Below, piece after piece: positions 1 to 64,000 of a stretch of DNA of 64,000 bases. Made by a program: the position numbers and the translations under genes. Each line of letters starts with the position of its first letter. The stretch's first letter is position 1. The stretch is from Rhynchopus sp. YZ270_cl-10 (lineage: Eukaryota > Euglenozoa > Diplonemea > Diplonemida > Diplonemidae): positions 1,143,501 to 1,207,500 of the forward strand of contig OZ037846.1 of NCBI GenBank assembly GCA_964035575.1. The letters are read 5' to 3'. The notes beneath the pieces were generated by a model. That model worked only from the letters and a program-made list of their open reading frames with translations. It made no database searches and had not been told where the DNA came from.

Positions 1-289
1 CCCCACGAGGAAAATATCATCCTTTTCCAACTTTCCCAAAAAAGTGCAAAAAAAAAATTTTTTTGTTCTTAGTGTCGCTGCCTGCGTTGCTCTCGGATCT
101 TTTTTCGCGTAGGTCAGTCAGATATGGATGGTGGCACCGTGCTTATGATCTCTATTTTAATGGCGTTGGTGATGTCCTTTTTTATTGTGCACAGCGCGCA
201 TGAACAAGACTGAACGGCTGTTCTTATCAAGACTCCTCCCCTCCCCTCACAACACCCTCACACCTCACACACCATTGCAGGAATTTCCT

Positions 290-3200
290 ATGCATACCAA
301 CATGGTGCTGCCGTTTCTTGCTATTTTTATGGCATCAGTTCTGCCAGTGTCAGGATTTGTGCAGTCGTTCACTCCCACAAGTGAAATGACGTTTGAGTGG
401 TCGCTCAGCAGTGATGGCAACACGATGTCGATCTCGCTGATCTGCGACTTTGATAAGTGGTGTTCTGTTGCCTTTGGCTCAAGCATGAGTGACGCAGACA
501 CAATCACGTGCTCCACAACCACGCCTGGATCGTGTGAGGATGCTCACTCTACGGGGCTGTTCCAACCACCACGCGACGCAGTGCAGAACCTGAACAGCAT
601 CACTTCCACCACAAGCAACGGGAAGACGACCTACACAATGACACGTCTGATGAACACTGGTGACTCTGTGGACAGAGTGCTCGTTCTTGGCACCACACCA
701 ATCATTTGGGGCATTGGGCCGAACCTCGACATCAGGACCACACACACGAAGAAGTCAGGTGCAACAATTCTTCTGACGATCAACGAGCCTCCTGCAACAC
801 CGCCGCCCTCGAACTCTGTGTGGGTGCGTGGGTGTGGTGGGGCACGCATCCTCTCTGAAAACGAGATGACGATTGACTACGAAATGGGTTCGCTGGGTGC
901 TGACGAGGCAGTGCAGTTCACAGTTGCCATCACTGGCACGTACAACTACGGGTCCATCGGGTTCCGGACGACTGGTGACGAGATGCAGAACTACGACATT
1001 CTTGCTTGGGACCTGTCGCAGGACAACATCGTGGACTACAACATCATGACTGTGCCTGAGGCCGCACCGTCTGGTGTGGACGGGCAGCAGGATGGTGTCT
1101 TTGTGTCGAGGACGGGGCGTACAGTGGTCTTCCGGAGAAGGCTGTCGACAGGTGATGCGCACGACTACGTCCTGCAGTCAGGCAGACAGTTTGAGCTTGG
1201 CTGGGCTGTGGGGTACGGCAGCCCCAACGACGGGACGTGGACGGAGCACCCTGAAGCAGACGATGCAGACGTCACGCTCAACGCTTGCCCTCCCACACCG
1301 TCCCCACCCGTCACGTCCGCACCTACAGCTTCACCACCAACCCCCATGCCACCCACACCACCAGCACCTGGTCAGTCGGGGACCGGTGCTACACCTGGAA
1401 GTCAGTTCTTCAGGCCAAACCAAGACATGTCGTTTGAGTGGTCAATGAGCACAGACGGGACAACACTGTTGATGACACTCGACTGCATTTCCACAAAGTG
1501 GTGTTCCATCGGGTTTGGCGCAAGCATGAGTGACGCAGACACAATCACGTGCTCCACAACCACGCCTGGATCATGTGAGGATGCTCACTCTACGGGTCTG
1601 TTCCAACCACCACGCGACGCAGTGCAGAACCTGAACAACGTGAACGCAGTGACCGCAAACGGGAGGACTGTCTTCACAATGACACGTCTGATGAACACTG
1701 GTGACTCTGTTGACAAAGTGCTTGTGCAGGGCACGGCGCCGCTTATCTGGGGTGTGGGTGTCGGTGAGGACATCCGTTTGACACATGCGACAAAGGGTGC
1801 CACGACCATCTTGCTCTCCACGAATGTCGCACCTGCAACACCAGCGCCTCCTACAGCCGCCACACAGCCTGCACCTGCACCTTCACCACCAACCCCCATG
1901 CCACCCACACCACCAGCACCTGGTCAGTCGGGGACCGGTGCCGCCCCTGGAAGTCAGTTCTTCAGGCCAAACCAAGACATGTCGTTTGAATGGTCAATGA
2001 GCACAGACGGGACAACACTGTTGATGACACTCGACTGCATTTCAACAAAGTGGTGTTCCATCGGGTTTGGCGCAAGCATGAGTGACGCAGACACAATCAC
2101 GTGCTCCACAACCACGCCTGGATCATGTGAGGATGCTCACTCTACGGGTCTGTTCCAACCACCACGTGATGCAGTGCAGAACCTGAACAACGTGAACGCA
2201 GTGACCGCAAACGGGAGGACTGTCTTCACAATGACACGTCTGATGAACACTGGTGACTCTGTTGACAAAGTGCTTGTGCAGGGCACGGCGCCGCTTATCT
2301 GGGGTGTGGGTGTCGGTGAGGACATCCGTTTGACACATGCGACAAAGGGTGCCACGACCATCTTGCTCTCCACGAATGTCGCACCTGCAACACCAGCACC
2401 TCCGACACCCGCACCCGTTGTTGGGCAGGCTGGACCGACATACTCAGTTGTGTTTGCACCTGAGTACAGCATGACATGGAGCATTGCAGGCGACGTCATC
2501 ACGTACGTCTTTACATGCAGCCCGGGTCTGTGGTGTGCCTTTGGGTTTGGGACGAGCATGGCGGATGCGGACACTTACACATGCTCGCAGTCATCGTGCT
2601 TTGATGGTCACTGCTCTGGGTACGTTGTTCAGGTGCAGGACGTGCTGAACGACGTGCTTTCGTACAGCATCGTGGGTGCGACAGACTACACGTTCTCGCG
2701 CAAGGTGGACACAATGGACGCTGTCGACACTGTCATCGTGAACCAAATGCAGGACGTGATCTGGGCGTACGGGCCGTACACAGCTGGCAACCTGGACACA
2801 CACGAGGCTGGCGGAAGCTTCGGGAGCTTGCAGATCAACTTTTTCACTGGTGCCTCAGCTTCGGTGGGGACGAACAAGCTGGTGTACCTGATCCTCATGT
2901 TTGTGCTGCTGTTGCTGCCTGCGATGTTCGTGCCACTGACAAAGCTGTGCTGCCGCAATGCGTTTGAGGCACCACGCTTCCTGGGAAGGATGATGGTGAA
3001 GGGAGTGGGTGTCTACGTGGTGGGAGTGATGTGGGCAGGTGCGGCAGTGTGCTTATACTACGCGAACGAGGACAGGCTGGTGTGGTACAAGTCCCTCGGC
3101 CACGTTGCGCAGCTGCTCCTGGGCATGAGCTTCTCGATGCCGTCTGGGAGGCAGAGCTGGATCTGGATCTGCTTTGGGATGCCTCACGAGAAGGTTGTGT

Positions 3201-4348
3201 TCTTCCACGGCATCATCGGGTTTCTGTTCATGGCAGTCGGGACACTGCACGGTGTGATGTACATTGTGGACGGCGAGAACGCATTTGAATGGGGTGGTGG
3301 GCATGTGAACAACCTTGCAGGGACGCTTGCCATTATCTTCATGTTTGCGCTGTGTGTGACGTCCCTGCCACCTGTGCGCAGGGGTGCGTACCACTTCTTC
3401 CTGATGGCGCACTGGTGCTTCATTCCGTTGATCCTCATCTTCAGCATCATCCACGCCACATCCACGGTGCTGTTCCTGATCCCGGGAATAGTCTCCCTGA
3501 TTGCACAGAGGGTTGTGCGCAACTTCATCGTGCCCTACTACACAGTGGTGTCGAAGTGTGACACCCCTTCGCAGGCATACTCGAAGATGCATGTCGCTCC
3601 TGCAGTTCCGCCCACAAAAGAGCCGATGTTCAACTTCCACGACATCTTCCCAGGGATGTACATCAGGGTGCGTGTGAAGTCGCTGTCGAACATGCTGCAG
3701 TCGCACCCCTTCTCTGTGATGCGTGTGCACCCGGAGACACGTGGCTTTTCCATTGTTGTGAAGAACGTGGGGAAGGGAACGTCGACGGACAACATGATCC
3801 AAGACCTGCAGACAGGTTCGCTGCTGCGTGTGTCTGAGCCCTGCGGTGCTGCCTCGATGGACCTGCTCAGCTACGACAGAGTGCTGCTTGTTGGCGGTGG
3901 TGTGGGTGTGACACCGTTGATTGCTGCACTGAACTACTTGAAGACACGCAGCGTGTACCAGGAGATGTCAGTGAAGGGACAGAGAGTGCGCCACAGAGTG
4001 ACCCTTGTGTGGGCTGTGCGTGACGTCGAGCTTCTTGAGCTCCTTGCAGACGAGCTGATCTCGTGCATCAATGCCATGTCCGACCTGGACCTGCAGATCA
4101 ACTACACAGGGGTTGTGAACAGAAACCACAACGTGTTTGGGGTGCTTGGCAGCAAAATCAAGTACGGGAGGCCTGCAATGGAGAAGGTTCTGAATGGTTT
4201 TGGTGACCCAAAGTGGTTCAAGAGTTTGGCAGTTTTCACCTGCGGTCCACATGCACTGACTGGTGGGGCGAAGAAGGCTGTGTCAGCGTATGCAGGTCAG
4301 TACCCCTGGATGAAGGCTGACGTTCACAACGAAACCTTTGAGATGTAG
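290..4348 (+). CDS. Gene A: five-DOMON ferric reductase/NOX-like transmembrane oxidoreductase
   Basis: Predicted haem-flavin reductase passing electrons from cytosolic NAD(P)H across a membrane to extracellular DOMON haem domains. The start at 290 gives a signal peptide (MHTNMVLPFLAIFMASVLPVSG lies over 290-355); the frame is open back to 185, but a C-rich tract ending in CAG at 280 looks like a 3' splice site, so the upstream 35 codons are probably leader. DOMON-type domains lie at about nt 355-790, 813-1290 (divergent), 1405-1840, 1957-2392 and 2435-2860, most with a G-x-S-M-x-D-A-D signature and a late His. Pro/Thr-rich linkers separate them. The C-terminal half is the single-DOMON protein of the other copies: membrane segments from about nt 2875, two H-x13-H haem pairs, HPFSV (FAD), GGGVGVTPL (nucleotide) and CGPH. 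At 1352 residues it is twice the length of its paralogues. The electron acceptor is unknown. Confidence 0.85.
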   Translation: MHTNMVLPFLAIFMASVLPVSGFVQSFTPTSEMTFEWSLSSDGNTMSISLICDFDKWCSVAFGSSMSDADTITCSTTTPGSCEDAHSTGLFQPPRDAVQNLNSITSTTSNGKTTYTMTRLMNTGDSVDRVLVLGTTPIIWGIGPNLDIRTTHTKKSGATILLTINEPPATPPPSNSVWVRGCGGARILSENEMTIDYEMGSLGADEAVQFTVAITGTYNYGSIGFRTTGDEMQNYDILAWDLSQDNIVDYNIMTVPEAAPSGVDGQQDGVFVSRTGRTVVFRRRLSTGDAHDYVLQSGRQFELGWAVGYGSPNDGTWTEHPEADDADVTLNACPPTPSPPVTSAPTASPPTPMPPTPPAPGQSGTGATPGSQFFRPNQDMSFEWSMSTDGTTLLMTLDCISTKWCSIGFGASMSDADTITCSTTTPGSCEDAHSTGLFQPPRDAVQNLNNVNAVTANGRTVFTMTRLMNTGDSVDKVLVQGTAPLIWGVGVGEDIRLTHATKGATTILLSTNVAPATPAPPTAATQPAPAPSPPTPMPPTPPAPGQSGTGAAPGSQFFRPNQDMSFEWSMSTDGTTLLMTLDCISTKWCSIGFGASMSDADTITCSTTTPGSCEDAHSTGLFQPPRDAVQNLNNVNAVTANGRTVFTMTRLMNTGDSVDKVLVQGTAPLIWGVGVGEDIRLTHATKGATTILLSTNVAPATPAPPTPAPVVGQAGPTYSVVFAPEYSMTWSIAGDVITYVFTCSPGLWCAFGFGTSMADADTYTCSQSSCFDGHCSGYVVQVQDVLNDVLSYSIVGATDYTFSRKVDTMDAVDTVIVNQMQDVIWAYGPYTAGNLDTHEAGGSFGSLQINFFTGASASVGTNKLVYLILMFVLLLLPAMFVPLTKLCCRNAFEAPRFLGRMMVKGVGVYVVGVMWAGAAVCLYYANEDRLVWYKSLGHVAQLLLGMSFSMPSGRQSWIWICFGMPHEKVVFFHGIIGFLFMAVGTLHGVMYIVDGENAFEWGGGHVNNLAGTLAIIFMFALCVTSLPPVRRGAYHFFLMAHWCFIPLILIFSIIHATSTVLFLIPGIVSLIAQRVVRNFIVPYYTVVSKCDTPSQAYSKMHVAPAVPPTKEPMFNFHDIFPGMYIRVRVKSLSNMLQSHPFSVMRVHPETRGFSIVVKNVGKGTSTDNMIQDLQTGSLLRVSEPCGAASMDLLSYDRVLLVGGGVGVTPLIAALNYLKTRSVYQEMSVKGQRVRHRVTLVWAVRDVELLELLADELISCINAMSDLDLQINYTGVVNRNHNVFGVLGSKIKYGRPAMEKVLNGFGDPKWFKSLAVFTCGPHALTGGAKKAVSAYAGQYPWMKADVHNETFEM
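1329..2405 (+). repeat. Tandem duplication of a DOMON-linker module inside gene A
   Basis: Positions 1329-1853 and 1881-2405 are near-identical with a period of 552 bp (184 codons), separated by a short linker. Both encode the same DOMON domain plus Pro-rich spacer, and only a few third-position differences are visible. The duplication is in frame and recent. It turns a four-domain ectodomain into five domains. Confidence 0.9.
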
Positions 4349-5235
4349 GTGACGGTGCTGTGCACACTTTCCTGAGCATTTACTTAAATTAGACAACCCA
4401 CCCCACACCCTCTCTTGAACTTCTGCATGCCTCCCACCACATATTTATCATTTCCTTTTCACATCCTTGACAAGTAGTGTACCTACGTAGGCGTTTACCT
4501 GAAGTGTGGATACAAAGTTAATCTGCCCTGAGTTGCATTCGACTCCACTGCACCACGAGGAAGGGAAGGTGGAGAGAGTTTTGCCTGATGCTTTTTCTTT
4601 ATTCAGTGCGTGAGTGCGCGAGTCTTTGCAACGAAGGTAGCGTCTGAACAGAGCAAACTAACATAGAACGTCGTTGGCACAGTGATTGTGGATACTTCGA
4701 GAGGAAAGAAATGCAACGATTCCCCCACCTTTGTCAAATGTTTTCTGTTCTTCCTGAATTGAAAATATGTGAATCTAATATTCTTTTCTTTCCCCCTTTG
4801 TATTCACTTGCACACTGTGTTAACACTTTCCCCCCATGGTCCCACTGATGACTGTATTATGATGGACAATTACCACAACAATACGGCCACCACTGTCTGG
4901 TCCGCTCCTTCCCTCTCTTTATTTCGACCACTCTTACACTACTTTCCGCATCCGGTTTCCTGTGGGAAACTTCAAATCGATTGATTTGATGTGGCTACAA
5001 CACGCCACCCTGCAGGATAATGAACTCCTACCGTCCTAACGAGGTTGTTTGGTTGGCTATTTCAACCTTTCTCCATTTCCCCCTCTTTTTTTTCTTCTTT
5101 TCCCCATTTGTGTTGCTTGCACCCGAACACTATCCTGTGAAGATGTCGTACAAGGAAATCTTTGTCTTTGCGAATTCGAGCTGCTCTCACCACCAACCCC
5201 TTTCAAAATTACGCTTTTTTTTTTGTTTTTAAATT
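4349..5235. other. 3' flank of gene A, then unique AT-rich DNA
   Basis: About 480 bp after the stop match the 3' flanks of B to F (acttaaattagacaaccc, later acctacgtaggcgtttacc). The match to copy B breaks near 4826 and resumes at about 5681, so roughly 850 bp, including the MITE that follows, is extra in this copy. I see no gene here. Confidence 0.7.
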
Positions 5236-5675
5236 CATAGGTTTCGGACGCGCGTTCGCGTTTTCTGGGCGTTTTCGAGTGCGCGTTTGAAAAACGAAAA
5301 AAAAAACGCGCGTTCGGAAAAAACGAAAAAAAAACGCGCGTTTGAAAAACGAAAAAAAACGCGCGTTCGGAAAAAACGAGAAAAAAAACGCGCGTTTGAA
5401 AAACGAAAAAAAAAAACGCGCATTCGAAAAAGTGGAAGCCTCATGTTTACATGGGGAGGTTTTTCGAACGCGCGTCGAAAAAGTGGTTTTTTCGAACGCG
5501 CGTTCGAAAAAACCACTTTTTCGAACGCGCGTTTGAAAAAAAAAAAAAAAACGCCCTTTTTTTTTTTACGCGCGTCCGGCTTTTCAAACGCGCGTTTTTT
5601 TTTTTTTTCATGTGCGCGTTTTCCGATTTTGGATTTGCGCGTTTTCGATTTTCGAACGCGCGTTCGAAACCTATG
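5236..5675. mobile_element. MITE with CATAGG...CCTATG ends and iterated ACGCGCGTTCG words
   Basis: The left end 5236-5258 and right end 5653-5675 are inverted copies with one mismatch (CATAGGTTTCGRACGCGCG). AAATT flanks both sides (5231-5235, 5676-5680) and fits a 5-bp target duplication. The interior consists almost wholly of inverted ACGCGCGTTCGAAAA words around a short unique centre, so it could fold into a long hairpin. The orthologous site in copy B's flank lacks it. Its ends resemble the CATA-ended elements further right. Confidence 0.75.
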
Positions 5676-7484
5676 AAATTTACGCAAAAATGTGTTTTAG
5701 AAAACGGTCAAGAAGCAACTGTCCTGCTTTGATAACTCTTTGTATCCCCTATTTGAAAGAACATGTATGTTTTTTTTTTTTTTTGGGATGTGTGTGCACC
5801 CGAGCTTTCACATTTCCTTTTATTTCTTCCACAATGTGCTTTTCTTGTCTTTGATTGGAAAGAAAATGTAAAATTGTTTTTCCACGATACCAACAGTTCC
5901 ATCACCATGCATAGGCAGCAACGTAGTATATAGCATGCTTGTAGGTGTGAATGCTTAGTATTGTTGTTAGAAAAAAAACTCTGTTCTTCGAAAAAAAAAA
6001 ATGTGGCGGATATGTGATTCAGCGCACTGTTTTTCTTTTTTTGTTTTATTTTGACATCGATGGTGTGGCTGAAACCAGCTATTATGCCTCCACGGTAGAA
6101 GTACACAATAGTGTACATTTTGTTTTTTTGTGCTCAACCACATCAATCGAGTCAACGTCATTTAAAAGAAAAATAGTTGCGTTCGATGGGAAAGAAAACA
6201 ACTGTTCTCATTTTCCTCAAATGAAGTTATCAAATTTGGTACAACAAAATGCTGCGTATTCTCTGATTTCTATGACATTGTTTTGCTGTCTGTTTTGTTT
6301 TTTTATACCTCTTCCCTTTTCCCCCCTTTTTCGTATGGGTGACTAAGCACGACAGGCTTAGGTGCATCTTCTTTATTTTAATTGGGACCGCAAAAATGTC
6401 ATTTTTCATTTTTGAATGAAACATTACCACAATGTAGATTGTACGGCGATGAGTGTAATTGTTTCGTTGTGTCCTTAGTTGTCTGGTGGTGCCTTTCTTT
6501 TTGTCAAAATTCCGGTATTCATTTTGTTTGGTGCTACGAGTCATGTATCTGACATATAAACACCAACAAAAAGAATTACCTCCCCCCCTTTCCCGTGCTT
6601 TACGTGACATCTGGCTGCAGATGGTGTACGGTTCTTCGTCACAGAGCCGCTCCGGTACACCGCTTTTGTTTTATTTTCTTGAGAAGCCTTCTGATTACCT
6701 TTAGAAGGATAGGCCAGCGTGCAGGGGTGGGGCGCGTGCACGATGTAGGGTACCTTGTTGTGCTTGCTTCTGGTGAGTCTGCTCATTTGTTTGCATGCCC
6801 AATGCTGTATCAGTGTTTTCTTTTTCAAGTGTGTTTTTCCTTCAACAATTAGACGAGAGATCCCCGATGGACCAACTCCATCTTTCTCAGGGAAAAAAGA
6901 TGCCTCGATCATCTTTCATTACAGCAAGGTAGTAAGGTTTAGGTTCTGACCACCTTTTTATTGCTGGACTGACGAGGGGCAGGAGACCACAAGACATGTC
7001 ACCAGAAAAAGCCACAACTAACGAAAGAGAGAGAGTGTGTGTGTTTTATTGTCGGGATGTCTTATTGTGTGCACCCTCGTTACCCAGTCGATGTATTGTC
7101 TTTCTTTGTCCTTTGTGCCCTGTGGGGATCATTTCATTTCTCAAGTTCCTTTTTTTTTGGTAAATTTTCAAATGTTTTCTGTTCTCTCCTGAATTGAAAG
7201 TATATGAAGTTATCTCACCTCTTTTCTACCCTTCCCACAGTTTCTCCCCGCCACCAGGAGAGGGACTTTGTTCAGTTCAATTTCACTACGGACCCTACAT
7301 CGAACAGGCCTAATTACCCTTCCCTGTGCCTCCAATGATCCCCGTTCATCTGACTGATGAGAGGAAGCGGGAGTAGGGCATATCAGATAGTAACCATTTT
7401 TTTTTCCAGCGTTTTTTGGTGACATGCCTGAATACAGATTAAATTTCTACATGTTTTCGCGTCCCCTTCCTTACCGGCACCAGC
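5676..7484. other. Intergenic unit A-B, MITE-free version
   Basis: Non-coding AT-rich DNA matching the other intergenic units in blocks. The TA at 6344-6345 within gtgactaagcacgac is the empty version of the site that holds a 264-bp MITE downstream of C, D and F. The tract at 6575-6596 (acctcccccccTTTCCCGTG type) is the intact form of the poly-C site interrupted by the 10.6-kb island at 52.25 kb. No coding signal is convincing. Confidence 0.6.
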
Positions 7485-8265
7485 TCAGCACGGATGATTG
7501 TGTCGGCAGCGGCACCAGCAGACCCTCCTTCTGTGCCTTCTCCACCCCTTCCTCCTCCATGCATTTGTCGAACAACTGACACACCGGACTGCACACCCCT
7601 GCCACGCTCCTTGGAGCAGGGATGCGGAGATGGGTCGCAGCGAGAAAGGGCTCTTTTCTTCTTCCTTCACATCGTCGTCCGTGCCGTCAGGACCCGCCAC
7701 GTTCACCTCGGGAGATGAGTGGAGGCCCCCTTCCTCTGACACCCGCCCAAAGCCCGCCTCCCACATTGCCTGATAGGCAGGGGGGACGAACAGCGCGATA
7801 CGGCGATCCGCGATCCCGTCTGAGGCGTCAGGTGCCGTGCCTGCAAAGCGATTCGCACGCTTTGCGAGAGACCCCTGCTGCGGGAGCAGGGGCGGCGTCC
7901 CTCGGCGCGTGACGCTGAAAGTTTTCCATGCATTTCCGCACTTCGTCAGGAACATTAATATCATCGTAGTGGTGGGGGTGGAGTAGAGTGGCTTTTGGTT
8001 TGACAGCTGGAGTGTGCGTGAAAGTGTTTCTACTTAGTTCTAATACCAATAAATCACAGCCCTGCAGAGTAGACCCTGTGGCCAGTGTAAGCTTGTCTCC
8101 GTGCACGGTGTTCCTGCACATGTTGTCGCAGTACTGGGCAAAAGTAGATGGATCTTCCGAACCCGACTCTGCACAGTACGTCTTTTTGATGTCATCGTTG
8201 TTGCGCAGCTCGGCTACGATCGTGTCCCGCAGCTGTGCCCCGTCCCCAGTTCCAGCCGTTGCCAT
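7485..8265 (-). pseudogene. Divergent unidentified coding tract upstream of gene B
   Basis: Not recognised. Read leftward it opens at 8265 with MATAGTGDGAQLRDTIVAEL and stays open to 7828, ending with an Arg/Ala-rich stretch. An overlapping minus frame (7964-7485) continues through a segment conserved in all later copies (GFGRVSEEG, EVNVAGPDGTDDDVKEEE, SPFSLRPISAS). The conserved QLFDKCMEEEGVEK segment then lies in another frame, so either introns or frameshifts separate the parts. Only this copy keeps the MATAGTG 5' part; C to F carry a different 5' part. The ORF start is 119 bp from the signal-peptide Met of gene B, suggesting a shared bidirectional promoter. Confidence 0.4.
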
Positions 8266-8383
8266 TGCGGTGAACTGTCACCGACAGCGCATGAACAAGA
8301 CTGAACGGCTGTTATTGTCTTCAAGACTCCTCCCCCCCCCTCACAACACCCTCACACCTCACACACCATTGCAGGAATTTCCT

Positions 8384-10436
8384 ATGCATACCAACATGGT
8401 GCTGCCGCTTCTTGCTATTTTTATGGCATCAGTTCTTCCAGTGTCAGGATCAGTTGCACCTGCAACACCAGCGCCTCCGACACCCGCACCCGTTGTTGGG
8501 CAGGCTGAACCGACATACTCAGTTGTGTTTGCACCTGAGTACAGCATGACATGGAACATTACAGGCGACATCATCACGTACGTCTTTACATGCAGTCCGG
8601 GTCTGTGGTGTGCCTTTGGGTTTGGGACGAGCATGGCGGATGCGGACACTTACACATGCTCGCAGTCATCGTGCTTTGATGGTCACTGCTCTGGGCAGGT
8701 TGTTCAGGTGCAGGACGTGCTGAACGACGTGCTTTCGTACAGCATCGTGGGTGCGACAGACTACACGTTCTCGCGCAAGGTGGACACAATGGACGCTGTC
8801 GACACTGTCATCGTGAACCAAATGCAGGACGTGATCTGGGCGTACGGGCCGTACACAGCTGGCAACCTGGACACACACGAGGCTGGCGGAAGCTACGGGA
8901 GCTTGCAGATCAACTTTTTCACTGGTGCCTCAGCTTCGGTGGGGACTAAGAACAAGCTGGTGTACCTGATCCTCATGTTTGTGCTGCTGTTGCTGCCTGC
9001 GATGTTCGTGCCACTGACAAAGCTGTGCTGCCGCAATGCGTTTGAGGCACCACGTTTCCTGGGAAGGATGATGGTGAAGGGAGTGGGTGTCTACGTGGTG
9101 GGAGTGATGTGGGCAGGTGCGGCAGTGTGCTTCTACTACGCGAACGAGGACAGGCTGGTGTGGTACAAGTCCCTCGGCCACGTTGCGCAGCTGCTCCTGG
9201 GCATGAGCTTCTCGATGCCGTCTGGGAGGCAGAGCTGGATCTGGATCTGCTTTGGGATGCCTCACGAGAAGGTTGTGTTCTTCCACGGCATCATCGGGTT
9301 TCTGTTCATGGCAGTCGGGACACTGCACGGTGTGATGTAGTGTGATGTACATTGTGGACGGCGAGAACGCATTTACATGGGGTGGTGGACATGTGAACAA
9401 CCTTGCAGGGACGCTTGCCATTATCTTCATGTTTGCGCTGTGTGTGACGTCCCTGCCGCCTGTGCGCAGGGGTGCGTACCACTTCTTCCTGATGGCGCAC
9501 TGGTGCTTCATTCCGTTGATCCTCATCTTCAGCATCATCCACGCCACATCCACGGTGCTGTTCCTGATCCCGGGAATAGTCTCCCTGATTGCACAGAGGG
9601 TTGTGCGCAACTTCATCGTGCCCTACTACACAGTGGTGTCGAAGTGTGACACCCCTTCGCAGGCGTACTCGAAGATGCATGTCGCTCCTGCAGTTCCGCC
9701 CACAAGAGAGCCGATGTTCAACTTCCACGACATCTTCCCAGGGATGTACATCAGGGTGCGTGTGAAGTCGCTGTCGAACATGCTGCAGTCGCACCCCTTC
9801 TCTGTGATGCGTGTGCACCCGGAGACACGTGGCTTTTCCATTGTTGTGAAGAACGTGGGGAAGGGAACGTCGACGGACAACATGATCCAAGACCTGCAGA
9901 CAGGTTCGCTGCTGCGTGTGTCTGAGCCCTGCGGTGCTGCCTCGATGGACCTGCTCAACTACGACAGAGTGCTGCTTGTTGGCGGTGGTGTGGGTGTGAC
10001 ACCGTTGATTGCTGCACTGAACTACCTGAAGACACGCAGCGTGTACCAGGAGATGTCAGTGAAGGGACAGAGAGTGCGCCACAGAGTGACCCTTGTGTGG
10101 GCTGTGCGTGACGTCGAGCTTCTTGAGCTCCTTGCAGACGAGCTGATCTCGTGCATCAATGCCATGTCCGACCTGGACCTGCAGATCAACTACACAGGGG
10201 TTGTGAACGGAAACCACAACGTGTTTGGGGTGCTCGGCAGCAAAATCAAGTACGGGAGGCCTGCAATGGAGAAGGTTCTGGAAGGGTTTGGTGACCCAAA
10301 GTGGTTCAAGAGTTTGGCAGTTTTCACCTGCGGTCCACATGCACTGACTGGTGGGGCGAAGAAGGCTGTGTCAGCGTATGCAGGTCAGTACCCCTGGATG
10401 AAGGCTGACGTTCACAACGAAACCTTTGAGATGTAG
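8384..10436 (+). pseudogene. Gene B: single-DOMON ferric reductase/NOX-like, disrupted
   Basis: Same architecture as gene C. The 10-bp segment gtgtgatgta (9330-9339) is repeated directly at 9340-9349, creating a TAG at 9338-9340 and shifting the frame. The break falls just after the first pair of haem histidines, so the second pair and the FAD and NAD(P) lobes are lost from the upstream frame. The rest reads open from 9342 to 10436 and is otherwise as conserved as the intact copies, so the lesion is recent or an assembly error. The upstream frame is open back to 7988, but the shared CAG acceptor at 8371-8373 again suggests a start at 8384. Confidence 0.75.
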
Positions 10437-12265
10437 GTGACGGTGCTGTGCACACTTTCCTGAGCATTTACTTAAATTAGACAACCCACCCCACACCCTC
10501 TCTTGAACTTCTGCATGCCTCCCACCACATATTTATCATTTCCTTTTCACATCCTTGACAAGTAGTGTACCTACGTAGGCGTTTACCTGAAGTGTGGATA
10601 CAAAGTTAATCTGCCCTGAGTTGCATTCGACTCCACTGCACCACGAGGAAGGGAAGGTGGAGAGAGTTTTGCCTGATGATTTCTTTTTCCAGTTCGTGAG
10701 TGCGCGAGTCTTTCTCAAGAAGGTAGCGTCTGAACAGAGCAAACTAACATAGAACGTCGTTGGCACAGTGATTGTGGATACTTCGAGGGGAAAGAAATGC
10801 AACGATTCCCCCACCTTTGTCAAATGTTTTCTGTTCTTCCTGAATTGAAAATATGTGAATCTAATGTTCTTTTCCCTTTGTATTCACCTGCACACTGTGA
10901 TAACGTAAAAATGTGTTTTAGAAAACGGTCCAGAAGCAACTGTCTAGCTTTGTTAACTCTTTGTATCCCCTTTGGAAGAACATGCATGATTTTTTTCTCC
11001 CACAATGTGCTTTCTCATCTTTGATTGGAAAGTATATGAAACTAGTTACGTTCGATGGGAAAGAAAACAACTGTTCTCATTTCCTCAAATGAAGTTATCA
11101 AATTTGGTACAAAAAATGCTGCATATTCTCTGATTTCTATTACATTGTTTTGCTGTCTGTTTTGTTTTTTTTCCCCCTCTTCCCCTTTCCCCCCTTTTCG
11201 GTTAAGGTGACTTAGCACGACAGGCTTAGGTTCATCTTAAAAACTTTGCTTTATTTTAATTGTGACCGCAAAAACGTCATTTTTCATTTTTGAATGAAAC
11301 ATTACCACAATGGAGATTGTGCGGCGATGAGTGTAATAGTTTCGTTGTGTCCTTGGTTGTCCGGTATTCATTTTGTTTGGTGCTACGAGTCATGTATCTG
11401 ACATATAAACGCCAACAAAAAGAATTACCTCCCCCCCTTTCCCGTGCTTTACGTGACATCTGGCTGCAGATGGTGTACGGTTCTTCGTCACAGAGCCGCT
11501 CCGGTACACCGCTTTTATTTTATTTCCTTTTTCTTTGGTTTTTTTTGTTCAGCTTCGTGAGTCTGCTCATTTGTTTGCATGCCCAATGCTGTATCAGTGT
11601 TTTCTTTTTCAAGTGTGTTTTTCCTTCAACAATTAGACGAGAGATCCCCGATGGACCAACTCCATCTTTCTCAGGGGAAAAAGATGTTTCGATCATCTTT
11701 CATTACAGTAAGGTTTAGGTTCTGACCACCTTTTTATTGCTGGACTGACGAGGGGCAGGAGACCACAAGACAATGTCACCAGAAAAAGCCACAACTAACG
11801 AGAGAGAGTGTGTGTGTGTTTTATCGTCGGGATGTCTTATTATGTGCACTATCGCGCGCCTCGTTACCCAGTCGATGTATTGTCTTTCTTTGTCCTTTGT
11901 GCCTGTGGGGATCACTTCATTTCTCAAGTTCCTTTTTTTGATAATTTTTCAAATGTTTTCTGTTCTCTCCTGAATTGAAAGTATATGAAGTTATCTCACC
12001 TCTTTTCTTCTTCCCCTTCCTCCCCAATTGCTGCAATAAGGCGTTGTACATGTTTTCATGAACCCTCAGGACAAAAGGGTTGGGCGAGGTGCCCCAAAAG
12101 TGCCCAAAAATACCCGCCTTTTTTCTCTTTTTTTCCCCCCAAAAAAAAAAATCCAGAATTATGCGATGTCGCATAATTCGGCCTGAGTAGCTATTTCTCT
12201 GATGTGACATGCCATGAATGATAACAGATTGAAATTTTCTACTTTCAGTTTTTGCGTCCCCCTCC
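10437..12265. other. Intergenic unit B-C, compact version
   Basis: Contains the shared 3' flank, then AT-rich non-coding DNA. The TA at 11214-11215 is a second empty site for the 264-bp MITE. The C-run plus TTTCCCGTGC at about 11430-11446 is an intact poly-C site. I see no gene. Confidence 0.6.
12156..12179. other. Perfect hairpin GAATTATGCGA-TG-TCGCATAATTC
   Basis: An 11-bp perfect inverted repeat with a 2-nt loop. It is kept intact at 47495-47518 and with one arm mismatch at 18540-18563 and 24998-25021. It lies at the distal end of the divergent minus-strand tract, where it could mark a transcript end or a protein-binding site. Confidence 0.5.
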
Positions 12266-13098
12266 TTACTTTGGCAGTAGCTCAGCACGGATGATGGGAA
12301 TTAGTTGCGCCCGATCTGGAGCGTCGAGAGCAGCCCACTTAGCACTGTCCCTCTTCAACTTTTTCGACACCACCCCTGACGATTGTGTCGGCAGCGGCAC
12401 CAGCAGACCCTCCTTCTGTGACTTCTCCACCCCTTCCTCCTCCATGCATTTGTCGAACAACTGCCACACCGGACTGCACACCCTTACCACGCTCCTTGGA
12501 GCAGGGATGCGGAGATGGGGCGCAGCGAGAAAGGGCTCCTTTCTTCCTTCACATCATCGTCCGTGCCGTCAGGCCCCGCCACGTTCACCTCGGGAGATGA
12601 GTGGAGGCCCCTTCCTCTGACACCCGCCCAAAGTCCGCCTCCCATTGCCTGATTGGGGGGACGAACAGCGCGATACCGCGATCCGCGATCCCGTCCGGCG
12701 CCGTGCGCGTCTGGGACTTGCATTGTTTGCGGGCGGTCGCAACCTCCAACTCCTGCAGGTCCCCGAAGCACTCCCACGCCATACTGACTATCTCCCCAGT
12801 CATTTGCAGCTTATTGAATTTCGTTGTCAGGGAGTGGGGTGCCCCCCCGCTTCCCAGCCTTCGCTTATGCCTGAATGCGTGAAGGAGAACTCCTTCTTCG
12901 GGTAGTTCAGGAATTCTACCAACGTGTTGTGGAAAAGACATCGTTCTGTGGGGAAGAGGGGTAAGTTGGTAGTGAAGCAAGATATTTTCTGCAATGAAAT
13001 ACAGAAGCTGTAGGTTTAGAAATTGTTGGTGATGTAAGGACTTTTTTTTGTTGTGTACCGAGAGCGCATGAACAAGACTGAACGGCTGTTCTTATCAA
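12266..13098 (-). pseudogene. Divergent unidentified coding tract upstream of gene C
   Basis: Carries the conserved blocks MSFPQHVGRIPELPEEG, TKFNKLQMTGEIVSMAWE and CFGDLQELEVATARK in one frame, then EVNVAGPDGTDDDV in another and QLFDKCMEEEGVEKSQKEG in a third. The changing frame argues for exons or decay. The part left of about 12660 differs from the D and E versions, marking the edge of the 6.4-kb duplication. Confidence 0.4.
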
Positions 13099-13157
13099 GA
13101 CTCCTCCCCTCCCCTCACAACACCCTCACACCTCACACACCATTGCAGGAATTTCCT

Positions 13158-15200
13158 ATGCATACCAACATGGTGCTGCCGTTTCTTGCTATTTTTATGG
13201 CATCAGTTGTGCCAGTGTCAGGATCAGTTGCACCTGCAACACCAGCGCCTCCGACACCCGCACCCGTTGTTGGGCAGGCTGGACCGACATACTCAGTTGT
13301 GTTTGCACCTGAGTACAGCATGACATGGAACATTACAGGCGACATCATCACGTACGTCTTTACATGCAGTCCGGGTCTGTGGTGTGCCTTTGGGTTTGGG
13401 ACGAGCATGGCGGATGCGGACACTTACACATGCTCGCAGTCATCGTGCTTTGATGGTCACTGCTCTGGGCACGTTGTTCAGGTGCAGGACGTGCTGAACG
13501 ACGTGCTTTCGTACAGCATCGTGGGTGCGACAGACTACACGTTCTCGCGCAAGGTGGACACAATGGACGCTGTCGACACTGTCATCGTGAACCAAATGCA
13601 GGACGTGATCTGGGCGTACGGGCCGTACACAGCTGGCAACCTGGACACACACGAGGCTGGCGGAAGCTACGGGAGCTTGCAGATCAACTTTTTCACTGGT
13701 GCCTCAGCTTCGGTGGGTACGAAGAACAAGCTGGTGTACCTGATCCTCATGTTTGTGCTGCTGTTGCTGCCTGCGATGTTCGTGCCACTGACAAAGCTGT
13801 GCTGCCGCAATGCGTTTGAGGCACCACGTTTCCTGGGAAGGATGATGGTGAAGGGAGTGGGTGTCTACGTGGTGGGAGTGATGTGGGCAGGTGCGGCAGT
13901 GTGCTTCTACTACGCGAACGAGGACAGGCTGGTGTGGTACAAGTCCCTCGGCCACGTTGCGCAGCTGCTCCTGGGCATGAGCTTCTCGATGCCGTCTGGG
14001 AGGCAGAGCTGGATCTGGATCTGCTTTGGGATGCCTCACGAGAAGGTTGTGTTCTTCCACGGCATCATCGGGTTTCTGTTCATGGCAGTCGGGACACTGC
14101 ACGGTGTGATGTACATTGTGGACGGCGAGAACGCATTTACATGGGGTGGTGGACATGTGAACAACCTTGCAGGGACGCTTGCCATTATCTTCATGTTTGC
14201 GCTGTGTGTGACGTCCCTGCCGCCTGTGCGCAGGGGTGCGTACCACTTCTTCCTGATGGCGCACTGGTGCTTCATTCCGTTGATCCTCATCTTCAGCATC
14301 ATCCACGCCACATCCACGGTGCTGTTCCTGATCCCGGGAATAGTCTCCCTGATTGCACAGAGGGTTGTGCGCAACTTCATCGTGCCCTACTACACAGTGG
14401 TGTCGAAGTGTGACACCCCTTCGCAGGCGTACTCGAAGATGCATGTCGCTCCTGCAGTTCCGCCCACAAGAGAGCCGATGTTCAACTTCCACGACATCTT
14501 CCCAGGGATGTACATCAGGGTGCGTGTGAAGTCGCTGTCGAACATGCTGCAGTCGCACCCCTTCTCTGTGATGCGTGTGCACCCGGAGACACGTGGCTTT
14601 TCCATTGTTGTGAAGAACGTGGGGAAGGGAACGTCGACGGACAACATGATCCAAGACCTGCAGACAGGTTCGCTGCTGCGTGTGTCTGAGCCCTGCGGTG
14701 CTGCCTCGATGGACCTGCTCAACTACGACAGAGTGCTGCTTGTTGGCGGTGGTGTGGGTGTGACACCGTTGATTGCTGCACTGAACTACCTGAAGACACG
14801 CAGCGTGTACCAGGAGATGTCAGTGAAGGGACAGAGAGTGCGCCACAGAGTGACCCTTGTGTGGGCTGTGCGTGACGTCGAGCTTCTTGAGCTCCTTGCA
14901 GACGAGCTGATCTCGTGCATCAATGCCATGTCCGACCTGGACCTGCAGATCAACTACACAGGGGCTGTGAACGGAAACCACAACGTGTTTGGGGTGCTTG
15001 GCAGCAAAATCAAGTACGGGAGGCCTGCAATGGAGAAGGTTCTGGAAGGGTTTGGTGACCCAAAGTGGTTCAAGAGTTTGGCAGTTTTCACCTGCGGTCC
15101 ACATGCACTGACTGGTGGGGCGAAGAAGGCTGTGTCAGCGTATGCAGGTCAGTACCCCTGGATGAAGGCTGACGTTCACAACGAAACCTTTGAGATGTAG
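13158..15200 (+). CDS. Gene C: single-DOMON ferric reductase/NOX-like transmembrane oxidoreductase
   Basis: Encodes 680 residues from the signal-peptide Met. Signal peptide 1-22; Pro/Thr linker; DOMON domain about 44-180 with candidate haem ligands Met84 (TSMADAD) and His165; membrane segments from about 191, then a ferric-reductase core with H301-x13-H315 and H369-x13-H383, the spacing for two stacked b haems. HPFSV at 467-471 fits the FAD lobe, GGGVGVTPL at 530-538 the NAD(P) lobe, CGPH at 646-649 the C-terminal nucleotide motif. DOMON faces outside and the flavin lobe the cytosol. Family knowledge supports ferric, cupric or oxygen reduction; the sequence does not decide. The frame is open to 13053, but C-rich DNA plus CAG at 13146-13148 looks like a splice acceptor, leaving the upstream Met (MNKTERLFL) as leader. 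Confidence 0.88.
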   Translation: MHTNMVLPFLAIFMASVVPVSGSVAPATPAPPTPAPVVGQAGPTYSVVFAPEYSMTWNITGDIITYVFTCSPGLWCAFGFGTSMADADTYTCSQSSCFDGHCSGHVVQVQDVLNDVLSYSIVGATDYTFSRKVDTMDAVDTVIVNQMQDVIWAYGPYTAGNLDTHEAGGSYGSLQINFFTGASASVGTKNKLVYLILMFVLLLLPAMFVPLTKLCCRNAFEAPRFLGRMMVKGVGVYVVGVMWAGAAVCFYYANEDRLVWYKSLGHVAQLLLGMSFSMPSGRQSWIWICFGMPHEKVVFFHGIIGFLFMAVGTLHGVMYIVDGENAFTWGGGHVNNLAGTLAIIFMFALCVTSLPPVRRGAYHFFLMAHWCFIPLILIFSIIHATSTVLFLIPGIVSLIAQRVVRNFIVPYYTVVSKCDTPSQAYSKMHVAPAVPPTREPMFNFHDIFPGMYIRVRVKSLSNMLQSHPFSVMRVHPETRGFSIVVKNVGKGTSTDNMIQDLQTGSLLRVSEPCGAASMDLLNYDRVLLVGGGVGVTPLIAALNYLKTRSVYQEMSVKGQRVRHRVTLVWAVRDVELLELLADELISCINAMSDLDLQINYTGAVNGNHNVFGVLGSKIKYGRPAMEKVLEGFGDPKWFKSLAVFTCGPHALTGGAKKAVSAYAGQYPWMKADVHNETFEM

Positions 15201-16391
15201 GTGACGGTGCTGTGCACACTTTCCTGAGCATTTACTTAAATTAGACAACCCACCCCACACCCTCTCTTGAACTTCTGCATGCCTCCCACCACATATTTAT
15301 CATTTCCTTTTCACATTCTTGACAAGTAGTGTACCTACGTAGGCGTTTACCTGAAGTGTGGATACAAAGTTAATCTGCCCTGAGTTGCATTCGACTCCAC
15401 TGCACCACGAGGAAGGGAAGGTGGTGAGAGTTTTGACTGTTTTCTTTCAGTTCGTGAGTTCGCGAGTCTTTCTCAGGAAAGTAGTGTCTGAACAGAGCAA
15501 ACTAACATAGAACGTCGTTGGCACAGTGATTGTGGATACTTCGAGAGGAACAAAAAATGGAACGATTCCCCCACCTTTTCAAATGTTTTCTGTTCTTCCT
15601 GAATTGAAAATATGTGAATCTAATATTCTTTTATTCCCCGTTGTATTCACCTGCATGCTGGGTTCACACAAACATATGTTTTAGCAAACGGTCAAGAAGC
15701 AACTGTCTAGCGTTGTTAACTCTTTGTATCCCCTTTGGAAGAACATACATGGTTTTTTTCTCCCATACTGTGCTTTCTCGTCTTTTGTTGGAAAGTATCG
15801 TGTTTTGAAAAATATGACCAGAAGAATTCGTACATAGGTAAGTAAAAGGAAAAAAAAAGGTTTTTTTGTTGATTGCACAATTACCCTGTTGTAGGGGTGG
15901 TTGGCGAGGAAGTATTTCTCCTTTAAGCTACGATTGTAGATATATAAAAAAACATCCAAAAGATCTATGAGTATTCTGGTCCATATTTTTTTTTTCTTCA
16001 AAATATGGAAAATGAAAGTTGTTTTTGCACGATAACATTTCGAGAGCTTTCACATTTCCTTTTATTTCTTCCACAATGTGCTTTTCTTGTCTTTGATTGG
16101 AAAGAAAATGTAAAATTGTTTTTCCACGATACCAACAGTTCCATCACCATGAATAGGCAGCAACATAGTATATAGCATGCTTGTAGGTGTGAATGCTTGG
16201 TATCATTGTTGTTTGTTTGACATCGATGGTGTGGCTGAAACCAGCTATTATACCTCCACGGTAGAAGTACACAAAAGTGTACATTTTGTTTTTTGTGCTC
16301 AACCACACCAATCGAGTCAGCGTCATTTAAAAGAAAAATAGTTGTGTTCGATGGGAAGGAAGACAAAGTGTTCTCATTCCTCAAATGAAGT
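15201..16391. other. 3' flank and intergenic DNA after gene C
   Basis: Shared 3' flank followed by AT-rich non-coding DNA with long A and T runs. The block at about 15785-16030 is present after C, D and F but not after A or B, so it is a later insertion. No gene is supported. Confidence 0.6.
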
Positions 16392-17699
16392 TAGGGCATG
16401 GCAAGTATTTCTATTGTTTCGCGTCCTGCGTGCGTACAGATTTTTGAGAATTGGGAAAAAAAAACTAGTCCGAAAAAAAACTAGTTTAGGGTTACCTCTA
16501 GAGGTACTCGACTTGGTGGCGTGGTCGGTTCCCGACCGCAAACAAAAATGGGGTGGCGACGGGGGGTGCGCCGCAAAAAACACAAAAAAAAAAAACCTGT
16601 ACCACAAAAAATCACAAAAAATCACATGGTGGGTTTCACTGTACATTGACCCGTCACCAGCGTTCGACAATACGTACTGATACGTATCAGTACGCGTACG
16701 TGGGGGGTATTTCTGGAAATACGTGACTTTATTTTCTCCTCTGAGATGGTGTGAACCGTTGTACGCGGTACAACCGCGGGAGACATACGGGCGAACCACG
16801 GGGAATCTGGAGGGGGTACCCCTTTTTATTTTTATTTTTCCCGTTTTTTGGTGTTTACTCACTCACGGTGGTAAGGGTCACACAGAGTCACGGTTCTAAC
16901 CGAGCGGGGTCGCAAAATTTTCTAATGCGCTGAATTATCCCAAAAAAGTGGTTTTCTCGGGGAAATTTTTTTTTCAACCCCTACAGACTGTACTGTACTG
17001 TACTGTACTGTACTGTACTGTACTGTACTGTACTGTACTGTACTGTACTGTACTGTACTGTACTGTACTGTACTGTACTGTACTGTACTGTACTGTACTG
17101 TACTGTACTGTACTGTACTGTACTGTACTGTACTGTACTGTACTGTACTGTACTGTACTGTACTGTACTGTACTGTACTGTACTGTACTGTACTGTACTG
17201 TACTGTACTGTACTGTACTGTACTGTACTGTACTGTACTGTACTGTACTGTACTGTACTGTACTGTACTGTACTGTACTGTACTGTACTGTACTGTACTG
17301 TACTGTACTGTACTGTACTGTACTGTACTGTACTGTACTGTACTGTACTGTACTGTACTGTACTGTACTGTACTGTACTGTACTGTACTGTACTGTACTG
17401 TACTGTACTGTACTGTACTGTACTGTACTGTACTGTACTGTACTGTACTGTACTGTACTGTACTGTACTGTACTGTACTGTACTGTACTGTACTGTACTG
17501 TACTGTACTGTACTGTACTGTACTGTACTGTACTGTACTGTACTGTACTGTACTGTACTGTACTGTACTGTACTGTACTGTACTGTACTGTACTGTACTG
17601 TACTGTACTGTACTGTACTGTACTGTACTGTACTGTACTGTACTGTACTGTACTGTACTGTACTGTACTGTACTGTACTGTACTGTACTGTACTGTACT
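16392..17699. repeat. Insertion carrying a (TACTG)n array, unit 1
   Basis: At gaagtta (about 16391) copies C and D leave the sequence of copy F and rejoin it near cccccttcgg. The first 595 bp contain several short hairpins (16670-16702 around tacgtatcagtacg; gttgtacgcggtacaac near 16757). Positions 16987-17699 are about 143 uninterrupted TACTG units. I see no inverted ends on this insertion. Confidence 0.85.
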
Positions 17700-17721
17700 C
17701 CCCCTTCGGTGGTGGTGACTA

Positions 17722-17985
17722 CACGACGGTGAAGTAACGGGTGTTACAAGTGGAGTTACATGTAACTTTTGTTACATGTAACCCACTTGTAACGTTACAA
17801 GTGGGTTGCATGTAATGTTACATGTACCACCACCAAAAACCACTGAACTTCACCTAATTTCAGGCAAAATCAGGTGGTGGTACATGTAACGTACTTGTAA
17901 CTGTTACAAGTAGCACTTGTAACGGTTTTTCACTTGTAACGTTACGAGTAACTTCACTTGTAATGTAACATACTTCACCGTCGTG
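17722..17985. mobile_element. 264-bp MITE, TIR CACGACGGTGAAGTA, TA target site
   Basis: Inverted ends are flanked by TA on both sides (17720-17721, 17986-17987). The interior is made of inverted ACTTGTAAC/GTTACAAGT words. Comparison with the empty TA at 6344-6345 shows a clean insertion, which fits a Tc1/mariner-type mechanism. It has no coding capacity. Confidence 0.9.
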
Positions 17986-17987
17986 TA

Positions 17988-18542
17988 CGCACGAGAGGCT
18001 TAGGTTCATCCTATAAACTTTGATGTATTTTAATTGGGACCGCACGGCGATGAGTGTAATAGTTCCGTTGTGTCCTCCGGTTGTCTGGTGGCCCCATTTT
18101 ATTTTTGTCAAAATTCCGGTATTCATTTTGTTTGGTGCTACGAGTCATGTACCTGACATGTAAACGCCAACAAAACAATAACCTTCCCCCCCCTTCCCGT
18201 GATTTACGTGACATCTGGCTGCAGATGGTGTACGGTTCTTCGTCACAGAGCCGCTCCGGTACACCGCTTTTGTTTTATTTGCTTTGTCTTTGTCTTTGTC
18301 TTTGTTTTTGGTTCTAGGTCTACGAGTTCCTTTTATTGGTCAATTTTCAAATGTTTTCTGTTCTCTCCTGAATTGAAAGTATATGAAGTTATCTCACCTC
18401 TTTTCTTCTTCCCCTTCCTCCCCAATTGCTGCAATAAGGCGTTGTACATGTTTTCATGAACCCTCAGGAAAAAAGGTGCCCCACAAGTGCCCAAAAATAC
18501 CCGCTTTTTTTCTCTTTTTTTCCCCCAAAAAAAAATCCAGAA
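17988..18542. other. Intergenic DNA between MITE and divergent tract, unit 1
   Basis: AT-rich non-coding DNA shared with the other units, including a C-run plus TTCCCGTG site at about 18186-18201 and a short CTTTGT hexamer run at 18282-18306. Confidence 0.6.
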
Positions 18543-19476
18543 TTATGCGATGTCGCATAAGTCGGCCTGAGTAGCTATTTTCCTGATGTGACAGGCCTGA
18601 ATGATAACAGATATAAATTTTCTACTTTCAGTTTTTGCGTCCCCTTCCTTACCCGGCAGTAGCTCAGCACGAATCATGGCAATTAGTTGCGCCCGATCTG
18701 GAACGTCGAGAGCAGCCCACTTAGCACTGTCCCTCTTCAACTTTTTGTTGTGTCGGCAGCGCTGCACCAGCAGGGTAACCCCCTTCTGTGCCTTCTCCAC
18801 CCCTTCCTCCTCCATGCATTTGTCGAACAACTGACACACCGGACTGCACACCCTTGCCACGCTCCTTGGAGCAGGGATGCGGAGATGGGGCGCAGCGAGA
18901 AAGGGCTCCTTTCTTCTTCCTTCACATCGTCGTCCGTGCCGTCAGGACCCGCCACGTTCACCTCCGGAGATGAGTGGAGGTCCCCTTCCTCTGACATCCG
19001 CCCAAAGCCCGCCTCCCATTGCCTGATAGGCAGGGAGGACGAACAGCGCGATACCGCGATCCGCGATCCCGTCCGGCGCCGTGCGCGTCTGGGACTTGCA
19101 TTGTTTGCGGGCGGTCGCAACCTCCAACTCCTGCAGGTCCCCGAAGCACTCCCACGCCATACTGACTATCTCCCCAGTCATTTGCAGCTTATTGAATTTC
19201 GTTGTCAGGGAGTGGGGTGCCCCCCCGCTTCCCAGCCTTCGCTTATGCCTGAATGCGTGAAGGAGAACTCCTTCTTCGGGTAGTTCAGGAATTCTACCAA
19301 CGTGTTGTGGAAAAGACATCGTTCTGTGGGGAAGAGGGGTAAGTTGGTAGTGAAGCAAGATATTTTCTGCAATGAAATACAGAAGCTGTAGGTTTAGAAA
19401 TTGTTGGTGATGTAAGGACTTTTTTTTGTTGTGTACCGAGAGCGCATGAACAAGACTGAACGGCTGTTCTTATCAA
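18543..19476 (-). pseudogene. Divergent unidentified coding tract upstream of gene D
   Basis: In this variant the distal segment reads 105 codons (18860-18543) with QLFDKCMEEEGVEKAQKG, KRDSAKWAALDVPDRAQL and MIRAELLPGKEGDAK, the most protein-like part of the tract. The proximal MSFPQHVG segment is in another frame. Function unknown. Confidence 0.4.
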
Positions 19477-19535
19477 GACTCCTCCCCTCCCCTCACAACA
19501 CCCTCACACCTCACACACCATTGCAGGAATTTCCT

Positions 19536-21578
19536 ATGCATACCAACATGGTGCTGCCGTTTCTTGCTATTTTTATGGCATCAGTTGTGCCAGTGTCAGG
19601 ATCAGTTGCACCTGCAACACCAGCGCCTCCGACACCCGCACCCGTTGTTGGGCAGGCTGGACCGACATACTCAGTTGTGTTTGCACCTGAGTACAGCATG
19701 ACATGGAACATTACAGGCGACATCATCACGTACGTCTTTACATGCAGTCCGGGTCTGTGGTGTGCCTTTGGGTTTGGGACGAGCATGGCGGATGCGGACA
19801 CTTACACATGCTCGCAGTCATCGTGCTTTGATGGTCACTGCTCTGGGCACGTTGTTCAGGTGCAGGACGTGCTGAACGACGTGCTTTCGTACAGCATCGT
19901 GGGTGCGACAGACTACACGTTCTCGCGCAAGGTGGACACAATGGACGCTGTCGACACTGTCATCGTGAACCAAATGCAGGACGTGATCTGGGCGTACGGG
20001 CCGTACACAGCTGGCAACCTGGACACACACGAGGCTGGCGGAAGCTACGGGAGCTTGCAGATCAACTTTTTCACTGGTGCCTCAGCTTCGGTGGGTACGA
20101 AGAACAAGCTGGTGTACCTGATCCTCATGTTTGTGCTGCTGTTGCTGCCTGCGATGTTCGTGCCACTGACAAAGCTGTGCTGCCGCAATGCGTTTGAGGC
20201 ACCACGTTTCCTGGGAAGGATGATGGTGAAGGGAGTGGGTGTCTACGTGGTGGGAGTGATGTGGGCAGGTGCGGCAGTGTGCTTCTACTACGCGAACGAG
20301 GACAGGCTGGTGTGGTACAAGTCCCTCGGCCACGTTGCGCAGCTGCTCCTGGGCATGAGCTTCTCGATGCCGTCTGGGAGGCAGAGCTGGATCTGGATCT
20401 GCTTTGGGATGCCTCACGAGAAGGTTGTGTTCTTCCACGGCATCATCGGGTTTCTGTTCATGGCAGTCGGGACACTGCACGGTGTGATGTACATTGTGGA
20501 CGGCGAGAACGCATTTACATGGGGTGGTGGACATGTGAACAACCTTGCAGGGACGCTTGCCATTATCTTCATGTTTGCGCTGTGTGTGACGTCCCTGCCG
20601 CCTGTGCGCAGGGGTGCGTACCACTTCTTCCTGATGGCGCACTGGTGCTTCATTCCGTTGATCCTCATCTTCAGCATCATCCACGCCACATCCACGGTGC
20701 TGTTCCTGATCCCGGGAATAGTCTCCCTGATTGCACAGAGGGTTGTGCGCAACTTCATCGTGCCCTACTACACAGTGGTGTCGAAGTGTGACACCCCTTC
20801 GCAGGCGTACTCGAAGATGCATGTCGCTCCTGCAGTTCCGCCCACAAGAGAGCCGATGTTCAACTTCCACGACATCTTCCCAGGGATGTACATCAGGGTG
20901 CGTGTGAAGTCGCTGTCGAACATGCTGCAGTCGCACCCCTTCTCTGTGATGCGTGTGCACCCGGAGACACGTGGCTTTTCCATTGTTGTGAAGAACGTGG
21001 GGAAGGGAACGTCGACGGACAACATGATCCAAGACCTGCAGACAGGTTCGCTGCTGCGTGTGTCTGAGCCCTGCGGTGCTGCCTCGATGGACCTGCTCAA
21101 CTACGACAGAGTGCTGCTTGTTGGCGGTGGTGTGGGTGTGACACCGTTGATTGCTGCACTGAACTACCTGAAGACACGCAGCGTGTACCAGGAGATGTCA
21201 GTGAAGGGACAGAGAGTGCGCCACAGAGTGACCCTTGTGTGGGCTGTGCGTGACGTCGAGCTTCTTGAGCTCCTTGCAGACGAGCTGATCTCGTGCATCA
21301 ATGCCATGTCCGACCTGGACCTGCAGATCAACTACACAGGGGCTGTGAACGGAAACCACAACGTGTTTGGGGTGCTTGGCAGCAAAATCAAGTACGGGAG
21401 GCCTGCAATGGAGAAGGTTCTGGAAGGGTTTGGTGACCCAAAGTGGTTCAAGAGTTTGGCAGTTTTCACCTGCGGTCCACATGCACTGACTGGTGGGGCG
21501 AAGAAGGCTGTGTCAGCGTATGCAGGTCAGTACCCCTGGATGAAGGCTGACGTTCACAACGAAACCTTTGAGATGTAG
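19536..21578 (+). CDS. Gene D: single-DOMON ferric reductase/NOX-like, twin of gene C
   Basis: The predicted 680-residue product appears identical to gene C throughout, including the DOMON Met84/His165, both haem-histidine pairs, HPFSV, GGGVGVTPL and CGPH. Promoter-proximal DNA is also the same. Only dosage, or a collapsed or duplicated assembly, separates it from C. The frame extends to 19431, but the CAG acceptor at 19524-19526 favours the start given. Confidence 0.87.
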   Translation: MHTNMVLPFLAIFMASVVPVSGSVAPATPAPPTPAPVVGQAGPTYSVVFAPEYSMTWNITGDIITYVFTCSPGLWCAFGFGTSMADADTYTCSQSSCFDGHCSGHVVQVQDVLNDVLSYSIVGATDYTFSRKVDTMDAVDTVIVNQMQDVIWAYGPYTAGNLDTHEAGGSYGSLQINFFTGASASVGTKNKLVYLILMFVLLLLPAMFVPLTKLCCRNAFEAPRFLGRMMVKGVGVYVVGVMWAGAAVCFYYANEDRLVWYKSLGHVAQLLLGMSFSMPSGRQSWIWICFGMPHEKVVFFHGIIGFLFMAVGTLHGVMYIVDGENAFTWGGGHVNNLAGTLAIIFMFALCVTSLPPVRRGAYHFFLMAHWCFIPLILIFSIIHATSTVLFLIPGIVSLIAQRVVRNFIVPYYTVVSKCDTPSQAYSKMHVAPAVPPTREPMFNFHDIFPGMYIRVRVKSLSNMLQSHPFSVMRVHPETRGFSIVVKNVGKGTSTDNMIQDLQTGSLLRVSEPCGAASMDLLNYDRVLLVGGGVGVTPLIAALNYLKTRSVYQEMSVKGQRVRHRVTLVWAVRDVELLELLADELISCINAMSDLDLQINYTGAVNGNHNVFGVLGSKIKYGRPAMEKVLEGFGDPKWFKSLAVFTCGPHALTGGAKKAVSAYAGQYPWMKADVHNETFEM

Positions 21579-23344
21579 GTGACGGTGCTGTGCACACTTT
21601 CCTGAGCATTTACTTAAATTAGACAACCCACCCCACACCCTCTCTTGAACTTCTGCATGCCTCCCACCACATATTTATCATTTCCTTTTCACATTCTTGA
21701 CAAGTAGTGTACCTACGTAGGCGTTTACCTGAAGTGTGGATACAAAGTTAATCTGCCCTGAGTTGCATTCGACTCCACTGCACCACGAGGAAGGGAAGGT
21801 GGTGAGAGTTTTGACTGTTTTCTTTCAGTTCGTGAGTTCGCGAGTCTTTCTCAGGAAAGTAGTGTCTGAACAGAGCAAACTAACATAGAACGTCGTTGGC
21901 ACAGTGATTAAAAAATGGAACGATTCCCCCACCTTTTCAAATGTTTTCTGTTCTTCCTGAATTGAAAATATGTGAATCTAATATTCTTTTATTCCCCGTT
22001 GTATTCACCTGCATGCTGGGTTCACACAAACATATGTTTTAGCAAACGGTCAAGAAGCAACTGTCTAGCGTTGTTAACTCTTTGTATCCCCTTTGGAAGA
22101 ACATACATGGTTTTTTTCTCCCATACTGTGCTTTCTCGTCTTTTGTTGGAAAGTATCGTGTTTTGAAAAATATGACCAGAAGAATTCGTACATAGGTAAG
22201 TAAAAGGAAAAAAAAAGGTTTTTTTGTTGATTGCACAATTACCCTGTTGTAGGGGTGGTTGGCGAGGAAGTATTTCTCCTTTAAGCTACGATTGTAGATA
22301 TATAAAAAAACATCCAAAAGATCTATGAGTATTCTGGTCCATATTTTTTTTTTCTTCAAAATATGGAAAATGAAAGTTGTTTTTGCACGATAACATTTCG
22401 AGAGCTTTCACATTTCCTTTTATTTCTTCCACAATGTGCTTTTCTTGTCTTTGATTGGAAAGAAAATGTAAAATTGTTTTTCCACGATACCAACAGTTCC
22501 ATCACCATGAATAGGCAGCAACATAGTATATAGCATGCTTGTAGGTGTGAATGCTTGGTATCATTGTTGTTTGTTTGACATCGATGGTGTGGCTGAAACC
22601 AGCTATTATACCTCCACGGTAGAAGTACACAAAAGTGTACATTTTGTTTTTTGTGCTCAACCACACCAATCGAGTCAGCGTCATTTAAAAGAAAAATAGT
22701 TGTGTTCGATGGGAAGGAAGACAAAGTGTTCTCATTCCTCAAATGAAGTTAGGGCATGGCAAGTATTTCTATTGTTTCGCGTCCTGCGTGCGTACAGATT
22801 TTTGAGAATTGGGAAAAAAAAACTAGTCCGAAAAAAAACTAGTTTAGGGTTACCTCTAGAGGTACTCGACTTGGTGGCGTGGTCGGTTCCCGACCGCAAA
22901 CAAAAATGGGGTGGCGACGGGGGGTGCGCCGCAAAAAACACAAAAAAAAAAAACCTGTACCACAAAAAATCACAAAAAATCACATGGTGGGTTTCACTGT
23001 ACATTGACCCGTCACCAGCGTTCGACAATACGTACTGATACGTATCAGTACGCGTACGTGGGGGGTATTTCTGGAAATACGTGACTTTATTTTCTCCTCT
23101 GAGATGGTGTGAACCGTTGTACGCGGTACAACCGCGGGAGACATACGGGCGAACCACGGGGAATCTGGAGGGGGTACCCCTTTTTATTTTTATTTTTCCC
23201 GTTTTTTGGTGTTTACTCACTCACGGTGGTAAGGGTCACACAGAGTCACGGTTCTAACCGAGCGGGGTCGCAAAATTTTCTAATGCGCTGAATTATCCCA
23301 AAAAAGTGGTTTTCTCGGGGAAATTTTTTTTTCAACCCCTACAG
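21579..23344. other. 3' flank and insertion lead sequence after gene D
   Basis: Counterpart of 15201-16986, with the 20-bp deletion near 21909. Non-coding; the last 600 bp are the lead sequence of the pentamer insertion. Confidence 0.6.
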
Positions 23345-24157
23345 ACTGTACTGTACTGTACTGTACTGTACTGTACTGTACTGTACTGTACTGTACTGTA
23401 CTGTACTGTACTGTACTGTACTGTACTGTACTGTACTGTACTGTACTGTACTGTACTGTACTGTACTGTACTGTACTGTACTGTACTGTACTGTACTGTA
23501 CTGTACTGTACTGTACTGTACTGTACTGTACTGTACTGTACTGTACTGTACTGTACTGTACTGTACTGTACTGTACTGTACTGTACTGTACTGTACTGTA
23601 CTGTACTGTACTGTACTGTACTGTACTGTACTGTACTGTACTGTACTGTACTGTACTGTACTGTACTGTACTGTACTGTACTGTACTGTACTGTACTGTA
23701 CTGTACTGTACTGTACTGTACTGTACTGTACTGTACTGTACTGTACTGTACTGTACTGTACTGTACTGTACTGTACTGTACTGTACTGTACTGTACTGTA
23801 CTGTACTGTACTGTACTGTACTGTACTGTACTGTACTGTACTGTACTGTACTGTACTGTACTGTACTGTACTGTACTGTACTGTACTGTACTGTACTGTA
23901 CTGTACTGTACTGTACTGTACTGTACTGTACTGTACTGTACTGTACTGTACTGTACTGTACTGTACTGTACTGTACTGTACTGTACTGTACTGTACTGTA
24001 CTGTACTGTACTGTACTGTACTGTACTGTACTGTACTGTACTGTACTGTACTGTACTGTACTGTACTGTACTGTACTGTACTGTACTGTACTGTACTGTA
24101 CTGTACTGTACTGTACTGTACTGTACTGTACTGTACTGTACTGTACTGTACTGTACT
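23345..24157. repeat. (TACTG)n array, unit 2
   Basis: 813 bp, about 163 uninterrupted units, against 713 bp at the same place in unit 1. No interruptions are visible, which suggests recent expansion or gene conversion. The long open frame over it is an effect of the repeat. Confidence 0.95.
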
Positions 24158-24179
24158 CCCCCTTCGGTGGTGGTGACTA

Positions 24180-24443
24180 CACGACGGTGAAGTAACGGGT
24201 GTTACAAGTGGAGTTACATGTAACTTTTGTTACATGTAACCCACTTGTAACGTTACAAGTGGGTTGCATGTAATGTTACATGTACCACCACCAAAAACCA
24301 CTGAACTTCACCTAATTTCAGGCAAAATCAGGTGGTGGTACATGTAACGTACTTGTAACTGTTACAAGTAGCACTTGTAACGGTTTTTCACTTGTAACGT
24401 TACGAGTAACTTCACTTGTAATGTAACATACTTCACCGTCGTG
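24180..24443. mobile_element. 264-bp CACGACGG MITE, unit 2 copy
   Basis: Same insertion as 17722-17985, carried along by the unit duplication; TA at 24178-24179 and 24444-24445. Confidence 0.9.
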
Positions 24444-25000
24444 TACGCACGAGAGGCTTAGGTTCATCCTATAAACTTTGATGTATTTTAATTGGGACCG
24501 CACGGCGATGAGTGTAATAGTTCCGTTGTGTCCTCCGGTTGTCTGGTGGCCCCATTTTATTTTTGTCAAAATTCCGGTATTCATTTTGTTTGGTGCTACG
24601 AGTCATGTACCTGACATGTAAACGCCAACAAAACAATAACCTTCCCCCCCCTTCCCGTGATTTACGTGACATCTGGCTGCAGATGGTGTACGGTTCTTCG
24701 TCACAGAGCCGCTCCGGTACACCGCTTTTGTTTTATTTGCTTTGTCTTTGTCTTTGTCTTTGTTTTTGGTTCTAGGTCTACGAGTTCCTTTTATTGGTCA
24801 ATTTTCAAATGTTTTCTGTTCTCTCCTGAATTGAAAGTATATGAAGTTATCTCACCTCTTTTCTTCTTCCCCTTCCTCCCCAATTGCTGCAATAAGGCGT
24901 TGTACATGTTTTCATGAACCCTCAGGAAAAAAGGTGCCCCACAAGTGCCCAAAAATACCCGCTTTTTTTCTCTTTTTTTCCCCCAAAAAAAAATCCAGAA

Positions 25001-25934
25001 TTATGCGATGTCGCATAAGTCGGCCTGAGTAGCTATTTTCCTGATGTGACAGGCCTGAATGATAACAGATATAAATTTTCTACTTTCAGTTTTTGCGTCC
25101 CCTTCCTTACCCGGCAGTAGCTCAGCACGAATCATGGCAATTAGTTGCGCCCGATCTGGAACGTCGAGAGCAGCCCACTTAGCACTGTCCCTCTTCAACT
25201 TTTTGTTGTGTCGGCAGCGCTGCACCAGCAGGGTAACCCCCTTCTGTGCCTTCTCCACCCCTTCCTCCTCCATGCATTTGTCGAACAACTGACACACCGG
25301 ACTGCACACCCTTGCCACGCTCCTTGGAGCAGGGATGCGGAGATGGGGCGCAGCGAGAAAGGGCTCCTTTCTTCTTCCTTCACATCGTCGTCCGTGCCGT
25401 CAGGACCCGCCACGTTCACCTCCGGAGATGAGTGGAGGTCCCCTTCCTCTGACATCCGCCCAAAGCCCGCCTCCCATTGCCTGATAGGCAGGGAGGACGA
25501 ACAGCGCGATACCGCGATCCGCGATCCCGTCCGGCGCCGTGCGCGTCTGGGACTTGCATTGTTTGCGGGCGGTCGCAACCTCCAACTCCTGCAGGTCCCC
25601 GAAGCACTCCCACGCCATACTGACTATCTCCCCAGTCATTTGCAGCTTATTGAATTTCGTTGTCAGGGAGTGGGGTGCCCCCCCGCTTCCCAGCCTTCGC
25701 TTATGCCTGAATGCGTGAAGGAGAACTCCTTCTTCGGGTAGTTCAGGAATTCTACCAACGTGTTGTGGAAAAGACATCGTTCTGTGGGGAAGAGGGGTAA
25801 GTTGGTAGTGAAGCAAGATATTTTCTGCAATGAAATACAGAAGCTGTAGGTTTAGAAATTGTTGGTGATGTAAGGACTTTTTTTTGTTGTGTACCGAGAG
25901 CGCATGAACAAGACTGAACGGCTGTTCTTATCAA
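25001..25934 (-). pseudogene. Divergent unidentified coding tract upstream of gene E
   Basis: Appears identical to the tract at 18543-19476. It belongs to the end of unit 2 and the start of unit 3. Confidence 0.4.
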
Positions 25935-28609
25935 GACTCCTCCCCTCCCCTCACAACACCCTCACACCTCACACACCATTGCAGGAATTTCCTATGCATA
26001 CCAACATGGTGCTGCCGTTTCTTGCTATTTTTATGGCATCAGTTGTGCCAGTGTCAGGATCAGTTGCACCTGCAACACCAGCGCCTCCGACACCCGCACC
26101 CGTTGTTGGGCAGGCTGGACCGACATACTCAGTTGTGTTTGCACCTGAGTACAGCATGACATGGAACATTACAGGCGACATCATCACGTACGTCTTTACA
26201 TGCAGTCCGGGTCTGTGGTGTGCCTTTGGGTTTGGGACGAGCATGGCGGATGCGGACACTTACACATGCTCGCAGTCATCGTGCTTTGATGGTCACTGCT
26301 CTGGGCACGTTGTTCAGGTGCAGGACGTGCTGAACGACGTGCTTTCGTACAGCATCGTGGGTGCGACAGACTACACGTTCTCGCGCAAGGTGGACACAAT
26401 GGACGCTGTCGACACTGTCATCGTGAACCAAATGCAGGACGTGATCTGGGCGTACGGGCCGTACACAGCTGGCAACCTGGACACACACGAGGCTGGCGGA
26501 AGCTACGGGAGCTTGCAGATCAACTTTTTCACTGGTGCCTCAGCTTCGGTGGGTACGAAGAACAAGCTGGTGTACCTGATCCTCATGTTTGTGCTGCTGT
26601 TGCTGCCTGCGATGTTCGTGCCACTGACAAAGCTGTGCTGCCGCAATGCGTTTGAGGCACCACGTTTCCTGGGAAGGATGATGGTGAAGGGAGTGGGTGT
26701 CTACGTGGTGGGAGTGATGTGGGCAGGTGCGGCAGTGTGCTTCTACTACGCGAACGAGGACAGGCTGGTGTGGTACAAGTCCCTCGGCCACGTTGCGCAG
26801 CTGCTCCTGGGCATGAGCTTCTCGATGCCGTCTGGGAGGCAGAGCTGGATCTGGATCTGCTTTGGGATGCCTCACGAGAAGGTTGTGTTCTTCCACGGCA
26901 TCATCGGGTTTCTGTTCATGGCAGTCGGGACACTGCACGGTGTGATGTACATTGTGGACGGCGAGAACGCATTTACATGGGGTGGTGGACATGTGAACAA
27001 CCTTGCAGGGACGCTTGCCATTATCTTCATGTTTGCGCTGTGTGTGACGTCCCTGCCGCCTGTGCGCAGGGGTGCGTACCACTTCTTCCTGATGGCGCAC
27101 TGGTGCTTCATTCCGTTGATCCTCATCTTCAGCATCATCCACGCCACATCCACGGTGCTGTTCCTGATCCCGGGAATAGTCTCCCTGATTGCACAGAGGG
27201 TTGTGCGCAACTTCATCGTGCCCTACTACACAGTGGTGTCGAAGTGTGACACCCCTTCGCAGGCGTACTCGAAGATGCATGTCGCTCCTGCAGTTCCGCC
27301 CACAAGAGAGCCGATGTTCAACTTCCACGACATCTTCCCAGGGATGTACATCAGGGTGCGTGTGAAGTCGCTGTCGAACATGCTGCAGTCGCACCCCTTC
27401 TCTGTGATGCGTGTGCACCCGGAGACACGTGGCTTTTCCATTGTTGTGAAGAACGTGGGGAAGGGAACGTCGACGGACAACATGATCCAAGACCTGCAGA
27501 CAGGTTCGCTGCTGCGTGTGTCTGAGCCCTGCGGTGCTGCCTCGATGGACCTGCTCAACTACGACAGAGTGCTGCTTGTTGGCGGTGGTGTGGGTGTGAC
27601 ACCGTTGATTGCTGCACTGAACTACCTGCGTGCACGGAACGGAGAACCCCAAGAGCTGGAGCTGGAGGGAGAGGCAGTACAGGACAGAGTGACCCTTGTG
27701 TGGGCTGTGCGTGACGTCGAGCTTCTTGAGCTCCTTGCAGACGAGCTGATCTCGTGTATCAATGCCATGTCCGACCTGGACCTGCAGATCCACTACACAG
27801 GGGTTGTGAACGGAAACCACAACGTGTTTGGGGTGCTCGGCAGCAAAATCAAGTACGGGAGGCCTGCAATGGAGAAGGTTCTGGAAGGGTTTGGTGACCC
27901 AAAGTTGTTCAAGAGTTTGGCAGTTTTCACCTGCGGTCCACATGCACTGACTGGTGGGGCGAAGAAGGCTGTGTCAGCGTATGCAGGTCAGTACCCCTGG
28001 ATGAAGGCTGACGTTCACAACGAAACCTTTGAGATGTAGGTGACGGTGCTGTGCACACTTTCCTGAGCATTTACTTAAATTAGACAACCCACCCCACACC
28101 CTCTCTTGAACTTCTGCATGCCTCCCACCACATATTTATCATTTCCTTTTCACATTCTTGACAAGTAGTGTACCTACGTAGGCGTTTACCTGAAGTGTGG
28201 ATACAAAGTTAATCTGCCCTGAGTTGCATTCGACTCCACTGCACCACGAGGAAGGGAAGGTGGTGAGAGTTTTGACTGTTTTCTTTCAGTTCGTGAGTTC
28301 GCGAGTCTTTCTCAGGAAAGTAGTGTCTGAACAGAGCAAACTAACATAGAACGTCGTTGGCACAGTGATTGTGGATACTTCGAGAGGAACAAAAAATGGA
28401 ACGATTCCCCCACCTTTTCAAATGTTTTCTGTTCTTCCTGAATTGAAAATATGTGAATCTAATATTCTTTTATTCCCCGTTGTATTCACCTGCATGCTGG
28501 GTTCACACAAACATATGTTTTAGCAAACGGTCAAGAAGCAACTGTCTAGCTTTGTTAACTCTTTGTATCCCCTTTGGAAGAACATACATGGTTTTTTTCT
28601 CCCATACTG
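25497..28609. repeat. Truncated third unit (gene E)
   Basis: Matches units 1 and 2 until cccatactg at about 28609, where it changes abruptly to unrelated DNA. It keeps the 20 bp deleted from unit 2, so it derives from a unit-1-like copy. Confidence 0.85.
25994..28039 (+). CDS. Gene E: single-DOMON ferric reductase/NOX-like with exchanged patch
   Basis: 681 residues, matching C and D except for a short tract in the nucleotide-binding lobe: at nt 27628-27683 the stretch after NYL reads RARNGEPQELELEGEAVQD instead of KTRSVYQEMSVKGQRVRH, with one extra codon. Downstream are two more changes (INYTG to IHYTG, KWFKS to KLFKS). The haem histidines, HPFSV, GGGVGVTPL and CGPH are intact, so it should be functional. 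The patch lies on a surface loop just after GGGVGVTPL and might affect partner binding or regulation (inference). Confidence 0.87.
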   Translation: MHTNMVLPFLAIFMASVVPVSGSVAPATPAPPTPAPVVGQAGPTYSVVFAPEYSMTWNITGDIITYVFTCSPGLWCAFGFGTSMADADTYTCSQSSCFDGHCSGHVVQVQDVLNDVLSYSIVGATDYTFSRKVDTMDAVDTVIVNQMQDVIWAYGPYTAGNLDTHEAGGSYGSLQINFFTGASASVGTKNKLVYLILMFVLLLLPAMFVPLTKLCCRNAFEAPRFLGRMMVKGVGVYVVGVMWAGAAVCFYYANEDRLVWYKSLGHVAQLLLGMSFSMPSGRQSWIWICFGMPHEKVVFFHGIIGFLFMAVGTLHGVMYIVDGENAFTWGGGHVNNLAGTLAIIFMFALCVTSLPPVRRGAYHFFLMAHWCFIPLILIFSIIHATSTVLFLIPGIVSLIAQRVVRNFIVPYYTVVSKCDTPSQAYSKMHVAPAVPPTREPMFNFHDIFPGMYIRVRVKSLSNMLQSHPFSVMRVHPETRGFSIVVKNVGKGTSTDNMIQDLQTGSLLRVSEPCGAASMDLLNYDRVLLVGGGVGVTPLIAALNYLRARNGEPQELELEGEAVQDRVTLVWAVRDVELLELLADELISCINAMSDLDLQIHYTGVVNGNHNVFGVLGSKIKYGRPAMEKVLEGFGDPKLFKSLAVFTCGPHALTGGAKKAVSAYAGQYPWMKADVHNETFEM

Positions 28610-29097
28610 GGGTGATCTGGGGACTTTTTTTTCAAGATTATTCACCAGCCATTCACAAAAATTCACAACGAGGCGAAAAGACACGTGATACACCATGTGT
28701 GGGATCTTTTGTGAATTTATGTGAATCGCTAGTGTACATGTGGTGGCATGCTTCCCTGTAGGGTGGTGTACCATTTTTTCCCCCAGCGTAATTTAGGTGT
28801 AATTGTGGTGTAGTTGTGGTTAGTTGTGTGTAGTTGTGCTGAAATTGTACTGAAATTGTGCCTGATATAGGCACAGCTCAGGTGAGTATGGTGCCAGTTG
28901 TGCCCAGTTATGTCATGGGTAAAACGGTACATATTATTAGAGTATTATTAGAGTAAGAGTTGTTACAACACCAGCCCCCAAGGGACGCCCCAAAGGGCCA
29001 AAGACTCTTGCTTCTCAGGAGCTGAAGGAGGAGGTAGAGGAGATAAAAGAGGAAGAGAAGAAAAGGTATTACCCTTGTTCTCTCTTCTCTTCTCTTC
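28610..29097. other. Start of the foreign block
   Basis: Begins with inverted words around attcacaaaaattcac, then a tract rich in gtagttgtg words (28790-28870), then TATTATTAGAGT repeats near 28938. No coding or complete element boundaries are seen. Confidence 0.4.
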
Positions 29098-29577
29098 TTT
29101 GGGGCGTTCCCAGGGCAAATTTAAAAGCAACGAAAAAATGTTTTTCTTGGAAGAGTAAAATGAAAATGAAAAAGTGTCTACACTGTAGGTAATCGCATGA
29201 AAAAAGTGTCACCCGCAAAGGGGTTTGCGGGTTGACAGGGTTTCCCTGTCTATGTGAAACAAACACGGTAATGTCTTCAGATGAAACAAAGTCTAGATTC
29301 CCCGATATCTTCAACATCTCGTCGCAGTTTGTCAATTTGTCGTGTTCGTCTTTGTTCCTGTACGTCATAAACTTCGTTCTCAACCCAACTCCAAGCACTC
29401 TCACTTCCCCAGAAATTTTTCGCACGTTCATTCTCTCAGCAAAAATTCGAAAATAATGAATATTCACAGAATTGTGGAAAAAATCGAAAAAAAATAAATA
29501 TTCGAAAGTCATGAACATAGGACAGAAATTCGCAAATCCGAATAAAAAAAAAATTCGGAAATTGGGAACGCCCCAAA
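29098..29577 (-). mobile_element. 480-bp hAT deletion derivative with TTTGGGGCGTTCCC ends
   Basis: The 14-bp inverted ends are at 29098-29111 and 29564-29577. Inside, on the minus strand at 29431-29261, is a piece of transposase C-terminus (LRTKFMTYRNKD, KLTNCDE, DFVSSEDITVF) matching the end of the broken transposase at 30.6-31.6 kb. This is a non-autonomous element with one leftover coding tail. Confidence 0.7.
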
Positions 29578-30559
29578 AAATAGAAAAATTTATTTTCTAG
29601 TTGTCTTTCAACTCTTCATCTGCAGGCTTTTAGAAATTCCTAAAACGACTGCAGAAAAGCGTTGGCAGACGTCTAGCCACAAATACGGCTACGAGGAAGC
29701 TGGCCTCGAGGTATGCCTTTGAAATGAAAGGTTATGCTTGACAAAAAAAAAAAAAAAAAAAAACAAGTAATTGCTATCGGAAAAAAAACGGGGTGTGCTG
29801 TGGTTATGGGAGGACCCACACTCCTGAACACCGCCCTGTAGAAATAATCTACACTCTGCTCTTCTGCAGGTATGCAAACGCTGCCACAACCACTGGGACG
29901 CCTGCACTTGAAACGTTCAAGAACGGGGGCTGTCCCTCAGACTCCTCTTCGTCCAGCACCATTTGCTCGATGGATGGTCGGCATGTTCCAGCTCGTTGTC
30001 GTGCACAGCCTCCCACTCATCGTCGCCGGAGGAGGAGTGTGCAAGGAACACAGACGACTAACTGTCGTCGATCACACCAGGCGCATCAGCACCACCCAGC
30101 AAAGCGCCAGGCTGCTATGTTGGTTTCGAAAATCGCGCGGGGTTTCCCACAGCACACCTCGTTTTTTTCTTAGCAATTCCTTGTTTTGTTATTGTTGTTT
30201 TCCACACACCTTCCTTCAACCCTTGTAGGATCAGTTGCTATTTTTTTCTAGAAAACTTGAAATTACACATTTCAAGAGAACAAATTAAAAAGGGTCCTTA
30301 TTTGCATTTTTGGGCTCCGCCCGTGCAGTGGTGGGGTCAATCTCGAAAATTGGACAATTTTTTGACCACTTAAATTTTGAGAAATATGAGCCCGGTTCCT
30401 TATACGTGGGGCCCATTTTCGGCTAAAATTTTCCTCAAAATCTGGTTTTGTAAAATTGACCCTTTACTCCCCCCCCACATCGATTTCAATACTATACCTT
30501 ACTTCACCTACGGTTGCCCTTACAGGGGGGGTGAAGGAAGGTAAGTTGAAAAATAGGTC
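29578..30559. other. Exon-like fragments, no assigned gene
   Basis: A pyrimidine tract ending ctgcag (29624) precedes an open stretch (KTTAEKRWQTSSHKYGYEE) that ends at a GTATG donor-like site (29711). A second ctgcag acceptor at 29871 leads into open frames to about 30228, but which frame is coding cannot be decided. Homology is not recognised. The rest is low-complexity. Confidence 0.25.
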
Positions 30560-31585
30560 AGGAAGGCCACAACCCTCCCCGAAAGCCAGAAAAGAAAACT
30601 GGACCTGACCTCGGAAGATTCTGTGATGTACTGCACATTCTGCCGCAAGGTCATCCAGTGTCACTTCCCTCATGTGGTAAAGGGCCACATCGACTCTGAT
30701 GGGCACATAGCGGCTAAAAAAAAGGCAACTAAAAGCGGGGACACCAAAACGCCTGACACCCCTCAGTCACCCCCATTGGATTACCAAGCATTCGTAGACG
30801 ATTTCGCATACGCTGCAAATCTTGCTTGCGCTACGGAGGGACAACTGAGTTGGTTCCGTGCAGCCGTGCTCAAGCACCTCTCCATACCGAACATGCCCAA
30901 GCCAGACCGATGTGGCCTTCAAGGAGCTCGGCCAGATGTGGAAGGAGTTAGAACCCTTGGTCGGCTTTTTTGAAGCCAGCTCCAACCAGTCGGTTGGCAA
31001 ATGGGGAGCCACCACCTTTTTACCGAAAGGTGGAAGTTGCTCTTACCAAAGCAACAGGTTCTTGGTTGAAGGACTGTTGGGGTAATTACGTCAACAAACG
31101 GCTCTTTGAAGTCTTGGGGATGTTTGATCCCTCTTCTGTGTGCATGGGACTCATCGAGAGGCCCCCGGACCAGAAGGAACTCAAAGAGCTCTTTCCTGCA
31201 TGCTGGACGGATGTGGTCCACGCGGAGTACGTTGTGTACGTAGAGACGGACAACGCAATGCTGAGAGAATGGGGAAAAGCGAAAGATTTCTGGGGAAGTG
31301 AGCGTGCTGCGAAGGACTTTCCTCTCCTCTCTCCGATAGTCTCGTGCATTGAGACGATACCGGTATCAGTGACACAAGTCGACTCCTCCTTCGCTTCCCT
31401 TCGTGCGTTCATGAATGCGCTGAAAGGGAATACCAAACCCGCTGCGTTGAGAAGGAAGTTTATGATGTACAGGAACAAAGACGTGGTCGGGCGCCTGACA
31501 AACTGCGACGAGGATGTTGAAGATGTCGAAGATGTCGGGCAACCTGACTTTGTTTCATCTGATGACATTACCGTGTTTGCTTACT
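30560..31585 (+). pseudogene. Broken hAT transposase, internally deleted
   Basis: N-terminal part in frame to about 30905 has a basic stretch and a BED-like zinc finger (YCTFC then HIDSDGH). The frame then changes twice (about 30905 and 30990). From 31000 to 31580 the tail matches the intact transposase at 55.6-58.1 kb: AEYVVYVE, FW, DFPLLSPIV, IPVSVTQVDSSFASL, RKFMMYRNKD, the usual hAT dimerisation region. About 250 codons of catalytic core, including the TRW segment, are missing. A small MITE interrupts the C-terminus at 31586. It cannot make transposase. Confidence 0.75.
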
Positions 31586-31897
31586 GGGGGGCGAATAAGA
31601 GATCAGGGGTGAATAAGAGATCAGGGCCGAATAAGAGATCAGGTTGAGATTTTGGGGGTATTTTTTTTTTTTTTTTTTTTTTTTTGCATCCAACAGGGTT
31701 TTATCTTGAAAAAACATTTTGAAATTTTACCCTGTCTACCCGGTCTGGCAAAAAAGTGGTCAAAAAAATTTTTTTTGCCTCCGGCGAAAATGTCTTTTTG
31801 CTTTTTTTTCCCCAAAAAAATATATATATTTTTGGCTCGTCCGTTCGCCTAATAAGAGATACCACATCTCTTATTCGCCCCCCCCCCCCCCCCCCCC
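31586..31897. mobile_element. Small MITE with GGGGGGCGAATAAGAGAT ends
   Basis: 18-bp ends inverted at 31586-31603 and 31866-31883. The right end runs into 20 consecutive C (31878-31897). GAATAAGAGATCAGG is repeated three times at the left end. It lies in the tail of the broken hAT gene and provides the C-run where the first island begins. Confidence 0.65.
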
Positions 31898-32173
31898 TAG
31901 GCATAGATGTCATGCGAAGAGATTCTTCGGATTCTTCGTATTTTCTTCGTATTCCTCTTCGCATATTCTTCGCATTCGGAAAATGCGAAGAATATGCGAA
32001 GAAAATGCGAAGAATTTTTTTCCACCAATACTTTGCCCACAAAGGGATCGAAAGTGCTAAGGTGCAGATGATCGCACTGGGAAATAAGTTGCATTTTTCT
32101 TTTATTCACGCCGTTTCCTTTAAATTTTCAACGAGTATGCAATACGTTTGGAAAATAATTTACTATATTTATA

Positions 32174-33540
32174 CATAGCGCTCCAATTAGACTCTAACTA
32201 GATAATTAGAGTCGGCAGTTCGAGTATAATTAGAGTCTTTAAAACTCTAACTGAACTCTAATACTCTAACTGGACTCTAATTAGAGTCTAATTAGAGTCC
32301 TATAAGAGGGTCAATAAAGAGGGGCACATCAATCAATGCTATAGCCATCAACCCAGGGGGCATAGCTAGTGCAAGAAATTCGAATTTGTAATCCAGAAAG
32401 TCTGTTCTCTGCTTGCAGAGAACCAGACACAAGAAAATATTGTTTGTTCCCCCAGAAAACCAGTGCACAATTCACACTCCTTGTGGATGGTCTTGTTGCC
32501 TTTGTAGCACAGGAATTTTGGCCCAGGGCATGCACTTGAAGCATGGCTATTTGGTGTATGGGGCAGGGTGTTGTTTTGTTATGAATTCTCTTTGGTATAA
32601 CATCTAAGTCAATCGCGGGTAGTTGTTCAGCGCGTTCAGGCTTGGATCTCTCCTGGGTTCATAAGTAGTATTTCTTCGGATGAAATGAACGTATGCTCGC
32701 TATAGATTTCCCGTCAACACAGCCGTTGATACTGGGATTATCCCTTCGACCCCTTAGTGGTAGTTAAACGCGATTGACATTTACATTCCTACAGATGAAA
32801 GAACAAGACACCACTTCTGTACCCGCGCATCAAAATTGTAGAAAACTTTGCACCCGAAACACCTTCAATAACGCCCGCCAAAAGGCGCCCCTTGTTGCTG
32901 GGAGTTGGTTCTCATGTTTGATACCTGCACAGCGGGCATTCCTCTGAGTCCAACGCTGCTTGGCCTGTCTGCGCCGTTGCACCGAAGGTGCACATAGAGT
33001 TTTTGCATCGCATTCCCTAATGTGTGGGTCACTCACACTTGAGGGCATGTGCCACTGCGCGGGTTTGAGTACCTGGGTACCCATAGCTGAGAATAAGCCG
33101 GGTCCCGAGTCTCGGGTTGCGCCTACTCCCGGTACTGGGTACTAGGTACAGTAGGACTAGGACTAGGCCCCCACCCTCCCGCGACCGGGTCCCCGACCCG
33201 CTTTCAGGCGGACCCACAGCGCCTTCACATATTGTGTCCTGATAACTCGGTTCCCCAAGTCTTATTTTCAGCTATGTGGGTACCTGGGCACCTGGGTCCT
33301 ACAGAGGAACCTTAGGGGGACCGGTTCCTTACGGCGTTTGCACCTACAAGAAGCCTGTTGTTTTACTCTAATTAGACTATAATTAGAGTGTAGTTAGAGT
33401 CTAATTATGCTCTAACTGCACTCTAATTATAGTCTAATTGAAGAAAAGCGACTCTAATTATACTCTAACTGGACTCTAACTGACTTGGCCCAAAATCCCA
33501 GACTCTAATTATACCCTAATACTCTAATTAGAGCGCTATG
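32174..33540. mobile_element. Element g1, CATAGCGCTC ends with CTAATTAGAGT words
   Basis: Ends CATAGCGCTCYAATTAGA (32174 and 33540) are inverted, with AT-rich flanks TTTATA/TATATA as a possible imperfect target duplication. The subterminal 130-180 bp are iterated ACTCTAATTAGAGT words. The core 32330-33010 shares diverged blocks with 45990-46790. On the minus strand the core encodes RRQAKQRWTQRNARC (about 32975-32930) and a second open stretch at 32544-32329, perhaps exons of an unrecognised protein. Confidence 0.6.
33086..33272. mobile_element. MITE h1, ends GCTGAGAATAAG, TA flanks
   Basis: 187 bp nested in g1. Ends inverted; TA at 33084-33085 and 33273-33274. The interior is GGGTCCC/GGTAC-type palindromes. 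Confidence 0.6.
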
Positions 33541-33639
33541 TATATATATTCGTTTGTCTGTTTTGCTCTTTTTTGTGCTCCTCCATAACAGCTCTTCCTC
33601 TTTTTTCTGTGATATTTTGCCCCACCTTACTGTATAAAA

Positions 33640-33800
33640 AAGAAAACAACAGACATGGCTTCATAAATATATTGAATATCGTCAATATATTGATTTGGTG
33701 ATGAATATTATTGATTGAATATTGAAAGTATCAATAATATTGACTGAAAACTGTCAATATTTCAATAGTATTGAAATATTGATCATATTATTGAATATTG
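33640..33800. repeat. TCAATATTGA palindromic tract
   Basis: About 160 bp of overlapping AATATTGA words in both orientations, able to form alternative hairpins. It could be a decayed MITE; no clear ends are seen. Confidence 0.45.
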
Positions 33801-33839
33801 ACGTTGCAGTGCCTGATTTTTCCTTGACGGGAGGCCATG

Positions 33840-34071
33840 GCTGAGAATAAGACTTGGGGACCCGGGACCCGGTTATTCTCAGTGGGACTGGGCACAATAT
33901 GTCGAAAACGCTGTGAAAACGCCTGAAAGCGGGTCAGGGACCCGGGCGCGGGAGGCTGGGGCATGGATGGAGGGGTATTCCCAGTCCCTAGGACTGGGAC
34001 TGTACCCAGTGACCAGTACCCGTCCTAGTTCTAGTCCTGGGACAGTACCCGGGACCCTGCTTATTCTCAGC
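33840..34071. mobile_element. MITE h2, relative of h1
   Basis: Ends GCTGAGAATAAG and CTTATTCTCAGC; 232 bp; the interior shares GACCCGGGACCC and GCGGGTC-type words with h1. No clear target duplication. Confidence 0.6.
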
Positions 34072-36040
34072 TCCCTTCCAGCCACAGAGTGGAGAGGCAA
34101 AGGGTCAAACTTTTCTGTTGAAGCCATGTGCGCAACATTTCAAAGATTGTGCCATAAATCGCACATTATCACAGCCAAACTATATCATGGATAGGGTAGA
34201 GCTGTGGGCTACCGCTCGTAATTCCTAAACACTTGTGTTTAGGTTTTTAAGCTTGCTGCCCTCCCAGTACCCTCCTGGTGCACCCACCCGAAAATGCACC
34301 AAAGTGTAAGATTTTTTCGGCGTTGGAAAGATTGGGCCTCAAAAATGCGAATCACCAAATCAGATCTGTGAGAGATTTGTTTTTAATTCCTATTTTCGTG
34401 TCGCGAGTTTACGTGGGAAATGCTTTAGAAACGTGCGTTCCTTAAGTACCCTGTGGGCAAAACAGGCGTTTTTCACCAAAAACCGGGATTTTCGCCTTTT
34501 TGGGTGGCTTTTTGGGCCCATACCCGGCTATATGGACTGGGAAACGCGATTCTGGGGTGCTAGAACCAGGTCTAGGCCGCACAGGGGTACTTCTGTGGGC
34601 AAAAACAACCCACAAAACCATGCACTGCGTTGTGTTCTGTGACCATTCAAGTGTTTTAGCTAGTGCACGAGGCGTTGCTATCGATTTGGTTTCGTTCTCG
34701 CTCATCAACCACACGAGCTAGCAAAAAATATTTAGGATTCGCAAAACCAAATTTTGTCCGCGCCGCAGGCGCACGGTGCGCTACTTTTTTATGGGAGTTG
34801 CGCAGGGCGTTCGCTATCGCCATCGTTTTTTCCTGATCGTGGCGAAATGCCAAAAAACCCGAAATTTTTGCTTTTTTACTAGTGCTTAAAATAGGTCAAA
34901 AAAAAATTTTTCCGCCGGAGAGAAGCTAGTTCGTGGGGGGTGAATCCCTGGTGCTGAGTGATCAAAAAAAATTGCGATTTGCGCGTGATCCCTTCCCCAG
35001 GACTAAAACCAGCAAAACGATGGAGAATTTCATCAATCCCCCCTCACTGAGGGTTCTCTTTGTGCTGTTTAATCGAACAGATGTACAAGAGAGAAGCATC
35101 CGTCATATGAGACTTCATCCTTATTTTGATTATTTTCAATAAACTAACCCGTCTCTCTGCCTCCACCAAGGTTGAAGATAGAGTTGACACGAGTAGTGAC
35201 ACCTTCTATAACAGGGGGTACGGGACACCTTCAGCTGACTGCAGGATTGAGGAGCGAGCGGGAGTGCTGGGGAAACTTCCTCTCACGGCAGGCGGGTTTG
35301 CGGATGATTTTGAGTACAGTGGACACCCCCTCTGTGACCCCCCCTCCGGGGGGGTCGACAGGGTGGTGGGGAGAAATCTCTCTCTCTTTTTTTTTTTTTT
35401 TCCTCCCTTTTTTTTTTTTTATTTATTTATTTATACAGGGTTTCGCCCCGGTGGGGCGAAGCCCTGGGGCGAAATAAAATGTCATTTTTTCAGGAAAAGA
35501 TTTTTTTAACGAAAAAAAATATTTTTCGCCCCGGGGCGAACGCCCTGGAGTTGCGAACATACATTTGAAAAATCCATCCATCCACATATGAGAGGATCAG
35601 TGAGTAAATAGTTCCGCTTATGGGCCCAGGAGGCTTCCCCTGGTCAGGGGTGGGGTTTGCTGCTTGGAGAGGAGGTTGTTCTGGGTACAGAACGAGAAAA
35701 AAGAGTAGTTGAAACGTGCTAAAACGCAGTCGAGCTCATGCAAAGGGTAGGAGGTGGGTGTTCCGTACCGTAAGAGAACGGAGGCGGTTCACAACCGCTC
35801 GACGAATCACGCGACCTCTTTATACCCCAGCCTTTTTAACAGCCAAAAAAACTCTATGATTTTGCACGTGTTACCGTGGGACTCTAAGGGCAATCATGGC
35901 TCAGTTCGTAAACGTGCACGTGCCATTCAATGCCAAAATATTTATATCTCGTGTGTATTGTGTTTTTCTCGTCAGCGTTTTAAAAACAAAAATAGTAAGG
36001 TGGGACATAAATCACAGAAAAAAAGAGGAAGAGGTGTGCA
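34072..36040. other. Unrecognised interior of element a
   Basis: Contains a GCGCCGCAGGCGC hairpin word at 34762-34774, GC palindromes ttcgccccggtggggcgaa (35441 region) and ttcgccccggggcgaa (35523 region), and T/A runs. No gene is convincing. Confidence 0.4.
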
Positions 36041-36230
36041 CGGAATATGCACTTCGCATTCTTCGCATATTCTTCGCATATTCTTCGCATGTTGGAAAAT
36101 GCGAAGAATATGCGAAGAATGCGAAGTAGGCGAAGAATATGCGAAGAAAATACGAAGAAAATACGAAGAATTTTTGGGATTTTTGAAAATGCGAAGAATC
36201 CGAAGAATCTCTTCGCATGACATGTATGCC

Positions 36231-37675
36231 TAGGGGATACGACTCCAGCCATTTTGGCTGGGACCAAACGCACGGAAAATTCATTTGGCATTATCTGGCC
36301 ATCTCCAAGGCAACTGCGGGTGAAAAACACCCTCAGAGTGGGTCACAGGGGGCCTGTGGGTCGAAAAACGACCCAGAAGCCACCCCAGAATACAAAAAAA
36401 TGGAAAAAAATAGTGAAAAAACGGCTTTTTTCACGTTTTGGCCACTTTGGGCAAAATAGCGATTTTTCGAGAAAAAAATCAAAAACCGGGATATTTTTTG
36501 ACATCACAAAGCCTCCTTTGGCACAAATATACCCCAAAAGTGGCCTGTGAGTCCATTCCAACCTGTTTTGGACATATTTGACACTTTTGGAAGTGCTTTT
36601 TTGGTGTTTTTAGGTCAAAAAAATGCCCAAGACGTCCCCAAGACATCCCCAAGACACTTTGCACACCCCCTGTTACGGTCATATTTTTTTCGTTTTTTTG
36701 CCTGAAACCCCCAAAATACCCCTCCCGGACCCCACATAGTCCCGAATATCCATCACACACCCACTCAGAGTGAGTAGAAGCACCCCAAAAAAAATATTTT
36801 TTAAAGCCCTAAAATTGTGCTTCAGTTTCGGCAGCATCCATGTTGAAGTTGAAGGGCTTTAAAAAATATTTTTTTTGGGGTGCTTCTACTCACTCTGAGT
36901 GGGTGTGTGATGGATATTCGGGACTATGTGGGGTCCGGGAGGGGTATTTTGGGGGTTTCAGGCAAAAAAACGAAAAAAATATGACCGTAACAGGGGGTGT
37001 GCAAAGTGTCTTGGGGATGTCTTGGGGACGTCTTGGGCATTTTTTTGACCTAAAAACACCAAAAAAGCACTTCCAAAAGTGTCAAATATGTCCAAAACAG
37101 GTTGGAATGGACTCACAGGCCACTTTTGGGGTATATTTGTGCCAAAGGAGGCTTTGTGATGTCAAAAAATATCCCGGTTTTTGATTTTTTTCTCGAAAAA
37201 TCGCTATTTTGCCCAAAGTGGCCAAAACGTGAAAAAAGCCGTTTTTTCACTATTTTTTTCCATTTTTTTGTATTCTGGGGTGGCTTCTGGGTCGTTTTTC
37301 GACCCACAGGCCCCCTGTGACCCACTCTGAGGGTGTTTTTCACCCGCAGTTGCCTTGGAGATGACCAGATAATGCCAAATGAATTTTCCGTGCGCAAAAA
37401 ATGGCTGGAGTCGTACACGACGGTGAAGTAACGGGTGTTACAAGTGGAGTTACAAGTGAGTTACATGTAACTTTTGTTACATGTAACTCACTTGTAACTC
37501 ACTTGTAACCCACTTGTAACCCACCAGTTACAACCTGATTTTGCCTGTAATTCATGTATCCCACTTGTAACTCACTTGTAACTCACTTGTAACTCACTTG
37601 TAACGGTTTTTCACTTGTAACGTTACTAGTAACTTCACTTGTAATGTACTATACTTCACCGTCGTGTACCCCCTA
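36231..37675. mobile_element. Foldback element b1, TAGGGG...CCCCTA ends
   Basis: Two arms of roughly 560-590 bp, inverted and nearly identical, meet at a loop of about 60 bp (36799-36858). The outer ends are TAGGGGATACGACTCC and GGAGTCGTACCCCCTA. The right flank is a run of 19 C; the left flank is the CCTAGG where element a sits. No protein is coded. A 251-bp MITE is inserted next to its right end. A reverse-oriented copy lies at 58607-61058. Confidence 0.85.
37416..37666. mobile_element. CACGACGG MITE, copy in foldback b1
   Basis: A 251-bp variant with a slightly different interior (more ACTTGTAACTC words). TA flanks at 37414-37415 and 37667-37668. The b2 sequence gagtcgtatcccct is the empty site. 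Confidence 0.9.
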
Positions 37676-37694
37676 CCCCCCCCCCCCCCCCCCC

Positions 37695-38893
37695 TAGGGG
37701 AGGGTCACTGTACTCGATAAATGCGATTTTTCCGATTTTGATCCTCAGAACCGCAGAAGTCCCCGAAAACTATACCAAACCACCTAGGGGACCCAAAAAA
37801 CGCACCAGCGCCCCAGTTTTGACACAGAAACACTCAGATGATGCCTGAAATGCAATTTTTAAAAAATGCCTACAGAACTTGTACCTGCCCACCCCCCGTA
37901 GATAGAGCAAATCACACATTCATCACGCCTCAGTGTGGGCCAGGGGCCAGAAAAGCCCCCAAAGCCACATATTTTCACCCCAGAACCTATCCCGAGGGGT
38001 ACCCAGCCTGTTTCGGGGTGTTTAGAGGGACTTGGTGGAACTTAGAACCATGTTTCAAAAAGGGTACAAGTACTGTGCCAAGGGTTTTCCCACCCTAAGG
38101 TATCTGAAGCCGTCAAAAAGCGTGAAGTAGGCAATAAATCAAAAAATACCCCCTGAGGTCAAAAAAAACCACACCATAGGCCCATTTGGACCCCAAAAAT
38201 CGAATTCCGCCCGGTTTTGGGCACTTTTGACCACTTCTGAGCGACTTTTTTGCGTTTTTTAAAAGTGACCACCAACTTGTACCTGCCCACCCCCCCTGTA
38301 GATAGAGCAACTCACACATCCATCACGCCTCAGTGTGAGCCAGGGGCCAGAAAAGCCCCCAAAGCCACATATTTTCACCCCAGAACCTATCCCGAGGGGT
38401 ACCCAGCCTGTTTCGGGGTGTTTAGAGGGACTTGGTGGAACTTAGAACCATGTTTCAAAAAGGGTACAAATACTTGGTCCCTTGAGAGGGCAAACCCTTG
38501 GCACAGTACTTGTACCCTTTTTGAAACATGGTTCTAAGTTCCACCAAGTCCCTCTAAACACCCCGAAACAGGCTGGGTACCCCTCGGGATAGGTTCTGGG
38601 GTGAAAATATGTGGCTTTGGGGGCTTTTCTGGCCCCTGGCACACACTGAGGCGTGATGGATGTGTGAGTTGCTCTATCTACAGGGGTGGGCAGGTACAAG
38701 TTCTGTAGGCACTCTTTTAAAATTGCATTTCAGGCATTATCTGAGTGTTTCTGTGTCAAAACTGGGGCGCTGGTGCGTTTTTTGGGTCCCCTAGGTGGTT
38801 TGGTATAGTTTTCGGGGACTTCTGCGGTTCTGAGGATCAAAATCGGAAAAATCGCATTTATCGAGAGATTTAACGTGCAGTGACCCTCCCCTA
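37695..38893. mobile_element. Foldback element x, TAGGGGAGGGTCACTG ends
   Basis: Ends are inverted and both flanks are runs of 19 C. Segment 37876-38070 recurs directly at 38274-38470 and inverted at 38510-38705, so the arms contain an extra internal direct duplication. Non-coding. Confidence 0.8.
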
Positions 38894-38912
38894 CCCCCCC
38901 CCCCCCCCCCCC

Positions 38913-40540
38913 TAGGGGGGTCCGTCCGGCCGTTTTTGCTGTCCCAAACCACTTTTTTTTGTAAAAACCCGCGAAAAACCCGAAAAAACACCTCAAAACA
39001 CCCCAAAACCCCCAAAAAATCACCCAAAACCACGAAAAACACACTTTTGAGCACTATTTCGCACTTTTTTCTGATTTTTTGGTGTTTTTTCCCGTTTTTT
39101 CTGCTTTTTTCCACGGAATTATACCCCCTAATATGCCTATAGAATCCCTGTACTGCTCACTGAGACAGCATAGCGACCAGAGGCTCCTTATTCATCGTAC
39201 CGGTGTCTTCGTCGTCAAGGGGTGCACAATCTGCCGCAAATTCCTGCATCTCTGTCTTTGTGAAGAGATCAAGCACTTTAGTGTTGTACTTTTCAAGTTG
39301 CTGCTTCTGGGTGCTTTGCATGGACCTGCCTTTGTGGTGCGCTTGGTGTATCCTGCGGCAAGTTCTTCCCTTGAGAGAGACGGAACCCAACCTAGACTGT
39401 AGAGGATGTCTAGGTTTCAGCGACAGTGAGTCGGTGTTGTCGGGGTGCTGGCTCCTTCCGTGGTGGCTTGCAACTTGGTCAAGGACACCGACAACGGATT
39501 CGCACGAATCATTGGTCATAGGAGGAGGCAAGGAAGGCTTTACTGCACTTAGGCACAGGGTACGTTGTCATTTTCAGGGACCAAAAAGCCCCAGTAAGTG
39601 TTGCAAGCACAGCTCGGGAGGTCTGTCAGGCAGTTCAGAGGGATTTAGACACTTCTGCGACTGCCTGAACACGCCTTTTAGGGTTTTTATTTTGGGTGCG
39701 AAATACGTCAAAAGGATGGGGGGAAATACCGTTATTTTAAGCGTTGCAGACACAAAAACACCCTCAAAAACCCCCCAGGGACCCCAAAAAGCTGCAAAAT
39801 CACACATTTCCACCTCGGGACCTCATTGGAGGTGGACCGAGGTGGTTTTTTGGTGTTTTGAATGAATTGGTATTATTTTTTTTTGGTAAATAAGTGGTCT
39901 TCTGCTAGGCGTTGCATAGCCGTTGCTTAAGTGTTGCATAAGTGTTGCATGGCCTATAAAACCCTCCCAAGTGCCCAAAATGCTATTTTTCACCCTACAT
40001 GGGGTCTGGGGGACATTTTCCTGGGTGTTTGGACACCATTCCGACTACCTTGGCACTTTTTTGGGGGTTTTCAGGTACAAAAAAAGTCAAAAAAGTGACT
40101 AAAAAAAGGGTACTTTTAAGCGTTTGGGGCACACACACCCACTGCAAAATGCATCTGGGGCCCACACAGGACCCCTAAAAGCTGTAAAAACCATATATTT
40201 CCACCCTGGGACCCCACCGGATGTGGACTGGGGTGTTTTTCGGGTGTTTAGAAGGATTTTTGTCTGATTGGAGAATTTTTTTGATAAGTGTTGCATTTTG
40301 GCCCATGTTGATGACGATTTGATGACGCTATTTTTGGAGATTTTTCACAAAAAACCGATTTTTTTTAACCAGGAAAGTCTCTGTAGAGGCTGTCAGGTGG
40401 TTTAATGGGATATTTTCGTGATCCCCAGGGCGATTTGCGGCCAGGTACAACCTTTTTAGTGGGTTTCTTCACCTAAATTTCAAAAAAATGGGTTTGGGAC
40501 AGCAAATCCTTAAGGAATTCCTTCTACGTGGACCCCCCTA
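38913..40540. mobile_element. TIR element with captured gene fragment (element 3)
   Basis: Ends TAGGGGGGTCC inverted, with subterminal TTTGCTGTCCCAAACC (left 38934 region) mirrored near 40489. C-runs of 19 and 10 flank it. It shares interior blocks (ggcccacacaggacccctaaaagc; aatttcaaaaaaatgggttt) with the element at 52264-53712. It has no transposase. Confidence 0.7.
39157..39531 (-). pseudogene. Captured gene fragment in element 3
   Basis: 124 open codons with normal composition amid low-complexity DNA: QKQQLEKYNTKVLDLFTK, EMQEFAADCAPLDDEDTG, MNKEPLVAMLSQ. Homology not recognised. The abrupt change in base composition against the surrounding A/T- and C-run DNA suggests a host exon picked up by the element. 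Confidence 0.4.
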
Positions 40541-40550
40541 CCCCCCCCCC

Positions 40551-41740
40551 TAGGTGGGGGCAAAACCCCTATTTTTTTGAGGCATTTCGATTTTTTTGGA
40601 TTTACGCGCAAAGTACCCGCAAACCACCGAAAATTTCGGGTCAGAGATGGTTTTGGGGTGTGGTTTGGGGGTGTTCTATAGGTGAGACACCCCAGAGATA
40701 CAAAAAAATGGAAAAAAATAGCAAAAATAGACCATTTTGGCCGTTTGGGCCATATTGGTCAAAATGGCCATTTTTGACCAATATTTCAAAAAAAAAGCAA
40801 AATTTTGTCATCATTAGGCCTGTCTGGGCACAAATATGCCCCAAAAATGTCCCGCGAGTCCATTCCGACCTGTTTTGAACACATTTATCGCCCTTTTTGG
40901 TGTTTTTTTTGGTGTTTTGAGGTCAAAAAATATCCCCTGACTATCCCCTGGCAGCCCTGGGCCGCGACTTGCGCCCTGCTTTTGGACCCCCTCTGGGCCA
41001 AAAAAATGGGTGAAAACCCCCGAAAAAGCACTCCGGGAACCCAGATAGTTCCAAATATCCACTAGAAACCCACCCAAACACCTCAAAAACATGCCAGAAA
41101 AATATTTTCAAAAACACACTTTTTTCAAAAAGTTCATCTGGGCAGGTTCCATAATGACTTATTTGAAAAAGTGTGTTTTTGAAAATGTTTTTCTGGCATG
41201 TTTTTGAGGTGTTTGGGTGGGTTTCTAGTGGATATTTGGAACTATCTGGGTTCCCGGAGTGCTTTTTCGGGGGTTTTCACCCATTTTTTGGCCCAGAGGG
41301 GGTCCAAAAGCAGGGCGCAAGTCGCGGCCCAGGGCTGCCAGGGGATAGTCAGGGGATCTTTTTTCACCTAAAAACGCCAAAAAACGGCCAAAAAAAGTAC
41401 CTAAAGTGTCCAAAACAGGTCGGAATGGACTCACAGGACCTCCCTGGGGTAGTTTTGTGCCCAAGCAGCTGTCATGATGTCGAAATTTTGCTGTTTTTTT
41501 GATTTTTTTGTCCAAAAATGGTCATTTTACCCAACATGGCCAAAACCGTCAAAAGGCCACTTTTTCACTATTTTTTTGCATTTTTTCATATTCTGAGGTG
41601 CCCTTATCATGGATTTTCGGGTCACAGGGTGTTTCTGACCCATTTCTGGGGGTGTATGAGGGGTGGTTTGTGGGTACTTTGCGCGGAAGTCCAAAAAAGT
41701 CAAAATGCCTCACCCGTCCTGAAGGTTTTGCCCCCACCTA
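40551..41740. mobile_element. Foldback element 4, TAGGTGGGGGC ends
   Basis: Arms of about 570 bp meet at a loop near 41115-41165. The arms are similar but more diverged than those of b1, so this element is older. Flanked by 10 C on the left and A plus 19 C on the right. Non-coding. Confidence 0.8.
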
Positions 41741-41770
41741 ACCCCCCCCCCCCCCCCCCCAGTAAGGGGG

Positions 41771-44700
41771 CAGGCCTGACGCTAACCATCATCCATCAAC
41801 CCACGGAAAATGGCTTTCCCCCCCCGACCATAAACCATCATCCCACCATCAACCCACCACAAAAACACCCATTTTTTTTTTTTTTTCAAAAAAAATTTTG
41901 TTTCTGCGTTGTTAGCAGGCCTTTTGCTAACCATCATGCCATCATCCCACGTTTTTGGGGGATTTTTTTTTCCCCTTCATCATGCCACCATCATGCCACG
42001 GGGGGTGCATGATGGCATGATGGCATGATGGCATGATGGCATGATGGCATGATGGCATGATGGCATGATGGCATGATGGCATGATGGCATGATGGCATGA
42101 TGGCATGATGGCATGATGGCATGATGGCATGATGGCATGATGGCATGATGGCATGATGGCATGATGGCATGATGGCATGATGGCATGATGGCATGATGGC
42201 ATGATGGCATGATGGCATGATGGCATGATGGCATGATGGCATGATGGCATGATGGCATGATGGCATGATGGCATGATGGCATGATGGCATGATGGCATGA
42301 TGGCATGATGGCATGATGGCATGATGGCATGATGGCATGATGGCATGATGGCATGATGGCATGATGGCATGATGGCATGATGGCATGATGGCATGATGGC
42401 ATGATGGCATGATGGCATGATGGCATGATGGCATGATGGCATGATGGCATGATGGCATGATGGCATGATGGCATGATGGCATGATGGCATGATGGCATGA
42501 TGGCATGATGGCATGATGGCATGATGGCATGATGGCATGATGGCATGATGGCATGATGGCATGATGGCATGATGGCATGATGGCATGATGGCATGATGGC
42601 ATGATGGCATGATGACATGATGACATGATGACATGATGACATGATGACATGATGACATGATGACATGATGACATGATGACATGATGACATGATGACATGA
42701 TGACATGATGACATGATGACATGATGACATGATGACATGATGACATGATGACATGATGACATGATGACATGATGACATGATGACATGATGACATGATGAC
42801 ATGATGACATGATGACATGATGACATGATGACATGATGACATGATGGCATGATGGCATGATGGCATGATGGCATGATGGCATGATGGCATGATGGCATGA
42901 TGGCATGATGGCATGATGGCATGATGGCATGATGGCATGATGACATGATGACATGATGACATGATGACATGATGGCATGATGGCATGATGGCATGATGGC
43001 ATGATGGCATGATGGCATGATGGCATGATGGCATGATGACATGATGACATGATGACATGATGACATGATGACATGATGACATGATGACATGATGACATGA
43101 TGACATGATGACATGATGACATGATGACATGATGACATGATGACATGATGACATGATGACATGATGACATGATGACATGATGACATGATGACATGATGAC
43201 ATGATGACATGATGACATGATGACATGATGACATGATGACATGATGACATGATGACATGATGACATGATGACATGATGACATGATGACATGATGGAAAAA
43301 GTTGCGTACCGTGCGCCTGCGGCGCAAGTATGTATACCACCAACGCAGTTCCATTTTATGGGAACATTTTTTAGAAATGTTGCGTACCGTGGCTTCGCCA
43401 GGAACCTTTGGGTACCATGACCGCTGCTTTACCGATAAGAAGGCTGACACCCAATGCGGATTCTGGACGGCCACCTGCCGGCCACCGAAGGGTACAATGC
43501 ACAGGGAAAGAGCAAATGTCGCTGATTCGGAGGAACTCTGACCGGGCTTGGGGAACATGCGTCTCTCCGCCGGAGGCCACGAGAAGGAGCTTTGCAGGGG
43601 TTTTCGCGCGAAGCGCGAAAAATATTTTTTGGACCATCAACAGAACTTTTTCAAACCCAAAATCCTGGCGGCGGGGCTGACCAAGTTTTCAAAAAATAAA
43701 AATCGTGTGTTTTTGCAGGGTTCTAGCTCAGAAGAAAAAAAAAAGAAACGGAAAAGGTGGCTCAAAAAAATTTTTTCTGCGCTTCGCGCGCAGGGATTAC
43801 GCAGCTCCCCCAAAAATAAAAAAAGTACGTATGGATTTTCAACACGTACAATTCTAAGCAAAAAACAATTAAAAACCGCGCGCGCTTCGCGCGCGCTCTC
43901 CCTGGCAAAGTTGGTTGAGAAGGGTTGTGAAAGTTCGAAGAACTGGAGAAATCATCAGTCATGGCATCCAAATGTTCCTGGCGAAGCCACGGTACGCAAC
44001 ATTTTTAAAAAATCTTGACATAAAATGGCACTTTCGTTGGTAATTATGGTCCAGTTCCGTAAACTTTACTTCCATATTTTGCTAAAACGAAAGTTTCTGG
44101 CGAAGCCACGGTACGCAACATTTCTAAAAATTGCGCTTAAAATTGCCTATTATGTCATGGGAAGGGTGTATTGCAATCTAGCGCCGCAGGCGCACGGTAC
44201 GCTACTTTTTTCTTTCGCCATGCTGCATGCTCCTTTTCCGGTAAAATAGAAAATTGTCTCCTACAAATAGAATTCTGTAGGGGGTAGGTGAGAGGTGGGG
44301 GCGGAGCCCCACTCCTCACCTACCCCACCCCAGCCCCAATCCAAAACCCAAATTACCTACGTATGGACACGTATGGATTCCACCTTTTCAAAAACAATTC
44401 ACGTATGGATTTCCATACGTTCCACACGTGGAGCGTAATCCCTGTTCGCGCGGAAAAATTGACCACGCCAAGTCGCTGTTTTTAACAGCAAAGGGGACTG
44501 GCTGACGACACTGAGGACCTCCTTGGCCAACCGGTTTTTTGCACCGTGTAAAAAAAACCAGGCACTCCGTTAGGTACTAAAGTTCTGTTGATTGTCAACA
44601 GAACTTTTTGAAAATGGGGAAAAAAAGAAAAAAAAAAAAAGTTCTGCTAAGTGGTTCAGACCCGTTCTACCTGTCAAAAAAGCTCAGGAGAAGAAGATAT

Positions 44701-45097
44701 GGAGAGGTGAGTGCTCAAACGTCCCAAAAAAGTCAAAATCGGGCGTTGGTAAAAAAAAAAGTTGCGTACCGTGCGCCTGCGGCGCAAGCATGTACCCCAC
44801 CAACGTGGACCATCAACAGAATATTTTCAAAATCGGAAATCCTAGCGGAGAGCCTGAAAAAAAACCCAAAAAAAAAAAAAAAAAAAAATCCCAAAAAAAA
44901 AAAAAAAACAACGGAAAAGGTGGGCCACCTTTTCCGTTCTACTGAGCTAGGACCCTGGTTTTTGTCAATGGTGTGGAGTGTTGCGTGAGGTCAAAAAACA
45001 GGCGCGGAAAAATTTTTTTTTAGCTTTCCCCCCCCCCCCCCATATTCGACCATCATCCCACGATTTCCCAAAATTCGAAAAGTTAGCGTCAGGCCTG
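41771..45097. mobile_element. Satellite-bearing TIR element 5 with 9-bp target duplication
   Basis: 16-bp inverted ends CAGGCCTGACGCTAAC (41771-41786, 45082-45097) flanked by the direct repeat GTAAGGGGG (41762-41770, 45098-45106). An 8-9-bp duplication fits hAT or Mutator-like mechanisms. Inside are the octamer array, poly-A runs and several GC hairpin words followed by ACGGTACGC (43303, 43382, 43979, 44098, 44180, 44762). No transposase. Confidence 0.75.
42008..43295. repeat. (CATGATGG/CATGATGA)n octamer satellite
   Basis: About 161 octamers with no visible indels, in alternating blocks: G-type 42008-42613, A-type to about 42846, G-type to 42941, A-type to 42973, G-type to 43037, A-type to the end. 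The octamer has no stop in any minus-strand frame, so long open frames there are artefacts. Confidence 0.95.
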
Positions 45098-45106
45098 GTA
45101 AGGGGG

Positions 45107-45869
45107 GGGTTTTTTTGTTCTCCGATTAACATCGCAGAGACAGGGGTGAGAGGGGATGTACACATTTTCATTTTCATTTTCATTTTCATTTTCATTTTCA
45201 TTTTCATTTTCATTTTCATTTTCATTTTCATTTTCATTTTCATTTTCATTTTCATTTTACACCATAAAAAGAAAGATGGGAACATTTTTGCTGATCCCTC
45301 ACCATATACTATCAATTTATTGATTGCATATGATGAAAATATATTTTCATTTTCATTTTACTTTTCAAAAACAAAACGACAAAAAACTCACAGCTTCTCT
45401 ACACGTGACTACCCTAAACTTTACGTTTAGGTTCATCTTATAGTCTTTTTTTTTTTTTTTTTTTTCCGTTTGTGTGATTGGTTTTAAATTGCTAGGAAAA
45501 ATAAAAGTACTTTTCGGCGGTCAATTGCAAAAAAAGAATTTTTAGGGAGGGAGGGGGAAGTCCACACCCACTGGGCGTGCGCCGTGGCAGGCGTGTGTAA
45601 GGATAGCCAAGGGTTTTTGCAACGGATTTCAGCTGGGCTACAACAACAAAGTACTCAAACCTGTAAATACAGAATGACCAAAAAAAAAAAAAAAAAAAAA
45701 AAAAAAAAGCGAGGGGTGGGTATTGCACTGTTATGCTTCAACGAGCTCGAACTCCTCTTCTGTATCCTCCGCCAACACACTAACGCACTAGACAGAAAAA
45801 CTTTTCACACAACGTTTTTTGCTGTTCTTCTCTTTTTTTAACTCTCTGCTTTTCATCTCTTTTTAAAAA
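45107..45869. other. Low-complexity DNA right of element 5
   Basis: Contains 16 CATTTT units (45163-45258), poly-T and poly-A runs. No gene. Confidence 0.6.
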
Positions 45870-46830
45870 ATGGATTACTCTAATACTCTAATCTTACTCT
45901 ATCTAATATCTAATAAAGGACTCATCATTGTTTAGTTTTGTTTTACGACACCACCTCCCCCCCGCCATAGATGACCCTAATTATTATGAAACTTAGTCAG
46001 TCACTGCTATAGCCATTTAACCCAGGGAGCATAGCTGGTGCAAGAAATTCGACTTCGGGATCCGGAAAGTCTGTCCTCTGCTTGCGGAGGACTAGGGACA
46101 AGAAAATATTGCGTTCCCCCAGAAAACTAATTTTTGTCACAGTAATTTTTGCCCAGGGCATGCTCTTGAAGCATGGCGGCTTGGTGTGAGAAGGGGCAGT
46201 GTGTTGTTTTGTTCTAGATTTCAACGGTTGTTAGAACGAGTCAAGTGGATGCTTATCTAAACACTGACTTTAGTACAGACCCGAGAGATCACATGACTTT
46301 GAGGAAAGAACAAAGCAATGCATCTGTACCCGCACGCCAGGTTGTAGTTACTTCAGAATTTTCTTAAGTTTGCATGAACGAGGAGGGGCGAATCATTCTT
46401 CGGGAACCATTAGCTGTATACCATGGAATGATTTTCTCAAAAACACCACGTGGGGGCTTAATTCAATCCCTTAAGAATTGCGAATTCAGCCCTTGTAGAA
46501 GGTACGTCTTACTTGTACTTGTACTTGTATGCCGTGTCCACCCTTCTCGACCTTACCGGTTCACATGTTCGAAGTTTATTAGGCAGTGGTACACCCTTCT
46601 CAATTGTGCAAACTTAAGAATTTTCTGCTGTAACTTACCAAAATCGATTTTCTTTCACCCCAAACACCCGCAACACCACCTGCTACTTCGGTAGCCTGTG
46701 TTGGGAGTTGGTTCTCATGTTGATCCCCAGTGTCTTGCACTGCTTCTTCTGAGCCCAACGCTGTTTGGCCTGTCGACGTAATAAATACGAAGACAGGGGG
46801 GCGGTGCCAACAATTTTCCAATGATGTAAC
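45870..46830. repeat. g2: diverged partial relative of element g1
   Basis: Begins with ACTCTAATACTCTAAT words, then matches the g1 core: tatagccatttaacccaggg (46010), agaaaatattg (46104), gttgggagttggttctcatg (46701), cccaacgctgtttggcctgt (46754). The minus strand again reads RRQAKQRWAQKKQC (about 46780-46738). No clear right end. Confidence 0.5.
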
Positions 46831-47559
46831 GTTTATCTGATTGATTTATCGTGAGATACCTTGTGTGTGCTACTTCACTGCACACCCAAGCAAGGTATTT
46901 TGAACGGTACTTTCAAGCGATACTTCGTTATGTCATTGGTGGGATTTAATAATGACATTATTTGATTATTAGAGATTATGATCCCCGATGGACCAACTCC
47001 ATCTTTCTCAGGGAAAAAAGATGTTTCGATCATCTTTAACTACAGCAAGGTAGTAAGGTTTAGGTTCTGACCACATTTTTATTGCTGGACTGACGAGGGG
47101 CAGGAGACCACAAGACATGTCGCCAGAAAAAGCCACAACTAACGAGAGAGAGTGTGTGTGTTTTATTGTCGGGATGTCTTATTATGTGCACTATCGCGCG
47201 CCTCGTTACCCAGTCGATGTATTGTCTTTCTTTGTCCTTTGTGCCCTGTGGGGATCATTTCATTTCTCAAGTTCCTTTTTTTTTGGTAAATTTTCAAATG
47301 TTTTCTGTTCTCTCCTGAATTGAAAGTATATGAAGTTATCTCACCTCTTTTCTTCTTCCCCTTCCTCCCCAATTGCTGCAATAAGGCGTTGTACATGTTT
47401 TCATGAACCCTCAGGAAAAAAGGGCTGGGCGAGGTGCCCCACAAGTGCCCAAAAATACCCGCTTTTTTTCTCTTTTTTCCCCAAAAAAAATCCAGAATTA
47501 TGCGATGTCGCATAATTCGGCCCGAGTAGCTATTTCTCTGATGTGACATGCCATGAATG
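46831..47559. other. Junction back into the gene-family intergenic unit
   Basis: Unrelated DNA to about 46979; from gatccccgatggacc onward it matches the intergenic units of A to E. The hairpin GAATTATGCGA...TCGCATAATTC is at 47495-47518. Confidence 0.65.
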
Positions 47560-48425
47560 ATAACAGATTGAAATTTTCTACCTTCAGTTTTCGCGTCCCC
47601 CTCCTTACCCGGCAGTAGCTCAGCACGGATGATGGCAATTAGTTGCGCCCGATCTGGAACGTCGAGAGCAGCCCACTTAGCACTGTCCCTCTTCAACTTT
47701 TTGTTGTGTCGGCAGCGCTGCACCAGCAGGGTAACCCCCTTCTGTGACTTCTCCACCCCTTCCTCCATGCATTTGTCGAACAACTGACACACCGGACTGC
47801 ACACCCTTGCCACGCTCCTTGGAGCAGGGATGCGGAGATGGGGCGCAGCGAGAAAGGGCTCCTTTCTTCTTCCTTCACATCGTCGTCCGTGCCGTCAGGA
47901 CCCGCCACGTTCACCTCCGGAGATGAGTGGAGGTCCCCTTCCTCTGACATCCGCCCAAAGCCCGCCTCCCATTGCCTGATAGGCAGGGGGGACGAACAGC
48001 GCGATGCGGCGATCCGCGATCCCGTCCGGTGCCGTGCGCGTCTGAGACTTGCATGCTTTGCGGGCGGTCGCAACCTCCAACTCCTGCAGGTCCCCGAAGC
48101 ACTCCCACGCCATACTGACTATCTCCCCAGTCATTTGCAGCTTATTGAATTTCGTTGTCAGGGAGTGGGGTGCCCCCCCGCTTCCCAGCCTTCGCTTATG
48201 CCTGAATGCGTGAAGGAGAACTCCTTCTTCGGGTAGTTCAGGAATTCTACCAACGTGTTGTGGAAAAGACATCGTTCTGTGGGGAAGAGGGGTAAGTTGG
48301 TAGTGAAGCAAGATATTTTCTGCAATGAAATACAGAAGCTGTAGGTTTAGAAATTGTTGGTGATGAAAGGGCTTTTGTTGTGTACCGAGAGCGCATGAAC
48401 AAGACTGAACGGCTGTTCTTATCAA
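47560..48425 (-). pseudogene. Divergent unidentified coding tract upstream of gene F
   Basis: In this copy the proximal frame is open for 176 codons (48425-47895), joining the segment nearest gene F to MSFPQHVG and DLQELEVATARKACKSQ. The distal QLFDKCMEEGVEK segment is in another frame (from 47813). Confidence 0.4.
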
Positions 48426-48484
48426 GACTCCTCCCCTCCCCTCACAACACCCTCACACCTCACACACCATTGCAGGAATTTCCT

Positions 48485-50527
48485 ATGCATACCAACATGG
48501 TGCTGCCGTTTCTTGCTATTTTTATGGCATCAGTTGTGCCAGTGTCAGGATCAGTTGCACCTGCAACACCAGCGCCTCCGACACCCGCACCCGTTGTTGG
48601 GCAGGCTGGACCGACATACTCAGTTGTGTTTGCACCTGAGTACAGCATGACATGGAACATTACAGGCGACATCATCACGTACGTCTTTACATGCAGTCCG
48701 GGTCTGTGGTGTGCCTTTGGGTTTGGGACGAGCATGGCGGATGCGGACACTTACACATGCTCGCAGTCATCGTGCTTTGATGGTCACTGCTCTGGGCACG
48801 TTGTTCAGGTGCAGGACGTGCTGAACGACGTGCTTTCGTACAGCATCGTGGGTGCGACAGACTACACGTTCTCGCGCAAGGTGGACACAATGGACGCTGT
48901 CGACACTGTCATCGTGAACCAAATGCAGGACGTGATCTGGGCGTACGGGCCGTACACAGCTGGCAACCTGGACACACACGAGGCTGGCGGAAGCTTCGGG
49001 AGATTGCAGATCAACTTTTTCACTGGTGCCTCAGCTTCGGTGGGGACTAAGAACAAGCTGGTGTACCTGATCCTCACGTTTGTGCTGCTGTTGCTGCCTG
49101 CGATGTTCGTGCCACTGACAAAGCTGTGCTGCCGCCATGCGTTTGAGGCACCACGCTTCCTGGGAAGGATGATGGTGAAGGGAGTGGGTGTCTACGTGGT
49201 GGGAGTGATGTGGGCAGGTGCGGCAGTGTGCTTCTACTACGCGAACGAGGACAGGCTGGTGTGGTACAAGTCCCTCGGCCACGTTGCGCAGCTGCTCCTG
49301 GGCATGAGCTTCTCGATGCCGTCTGGGAGGCAGAGCTGGATCTGGATCTGCTTTGGGATGCCTCACGAGAAGGTTGTGTTCTTCCACGGCATCATCGGGT
49401 TTCTGTTCATGGCAGTCGGGACACTGCACGGTGTGATGTACATTGTGGACGGCGAGAACGCATTTACATGGGGTGGTGGACATGTGAACAACCTTGCAGG
49501 GACGCTTGCCATTATCTTCATGTTTGCGCTGTGTGTGACGTCCCTGCCGCCTGTGCGCAGGGGTGCGTACCACTTCTTCCTGATGGCGCACTGGTGCTTC
49601 ATTCCGTTGATCCTCATCTTCAGCATCATCCACGCCACATCCACGGTGCTGTTCCTGATCCCGGGAATAGTCTCCCTGATTGCACAGAGGGTTGTGCGCA
49701 ACTTCATCGTGCCCTACTACACAGTGGTGTCGAAGTGTGACACCCCTTCGCAGGCGTACTCGAAGATGCATGTCGCTCCTGCAGTTCCGCCCACAAGAGA
49801 GCCGATGTTCAACTTCCACGACATCTTCCCAGGGATGTACATCAGGGTGCGTGTGAAGTCGCTGTCGAACATGCTGCAGTCGCACCCCTTCTCTGTGATG
49901 CGTGTGCACCCGGAGACACGTGGCTTTTCCATTGTTGTGAAGAACGTGGGGAAGGGAACGTCGACGGACAACATGATCCAAGACCTGCAGACAGGTTCGC
50001 TGCTGCGTGTGTCTGAGCCCTGCGGTGCTGCCTCGATGGACCTGCTCAACTACGACAGAGTGCTGCTTGTCGGCGGTGGTGTGGGTGTGACACCGTTGAT
50101 TGCTGCACTGAACTACTTGAAGACACGCAGCGTGTACCAGGAGATGTCAGTGAAGGGACAGAGAGTGCGCCACAGAGTGACTCTTGTGTGGGCTGTGCGT
50201 GACGTCGAGCTTCTTGAGCTCCTTGCAGACGAGCTGATCTCGTTCATCAATGCCATGTCCGACCTGGACCTGCAGATCAACTACACAGGGGTTGTGAACA
50301 GAAACCACAACGTGTTTGGGGTGCTCGGCAGCAAAATCAAGTACGGGAGGCCTGCAATGGAGAAGGTTCTGGAAGGGTTTGGTGACCCAAAGTGGTTCAA
50401 GAGTTTGGCAGTTTTTACCTGCGGTCCACATGGATTGGCTGGTGGGGCGAAGAAGGCTGTGTCAGCGTATGCAGGTCAGTACCCCTGGATGAAGGCTGAC
50501 GTTCACAACGAAACCTTTGAGATGTAG
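48485..50527 (+). CDS. Gene F: single-DOMON ferric reductase/NOX-like
   Basis: 680 residues, same domain order as gene C. Scattered substitutions: FGRLQ for YGSLQ at the end of DOMON, LILTFV for LILMFV and CCRHAF for CCRNAF near the first membrane segment, LISFINA for LISCINA, and CGPHGLAGG at the C-terminal nucleotide motif. The haem histidines, HPFSV and GGGVGVTPL are intact. It is the most diverged single-DOMON copy and is isolated by two transposon islands. Confidence 0.87.
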   Translation: MHTNMVLPFLAIFMASVVPVSGSVAPATPAPPTPAPVVGQAGPTYSVVFAPEYSMTWNITGDIITYVFTCSPGLWCAFGFGTSMADADTYTCSQSSCFDGHCSGHVVQVQDVLNDVLSYSIVGATDYTFSRKVDTMDAVDTVIVNQMQDVIWAYGPYTAGNLDTHEAGGSFGRLQINFFTGASASVGTKNKLVYLILTFVLLLLPAMFVPLTKLCCRHAFEAPRFLGRMMVKGVGVYVVGVMWAGAAVCFYYANEDRLVWYKSLGHVAQLLLGMSFSMPSGRQSWIWICFGMPHEKVVFFHGIIGFLFMAVGTLHGVMYIVDGENAFTWGGGHVNNLAGTLAIIFMFALCVTSLPPVRRGAYHFFLMAHWCFIPLILIFSIIHATSTVLFLIPGIVSLIAQRVVRNFIVPYYTVVSKCDTPSQAYSKMHVAPAVPPTREPMFNFHDIFPGMYIRVRVKSLSNMLQSHPFSVMRVHPETRGFSIVVKNVGKGTSTDNMIQDLQTGSLLRVSEPCGAASMDLLNYDRVLLVGGGVGVTPLIAALNYLKTRSVYQEMSVKGQRVRHRVTLVWAVRDVELLELLADELISFINAMSDLDLQINYTGVVNRNHNVFGVLGSKIKYGRPAMEKVLEGFGDPKWFKSLAVFTCGPHGLAGGAKKAVSAYAGQYPWMKADVHNETFEM

Positions 50528-51786
50528 GTGACGGTGCTGTGCACACTTTCCTGGGCATTTACTTAAATTAGACAACCCACCCCACACCCTCTCTTGAACT
50601 TCTGCATGCCTCCCACCACATATTTATCATTTCCTTTTCACATTCTTGACAAGTAGTGTACCTACGTAGGCGTTTACCTGAAGTGTGGATACAAAGTTAA
50701 TCTGCCCTGAGTGAGAGTTTTGACTGTTTTCTTTCAGTTCGTGAGTTCGCGAGTCTTTCTCAAGAAAGTAGTGTCTGAACAGAGCAAACTAACATAGAAC
50801 GTCGTTGGCACAGTTTATTGTGGATACTTCGAGAGGAACAAAAAATGGAACGATTCCCCCACCTTTTCAAATGTTTTCTGTTCTTCCTGAATTGAAAATA
50901 TGTGAATCTAATATTCTTTTATTCCCCGTTGTATTCACCTGCATGCTGGGTTCACACAAACATATGTTTTAGCAAACGGTCAAGAAGCAACTGTCTAGCG
51001 TTGTTAACTCTTTGTATCCCCTTTGGAAGAACATACATGGTTTTTTTCTCCCATACTGTGCTTTCTCGTCTTTTGTTGGAAAGTATCGTGTTTTGAAAAA
51101 TATGACCAGAAGAATTCGTACATAGGTAAGTAAAAGGAAAAAAAAAGGTTTTTTTGTTGATTGCACAATTACCCTGTTGTAGGGGTGGTTGGCGAGGAAG
51201 TATTTCTCCTTTAAGCTACGATTGTAGATATATAAAAAAACATCCAAAATATCTATGAGTATTCTGGTCCATATTTTTTTTTTCTTCAAAATATGGAAAA
51301 TGAAAGTTGTTTTTACACGATAACATTTCGAGAGCTTTCACATTTCCTTTTATTTCTTCCACAATGTGCTTTTCTTGTCTTTGATTGGAAAGAAAATGTA
51401 AAATTGTTTTTCCACGATACCAACAGTTCCATCACCATGCATAGGCAGCAACATAGTATATAGCATGATTGTAGGTGTGAATGCTTGGTATCATTGTTGT
51501 TTGTTTGACATCGATGGTGTGGCTGAAACCAGCTATTATACCTCCACGGTAGAAGTACACAATAGTGTACATTTTGTTTTTTGTGCTCAACCACACCAAT
51601 CGAGTCAGCGTCATTTAAAAGAAAAATAGTTGTGTTCGATGGGAAGGAAGACAAAGTGTTCTCATTCCTCAAATGAAGTTATCAAATTTTGGTACAAAAA
51701 AATGCTGCATGATTTCTATGACATTGTTTTGCTGTCTGTTTTGTTTTTAAACCCTCCTCCCCGTCCCCCTTCGGTTGTGGTGACTA
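50528..51786. other. 3' flank of gene F
   Basis: Shared 3' flank with a deletion of about 40 bp after ctgccctgag (50710). The region keeps the pre-insertion sequence (caaatgaagttatcaaa) that C and D lost to the pentamer insertion. Non-coding. Confidence 0.65.
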
Positions 51787-52050
51787 CACGACGGTGAAGT
51801 AACGGGTGTTACAAGTGGAGTTACATGTAACTTTTGTTACATGTAACCCACTTGTAACGTTACAAGTGGGTTGCATGTAATGTTACATGTACCACCACCA
51901 AAAACCACTGAACTTCACCTAATTTCAGGCAAAATCAGGTGGTGGTACATGTAACGTACTTGTAACTGTTACAAGTAGCACTTGTAACGGTTTTTCACTT
52001 GTAACGTTACGAGTAACTTCACTTGTAATGTAACATACTTCACCGTCGTG
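51787..52050. mobile_element. 264-bp CACGACGG MITE, gene F copy
   Basis: TA at 51785-51786 and 52051-52052, at the same site as in units 1 and 2. The insertion therefore predates the split of C, D and F and postdates the split from A and B. Confidence 0.9.
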
Positions 52051-52263
52051 TACGCACGAGAGGCTTAGGTTCATCCTATAAACTTTGATGTATTTTAATT
52101 GGGACCGCACGGCGATGAGTGTAATAGTTCCGTTGTGTCCTCCGGTTGTCTGGTGGCCCCATTTTATTTTTGTCAAAATTCCGGTATTCATTTTGTTTGG
52201 TGCTACGAGTCATGTACCTGACATGTAAACGCCAACAAAACAATAACCTCCCCCCCCCCCCTT

Positions 52264-53712
52264 TAGGGGGCGCAGTGAGACCCTTTTTTCTGTCACACCC
52301 CCCAACAACAACTTTCAGACAAACACCCCCCAAAAAATCATGAAAAAGTGTAAAAAAAATATCCGAAAACACAAAACCACCCCAGAAAACACATTTGTGG
52401 GACTATTTCTTACTTTTTGATGCCTTTTTGGCACTTTTGGGAACTTTTTTTGACACTTTTTGTAGCGTTTTCACCCCATTTTCACCGTTTTCTAAGGGGG
52501 TTTGAGACAGGGCGATTTATCAAAAAATTCATTTTTTTTCAATAGTCCAAAACAAGAGGAAAAGAGGTTTTTTCCACTCAGATGTGTCCACAGAGCGATT
52601 TCTGGGGGTTTTGGGGCCAAAAGTCTATTTTTTTGTACACCTTTGCTGAAAATTTTGATTTTTTTTTTTTGCCGTAAAAACCACATTTTAGCCGGGATGA
52701 GGAAGTGTGACATAAGTGTGACATTGGAGGGGGGCATCTCATAGCCCAGAAAAAAGCGTTTTTTTAACTTGGAAGTAGGGTTTTCTGCCTATTTGGGTGT
52801 CCCCGCATCCATTCCGAGCCGAATTCTGGCCTTCTGTGACTTTTTCGGCGGCCCTTTTGGGGCGGCATTTGGGAATCATCCCAAGAACACCCCAAAGAAC
52901 AGGTATTTTTAGGGTAAAATGAGTATTTTTTTTGAAAAAAAATATTTCTGGGGGTGCCAAAAAAGCCCCAAAACTATATTTTCCCACCCCCGAACCTCAC
53001 CCAAATATGATGGGAGTGGTTTTCGGGGCTTTACAGGTGCTCCGTGGAACCAGAAATAGTGATTTAGGAAGTGTGACAGAAGTGTGACAAGAAGTGTGAC
53101 AGAAGTGTGACATCGGAGAAATTTGGATCTGGGGTCACCAAAATGGGCAAAAACCATCTGAAAACAGTCTATTCCACCCCCAGTGGGGTCCGGCAATCAT
53201 TTTCGAGTGGTTTTGGGGACTTATGTGGACCTGTGGACAATTTTTTGGGGGTTTTAATGTGTGTAAACATGCTAAGAAGTGAGGGAACTGCTGCTTTTTT
53301 AGGCGTTTCAGGCACTGCAGAATACATCTGGGGCCCACACAGGACCCCTAAAAGCCCCAAAAACCATACATTTCCACCCTGGGACCCCACCGGATGTGGA
53401 CCGAGGTGTTTTTCGGGTGTTTAGAAGGCATAATGTCTCCTTAGAATTTTTTTTTGAAAAGTGTTGAAAATTGACCCAAAAGCGTTACACAAGCGTTACA
53501 CATTTTTGGCCATTTTTTCACAAAAAACCAAATTTTTTTAATCAGGAAAGTATCTGTAGAGGTCGTCAGGTGGTTTAATGGGATATTTGGGTGATCCCCA
53601 GGGCGATTTGCGGCCAGGTACGACCTTTTTAGTGGGTTTCTTCACCTAAATTTCAAAAAAATGGGTTTGTGACAGTATTTGTACAGGGATTTAGACACCA
53701 CTGCGCCCCCTA
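52264..53712. mobile_element. TIR element 7, TAGGGGGCGCAGTG ends
   Basis: Ends TAGGGGGCGCAGTG (52264) and CACTGCGCCCCCTA (53712). Left flank is 12 C plus TT, right flank 8-9 C. It shares blocks with element 3. Non-coding. Confidence 0.75.
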
Positions 53713-54443
53713 CCCCCCCCCAAGGGTGTAAATAAGGTCTGGGGGTCCGGGAGTCGGGAGTCGGGAGTCGGTTATTTACAGTTGCTAAGAAGGGGGTGTA
53801 TGCACTATGCACCCTCTGGAGAGGGTCAAAAGTGCTCGAACAGGATTTTTTTGGATCTCCTTGTTTCCATGATGCGGTAACCTTGGGAAATGGCCAGTTA
53901 TTCGGCCACAGGGGGGAAGGAGGAGACAATGAGGAATGAGGTGGGGACTGAAAAATGAAAGGGTCGCGGGAGGGGCAAATGATAACAGATACTAAAGGAG
54001 ATGCTGATTCGCACCTGAGGGAGGAATGATTGGGGGTGGGTCAAGGGGTGGAGGGGGTGGTAACACAATCAAAAGGGGTCTCTCGATATATATAAGAGCA
54101 AAAAGCAAAAACGCAAATCCGAATAAAAAACCCTACCGCCCCATTCTTTTAATTTTTGGCAAAACACTATGCGAAGTTAACGTACGGAGGGTGAGACCGG
54201 GGAAACACAAAAAATCCTGATGAGTGAGTGAATGATTTTTAATGAGTTTCCCCTGTTACCCTCTTCCAACCTTGCAGATGCAAGTGGACAATAAATATGC
54301 AGGACGCGAAGCCTAAAAATATATAATCGAGAGACCCCCAAGACGCAGCAGAGCTGCTTAAACAAGTTTACTAGGGAACGTAAAAGTAAGCCTAATCACA
54401 ATCACAAAGTACGCTCCCTAAACTCCACTCGATTCACACTACG

Positions 54444-54751
54444 TCATCTACTCTTCTTCGCTTTCCTCCTCCTCCTCCTCTTCTTCTTCCTCTTCACCCT
54501 CCTCCCCCTCCTCCCCTCCTCCCCCTCCTCCCCCTCCTCCCCCTCCTCGTCTTTTTCGCCCTTTTCACCCTCCCCCTTCCCCTCCTCGTCTTCTTCGTCC
54601 TCCTCATCCTCCTCGTCCTCGTCCTCGTCGTCGCTCTGGATCGCAAAGAAGTCAACTGCTGCACTGCGGAGACGCTTCGAAATATCGTGCACAGGCTCAC
54701 TCTCATCTTCCACCTTCCTCTTGCGACCAGCACCCGGTTTCCGTCTATCTG
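54444..54751 (-). CDS. Terminal exon of an acidic/basic protein inside element 8
   Basis: On the minus strand a CCGCAG acceptor (54757-54752) leads into [40 protein letters not shown], a long Glu/Asp tract, then an Arg/Lys tail ending at 54444. A nuclear protein, or the C-terminus of a transposase, is likely. Upstream exons are not found; the hexamer array lies directly upstream, so this is probably a captured 3' exon. Confidence 0.4.
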
Positions 54752-54773
54752 CTGCGGCATAAAAAATGCGTAT

Positions 54774-55126
<353 letters not shown>

Positions 55127-55605
55127 AGTCGGGAGTCGGGAGTCGGGAGTCGGGAGTCGGCTTATTTACACCCTTGCCCCCCCCCCCTAGGCATACCTAG
55201 AAAGCGAATATGATATTCGGCCTATATTCGGATCCGAATATGCGTATTCGCCCTATATTCGGATCCGAATATAGGCGAATATAGGCCGAATATGACCCGA
55301 ATACACGTATCACCAACAGGAATGTATCATATTTTTGAAATAGACCCCACCACGTTCCGCAATTGGCTCGGAAAATCCAAAAATGGGGGGGAAGGGGAAA
55401 AAAAGAGAAAAAAAAGTCCAAAAAAAAAGAAGAAAGAAAGTCACTTTTGTATTTCGAAGCCCCGCGGGCTTTCCATGAATTTTCGCCGAAAATTATCGCG
55501 TTTAGGTTTGCACAATATATGACGTGCTTCGGTGAATTCTTTTCGGTGCACCCCTACACTATCAACAGGAATTTATCAGTTTAAACGCTAAAAAAAATAT
55601 CATCA

Positions 55606-58111
55606 ATGGGCCCAAAAAGCAGAAAGAGGAAGGTCGACGAGACGACCATTGTCTCGAGCAACACGGACGCGAGCGATTCCTCTTCCACCAGGGCACAAAC
55701 AAAGAAAAGAGTGAAAAAATCAGCGAAGAAGGCAACGAATAAGCCTTCTACAAAGACTGCAAGCAAGCCACCAGCCAAGAAAGGCGGCGCGATAGAGAAG
55801 ACCCCGGCGGAGAAGCGCAAAGAGACCATAGAGTCTCGGAAGAAGCTGAAGGAGGTGTCGGCGGAGGCGAAGGCGGTCGGTAACCGCGCAGGGTCGTTTA
55901 ACCGCGCTGGAGAAGTACGACCGATCAATTGCAGAGTGTTATGAAGTATGTATCGCTAAAAATGTATTAAAAAACCGGTCAGTATAGAACAAAATGAGGG
56001 GCCACACTGCTACGGCGGCGCTAAAGTGACTAGGGTGAATACAAAGTAATAAAAAATAAAAAAAATGTAACAAATAACAAAAAAATCTCAGGTAATGGAG
56101 GTTGATGAGCTCCCCTTCGAGGAAAAGGCAGCAGCGAAGAAAACAGGGCGAAAGGGAGACGACACAGTTCTTTTTTGTGTACATTGCCGTGGAGTGGTGC
56201 AACACGGTGAAAGTAGTACCGCCAAGGTACACGTCCAAAGCGACCGCCACAAAAATAATGAGCGTAGGGAGAAGAAGAAGAAGAAGAAGGCTGCAGCTCC
56301 AGTTGGTGACACGAAGGAGAAGCGGCAGCAGGTGTTGACGCCGGTGATGGGGTTGGCGGCGTTTGTCACAACATGGGCATTGGCTGTGCTGGTCTGCGGA
56401 CTCACAGAACGCCAAGCCGACATTATGTCGCTGCCAGTGCGTCCCCTCTTCGGAGAGGACTTCCCAACCGGGAAAACGGTCCTGGGCCGCTCCACGAAGT
56501 TCGTGAAGGAGATCGAGGGTGTGCTACTGAAGTTGGTTGAAGGGAAACCAATCCCTCTCGGGATAGATGGATCGGGTATGCTAATAAACAAATGACCACT
56601 ATCCCAAAATTTTTATTGCAGGACAGAGACACCTGGGTTTTTCGACATTGTGCATTGTAGCGTTCGTTGCAGGCCAAGCCCTCCTCATTCATATGGACGT
56701 AAAAGATACTGGAGAAGTCCACTGTGGTCGAGATGTGAAGGATGCTATCAACACAGCTCGAAAAAAATTTAATATCGCGCATTCTCCCGTGGTTGCTGAT
56801 TATGGATCGATAAATGTGGTAGGGTTGTCTGACGAGGAAGCCAGTTGGTGTTTTGGCCACGTGACAAATTCGGCACTGAAAGCACACGTAAAAATTAACT
56901 ACCAGCTGTCATATGTTTTTTGTACAGCGTTTAGTCAGCTTTTCTCTTGTAAAAGCCGACGAGTGCGCTGGCTCAATTTCCAGGAATCTTCTGTCAGCAA
57001 CGCGCGTGAGTCGGCGGCGGACACACAAGACACCAGGATTCGTTTGAAAGTCGCTGTGGAGAAAAAAAGTGTCAGGGGCATGCAACGTTTGCTTCCGGGG
57101 CCGAAAATAGATGATATTGAAGAGCTTCTGGCCAAAGCAAAGGAGGTGTTGAGCGAAACGATCGATGTTGACGTTGAGAATGTTGATACGGCATCGCCGA
57201 AGACACCATCACTCACCAGCGACACCCGGTGGTTAGCCATGGCCGACCTTGCTATACACATTAGAGACAGACATCAACCCCTGGTATCTTTCCTCGATAG
57301 TGAAATGGGGAGAAAGAAAAAGAACCAGTCTCTCCTCTCCCTCGTTGAACTTGTCAAAACGGACAGGTGGCAGGATCATGTACGCGAAGTGTCGGCATTT
57401 GCAAACGATATCGAACCTCTTCTTCCATTCCTCAGAAAGGTGCAAAATCCCGGCACCAAAATTGCAGCGAGCTGGTGGTTTCCAGAGATTCAGAGGGTAC
57501 TCACCAACAGCGACTACTCTGCGAATATGCGCGAGTGTTTATCAGCAGCATGGGCCGAGTACAAGTCGAGAGACCGGTTTGAGAAGTTAATATTCTTTGA
57601 CTGCAATGTCATCCTCTCCGGGGACTATGATGATGATGACCTGCCGACAGGGGAGCCACAGTGTCAGGACGCAGAGATGCAGAAATGGGGTGCTATTTTC
57701 TATGCTTTGCGCGAACCGACCGTGTGGAACGAATTCATCCTGTACCTCAACGCCGAAGCCCTTTTGTTTCAGGATGTTACTGACCTGTTCGAGTTCTGGA
57801 GTCCAAGAGGCAGTGGAGGGTTACGCTTCCCGAATTTAGCGCCACACGTCCATGGATGGCTTTCAACCCCGATCAGCGTAACCTCAGTTGATGGATTATT
57901 TTCTTCCTTAAGTGCAATGAAAAATAAACGCTCCTCGAATTTATCTAAGGAAAAGTTTATTGAGAAGCTGATGCTGCGGAAGAACGGCAAGCTCCTTGGA
58001 TTGCTTCAGGACAAGAAGGGGCTCCTCGGCGAGGCGGTGGAGCAGTCGGAATCGTCAGATTCCGACTGTGAGCCTCTCGCCGAGGAGCTCGAGATGATAC
58101 CAGTGTTCTAA
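55606..58111 (+). CDS. hAT-like transposase (intron-containing)
   Basis: Predicted cut-and-paste transposase. A Lys/Arg-rich N-terminus starts at 55606 (MGPKSRKRK). GT-AG intron 55946-56091 joins AECYE to VMEVDELPFEE; GT-AG intron 56576-56621 (46 nt, with ctaat) joins GIDGSG to QRHLGFSTL. Before the first intron the reading frame changes between 55855 and 55891; a 37-nt GT-AG intron would bridge it, or it is a frameshift. Domains: BED-like zinc finger FCVHC...HVQSDRH (about 56170-56250), TRW motif (DTRW at 57221-57232), and a hAT C-terminal dimerisation region FPNLAPHV, STPISVTSVDGLFSSL, NLSKEKF (about 57825-57960). Catalytic acidic residues cannot be assigned by eye. It appears intact apart from the uncertain frame change. 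Confidence 0.7.
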
Positions 58112-58132
58112 ATGCTGGTATCATCTCGAGCT
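58086..58132 (+). terminator. 18-bp perfect hairpin across the transposase stop codon
   Basis: Arms 58086-58103 and 58115-58132 are perfectly complementary; the 11-nt loop holds the TAA stop (58109-58111). Just upstream, 58042-58065 forms another perfect stem (GTCGGAATC-GTCA-GATTCCGAC), nested within ctcctcggcgagg/cctctcgccgaggag. A 3'-end or stability role is inferred. Confidence 0.6.
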
Positions 58133-58606
58133 GCTTTTTCATGAGCAAACAAAAAAAAAAAAACAAAAAAAAACCCCTCTTTGTTTGCACTACTCCTACT
58201 ACTACTTCAATCTTAAGTCCACACCCACGTGGCGGACGCTTTGGCATGCGTCTGTAAGGACAGCCTTGATACTTTCTGTATTGCCTCTTTTCCATCAACA
58301 GTGCTTTTTGTGCTTTCAACTTCTCTTGTTTTTGCAAAGACACCGATCATCAAAAGACCCCCACACCCACCCCCCAATACACGCGTTTCGCTACCTCATG
58401 TCCCCACCCACCCCCATCCAAACTCACTCACACCCTTTCTGCAGTCTAGATTCTGTGTATTCGGATCCGAATATAGGGCGAATATGCATATTCGGCCTAT
58501 ATTCGGATCCGAATACGATATTCGGATCCGAATATAGGCCGAATATGGCCCAAGAATTTTGGATCCGAATATAGGCCGAATATCATATTCGCTTTCTAGG
58601 TATGCC

Positions 58607-61058
58607 TAGGGGGTACGACTCCAGCCATTTTTTGCGCACGGAAAATTCATTTGGCATTATCTGGTCATCTCCAAGGCAACTGCGGGTGAAAAACACCCTC
58701 AGAGTGGGTCACAGGGGGCCTGTGGGTCGAAAAACGACCCAGAAGCCACCCCAGAATACAAAAAAATGGAAAAAAATAGTGAAAAAACGGCTTTTTTCAC
58801 GTTTTGGCCACTTTGGGCAAAATAGCGATTTTTCGAGAAAAAAATCAAAAACCGGGATATTTTTTGACATCACAAAGCCTCCTTTGGCACAAATATACCC
58901 CAAAAGTGGCCTGTGAGTCCATTCCAACCTGTTTTGGACATATTTGACACTTTTGGAAGTGCTTTTTTGGTGTTTTTAGGTCAAAAAAATGCCCAAGACG
59001 TCCCCAAGACATCCCCAAGACACTTTGCACACCCCCTGTTACGGTCATATTTTTTTCGTTTTTTTGCCTGAAACCCCCAAAATACCCCTCCCGGACCCCA
59101 CATAGTCCCGAATATCCATCACACACCCACTCAGAGTGAGTAGAAGCACCCCAAAAAAAATATTTTTTAAGGGGGATCCGTAAATAGACCGGCAACGACC
59201 AGACACGTAATTAGTGTGTATAGCCGGTCTTTAGCCGGTCTTTAGCCGGTCTTTAGGGTCCGTAAAAAGACCGGCTCTTAAGGATTACCGGCTATAAGGG
59301 CCGGTCCTACCCACCCTCGAAAAAGACCGGCAGACCGGGTGTACAATTGTACACACAAAAAATACCCGATTTTTTGGAAAAAACCTAAGGGGGGACCCTT
59401 TGGTCGTCGAAATTCCCCAGCCAAAATTGGTCGCAAAATCGGCCGATTTTTCAAAAATCTCAAAAAAAAAAAATCCCAAAATTTTTTTTCACAAGTGTTT
59501 TTGAGGCCTGCTCACTACACCCTATGTACCCTTCTGGGACCAAAAAGTCAAAAAAAGCATGAATTGGGCTGTTTTGAGCATCTAGAGTTTATTCCCCGGC
59601 CATTTTCTGTACCACCAGTGCATTTTGTATGGGCCAGCGCCTTGTCAAAAAATCGAAAAATCTCAAAAAAAAAATTTTTTTTTTTCGGGAAAATTTCGAC
59701 CCCTGAGTTGGGTTTTTGGGCACCAAAAAGTGCAAAAAAACGCAAAAATCGGGTGTTTTGACGATCTGGGGGTAAACCATATGCATTATGCACCTTACGC
59801 ATTACTACAGGGGCCCACAATTTCGACTTTTCCTTAGCAAATTCCGTCACAAATTTTTTTTCGATTTTGGCAAAGGCAAATCTCAGGCAAAAAAAATCAC
59901 CCCGATAGTGGGTCCTTGGGTGTCCAAAGATGCCAAAAACACAAAAAAATTGATGTTTTGACCATCGGTGGGCACCTAAAACGCACTTTTCTGCGCCCAA
60001 AAAATGAATATCGATTTTTCCTTAGCGTTCTTATAGCCGTGCGTGATTTTTCAGTTTTTTTTCGCAGAGGGTGAAAAAAAAATTCGTAATTTTATTGCTC
60101 AAAAACGGGCGTGGTAGGCGTGTTTATCAATGCATGCATCCAGAGGACCTCTGGTTTACGTAATCGTAGGCACTCCTGAGCAAAAATGAAGTCGGTTTTT
60201 GACCCAAAATCGGGGTGTGTGGGCCCTAATTTGCTCCAAATTTGGCCGAAAATTGGGATTTTTCTGAAAATTTCATTGTGCTCAGCAAAAATCCTTGCTT
60301 TTTTGAAGAATTTTCCAAAAAATATGCTATACCCCCTATGACTGGACCCAACTCCCCTCACCCTTTTTTTTTTCACCCAAAAGGGCCGGAAATTTTACGC
60401 ACTAATACACAAACTTACGGACCCCCCTAAAGCCCTTCAACTTCAACATGGATGCTGCCGAAACCGAAGCACAATTTTAGGGCTTTAAAAAATATTTTTT
60501 TTGGGGTGCTTCTACTCACTCTGAGTGGGTGTGTGATGGATATTCGGGACTATGTGGGGTCCGGGAGGGGTATTTTGGGGGTTTCAGGCAAAAAAACGAA
60601 AAAAATATGACCGTAACAGGGGGTGTGCAAAGTGTCTTGGGGATGTCTTGGGGACGTCTTGGGCATTTTTTTGACCTAAAAACACCAAAAAAGCACTTCC
60701 AAAAGTGTCAAATATGTCCAAAACAGGTTGGAATGGACTCACAGGCCACTTTTGGGGTATATTTGTGCCAAAGGAGGCTTTGTGATGTCAAAAAATATCC
60801 CGGTTTTTGATTTTTTTCTCGAAAAATCGCTATTTTGCCCAAAGTGGCCAAAACGTGAAAAAAGCCGTTTTTTCACTATTTTTTTCCATTTTTTTGTATT
60901 CTGGGGTGGCTTCTGGGTCGTTTTTCGACCCACAGGCCCCCTGTGACCCACTCTGAGGGTGTTTTTCACCCGCAGTTGCCTTGGAGATGGCCAGATAATG
61001 CCAAATGAATTTTCCGTGCGTTTGGTCCCAGCCAAAATGGCTGGAGTCGTATCCCCTA
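58607..61058. mobile_element. Foldback element b2, inverted copy of b1
   Basis: Reads as the reverse complement of b1 from end to end, including the asymmetric loop (cttcaacttcaacatggatg at about 60434). Outer ends TAGGGGGTACGACTCC and GGAGTCGTATCCCCTA. Right flank A plus 10 C; left flank the CCTAGG of element d. Interrupted in the loop by element c. Confidence 0.85.
59171..60427. mobile_element. Element c, GGGGGRTCCGTAA ends, TAA duplication
   Basis: Inserted in the b2 loop and flanked by TAA (59168-59170, 60428-60430); the uninterrupted b1 loop has a single TAA. The 3-bp TWA-type duplication and G-run ends fit PIF/Harbinger-like non-autonomous elements. The left subterminal region repeats AGCCGGTCTTT three times. 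Non-coding. Confidence 0.7.
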
Positions 61059-61275
61059 ACCCCCCCCCCTAGGCATACATGGTAAGCGAACAAAAAATTC
61101 GCTTTATTCGCTTTTCCAAAAAAGCGAATAAAAAGTTCGCTTTATTCGCTTTTGGTTCGCTTTTTTATTCGCTTTATTCGCCTTTTATTCGCCTTTGGGT
61201 GATCTATGATCGTCTCCGTGGGACACGTAACAGGCTGTGAGAGCTTACTGAGAGCTAGTGGGTGCTGAGTACTGA

Positions 61276-61510
61276 GTATACACAGTATACACAGTATACA
61301 CAGTATACACAGTATACACAGTATACACAGTATACACAGTATACACAGTATACACAGTATACACAGTATACACAGTATACACAGTATACACAGTATACAC
61401 AGTATACACAGTATACACAGTATACACAGTATACACAGTATACACAGTATACACAGTATACACAGTATACACAGTATACACAGTATACACAGTATACACA
61501 GTATACACAG
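61276..61510. repeat. (TATACACAG)n nonamer array
   Basis: About 26 perfect 9-bp units, ending at gggattgggagtac. Confidence 0.95.
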
Positions 61511-61520
61511 GGGATTGGGA

Positions 61521-62058
61521 GTACAGTACAGTACAGTACAGTACAGTACAGTACAGTACAGTACAGTACAGTACAGTACAGTACAGTACAGTACAGTACA
61601 GTACAGTACAGTACAGTACAGTACAGTACAGTACAGTACAGTACAGTACAGTACAGTACAGTACAGTACAGTACAGTACAGTACAGTACAGTACAGTACA
61701 GTACAGTACAGTACAGTACAGTACAGTACAGTACAGTACAGTACAGTACAGTACAGTACAGTACAGTACAGTACAGTACAGTACAGTACAGTACAGTACA
61801 GTACAGTACAGTACAGTACAGTACAGTACAGTACAGTACAGTACAGTACAGTACAGTACAGTACAGTACAGTACAGTACAGTACAGTACAGTACAGTACA
61901 GTACAGTACAGTACAGTACAGTACAGTACAGTACAGTACAGTACAGTACAGTACAGTACAGTACAGTACAGTACAGTACAGTACAGTACAGTACAGTACA
62001 GTACAGTACAGTACAGTACAGTACAGTACAGTACAGTACAGTACAGTACAGTACAGTA
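61521..62058. repeat. (GTACA)n pentamer array
   Basis: About 108 perfect units. The pentamer is the reverse complement (rotated) of the TACTG arrays at 17 kb and 23.3 kb. Confidence 0.95.
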
Positions 62059-62278
62059 GCCTTATTTTGGCGTCGTTGCGGGTATTGGGGGATCTCGGGG
62101 GACTAGACTCGACACACTAGACTTGACAAAAAATACGTTGCTTTTTATTCGCTTTTTGTTCGCTTTTTCGTTCGCTTTTGGTTCGCTTTATTCGCTTTAT
62201 TCGCCGGCGAATAAAGCGAATAAAAAAGCGAACCAAAAGCGAATAAAGCGAATTTTTTGTTCGCTTACCATGTATGCC

Positions 62279-62883
62279 TAGGGGGGGTCAAATGCACTTA
62301 AAAAAACGATACAAACGTCATTTTTTCGAGTTTTTGATAAAAACGCATTATTTTGGATGATTGAGTAGAAATTTTGACCAAGAACCTCTCAAAAACATCG
62401 TGGGGGGTGGTTTTCATGCCAGAGGGGGATCACACGCACCCCAAATGGTGAAATTCCAAAAAAAAAAAATTTTTGCCCATGATTGGTACCAGCCCCACCA
62501 ATTCCTTAAGGAGTTAAATTCCGATTTTTTTCATTTTTTTTGCGATTTTTTTGCTCAAAAACTGAAGATACCCTGTTTTCGGGGCAAAACTCTCTAATTT
62601 TGGGCAGTTCCGTGTGAAAATATGCAAAAATAGTCAAAAATTGGAAAATCGTTAAGGAAATCGTTAAGGAAAATCCTTAAGACTTAACGTGGGGTACCAA
62701 TCACAGGCAATTTTTTCATTTTTGACGTCTAGGCGCTCCTGGGCCCGAAAAATGGGTCAAAACCGACCTACAAACAGTTTTCCACACGATATGTGTCACA
62801 TTTTCGGGTCAGATTCACTTAGAAATGCATTTTTATCGAAAACTGAAAAAAGTGGGTTTGTATCACCCATTTGACCGCCCCTA
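62279..62883. mobile_element. TIR element f, TAGGGGNGGTCAAATG ends
   Basis: Left TAGGGGGGGTCAAATG, right CATTTGACCGCCCCTA. Right flank A plus 18 C then TTTCCCGTGC of the host unit; left flank the CCTAGG of element e. Non-coding. Confidence 0.7.
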
Positions 62884-62914
62884 ACCCCCCCCCCCCCCCC
62901 CCTTTCCCGTGCTT

Positions 62915-63143
62915 CACGACGGTGATGTAACGGGTGTTACAAGTGGAGTTACAAGTGAGTTACATGTAACTTTTGTTACATGTAACTCACTTGTAACTCA
63001 CTTGTAACCCACCAGTTACAACCTGATTTTGCCTGTAATTCATGTATCCCACTTGTAACTCACTTGTAACTCACTTGTAACGGTTTTTCACTTGTAACGT
63101 TACATGTAACTTCACTTGTAATGTACTGTACATCACCGTCGTG
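62915..63143. mobile_element. CACGACGG MITE, fifth copy
   Basis: 229-bp variant (CACGACGGTGATGTAACGGG ends) placed in the host motif cccgtgctttacgtgac. The flanking TA is not preserved. Its interior is closest to the copy at 37416. Confidence 0.75.
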
Positions 63144-63331
63144 TTCACGTGACATCTGGCTGCAGATGGTGTACGGTTCTTCGTCACAGAGCCGCTCCGG
63201 TACGCCGCTTTTGTTTTATTTGCTTTGTCTTTGTCTTTGTCTTTGTCTTTGTTTTTGGTTCTAGGTCTACGAGTTGCTTTTATTGGTCAATTTTCAAATG
63301 TTTTCTGTTCTCTCCTGAATTGAAAGTATAT
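63144..63331. other. Resumed intergenic unit
   Basis: Matches other units (tgacatctggctgcag to cctgaattgaaagtatat), then is cut off by the next element. Confidence 0.75.
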
Positions 63332-64000
63332 CATACTTGGACCGCCCGAAATATATTTCGGGCATTTCGGGCGAATTAGGGGCGGATTTCGGGCGATTTT
63401 GTGCGCCCGAATTCGCCCGAAATGCAGATTTCGGGCGAATTCGGGCGCTTTTTCCTTAGTGAAAACCGACCAGGTAGGGTTCTACTCATTTTCGCAAAAA
63501 ACTTTTTATATTTGGAAATATTTGATGTCAAATCTGTCAAAATAAGCAATAATCGAAAACTTTTGTACACCTGAGTGCACTTTGGAGGCCCGTGAGAATC
63601 ACCACCAAATCACGGGTTTTCTGACTATCATTTGCTTATTCCCACCCAAAACACACTATGAACCGGGTTTTCACTATTTTTTCGTATTTCAGGGTGAATT
63701 TTTGTGAATTTTTGGGTCACAGGGTGGTTCTGACCCATGCTGGGGGGTGTTTCGGGCCTGTAGTTGCTCAGGAGATGCCCAAAAACGTGAAAAATCGCCT
63801 TTTTACGTTTTTAGTAGTATTTTAGTGTAAATTGTTAGGGAAATCGGTTTTATATGTGGCTGCTAACAGAGCTGCACTCATATAAGTTGGGTTCTACTAG
63901 GAATTTTTGCTCAATTTTTATTTTCTTTGAACAAATTTTGTGCCAATCTTTCAAATAAAGCGTTAGATTTTTACACTGGTGTCATGCTTCCCAGCACACA
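63332..64000. mobile_element. Left part of a CATAC-ended element, running off the window
   Basis: Begins CATACTTGGACCGCCCGAAAT exactly where the host unit (aaagtatatgaagttatc) is interrupted. The first 130 bp are iterated CGCCCGAAAT/ATTTCGGGCG words, the same design as elements a, d, e and g1. Remaining DNA to 64000 is non-coding. The right end is not in view. Confidence 0.6.

Follow-up and report, generated by a model that had tools for sequence, protein, structure and literature searches.

Few target-specific DNA transposons are known in eukaryotes: Dada was described as the first such superfamily, with Pokey qualifying in part (PMC3706591, 2013). By that source, Dada elements target snRNA and tRNA genes with a 6–7 bp target-site duplication (TSD), the U6 and U1 families being without terminal inverted repeats (TIRs); the superfamily is distantly similar to hAT, P, MuDR and Kolobok, and a DDE core with CxxH after the second D is named for hAT. 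In bacteria, the most frequent target of IS4321/IS5075 is the terminal inverted repeats of the Tn21 family, termed a safe harbour there (PMC8269217). TSDs of 5, 6 and 7 bp are given for the hAT5, hAT6 and hAT7 groups and one of 6 bp for IS3EU (PMC12730594), and the Ac-mMITEs of pineapple are described as microsatellite-targeting MITEs with a (TA)n target and a Mutator-like 9/10-bp TSD (PMC8449440).

The genome surveyed here (152 Mb) contains a group of DNA transposons that lands mostly on CCTAGG, chiefly at borders between another transposon and a C-run. Like IS4321/IS5075, this is a mobile element targeting the ends of another transposon group; unlike that bacterial case, where the target lies within the TIR of the other transposon, a poly-C run here supplies half of the palindrome (PMC8269217). 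The 6-bp TSD is within the range of Dada, but the elements here have perfect or near-perfect TIRs and go to the border of another transposon (PMC3706591); what flanks them is for the most part C-run or TAGG element, apparently in place of U1, U6 or tRNA genes. The TSD is also that of hAT6, and a putative hAT-type transposase, weakly supported here, would be a second common point; the accessible part of the source makes no mention of site-specific targeting for hAT6; with IS3EU the TSD length is the only point of fit (PMC12730594). The usual hAT TSD is 8 bp, as against 6 bp here.

Three of these elements, termed a, d and e, are found in the window (the whole 64-kb stretch of DNA that was analysed). 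All six CCTAGG copies that bound them were located by sequence search, at 31896 and 36229 (a), 55186 and 58605 (d), and 61068 and 62277 (e).

31896..31901, left CCTAGG duplication of a; it ends a C20 run (31878-31897)
31902..36228, element a, 4327 bp, ends CATAGATGTCATGCGA / CATACATGTCATGCGA
36229..36234, right CCTAGG duplication of a; it overlaps the first bases of X1
55186..55191, left CCTAGG duplication of d; it ends a C11 run (55177-55187)
55192..58604, + strand, element d, 3413 bp, ends CATACCTAGAAAGCGA; transposase-coding
58605..58610, right CCTAGG duplication of d
61068..61073, left CCTAGG duplication of e; it ends a C10 run (61060-61069)
61074..62276, element e, 1203 bp, ends CATACATGGTAAGCGA; microsatellites make up most of the interior
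62277..62282, right CCTAGG duplication of e

The C-runs to the left have 20 (a), 11 (d) and 10 (e) residues, counted up to the T of TAGG, and a TAGG-ended element adjoins the right side: TAGGGGATACGACTCC (a), TAGGGGGTACGACTCC (d) and TAGGGGGGGTCAAATG (e). The three elements share inverted ends with the consensus CATAC/G, seven bases, GCGA (CATAC-N7-GCGA), the left end of a being one base off; the inverted arms of a extend over 52 nt including flank (96%). The interiors show no pairwise match (blastn, E<1e-5, dust filter on). The sequence-only reading had described three elements with unrelated interiors, each between two CCTAGG copies at a C-run/TAGG border, and these observations bear it out, though the ends are related. 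No transposase was recognised by eye among the open reading frames of element a, and the pattern CATAC-N20-50-GTATG gave zero matches in the window.

The hexamer is not in itself overrepresented in the window: there are 12 copies vs 8.35 expected, and at least 12 are seen in 13 of 100 shuffles. The signal is the exact position of the hexamer and not its frequency. Plain chance was rejected as an explanation, since the hexamer is unenriched but its position is not.

The TAGG-ended neighbours form a first layer of elements (layer 1), arranged in poly-C chains; the CATAC elements are referred to as layer 2.

18186..18193, C8 run, a poly-C target still empty, within a paralogue of the filled site 52250-62902 (495 bp of left flank at 99.6% identity)
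24644..24651, C8 run, likewise still empty, within a second paralogue
36231..37675, X1, first copy, a foldback with 542-nt perfect arms and a nested insert near its right end
37416-37666, nested CACGACGG...CCGTCGTG insert in the first copy of X1
37676..37694, C19 run, forming with X2 an uninvaded CCCCTAGGGG border (37691-37700)
37695..38893, X2, first-wave foldback, TAGGGGAGGGTCACTG...CAGTGACCCTCCCCTA
38913..40540, X3, first-wave, TAGGGGGGTCCG...GGACCCCCCTA, with an uninvaded CCCCTAGGGG border at 38909
40551..41740, X4, first-wave, TAGGTGGGGGCAAAAC...GTTTTGCCCCCACCTA, with an uninvaded border at 40547
52264..53712, X9, first-wave, leftmost in the invading chain, TAGGGGGCGCAGTG...CACTGCGCCCCCTA
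53722..55175, Y, another element within the C-run, AAGGGTGTAAATAAG...CTTATTTACACCCTT, with a GGGGTC array; ends uncertain by one base
58607..61058, X1, second copy, first-wave, with a nested insert at 59171-60427 and TAA on both sides of it
62279..62883, X5, first-wave, TAGGGGGGGTCAAATG...CATTTGACCGCCCCTA

Two paralogues in the window keep an uninvaded C8 run, and this shows that the first wave went into poly-C. Each first-wave insertion gives one palindromic border (CCTAGG) and one non-palindromic border (CCTACC). All 8 of the unoccupied true ends matched by the layer-1 end patterns in the window adjoin a C- or G-run, three of them with one or two T's between; the sample is small, and these patterns missed the right ends of X1 (first copy), X3 and X5. 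The pattern CCCCCCTAGGNGGG was discarded, being too narrow to capture X1 and X2. A tally of layer-1 ends by script divided 39 ends as 16/6/15/2; its loci are biased to C-run flanks, because most were picked via CCTAGG or CATAC patterns. The length of the layer-1 TSD is unreadable within a homopolymer. Layer 1 resembles Ac-mMITE in being non-autonomous, in lying in simple repeats, and in forming adjacent chains split by almost pure repeat; it differs in its poly-C target and TAGG ends, and a second layer is not described in the accessible part of the Ac-mMITE source (PMC8449440).

Identical flanking hexamers are present in 20 of 27 complete element rows (fetched loci and window): CCTAGG in 14, TCTAGG in 2, and ACTAGT, TGTAGT, ATTAGT and CTTAGG in one each. 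The hexamers are unequal in the other 7 rows, among which L059 is a chance match. CCTAGG is thus a 6-bp TSD outside the element. It does not belong to the element ends, which the sequence-only reading had named as a refuting case, since five copies and a copy of d at L047 have their own hexamer on both sides; L035-L039 and L047 rule this candidate out. At L047 the duplication is CTTAGG and the layer-1 end reads CTTAGGGG. Thus the position of the duplication follows the border and not only the exact hexamer. Set against IS4321/IS5075, the CATAC elements make a 6-bp duplication, and the mechanism of IS4321/IS5075 differs from theirs.

The target preference holds genome-wide. GTATGCCTAGG is found 755 times vs 9 for the reversed control, and in the commonest family CCTAGG adjoins 291 of 324 ends; the random flanking hexamers that would have refuted the sequence-only reading are thus not what this family shows. 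Among the first 100 ends listed for it there are 44 complete pairs: 35 have CCTAGG on both sides, 5 have another perfect duplication (TCTAGG twice, ACTAGT, TGTAGT and ATTAGT, all with a TAG core) and 4 have mixed flanks; 9 of 12 single ends in the same list adjoin CCTAGG. The non-palindromic CCTACC border is used by none of these 44 listed pairs. CC lies outside CCTAGG at 424 of 592 CATAC-N7-GCGA ends vs 4177 of 25,724 other half-sites (16%; odds ratio 13). The full CCCCTAGGGG underlies 27 of the 38 complete pairs among the matches listed on contigs C1-C8, with CC on one side only in 11 and on neither in 0, compared with 555 of 12,862 free CCTAGG sites (4.3%; odds ratio 54, p 2e-28). The insert-free junctions that the sequence-only reading proposed to look for were found: 555 CCCCTAGGGG genome-wide (147 in the reversed control) and three in the window, CCCCTAGGGG at 37691 and 38909 and CCCCTAGGTGGGG at 40547.

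The remaining 33 ends of the tested family (of 324) adjoin something other than CCTAGG. Some of those fetched have rearranged or mutated flanks (L040-L045), but the five complete pairs represent genuine insertions at other sites, of which four have no C-run; minority copies at similar hexamers away from a C-run are L035, L036, L037, L039 and L014. The proposal that a second wave recognises the junction made by the first is thus supported genome-wide, except that the target is a palindrome best supplied by junctions and not strictly the junction. The share of all CATAC-N7-GCGA elements at CCTAGG is known only for the one tested family, since the unflanked count (1439 vs 2604 in the reversed control, genome-wide) is below its control and is not usable as a copy number.

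Element d is predicted to encode a spliced, hAT-like transposase, with weak family support.

56092..56575, + strand, transposase exon that holds a CxxC...HxxxxH stretch resembling a zinc finger; the ATG is at 56095, and another exon may precede this one
56622..58111, + strand, transposase main exon, with a weak Dimer_Tnp_hAT match near the C-terminus

The splice sites were assigned by eye and from the related protein P0002. The Dimer_Tnp_hAT match has an E-value of 0.0063-0.011 and 16.0-16.7 bits, below the curated cut-off of 21.4, and P0002 and P0003 gave no hAT match. The only relatives in the protein database, among the 7997 scored candidates that had the most words in common with the query, are P0001 (the same protein), P0002 and P0003; none was found in viral contigs, and there is no related chain among solved structures. 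VVAD, WCFGH and other stretches are conserved between d and P0002, the catalytic residues being assigned by eye only. A structure model from a three-row alignment has a mean pLDDT of 39.7 and is unusable. Element d and its copy at L047, a different site, are 99.76% identical over 3329 bp, which points to recent mobility.

These elements very probably represent two layers of DNA transposons, the second concentrated at the palindromic borders of the first. Layer 1 would comprise several mostly foldback families with TAGG...CCTA ends that insert successively into poly-C, by transposition with duplication of C's, to give chains of the form Cn-element-Cn-element; each insertion would create two unlike borders, CCCCTAGGGG, which is palindromic, and CCCCTACCCC, which is not. 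Layer 2, the CATAC-N7-GCGA lineage, is probably moved by hAT-like transposases such as that of d, and d-type proteins may also move its non-coding families. It would recognise a two-fold symmetric target around (C)CTAG(G), the transposase reading the palindrome directly, and duplicate 6 bp. The concentration at layer-1 borders would then arise because the best target sites are there, and layer 1 would have preceded layer 2 at every border.

It is possible, though unlikely, that a host or layer-1 protein, or an unusual DNA structure at the C-run border, guides the transposase, which would then not read the palindrome itself. Poly-C tracts can adopt unusual structures, and the length of the C-run varies (C10 in e, C31 in L010). 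However, the TAG core is kept without any C-run in the off-junction insertions L036, L037 and L039, and CCTACC beside the same kind of C-run goes unused in all 44 listed pairs. A less probable explanation is survival bias, with CATAC elements inserting widely and persisting only at C-run borders. The poly-C chains look non-coding, so that nested insertions there should be harmless, and a gene array lies beside one chain; but the single-base precision is left unexplained, as are the avoidance of the equally neutral CCTACC border by the same 44 listed pairs and the TAG core common to off-junction copies. It is more improbable still that CATAC and TAGG elements travel together as composites or segmental duplications, the counts repeating a few founding insertions. 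The flank AGAGTGTACTTACC is common to C1:2581896 and C2:1693904 and nearly the same at C5:1610239. Against this, one CATAC family (TGTGCNGG) occupies layer-1 ends of six kinds, three CATAC variants are found at X1, and outer flanks and C-run lengths vary. Judged by the first 20-odd bases, the layer-1 ends that are occupied fall into seven kinds (X1, X4, X5, X6, X7, X10 and the TCCGACTCC kind printed as X3), and seven TIR variants of layer 2 are found at their borders. The remaining explanation, that CCTAGG is an outer TIR of the CATAC element or that only TA or CTAG is duplicated, leaving the flanks uninformative on the target, can be set aside almost entirely: at CCTAGG itself 2-, 4- and 6-bp duplications or element-owned ends are indistinguishable because the hexamer is palindromic, but the non-palindromic duplicates TCTAGG, TGTAGT, ATTAGT and CTTAGG fix 6 bp outside CATAC.

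For the two-layer reading, the non-palindromic opposite border of the same layer-1 element serves as a built-in negative control, and target choice can be tested using one encoded protein and a site of 10 bp. In the openly accessible literature searched, judged from titles, openings of abstracts and passages of text, no DNA transposon was reported to target the border between a C-run and another transposon; as far as that literature shows, a transposon/homopolymer border would be a novel target for target-specific DNA transposition. The case also shows how insertions of one transposon community can prepare a niche for those of another. The balance leans slightly towards a eukaryotic transposon lineage living mainly as a hyperparasite on a community of other transposons, with a transposase evolved to read the palindrome of the TAGG element and poly-C. 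If this is true, every wave of layer-1 insertion builds new homes for layer 2.

In the surveyed genome of 152.4 Mb (126 contigs), where the window occupies C14:1143501-1207500, the CATAC elements of the second layer, a, d and e, are positioned as follows:

31902-36228: element a, with CCTAGG exactly at both sides
55192-58604: element d, with CCTAGG exactly at both sides
61074-62276: element e, with CCTAGG exactly at both sides

The first 16 bases of the three display the common form CATA[C/G]-N7-GCGA, and their inverted arms are 52 nt (96%), 56 nt (98%) and 53 nt (100%) for a, d and e, CCTAGG and the adjoining C/G being counted in. Pairwise blastn among a, d and e gave no match. The sequence-only reading of unrelated interiors, each between two CCTAGG copies at a border of a C-run and a TAGGGG-ended element, thus agrees with what was found at all six ends: C-runs of 20, 11 and 10 are present to the left of a, d and e, respectively, and the right neighbor of each is an element with a TAGGGG start. 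Microsatellite arrays of AGTATACAC and GTACA fill e (61283-62044) and the elements at loci L076-L078, between different ends; the L079 element has the AGTATACAC array only, without GTACA.

Because CCTAGG is palindromic, its ownership by element or by target is undecidable there, and copies away from CCTAGG were sought. The commonest family, CATACTGTGCNGGCGAG, has 324 ends genome-wide, and 291 of these directly follow CCTAGG; flanking hexamers of other copies are therefore not random. Of the first 100 of the 324 ends, 88 make up 44 complete pairs and 12 stand alone. Among these matches listed, CCTAGG flanks 35 pairs on both sides and 4 on one side only, and 5 have another hexamer on both sides:

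L035: TCTAGG on both sides of a CATACTGTGCNGGCGAG family pair
L036: ACTAGT on both sides of a CATACTGTGCNGGCGAG family pair
L037: TGTAGT on both sides of a CATACTGTGCNGGCGAG family pair
L038: TCTAGG on both sides of a CATACTGTGCNGGCGAG family pair
L039: ATTAGT on both sides of a CATACTGTGCNGGCGAG family pair

The mixed pairs (L040-L043) show TGTAGG, CAGTCA, CCGCCG and CCTAGC opposite CCTAGG. In the L047 copy of element d, CTTAGG is duplicated and the layer-1 (first-wave) end reads TTAGGGG. These doubled hexamers in L035-L039 and L047 show that the duplication is 6 bp, directly outside CATAC, and they exclude CCTAGG as the element's own end, a possibility raised by the sequence-only reading. 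Hexamers are equal in 20 of 27 complete element rows (examined loci, identical 20-base flanks merged); the seven unequal rows are L032 (the pair of L040), L041, the first of L042, L043, L048, L054 and L059 (a chance row). CCTAGG is also at both sides of each element at L076-L079, that at L078 being one already partly covered by L007/L008.

The genome has 13,617 copies of CCTAGG (reversed control GGATCC, 19,304), one per 11 kb, so that hardly any 6-bp duplication made at random sites would read CCTAGG. CC is found outside 424 of 592 CATAC-N7-GCGA ends at CCTAGG versus 4177 of 25,724 other CCTAGG half-sites (odds ratio 13). Pairing on contigs C1-C8 used 89 listed ends, excluding the tandem array C6:1357310-1358131 and the last row. 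Among the matches listed there, 38 elements are complete: 27 have the full CCCCTAGGGG, 11 are flanked by CC on just one side and none lacks it on both, while 555 of 12,862 free CCTAGG sites read CCCCTAGGGG (p = 2e-28). Several one-sided cases are borders of X4, a layer-1 kind (CCCCTAGGTGGGG). The excluded array (L075) is a tandem satellite of 87-bp units with CCTAGG retained between units, and seems to be derived from a small CATAC element.

The palindrome appears where layer-1 elements enter poly-C. Of 39 TAGG-type ends examined, 15 carry a CATAC element and 24 do not. Twenty-two of the 24 abut a C- or G-run of at least 8, either immediately (16) or across one or two A/T (6), a proportion biased upward since most loci were chosen through CCTAGG or CATAC; counting the window only, 8 of 8 do so. 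The remaining two are an end in L005 and a spurious hit at the nested element 59171-60427. As the C-run has the same direction on both sides of a layer-1 element, its two borders differ: CCTAGG at one, CCTACC or CCTAAC at the opposite one. CCTACC or GGTAGG was the duplication in none of the 44 CATACTGTGCNGGCGAG pairs and in no complete element of the other examined loci, including L076-L079.

A natural empty site is present in the window: the paralogous flanks at 18186 and 24644 read AACCTT-C8-TTCCCGTG. At 52250-62902 a chain of layer-1 kinds X9, X1 and X5, with another element, Y, after X9, lies inside the run that is C8 in these paralogues, and its left flank is 99.6% identical over 495 bp to that of the paralogue at 18186. 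Elements d and e occupy the CCTAGG junctions that X1 and X5 form within this chain, which supports the proposal of a second wave at first-wave junctions. TT adjoins the run at either end of the chain (C12TT and C18TTT), which is what a duplication taking in the end of the C-run would leave. At other borders layer 1 presumably also came first.

Six gene copies, 96-99% identical, are located within 2378-28609 and 46980-50712. For the one at 48497-50524 the domain matches are Ferric_reduct, NAD_binding_6 and FAD_binding_8, and its DOMON match falls slightly short of the cut-off. The C8 run is beside two copies of this gene and is invaded beside a third (three copies examined).

Segmental duplication of a few founding insertions could be suggested by flanks that recur, a few in number (C1:2581896, C2:1693904, C5:1610239), but it cannot account for the whole pattern, since the CATAC family TGTGCNGG adjoins six kinds of layer-1 end, told apart by their first 20-odd bases (X1, X4, X6, X7, X10 and the TCCGACTCC kind, labelled X3), and layer-2 variants at such borders include ACTCGAT, TTGTCCC (with CCCA instead of GCGA), CTAGAAA, ATGGTAA, ATGTCAT and ATAGCGT as well as TGTGCNGG. 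The transposase gene of element d has a short intron, seen by eye; this intron, together with the size of the genome, suggests a eukaryotic nuclear genome. The exons are:

56092-56575: transposase exon, ATG at 56095, with a CxxC...HxxxxH stretch
56622-58111: main transposase exon

Pfam gave Dimer_Tnp_hAT alone, below the curated cut-off (E 0.0063-0.011), neither of two database relatives, P0002 (49% across half the query) and P0003 (42%), has a hAT match, and the predicted structure was unusable; the protein is therefore termed hAT-like and is not assigned to hAT. The copies are young: over 3329 bp, element d shares 99.76% identity with the copy in L047, and the main open frames of the two are identical. 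Pieces of a second, related transposase gene (25% over 212 residues, 31% over 108 residues) are present at 30557-31647, a short way to the left of the C20 run preceding element a, and parts of it are duplicated in inverted orientation at 29257-29423.

Other elements are found in the window. The loop of the second X1 contains a nested element, GGGGGATCCG...GGACCCCCC (59171-60427), flanked by TAA at each end; at the corresponding position the first X1 shows TAA only once (36802-36804). PIF/Harbinger elements typically produce 3-bp TAA duplications. Short CACGACGGTG...CACCGTCGTG elements (17722-17985, 24180-24443, 37416-37666, 51787-52050, 62915-63143) lie between TA dinucleotides in four of five cases and between TT in one. 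An array of GATGGCAT/GATGACAT units of about 1.3 kb (42011-43295) is located between elements.

No report of the two-layer arrangement was found among the openly accessible papers searched. Bacterial IS5075/IS4321 are described as targeting the TIRs of Tn21-like transposons (PMC8269217); Dada is given as a target-specific eukaryotic DNA transposon, and P and hAT transposons are said to tend to use a 14-bp motif including the TSD (PMC3706591); chains of microsatellite MITEs are known in pineapple (PMC8449440), and 6-bp TSDs in hAT6 (PMC12730594).

The target most likely recognized by the transposase complex is a two-fold symmetric stretch of some 10 bp centred on CTAG, with cuts placed 6 bp apart, and the layer-1 borders are by far the best sites of this type. 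The site, the 6-bp duplication, the enrichment and the nesting within the chain are direct observations; direct recognition of the target, and which enzyme moves the families apart from d, are inferred.
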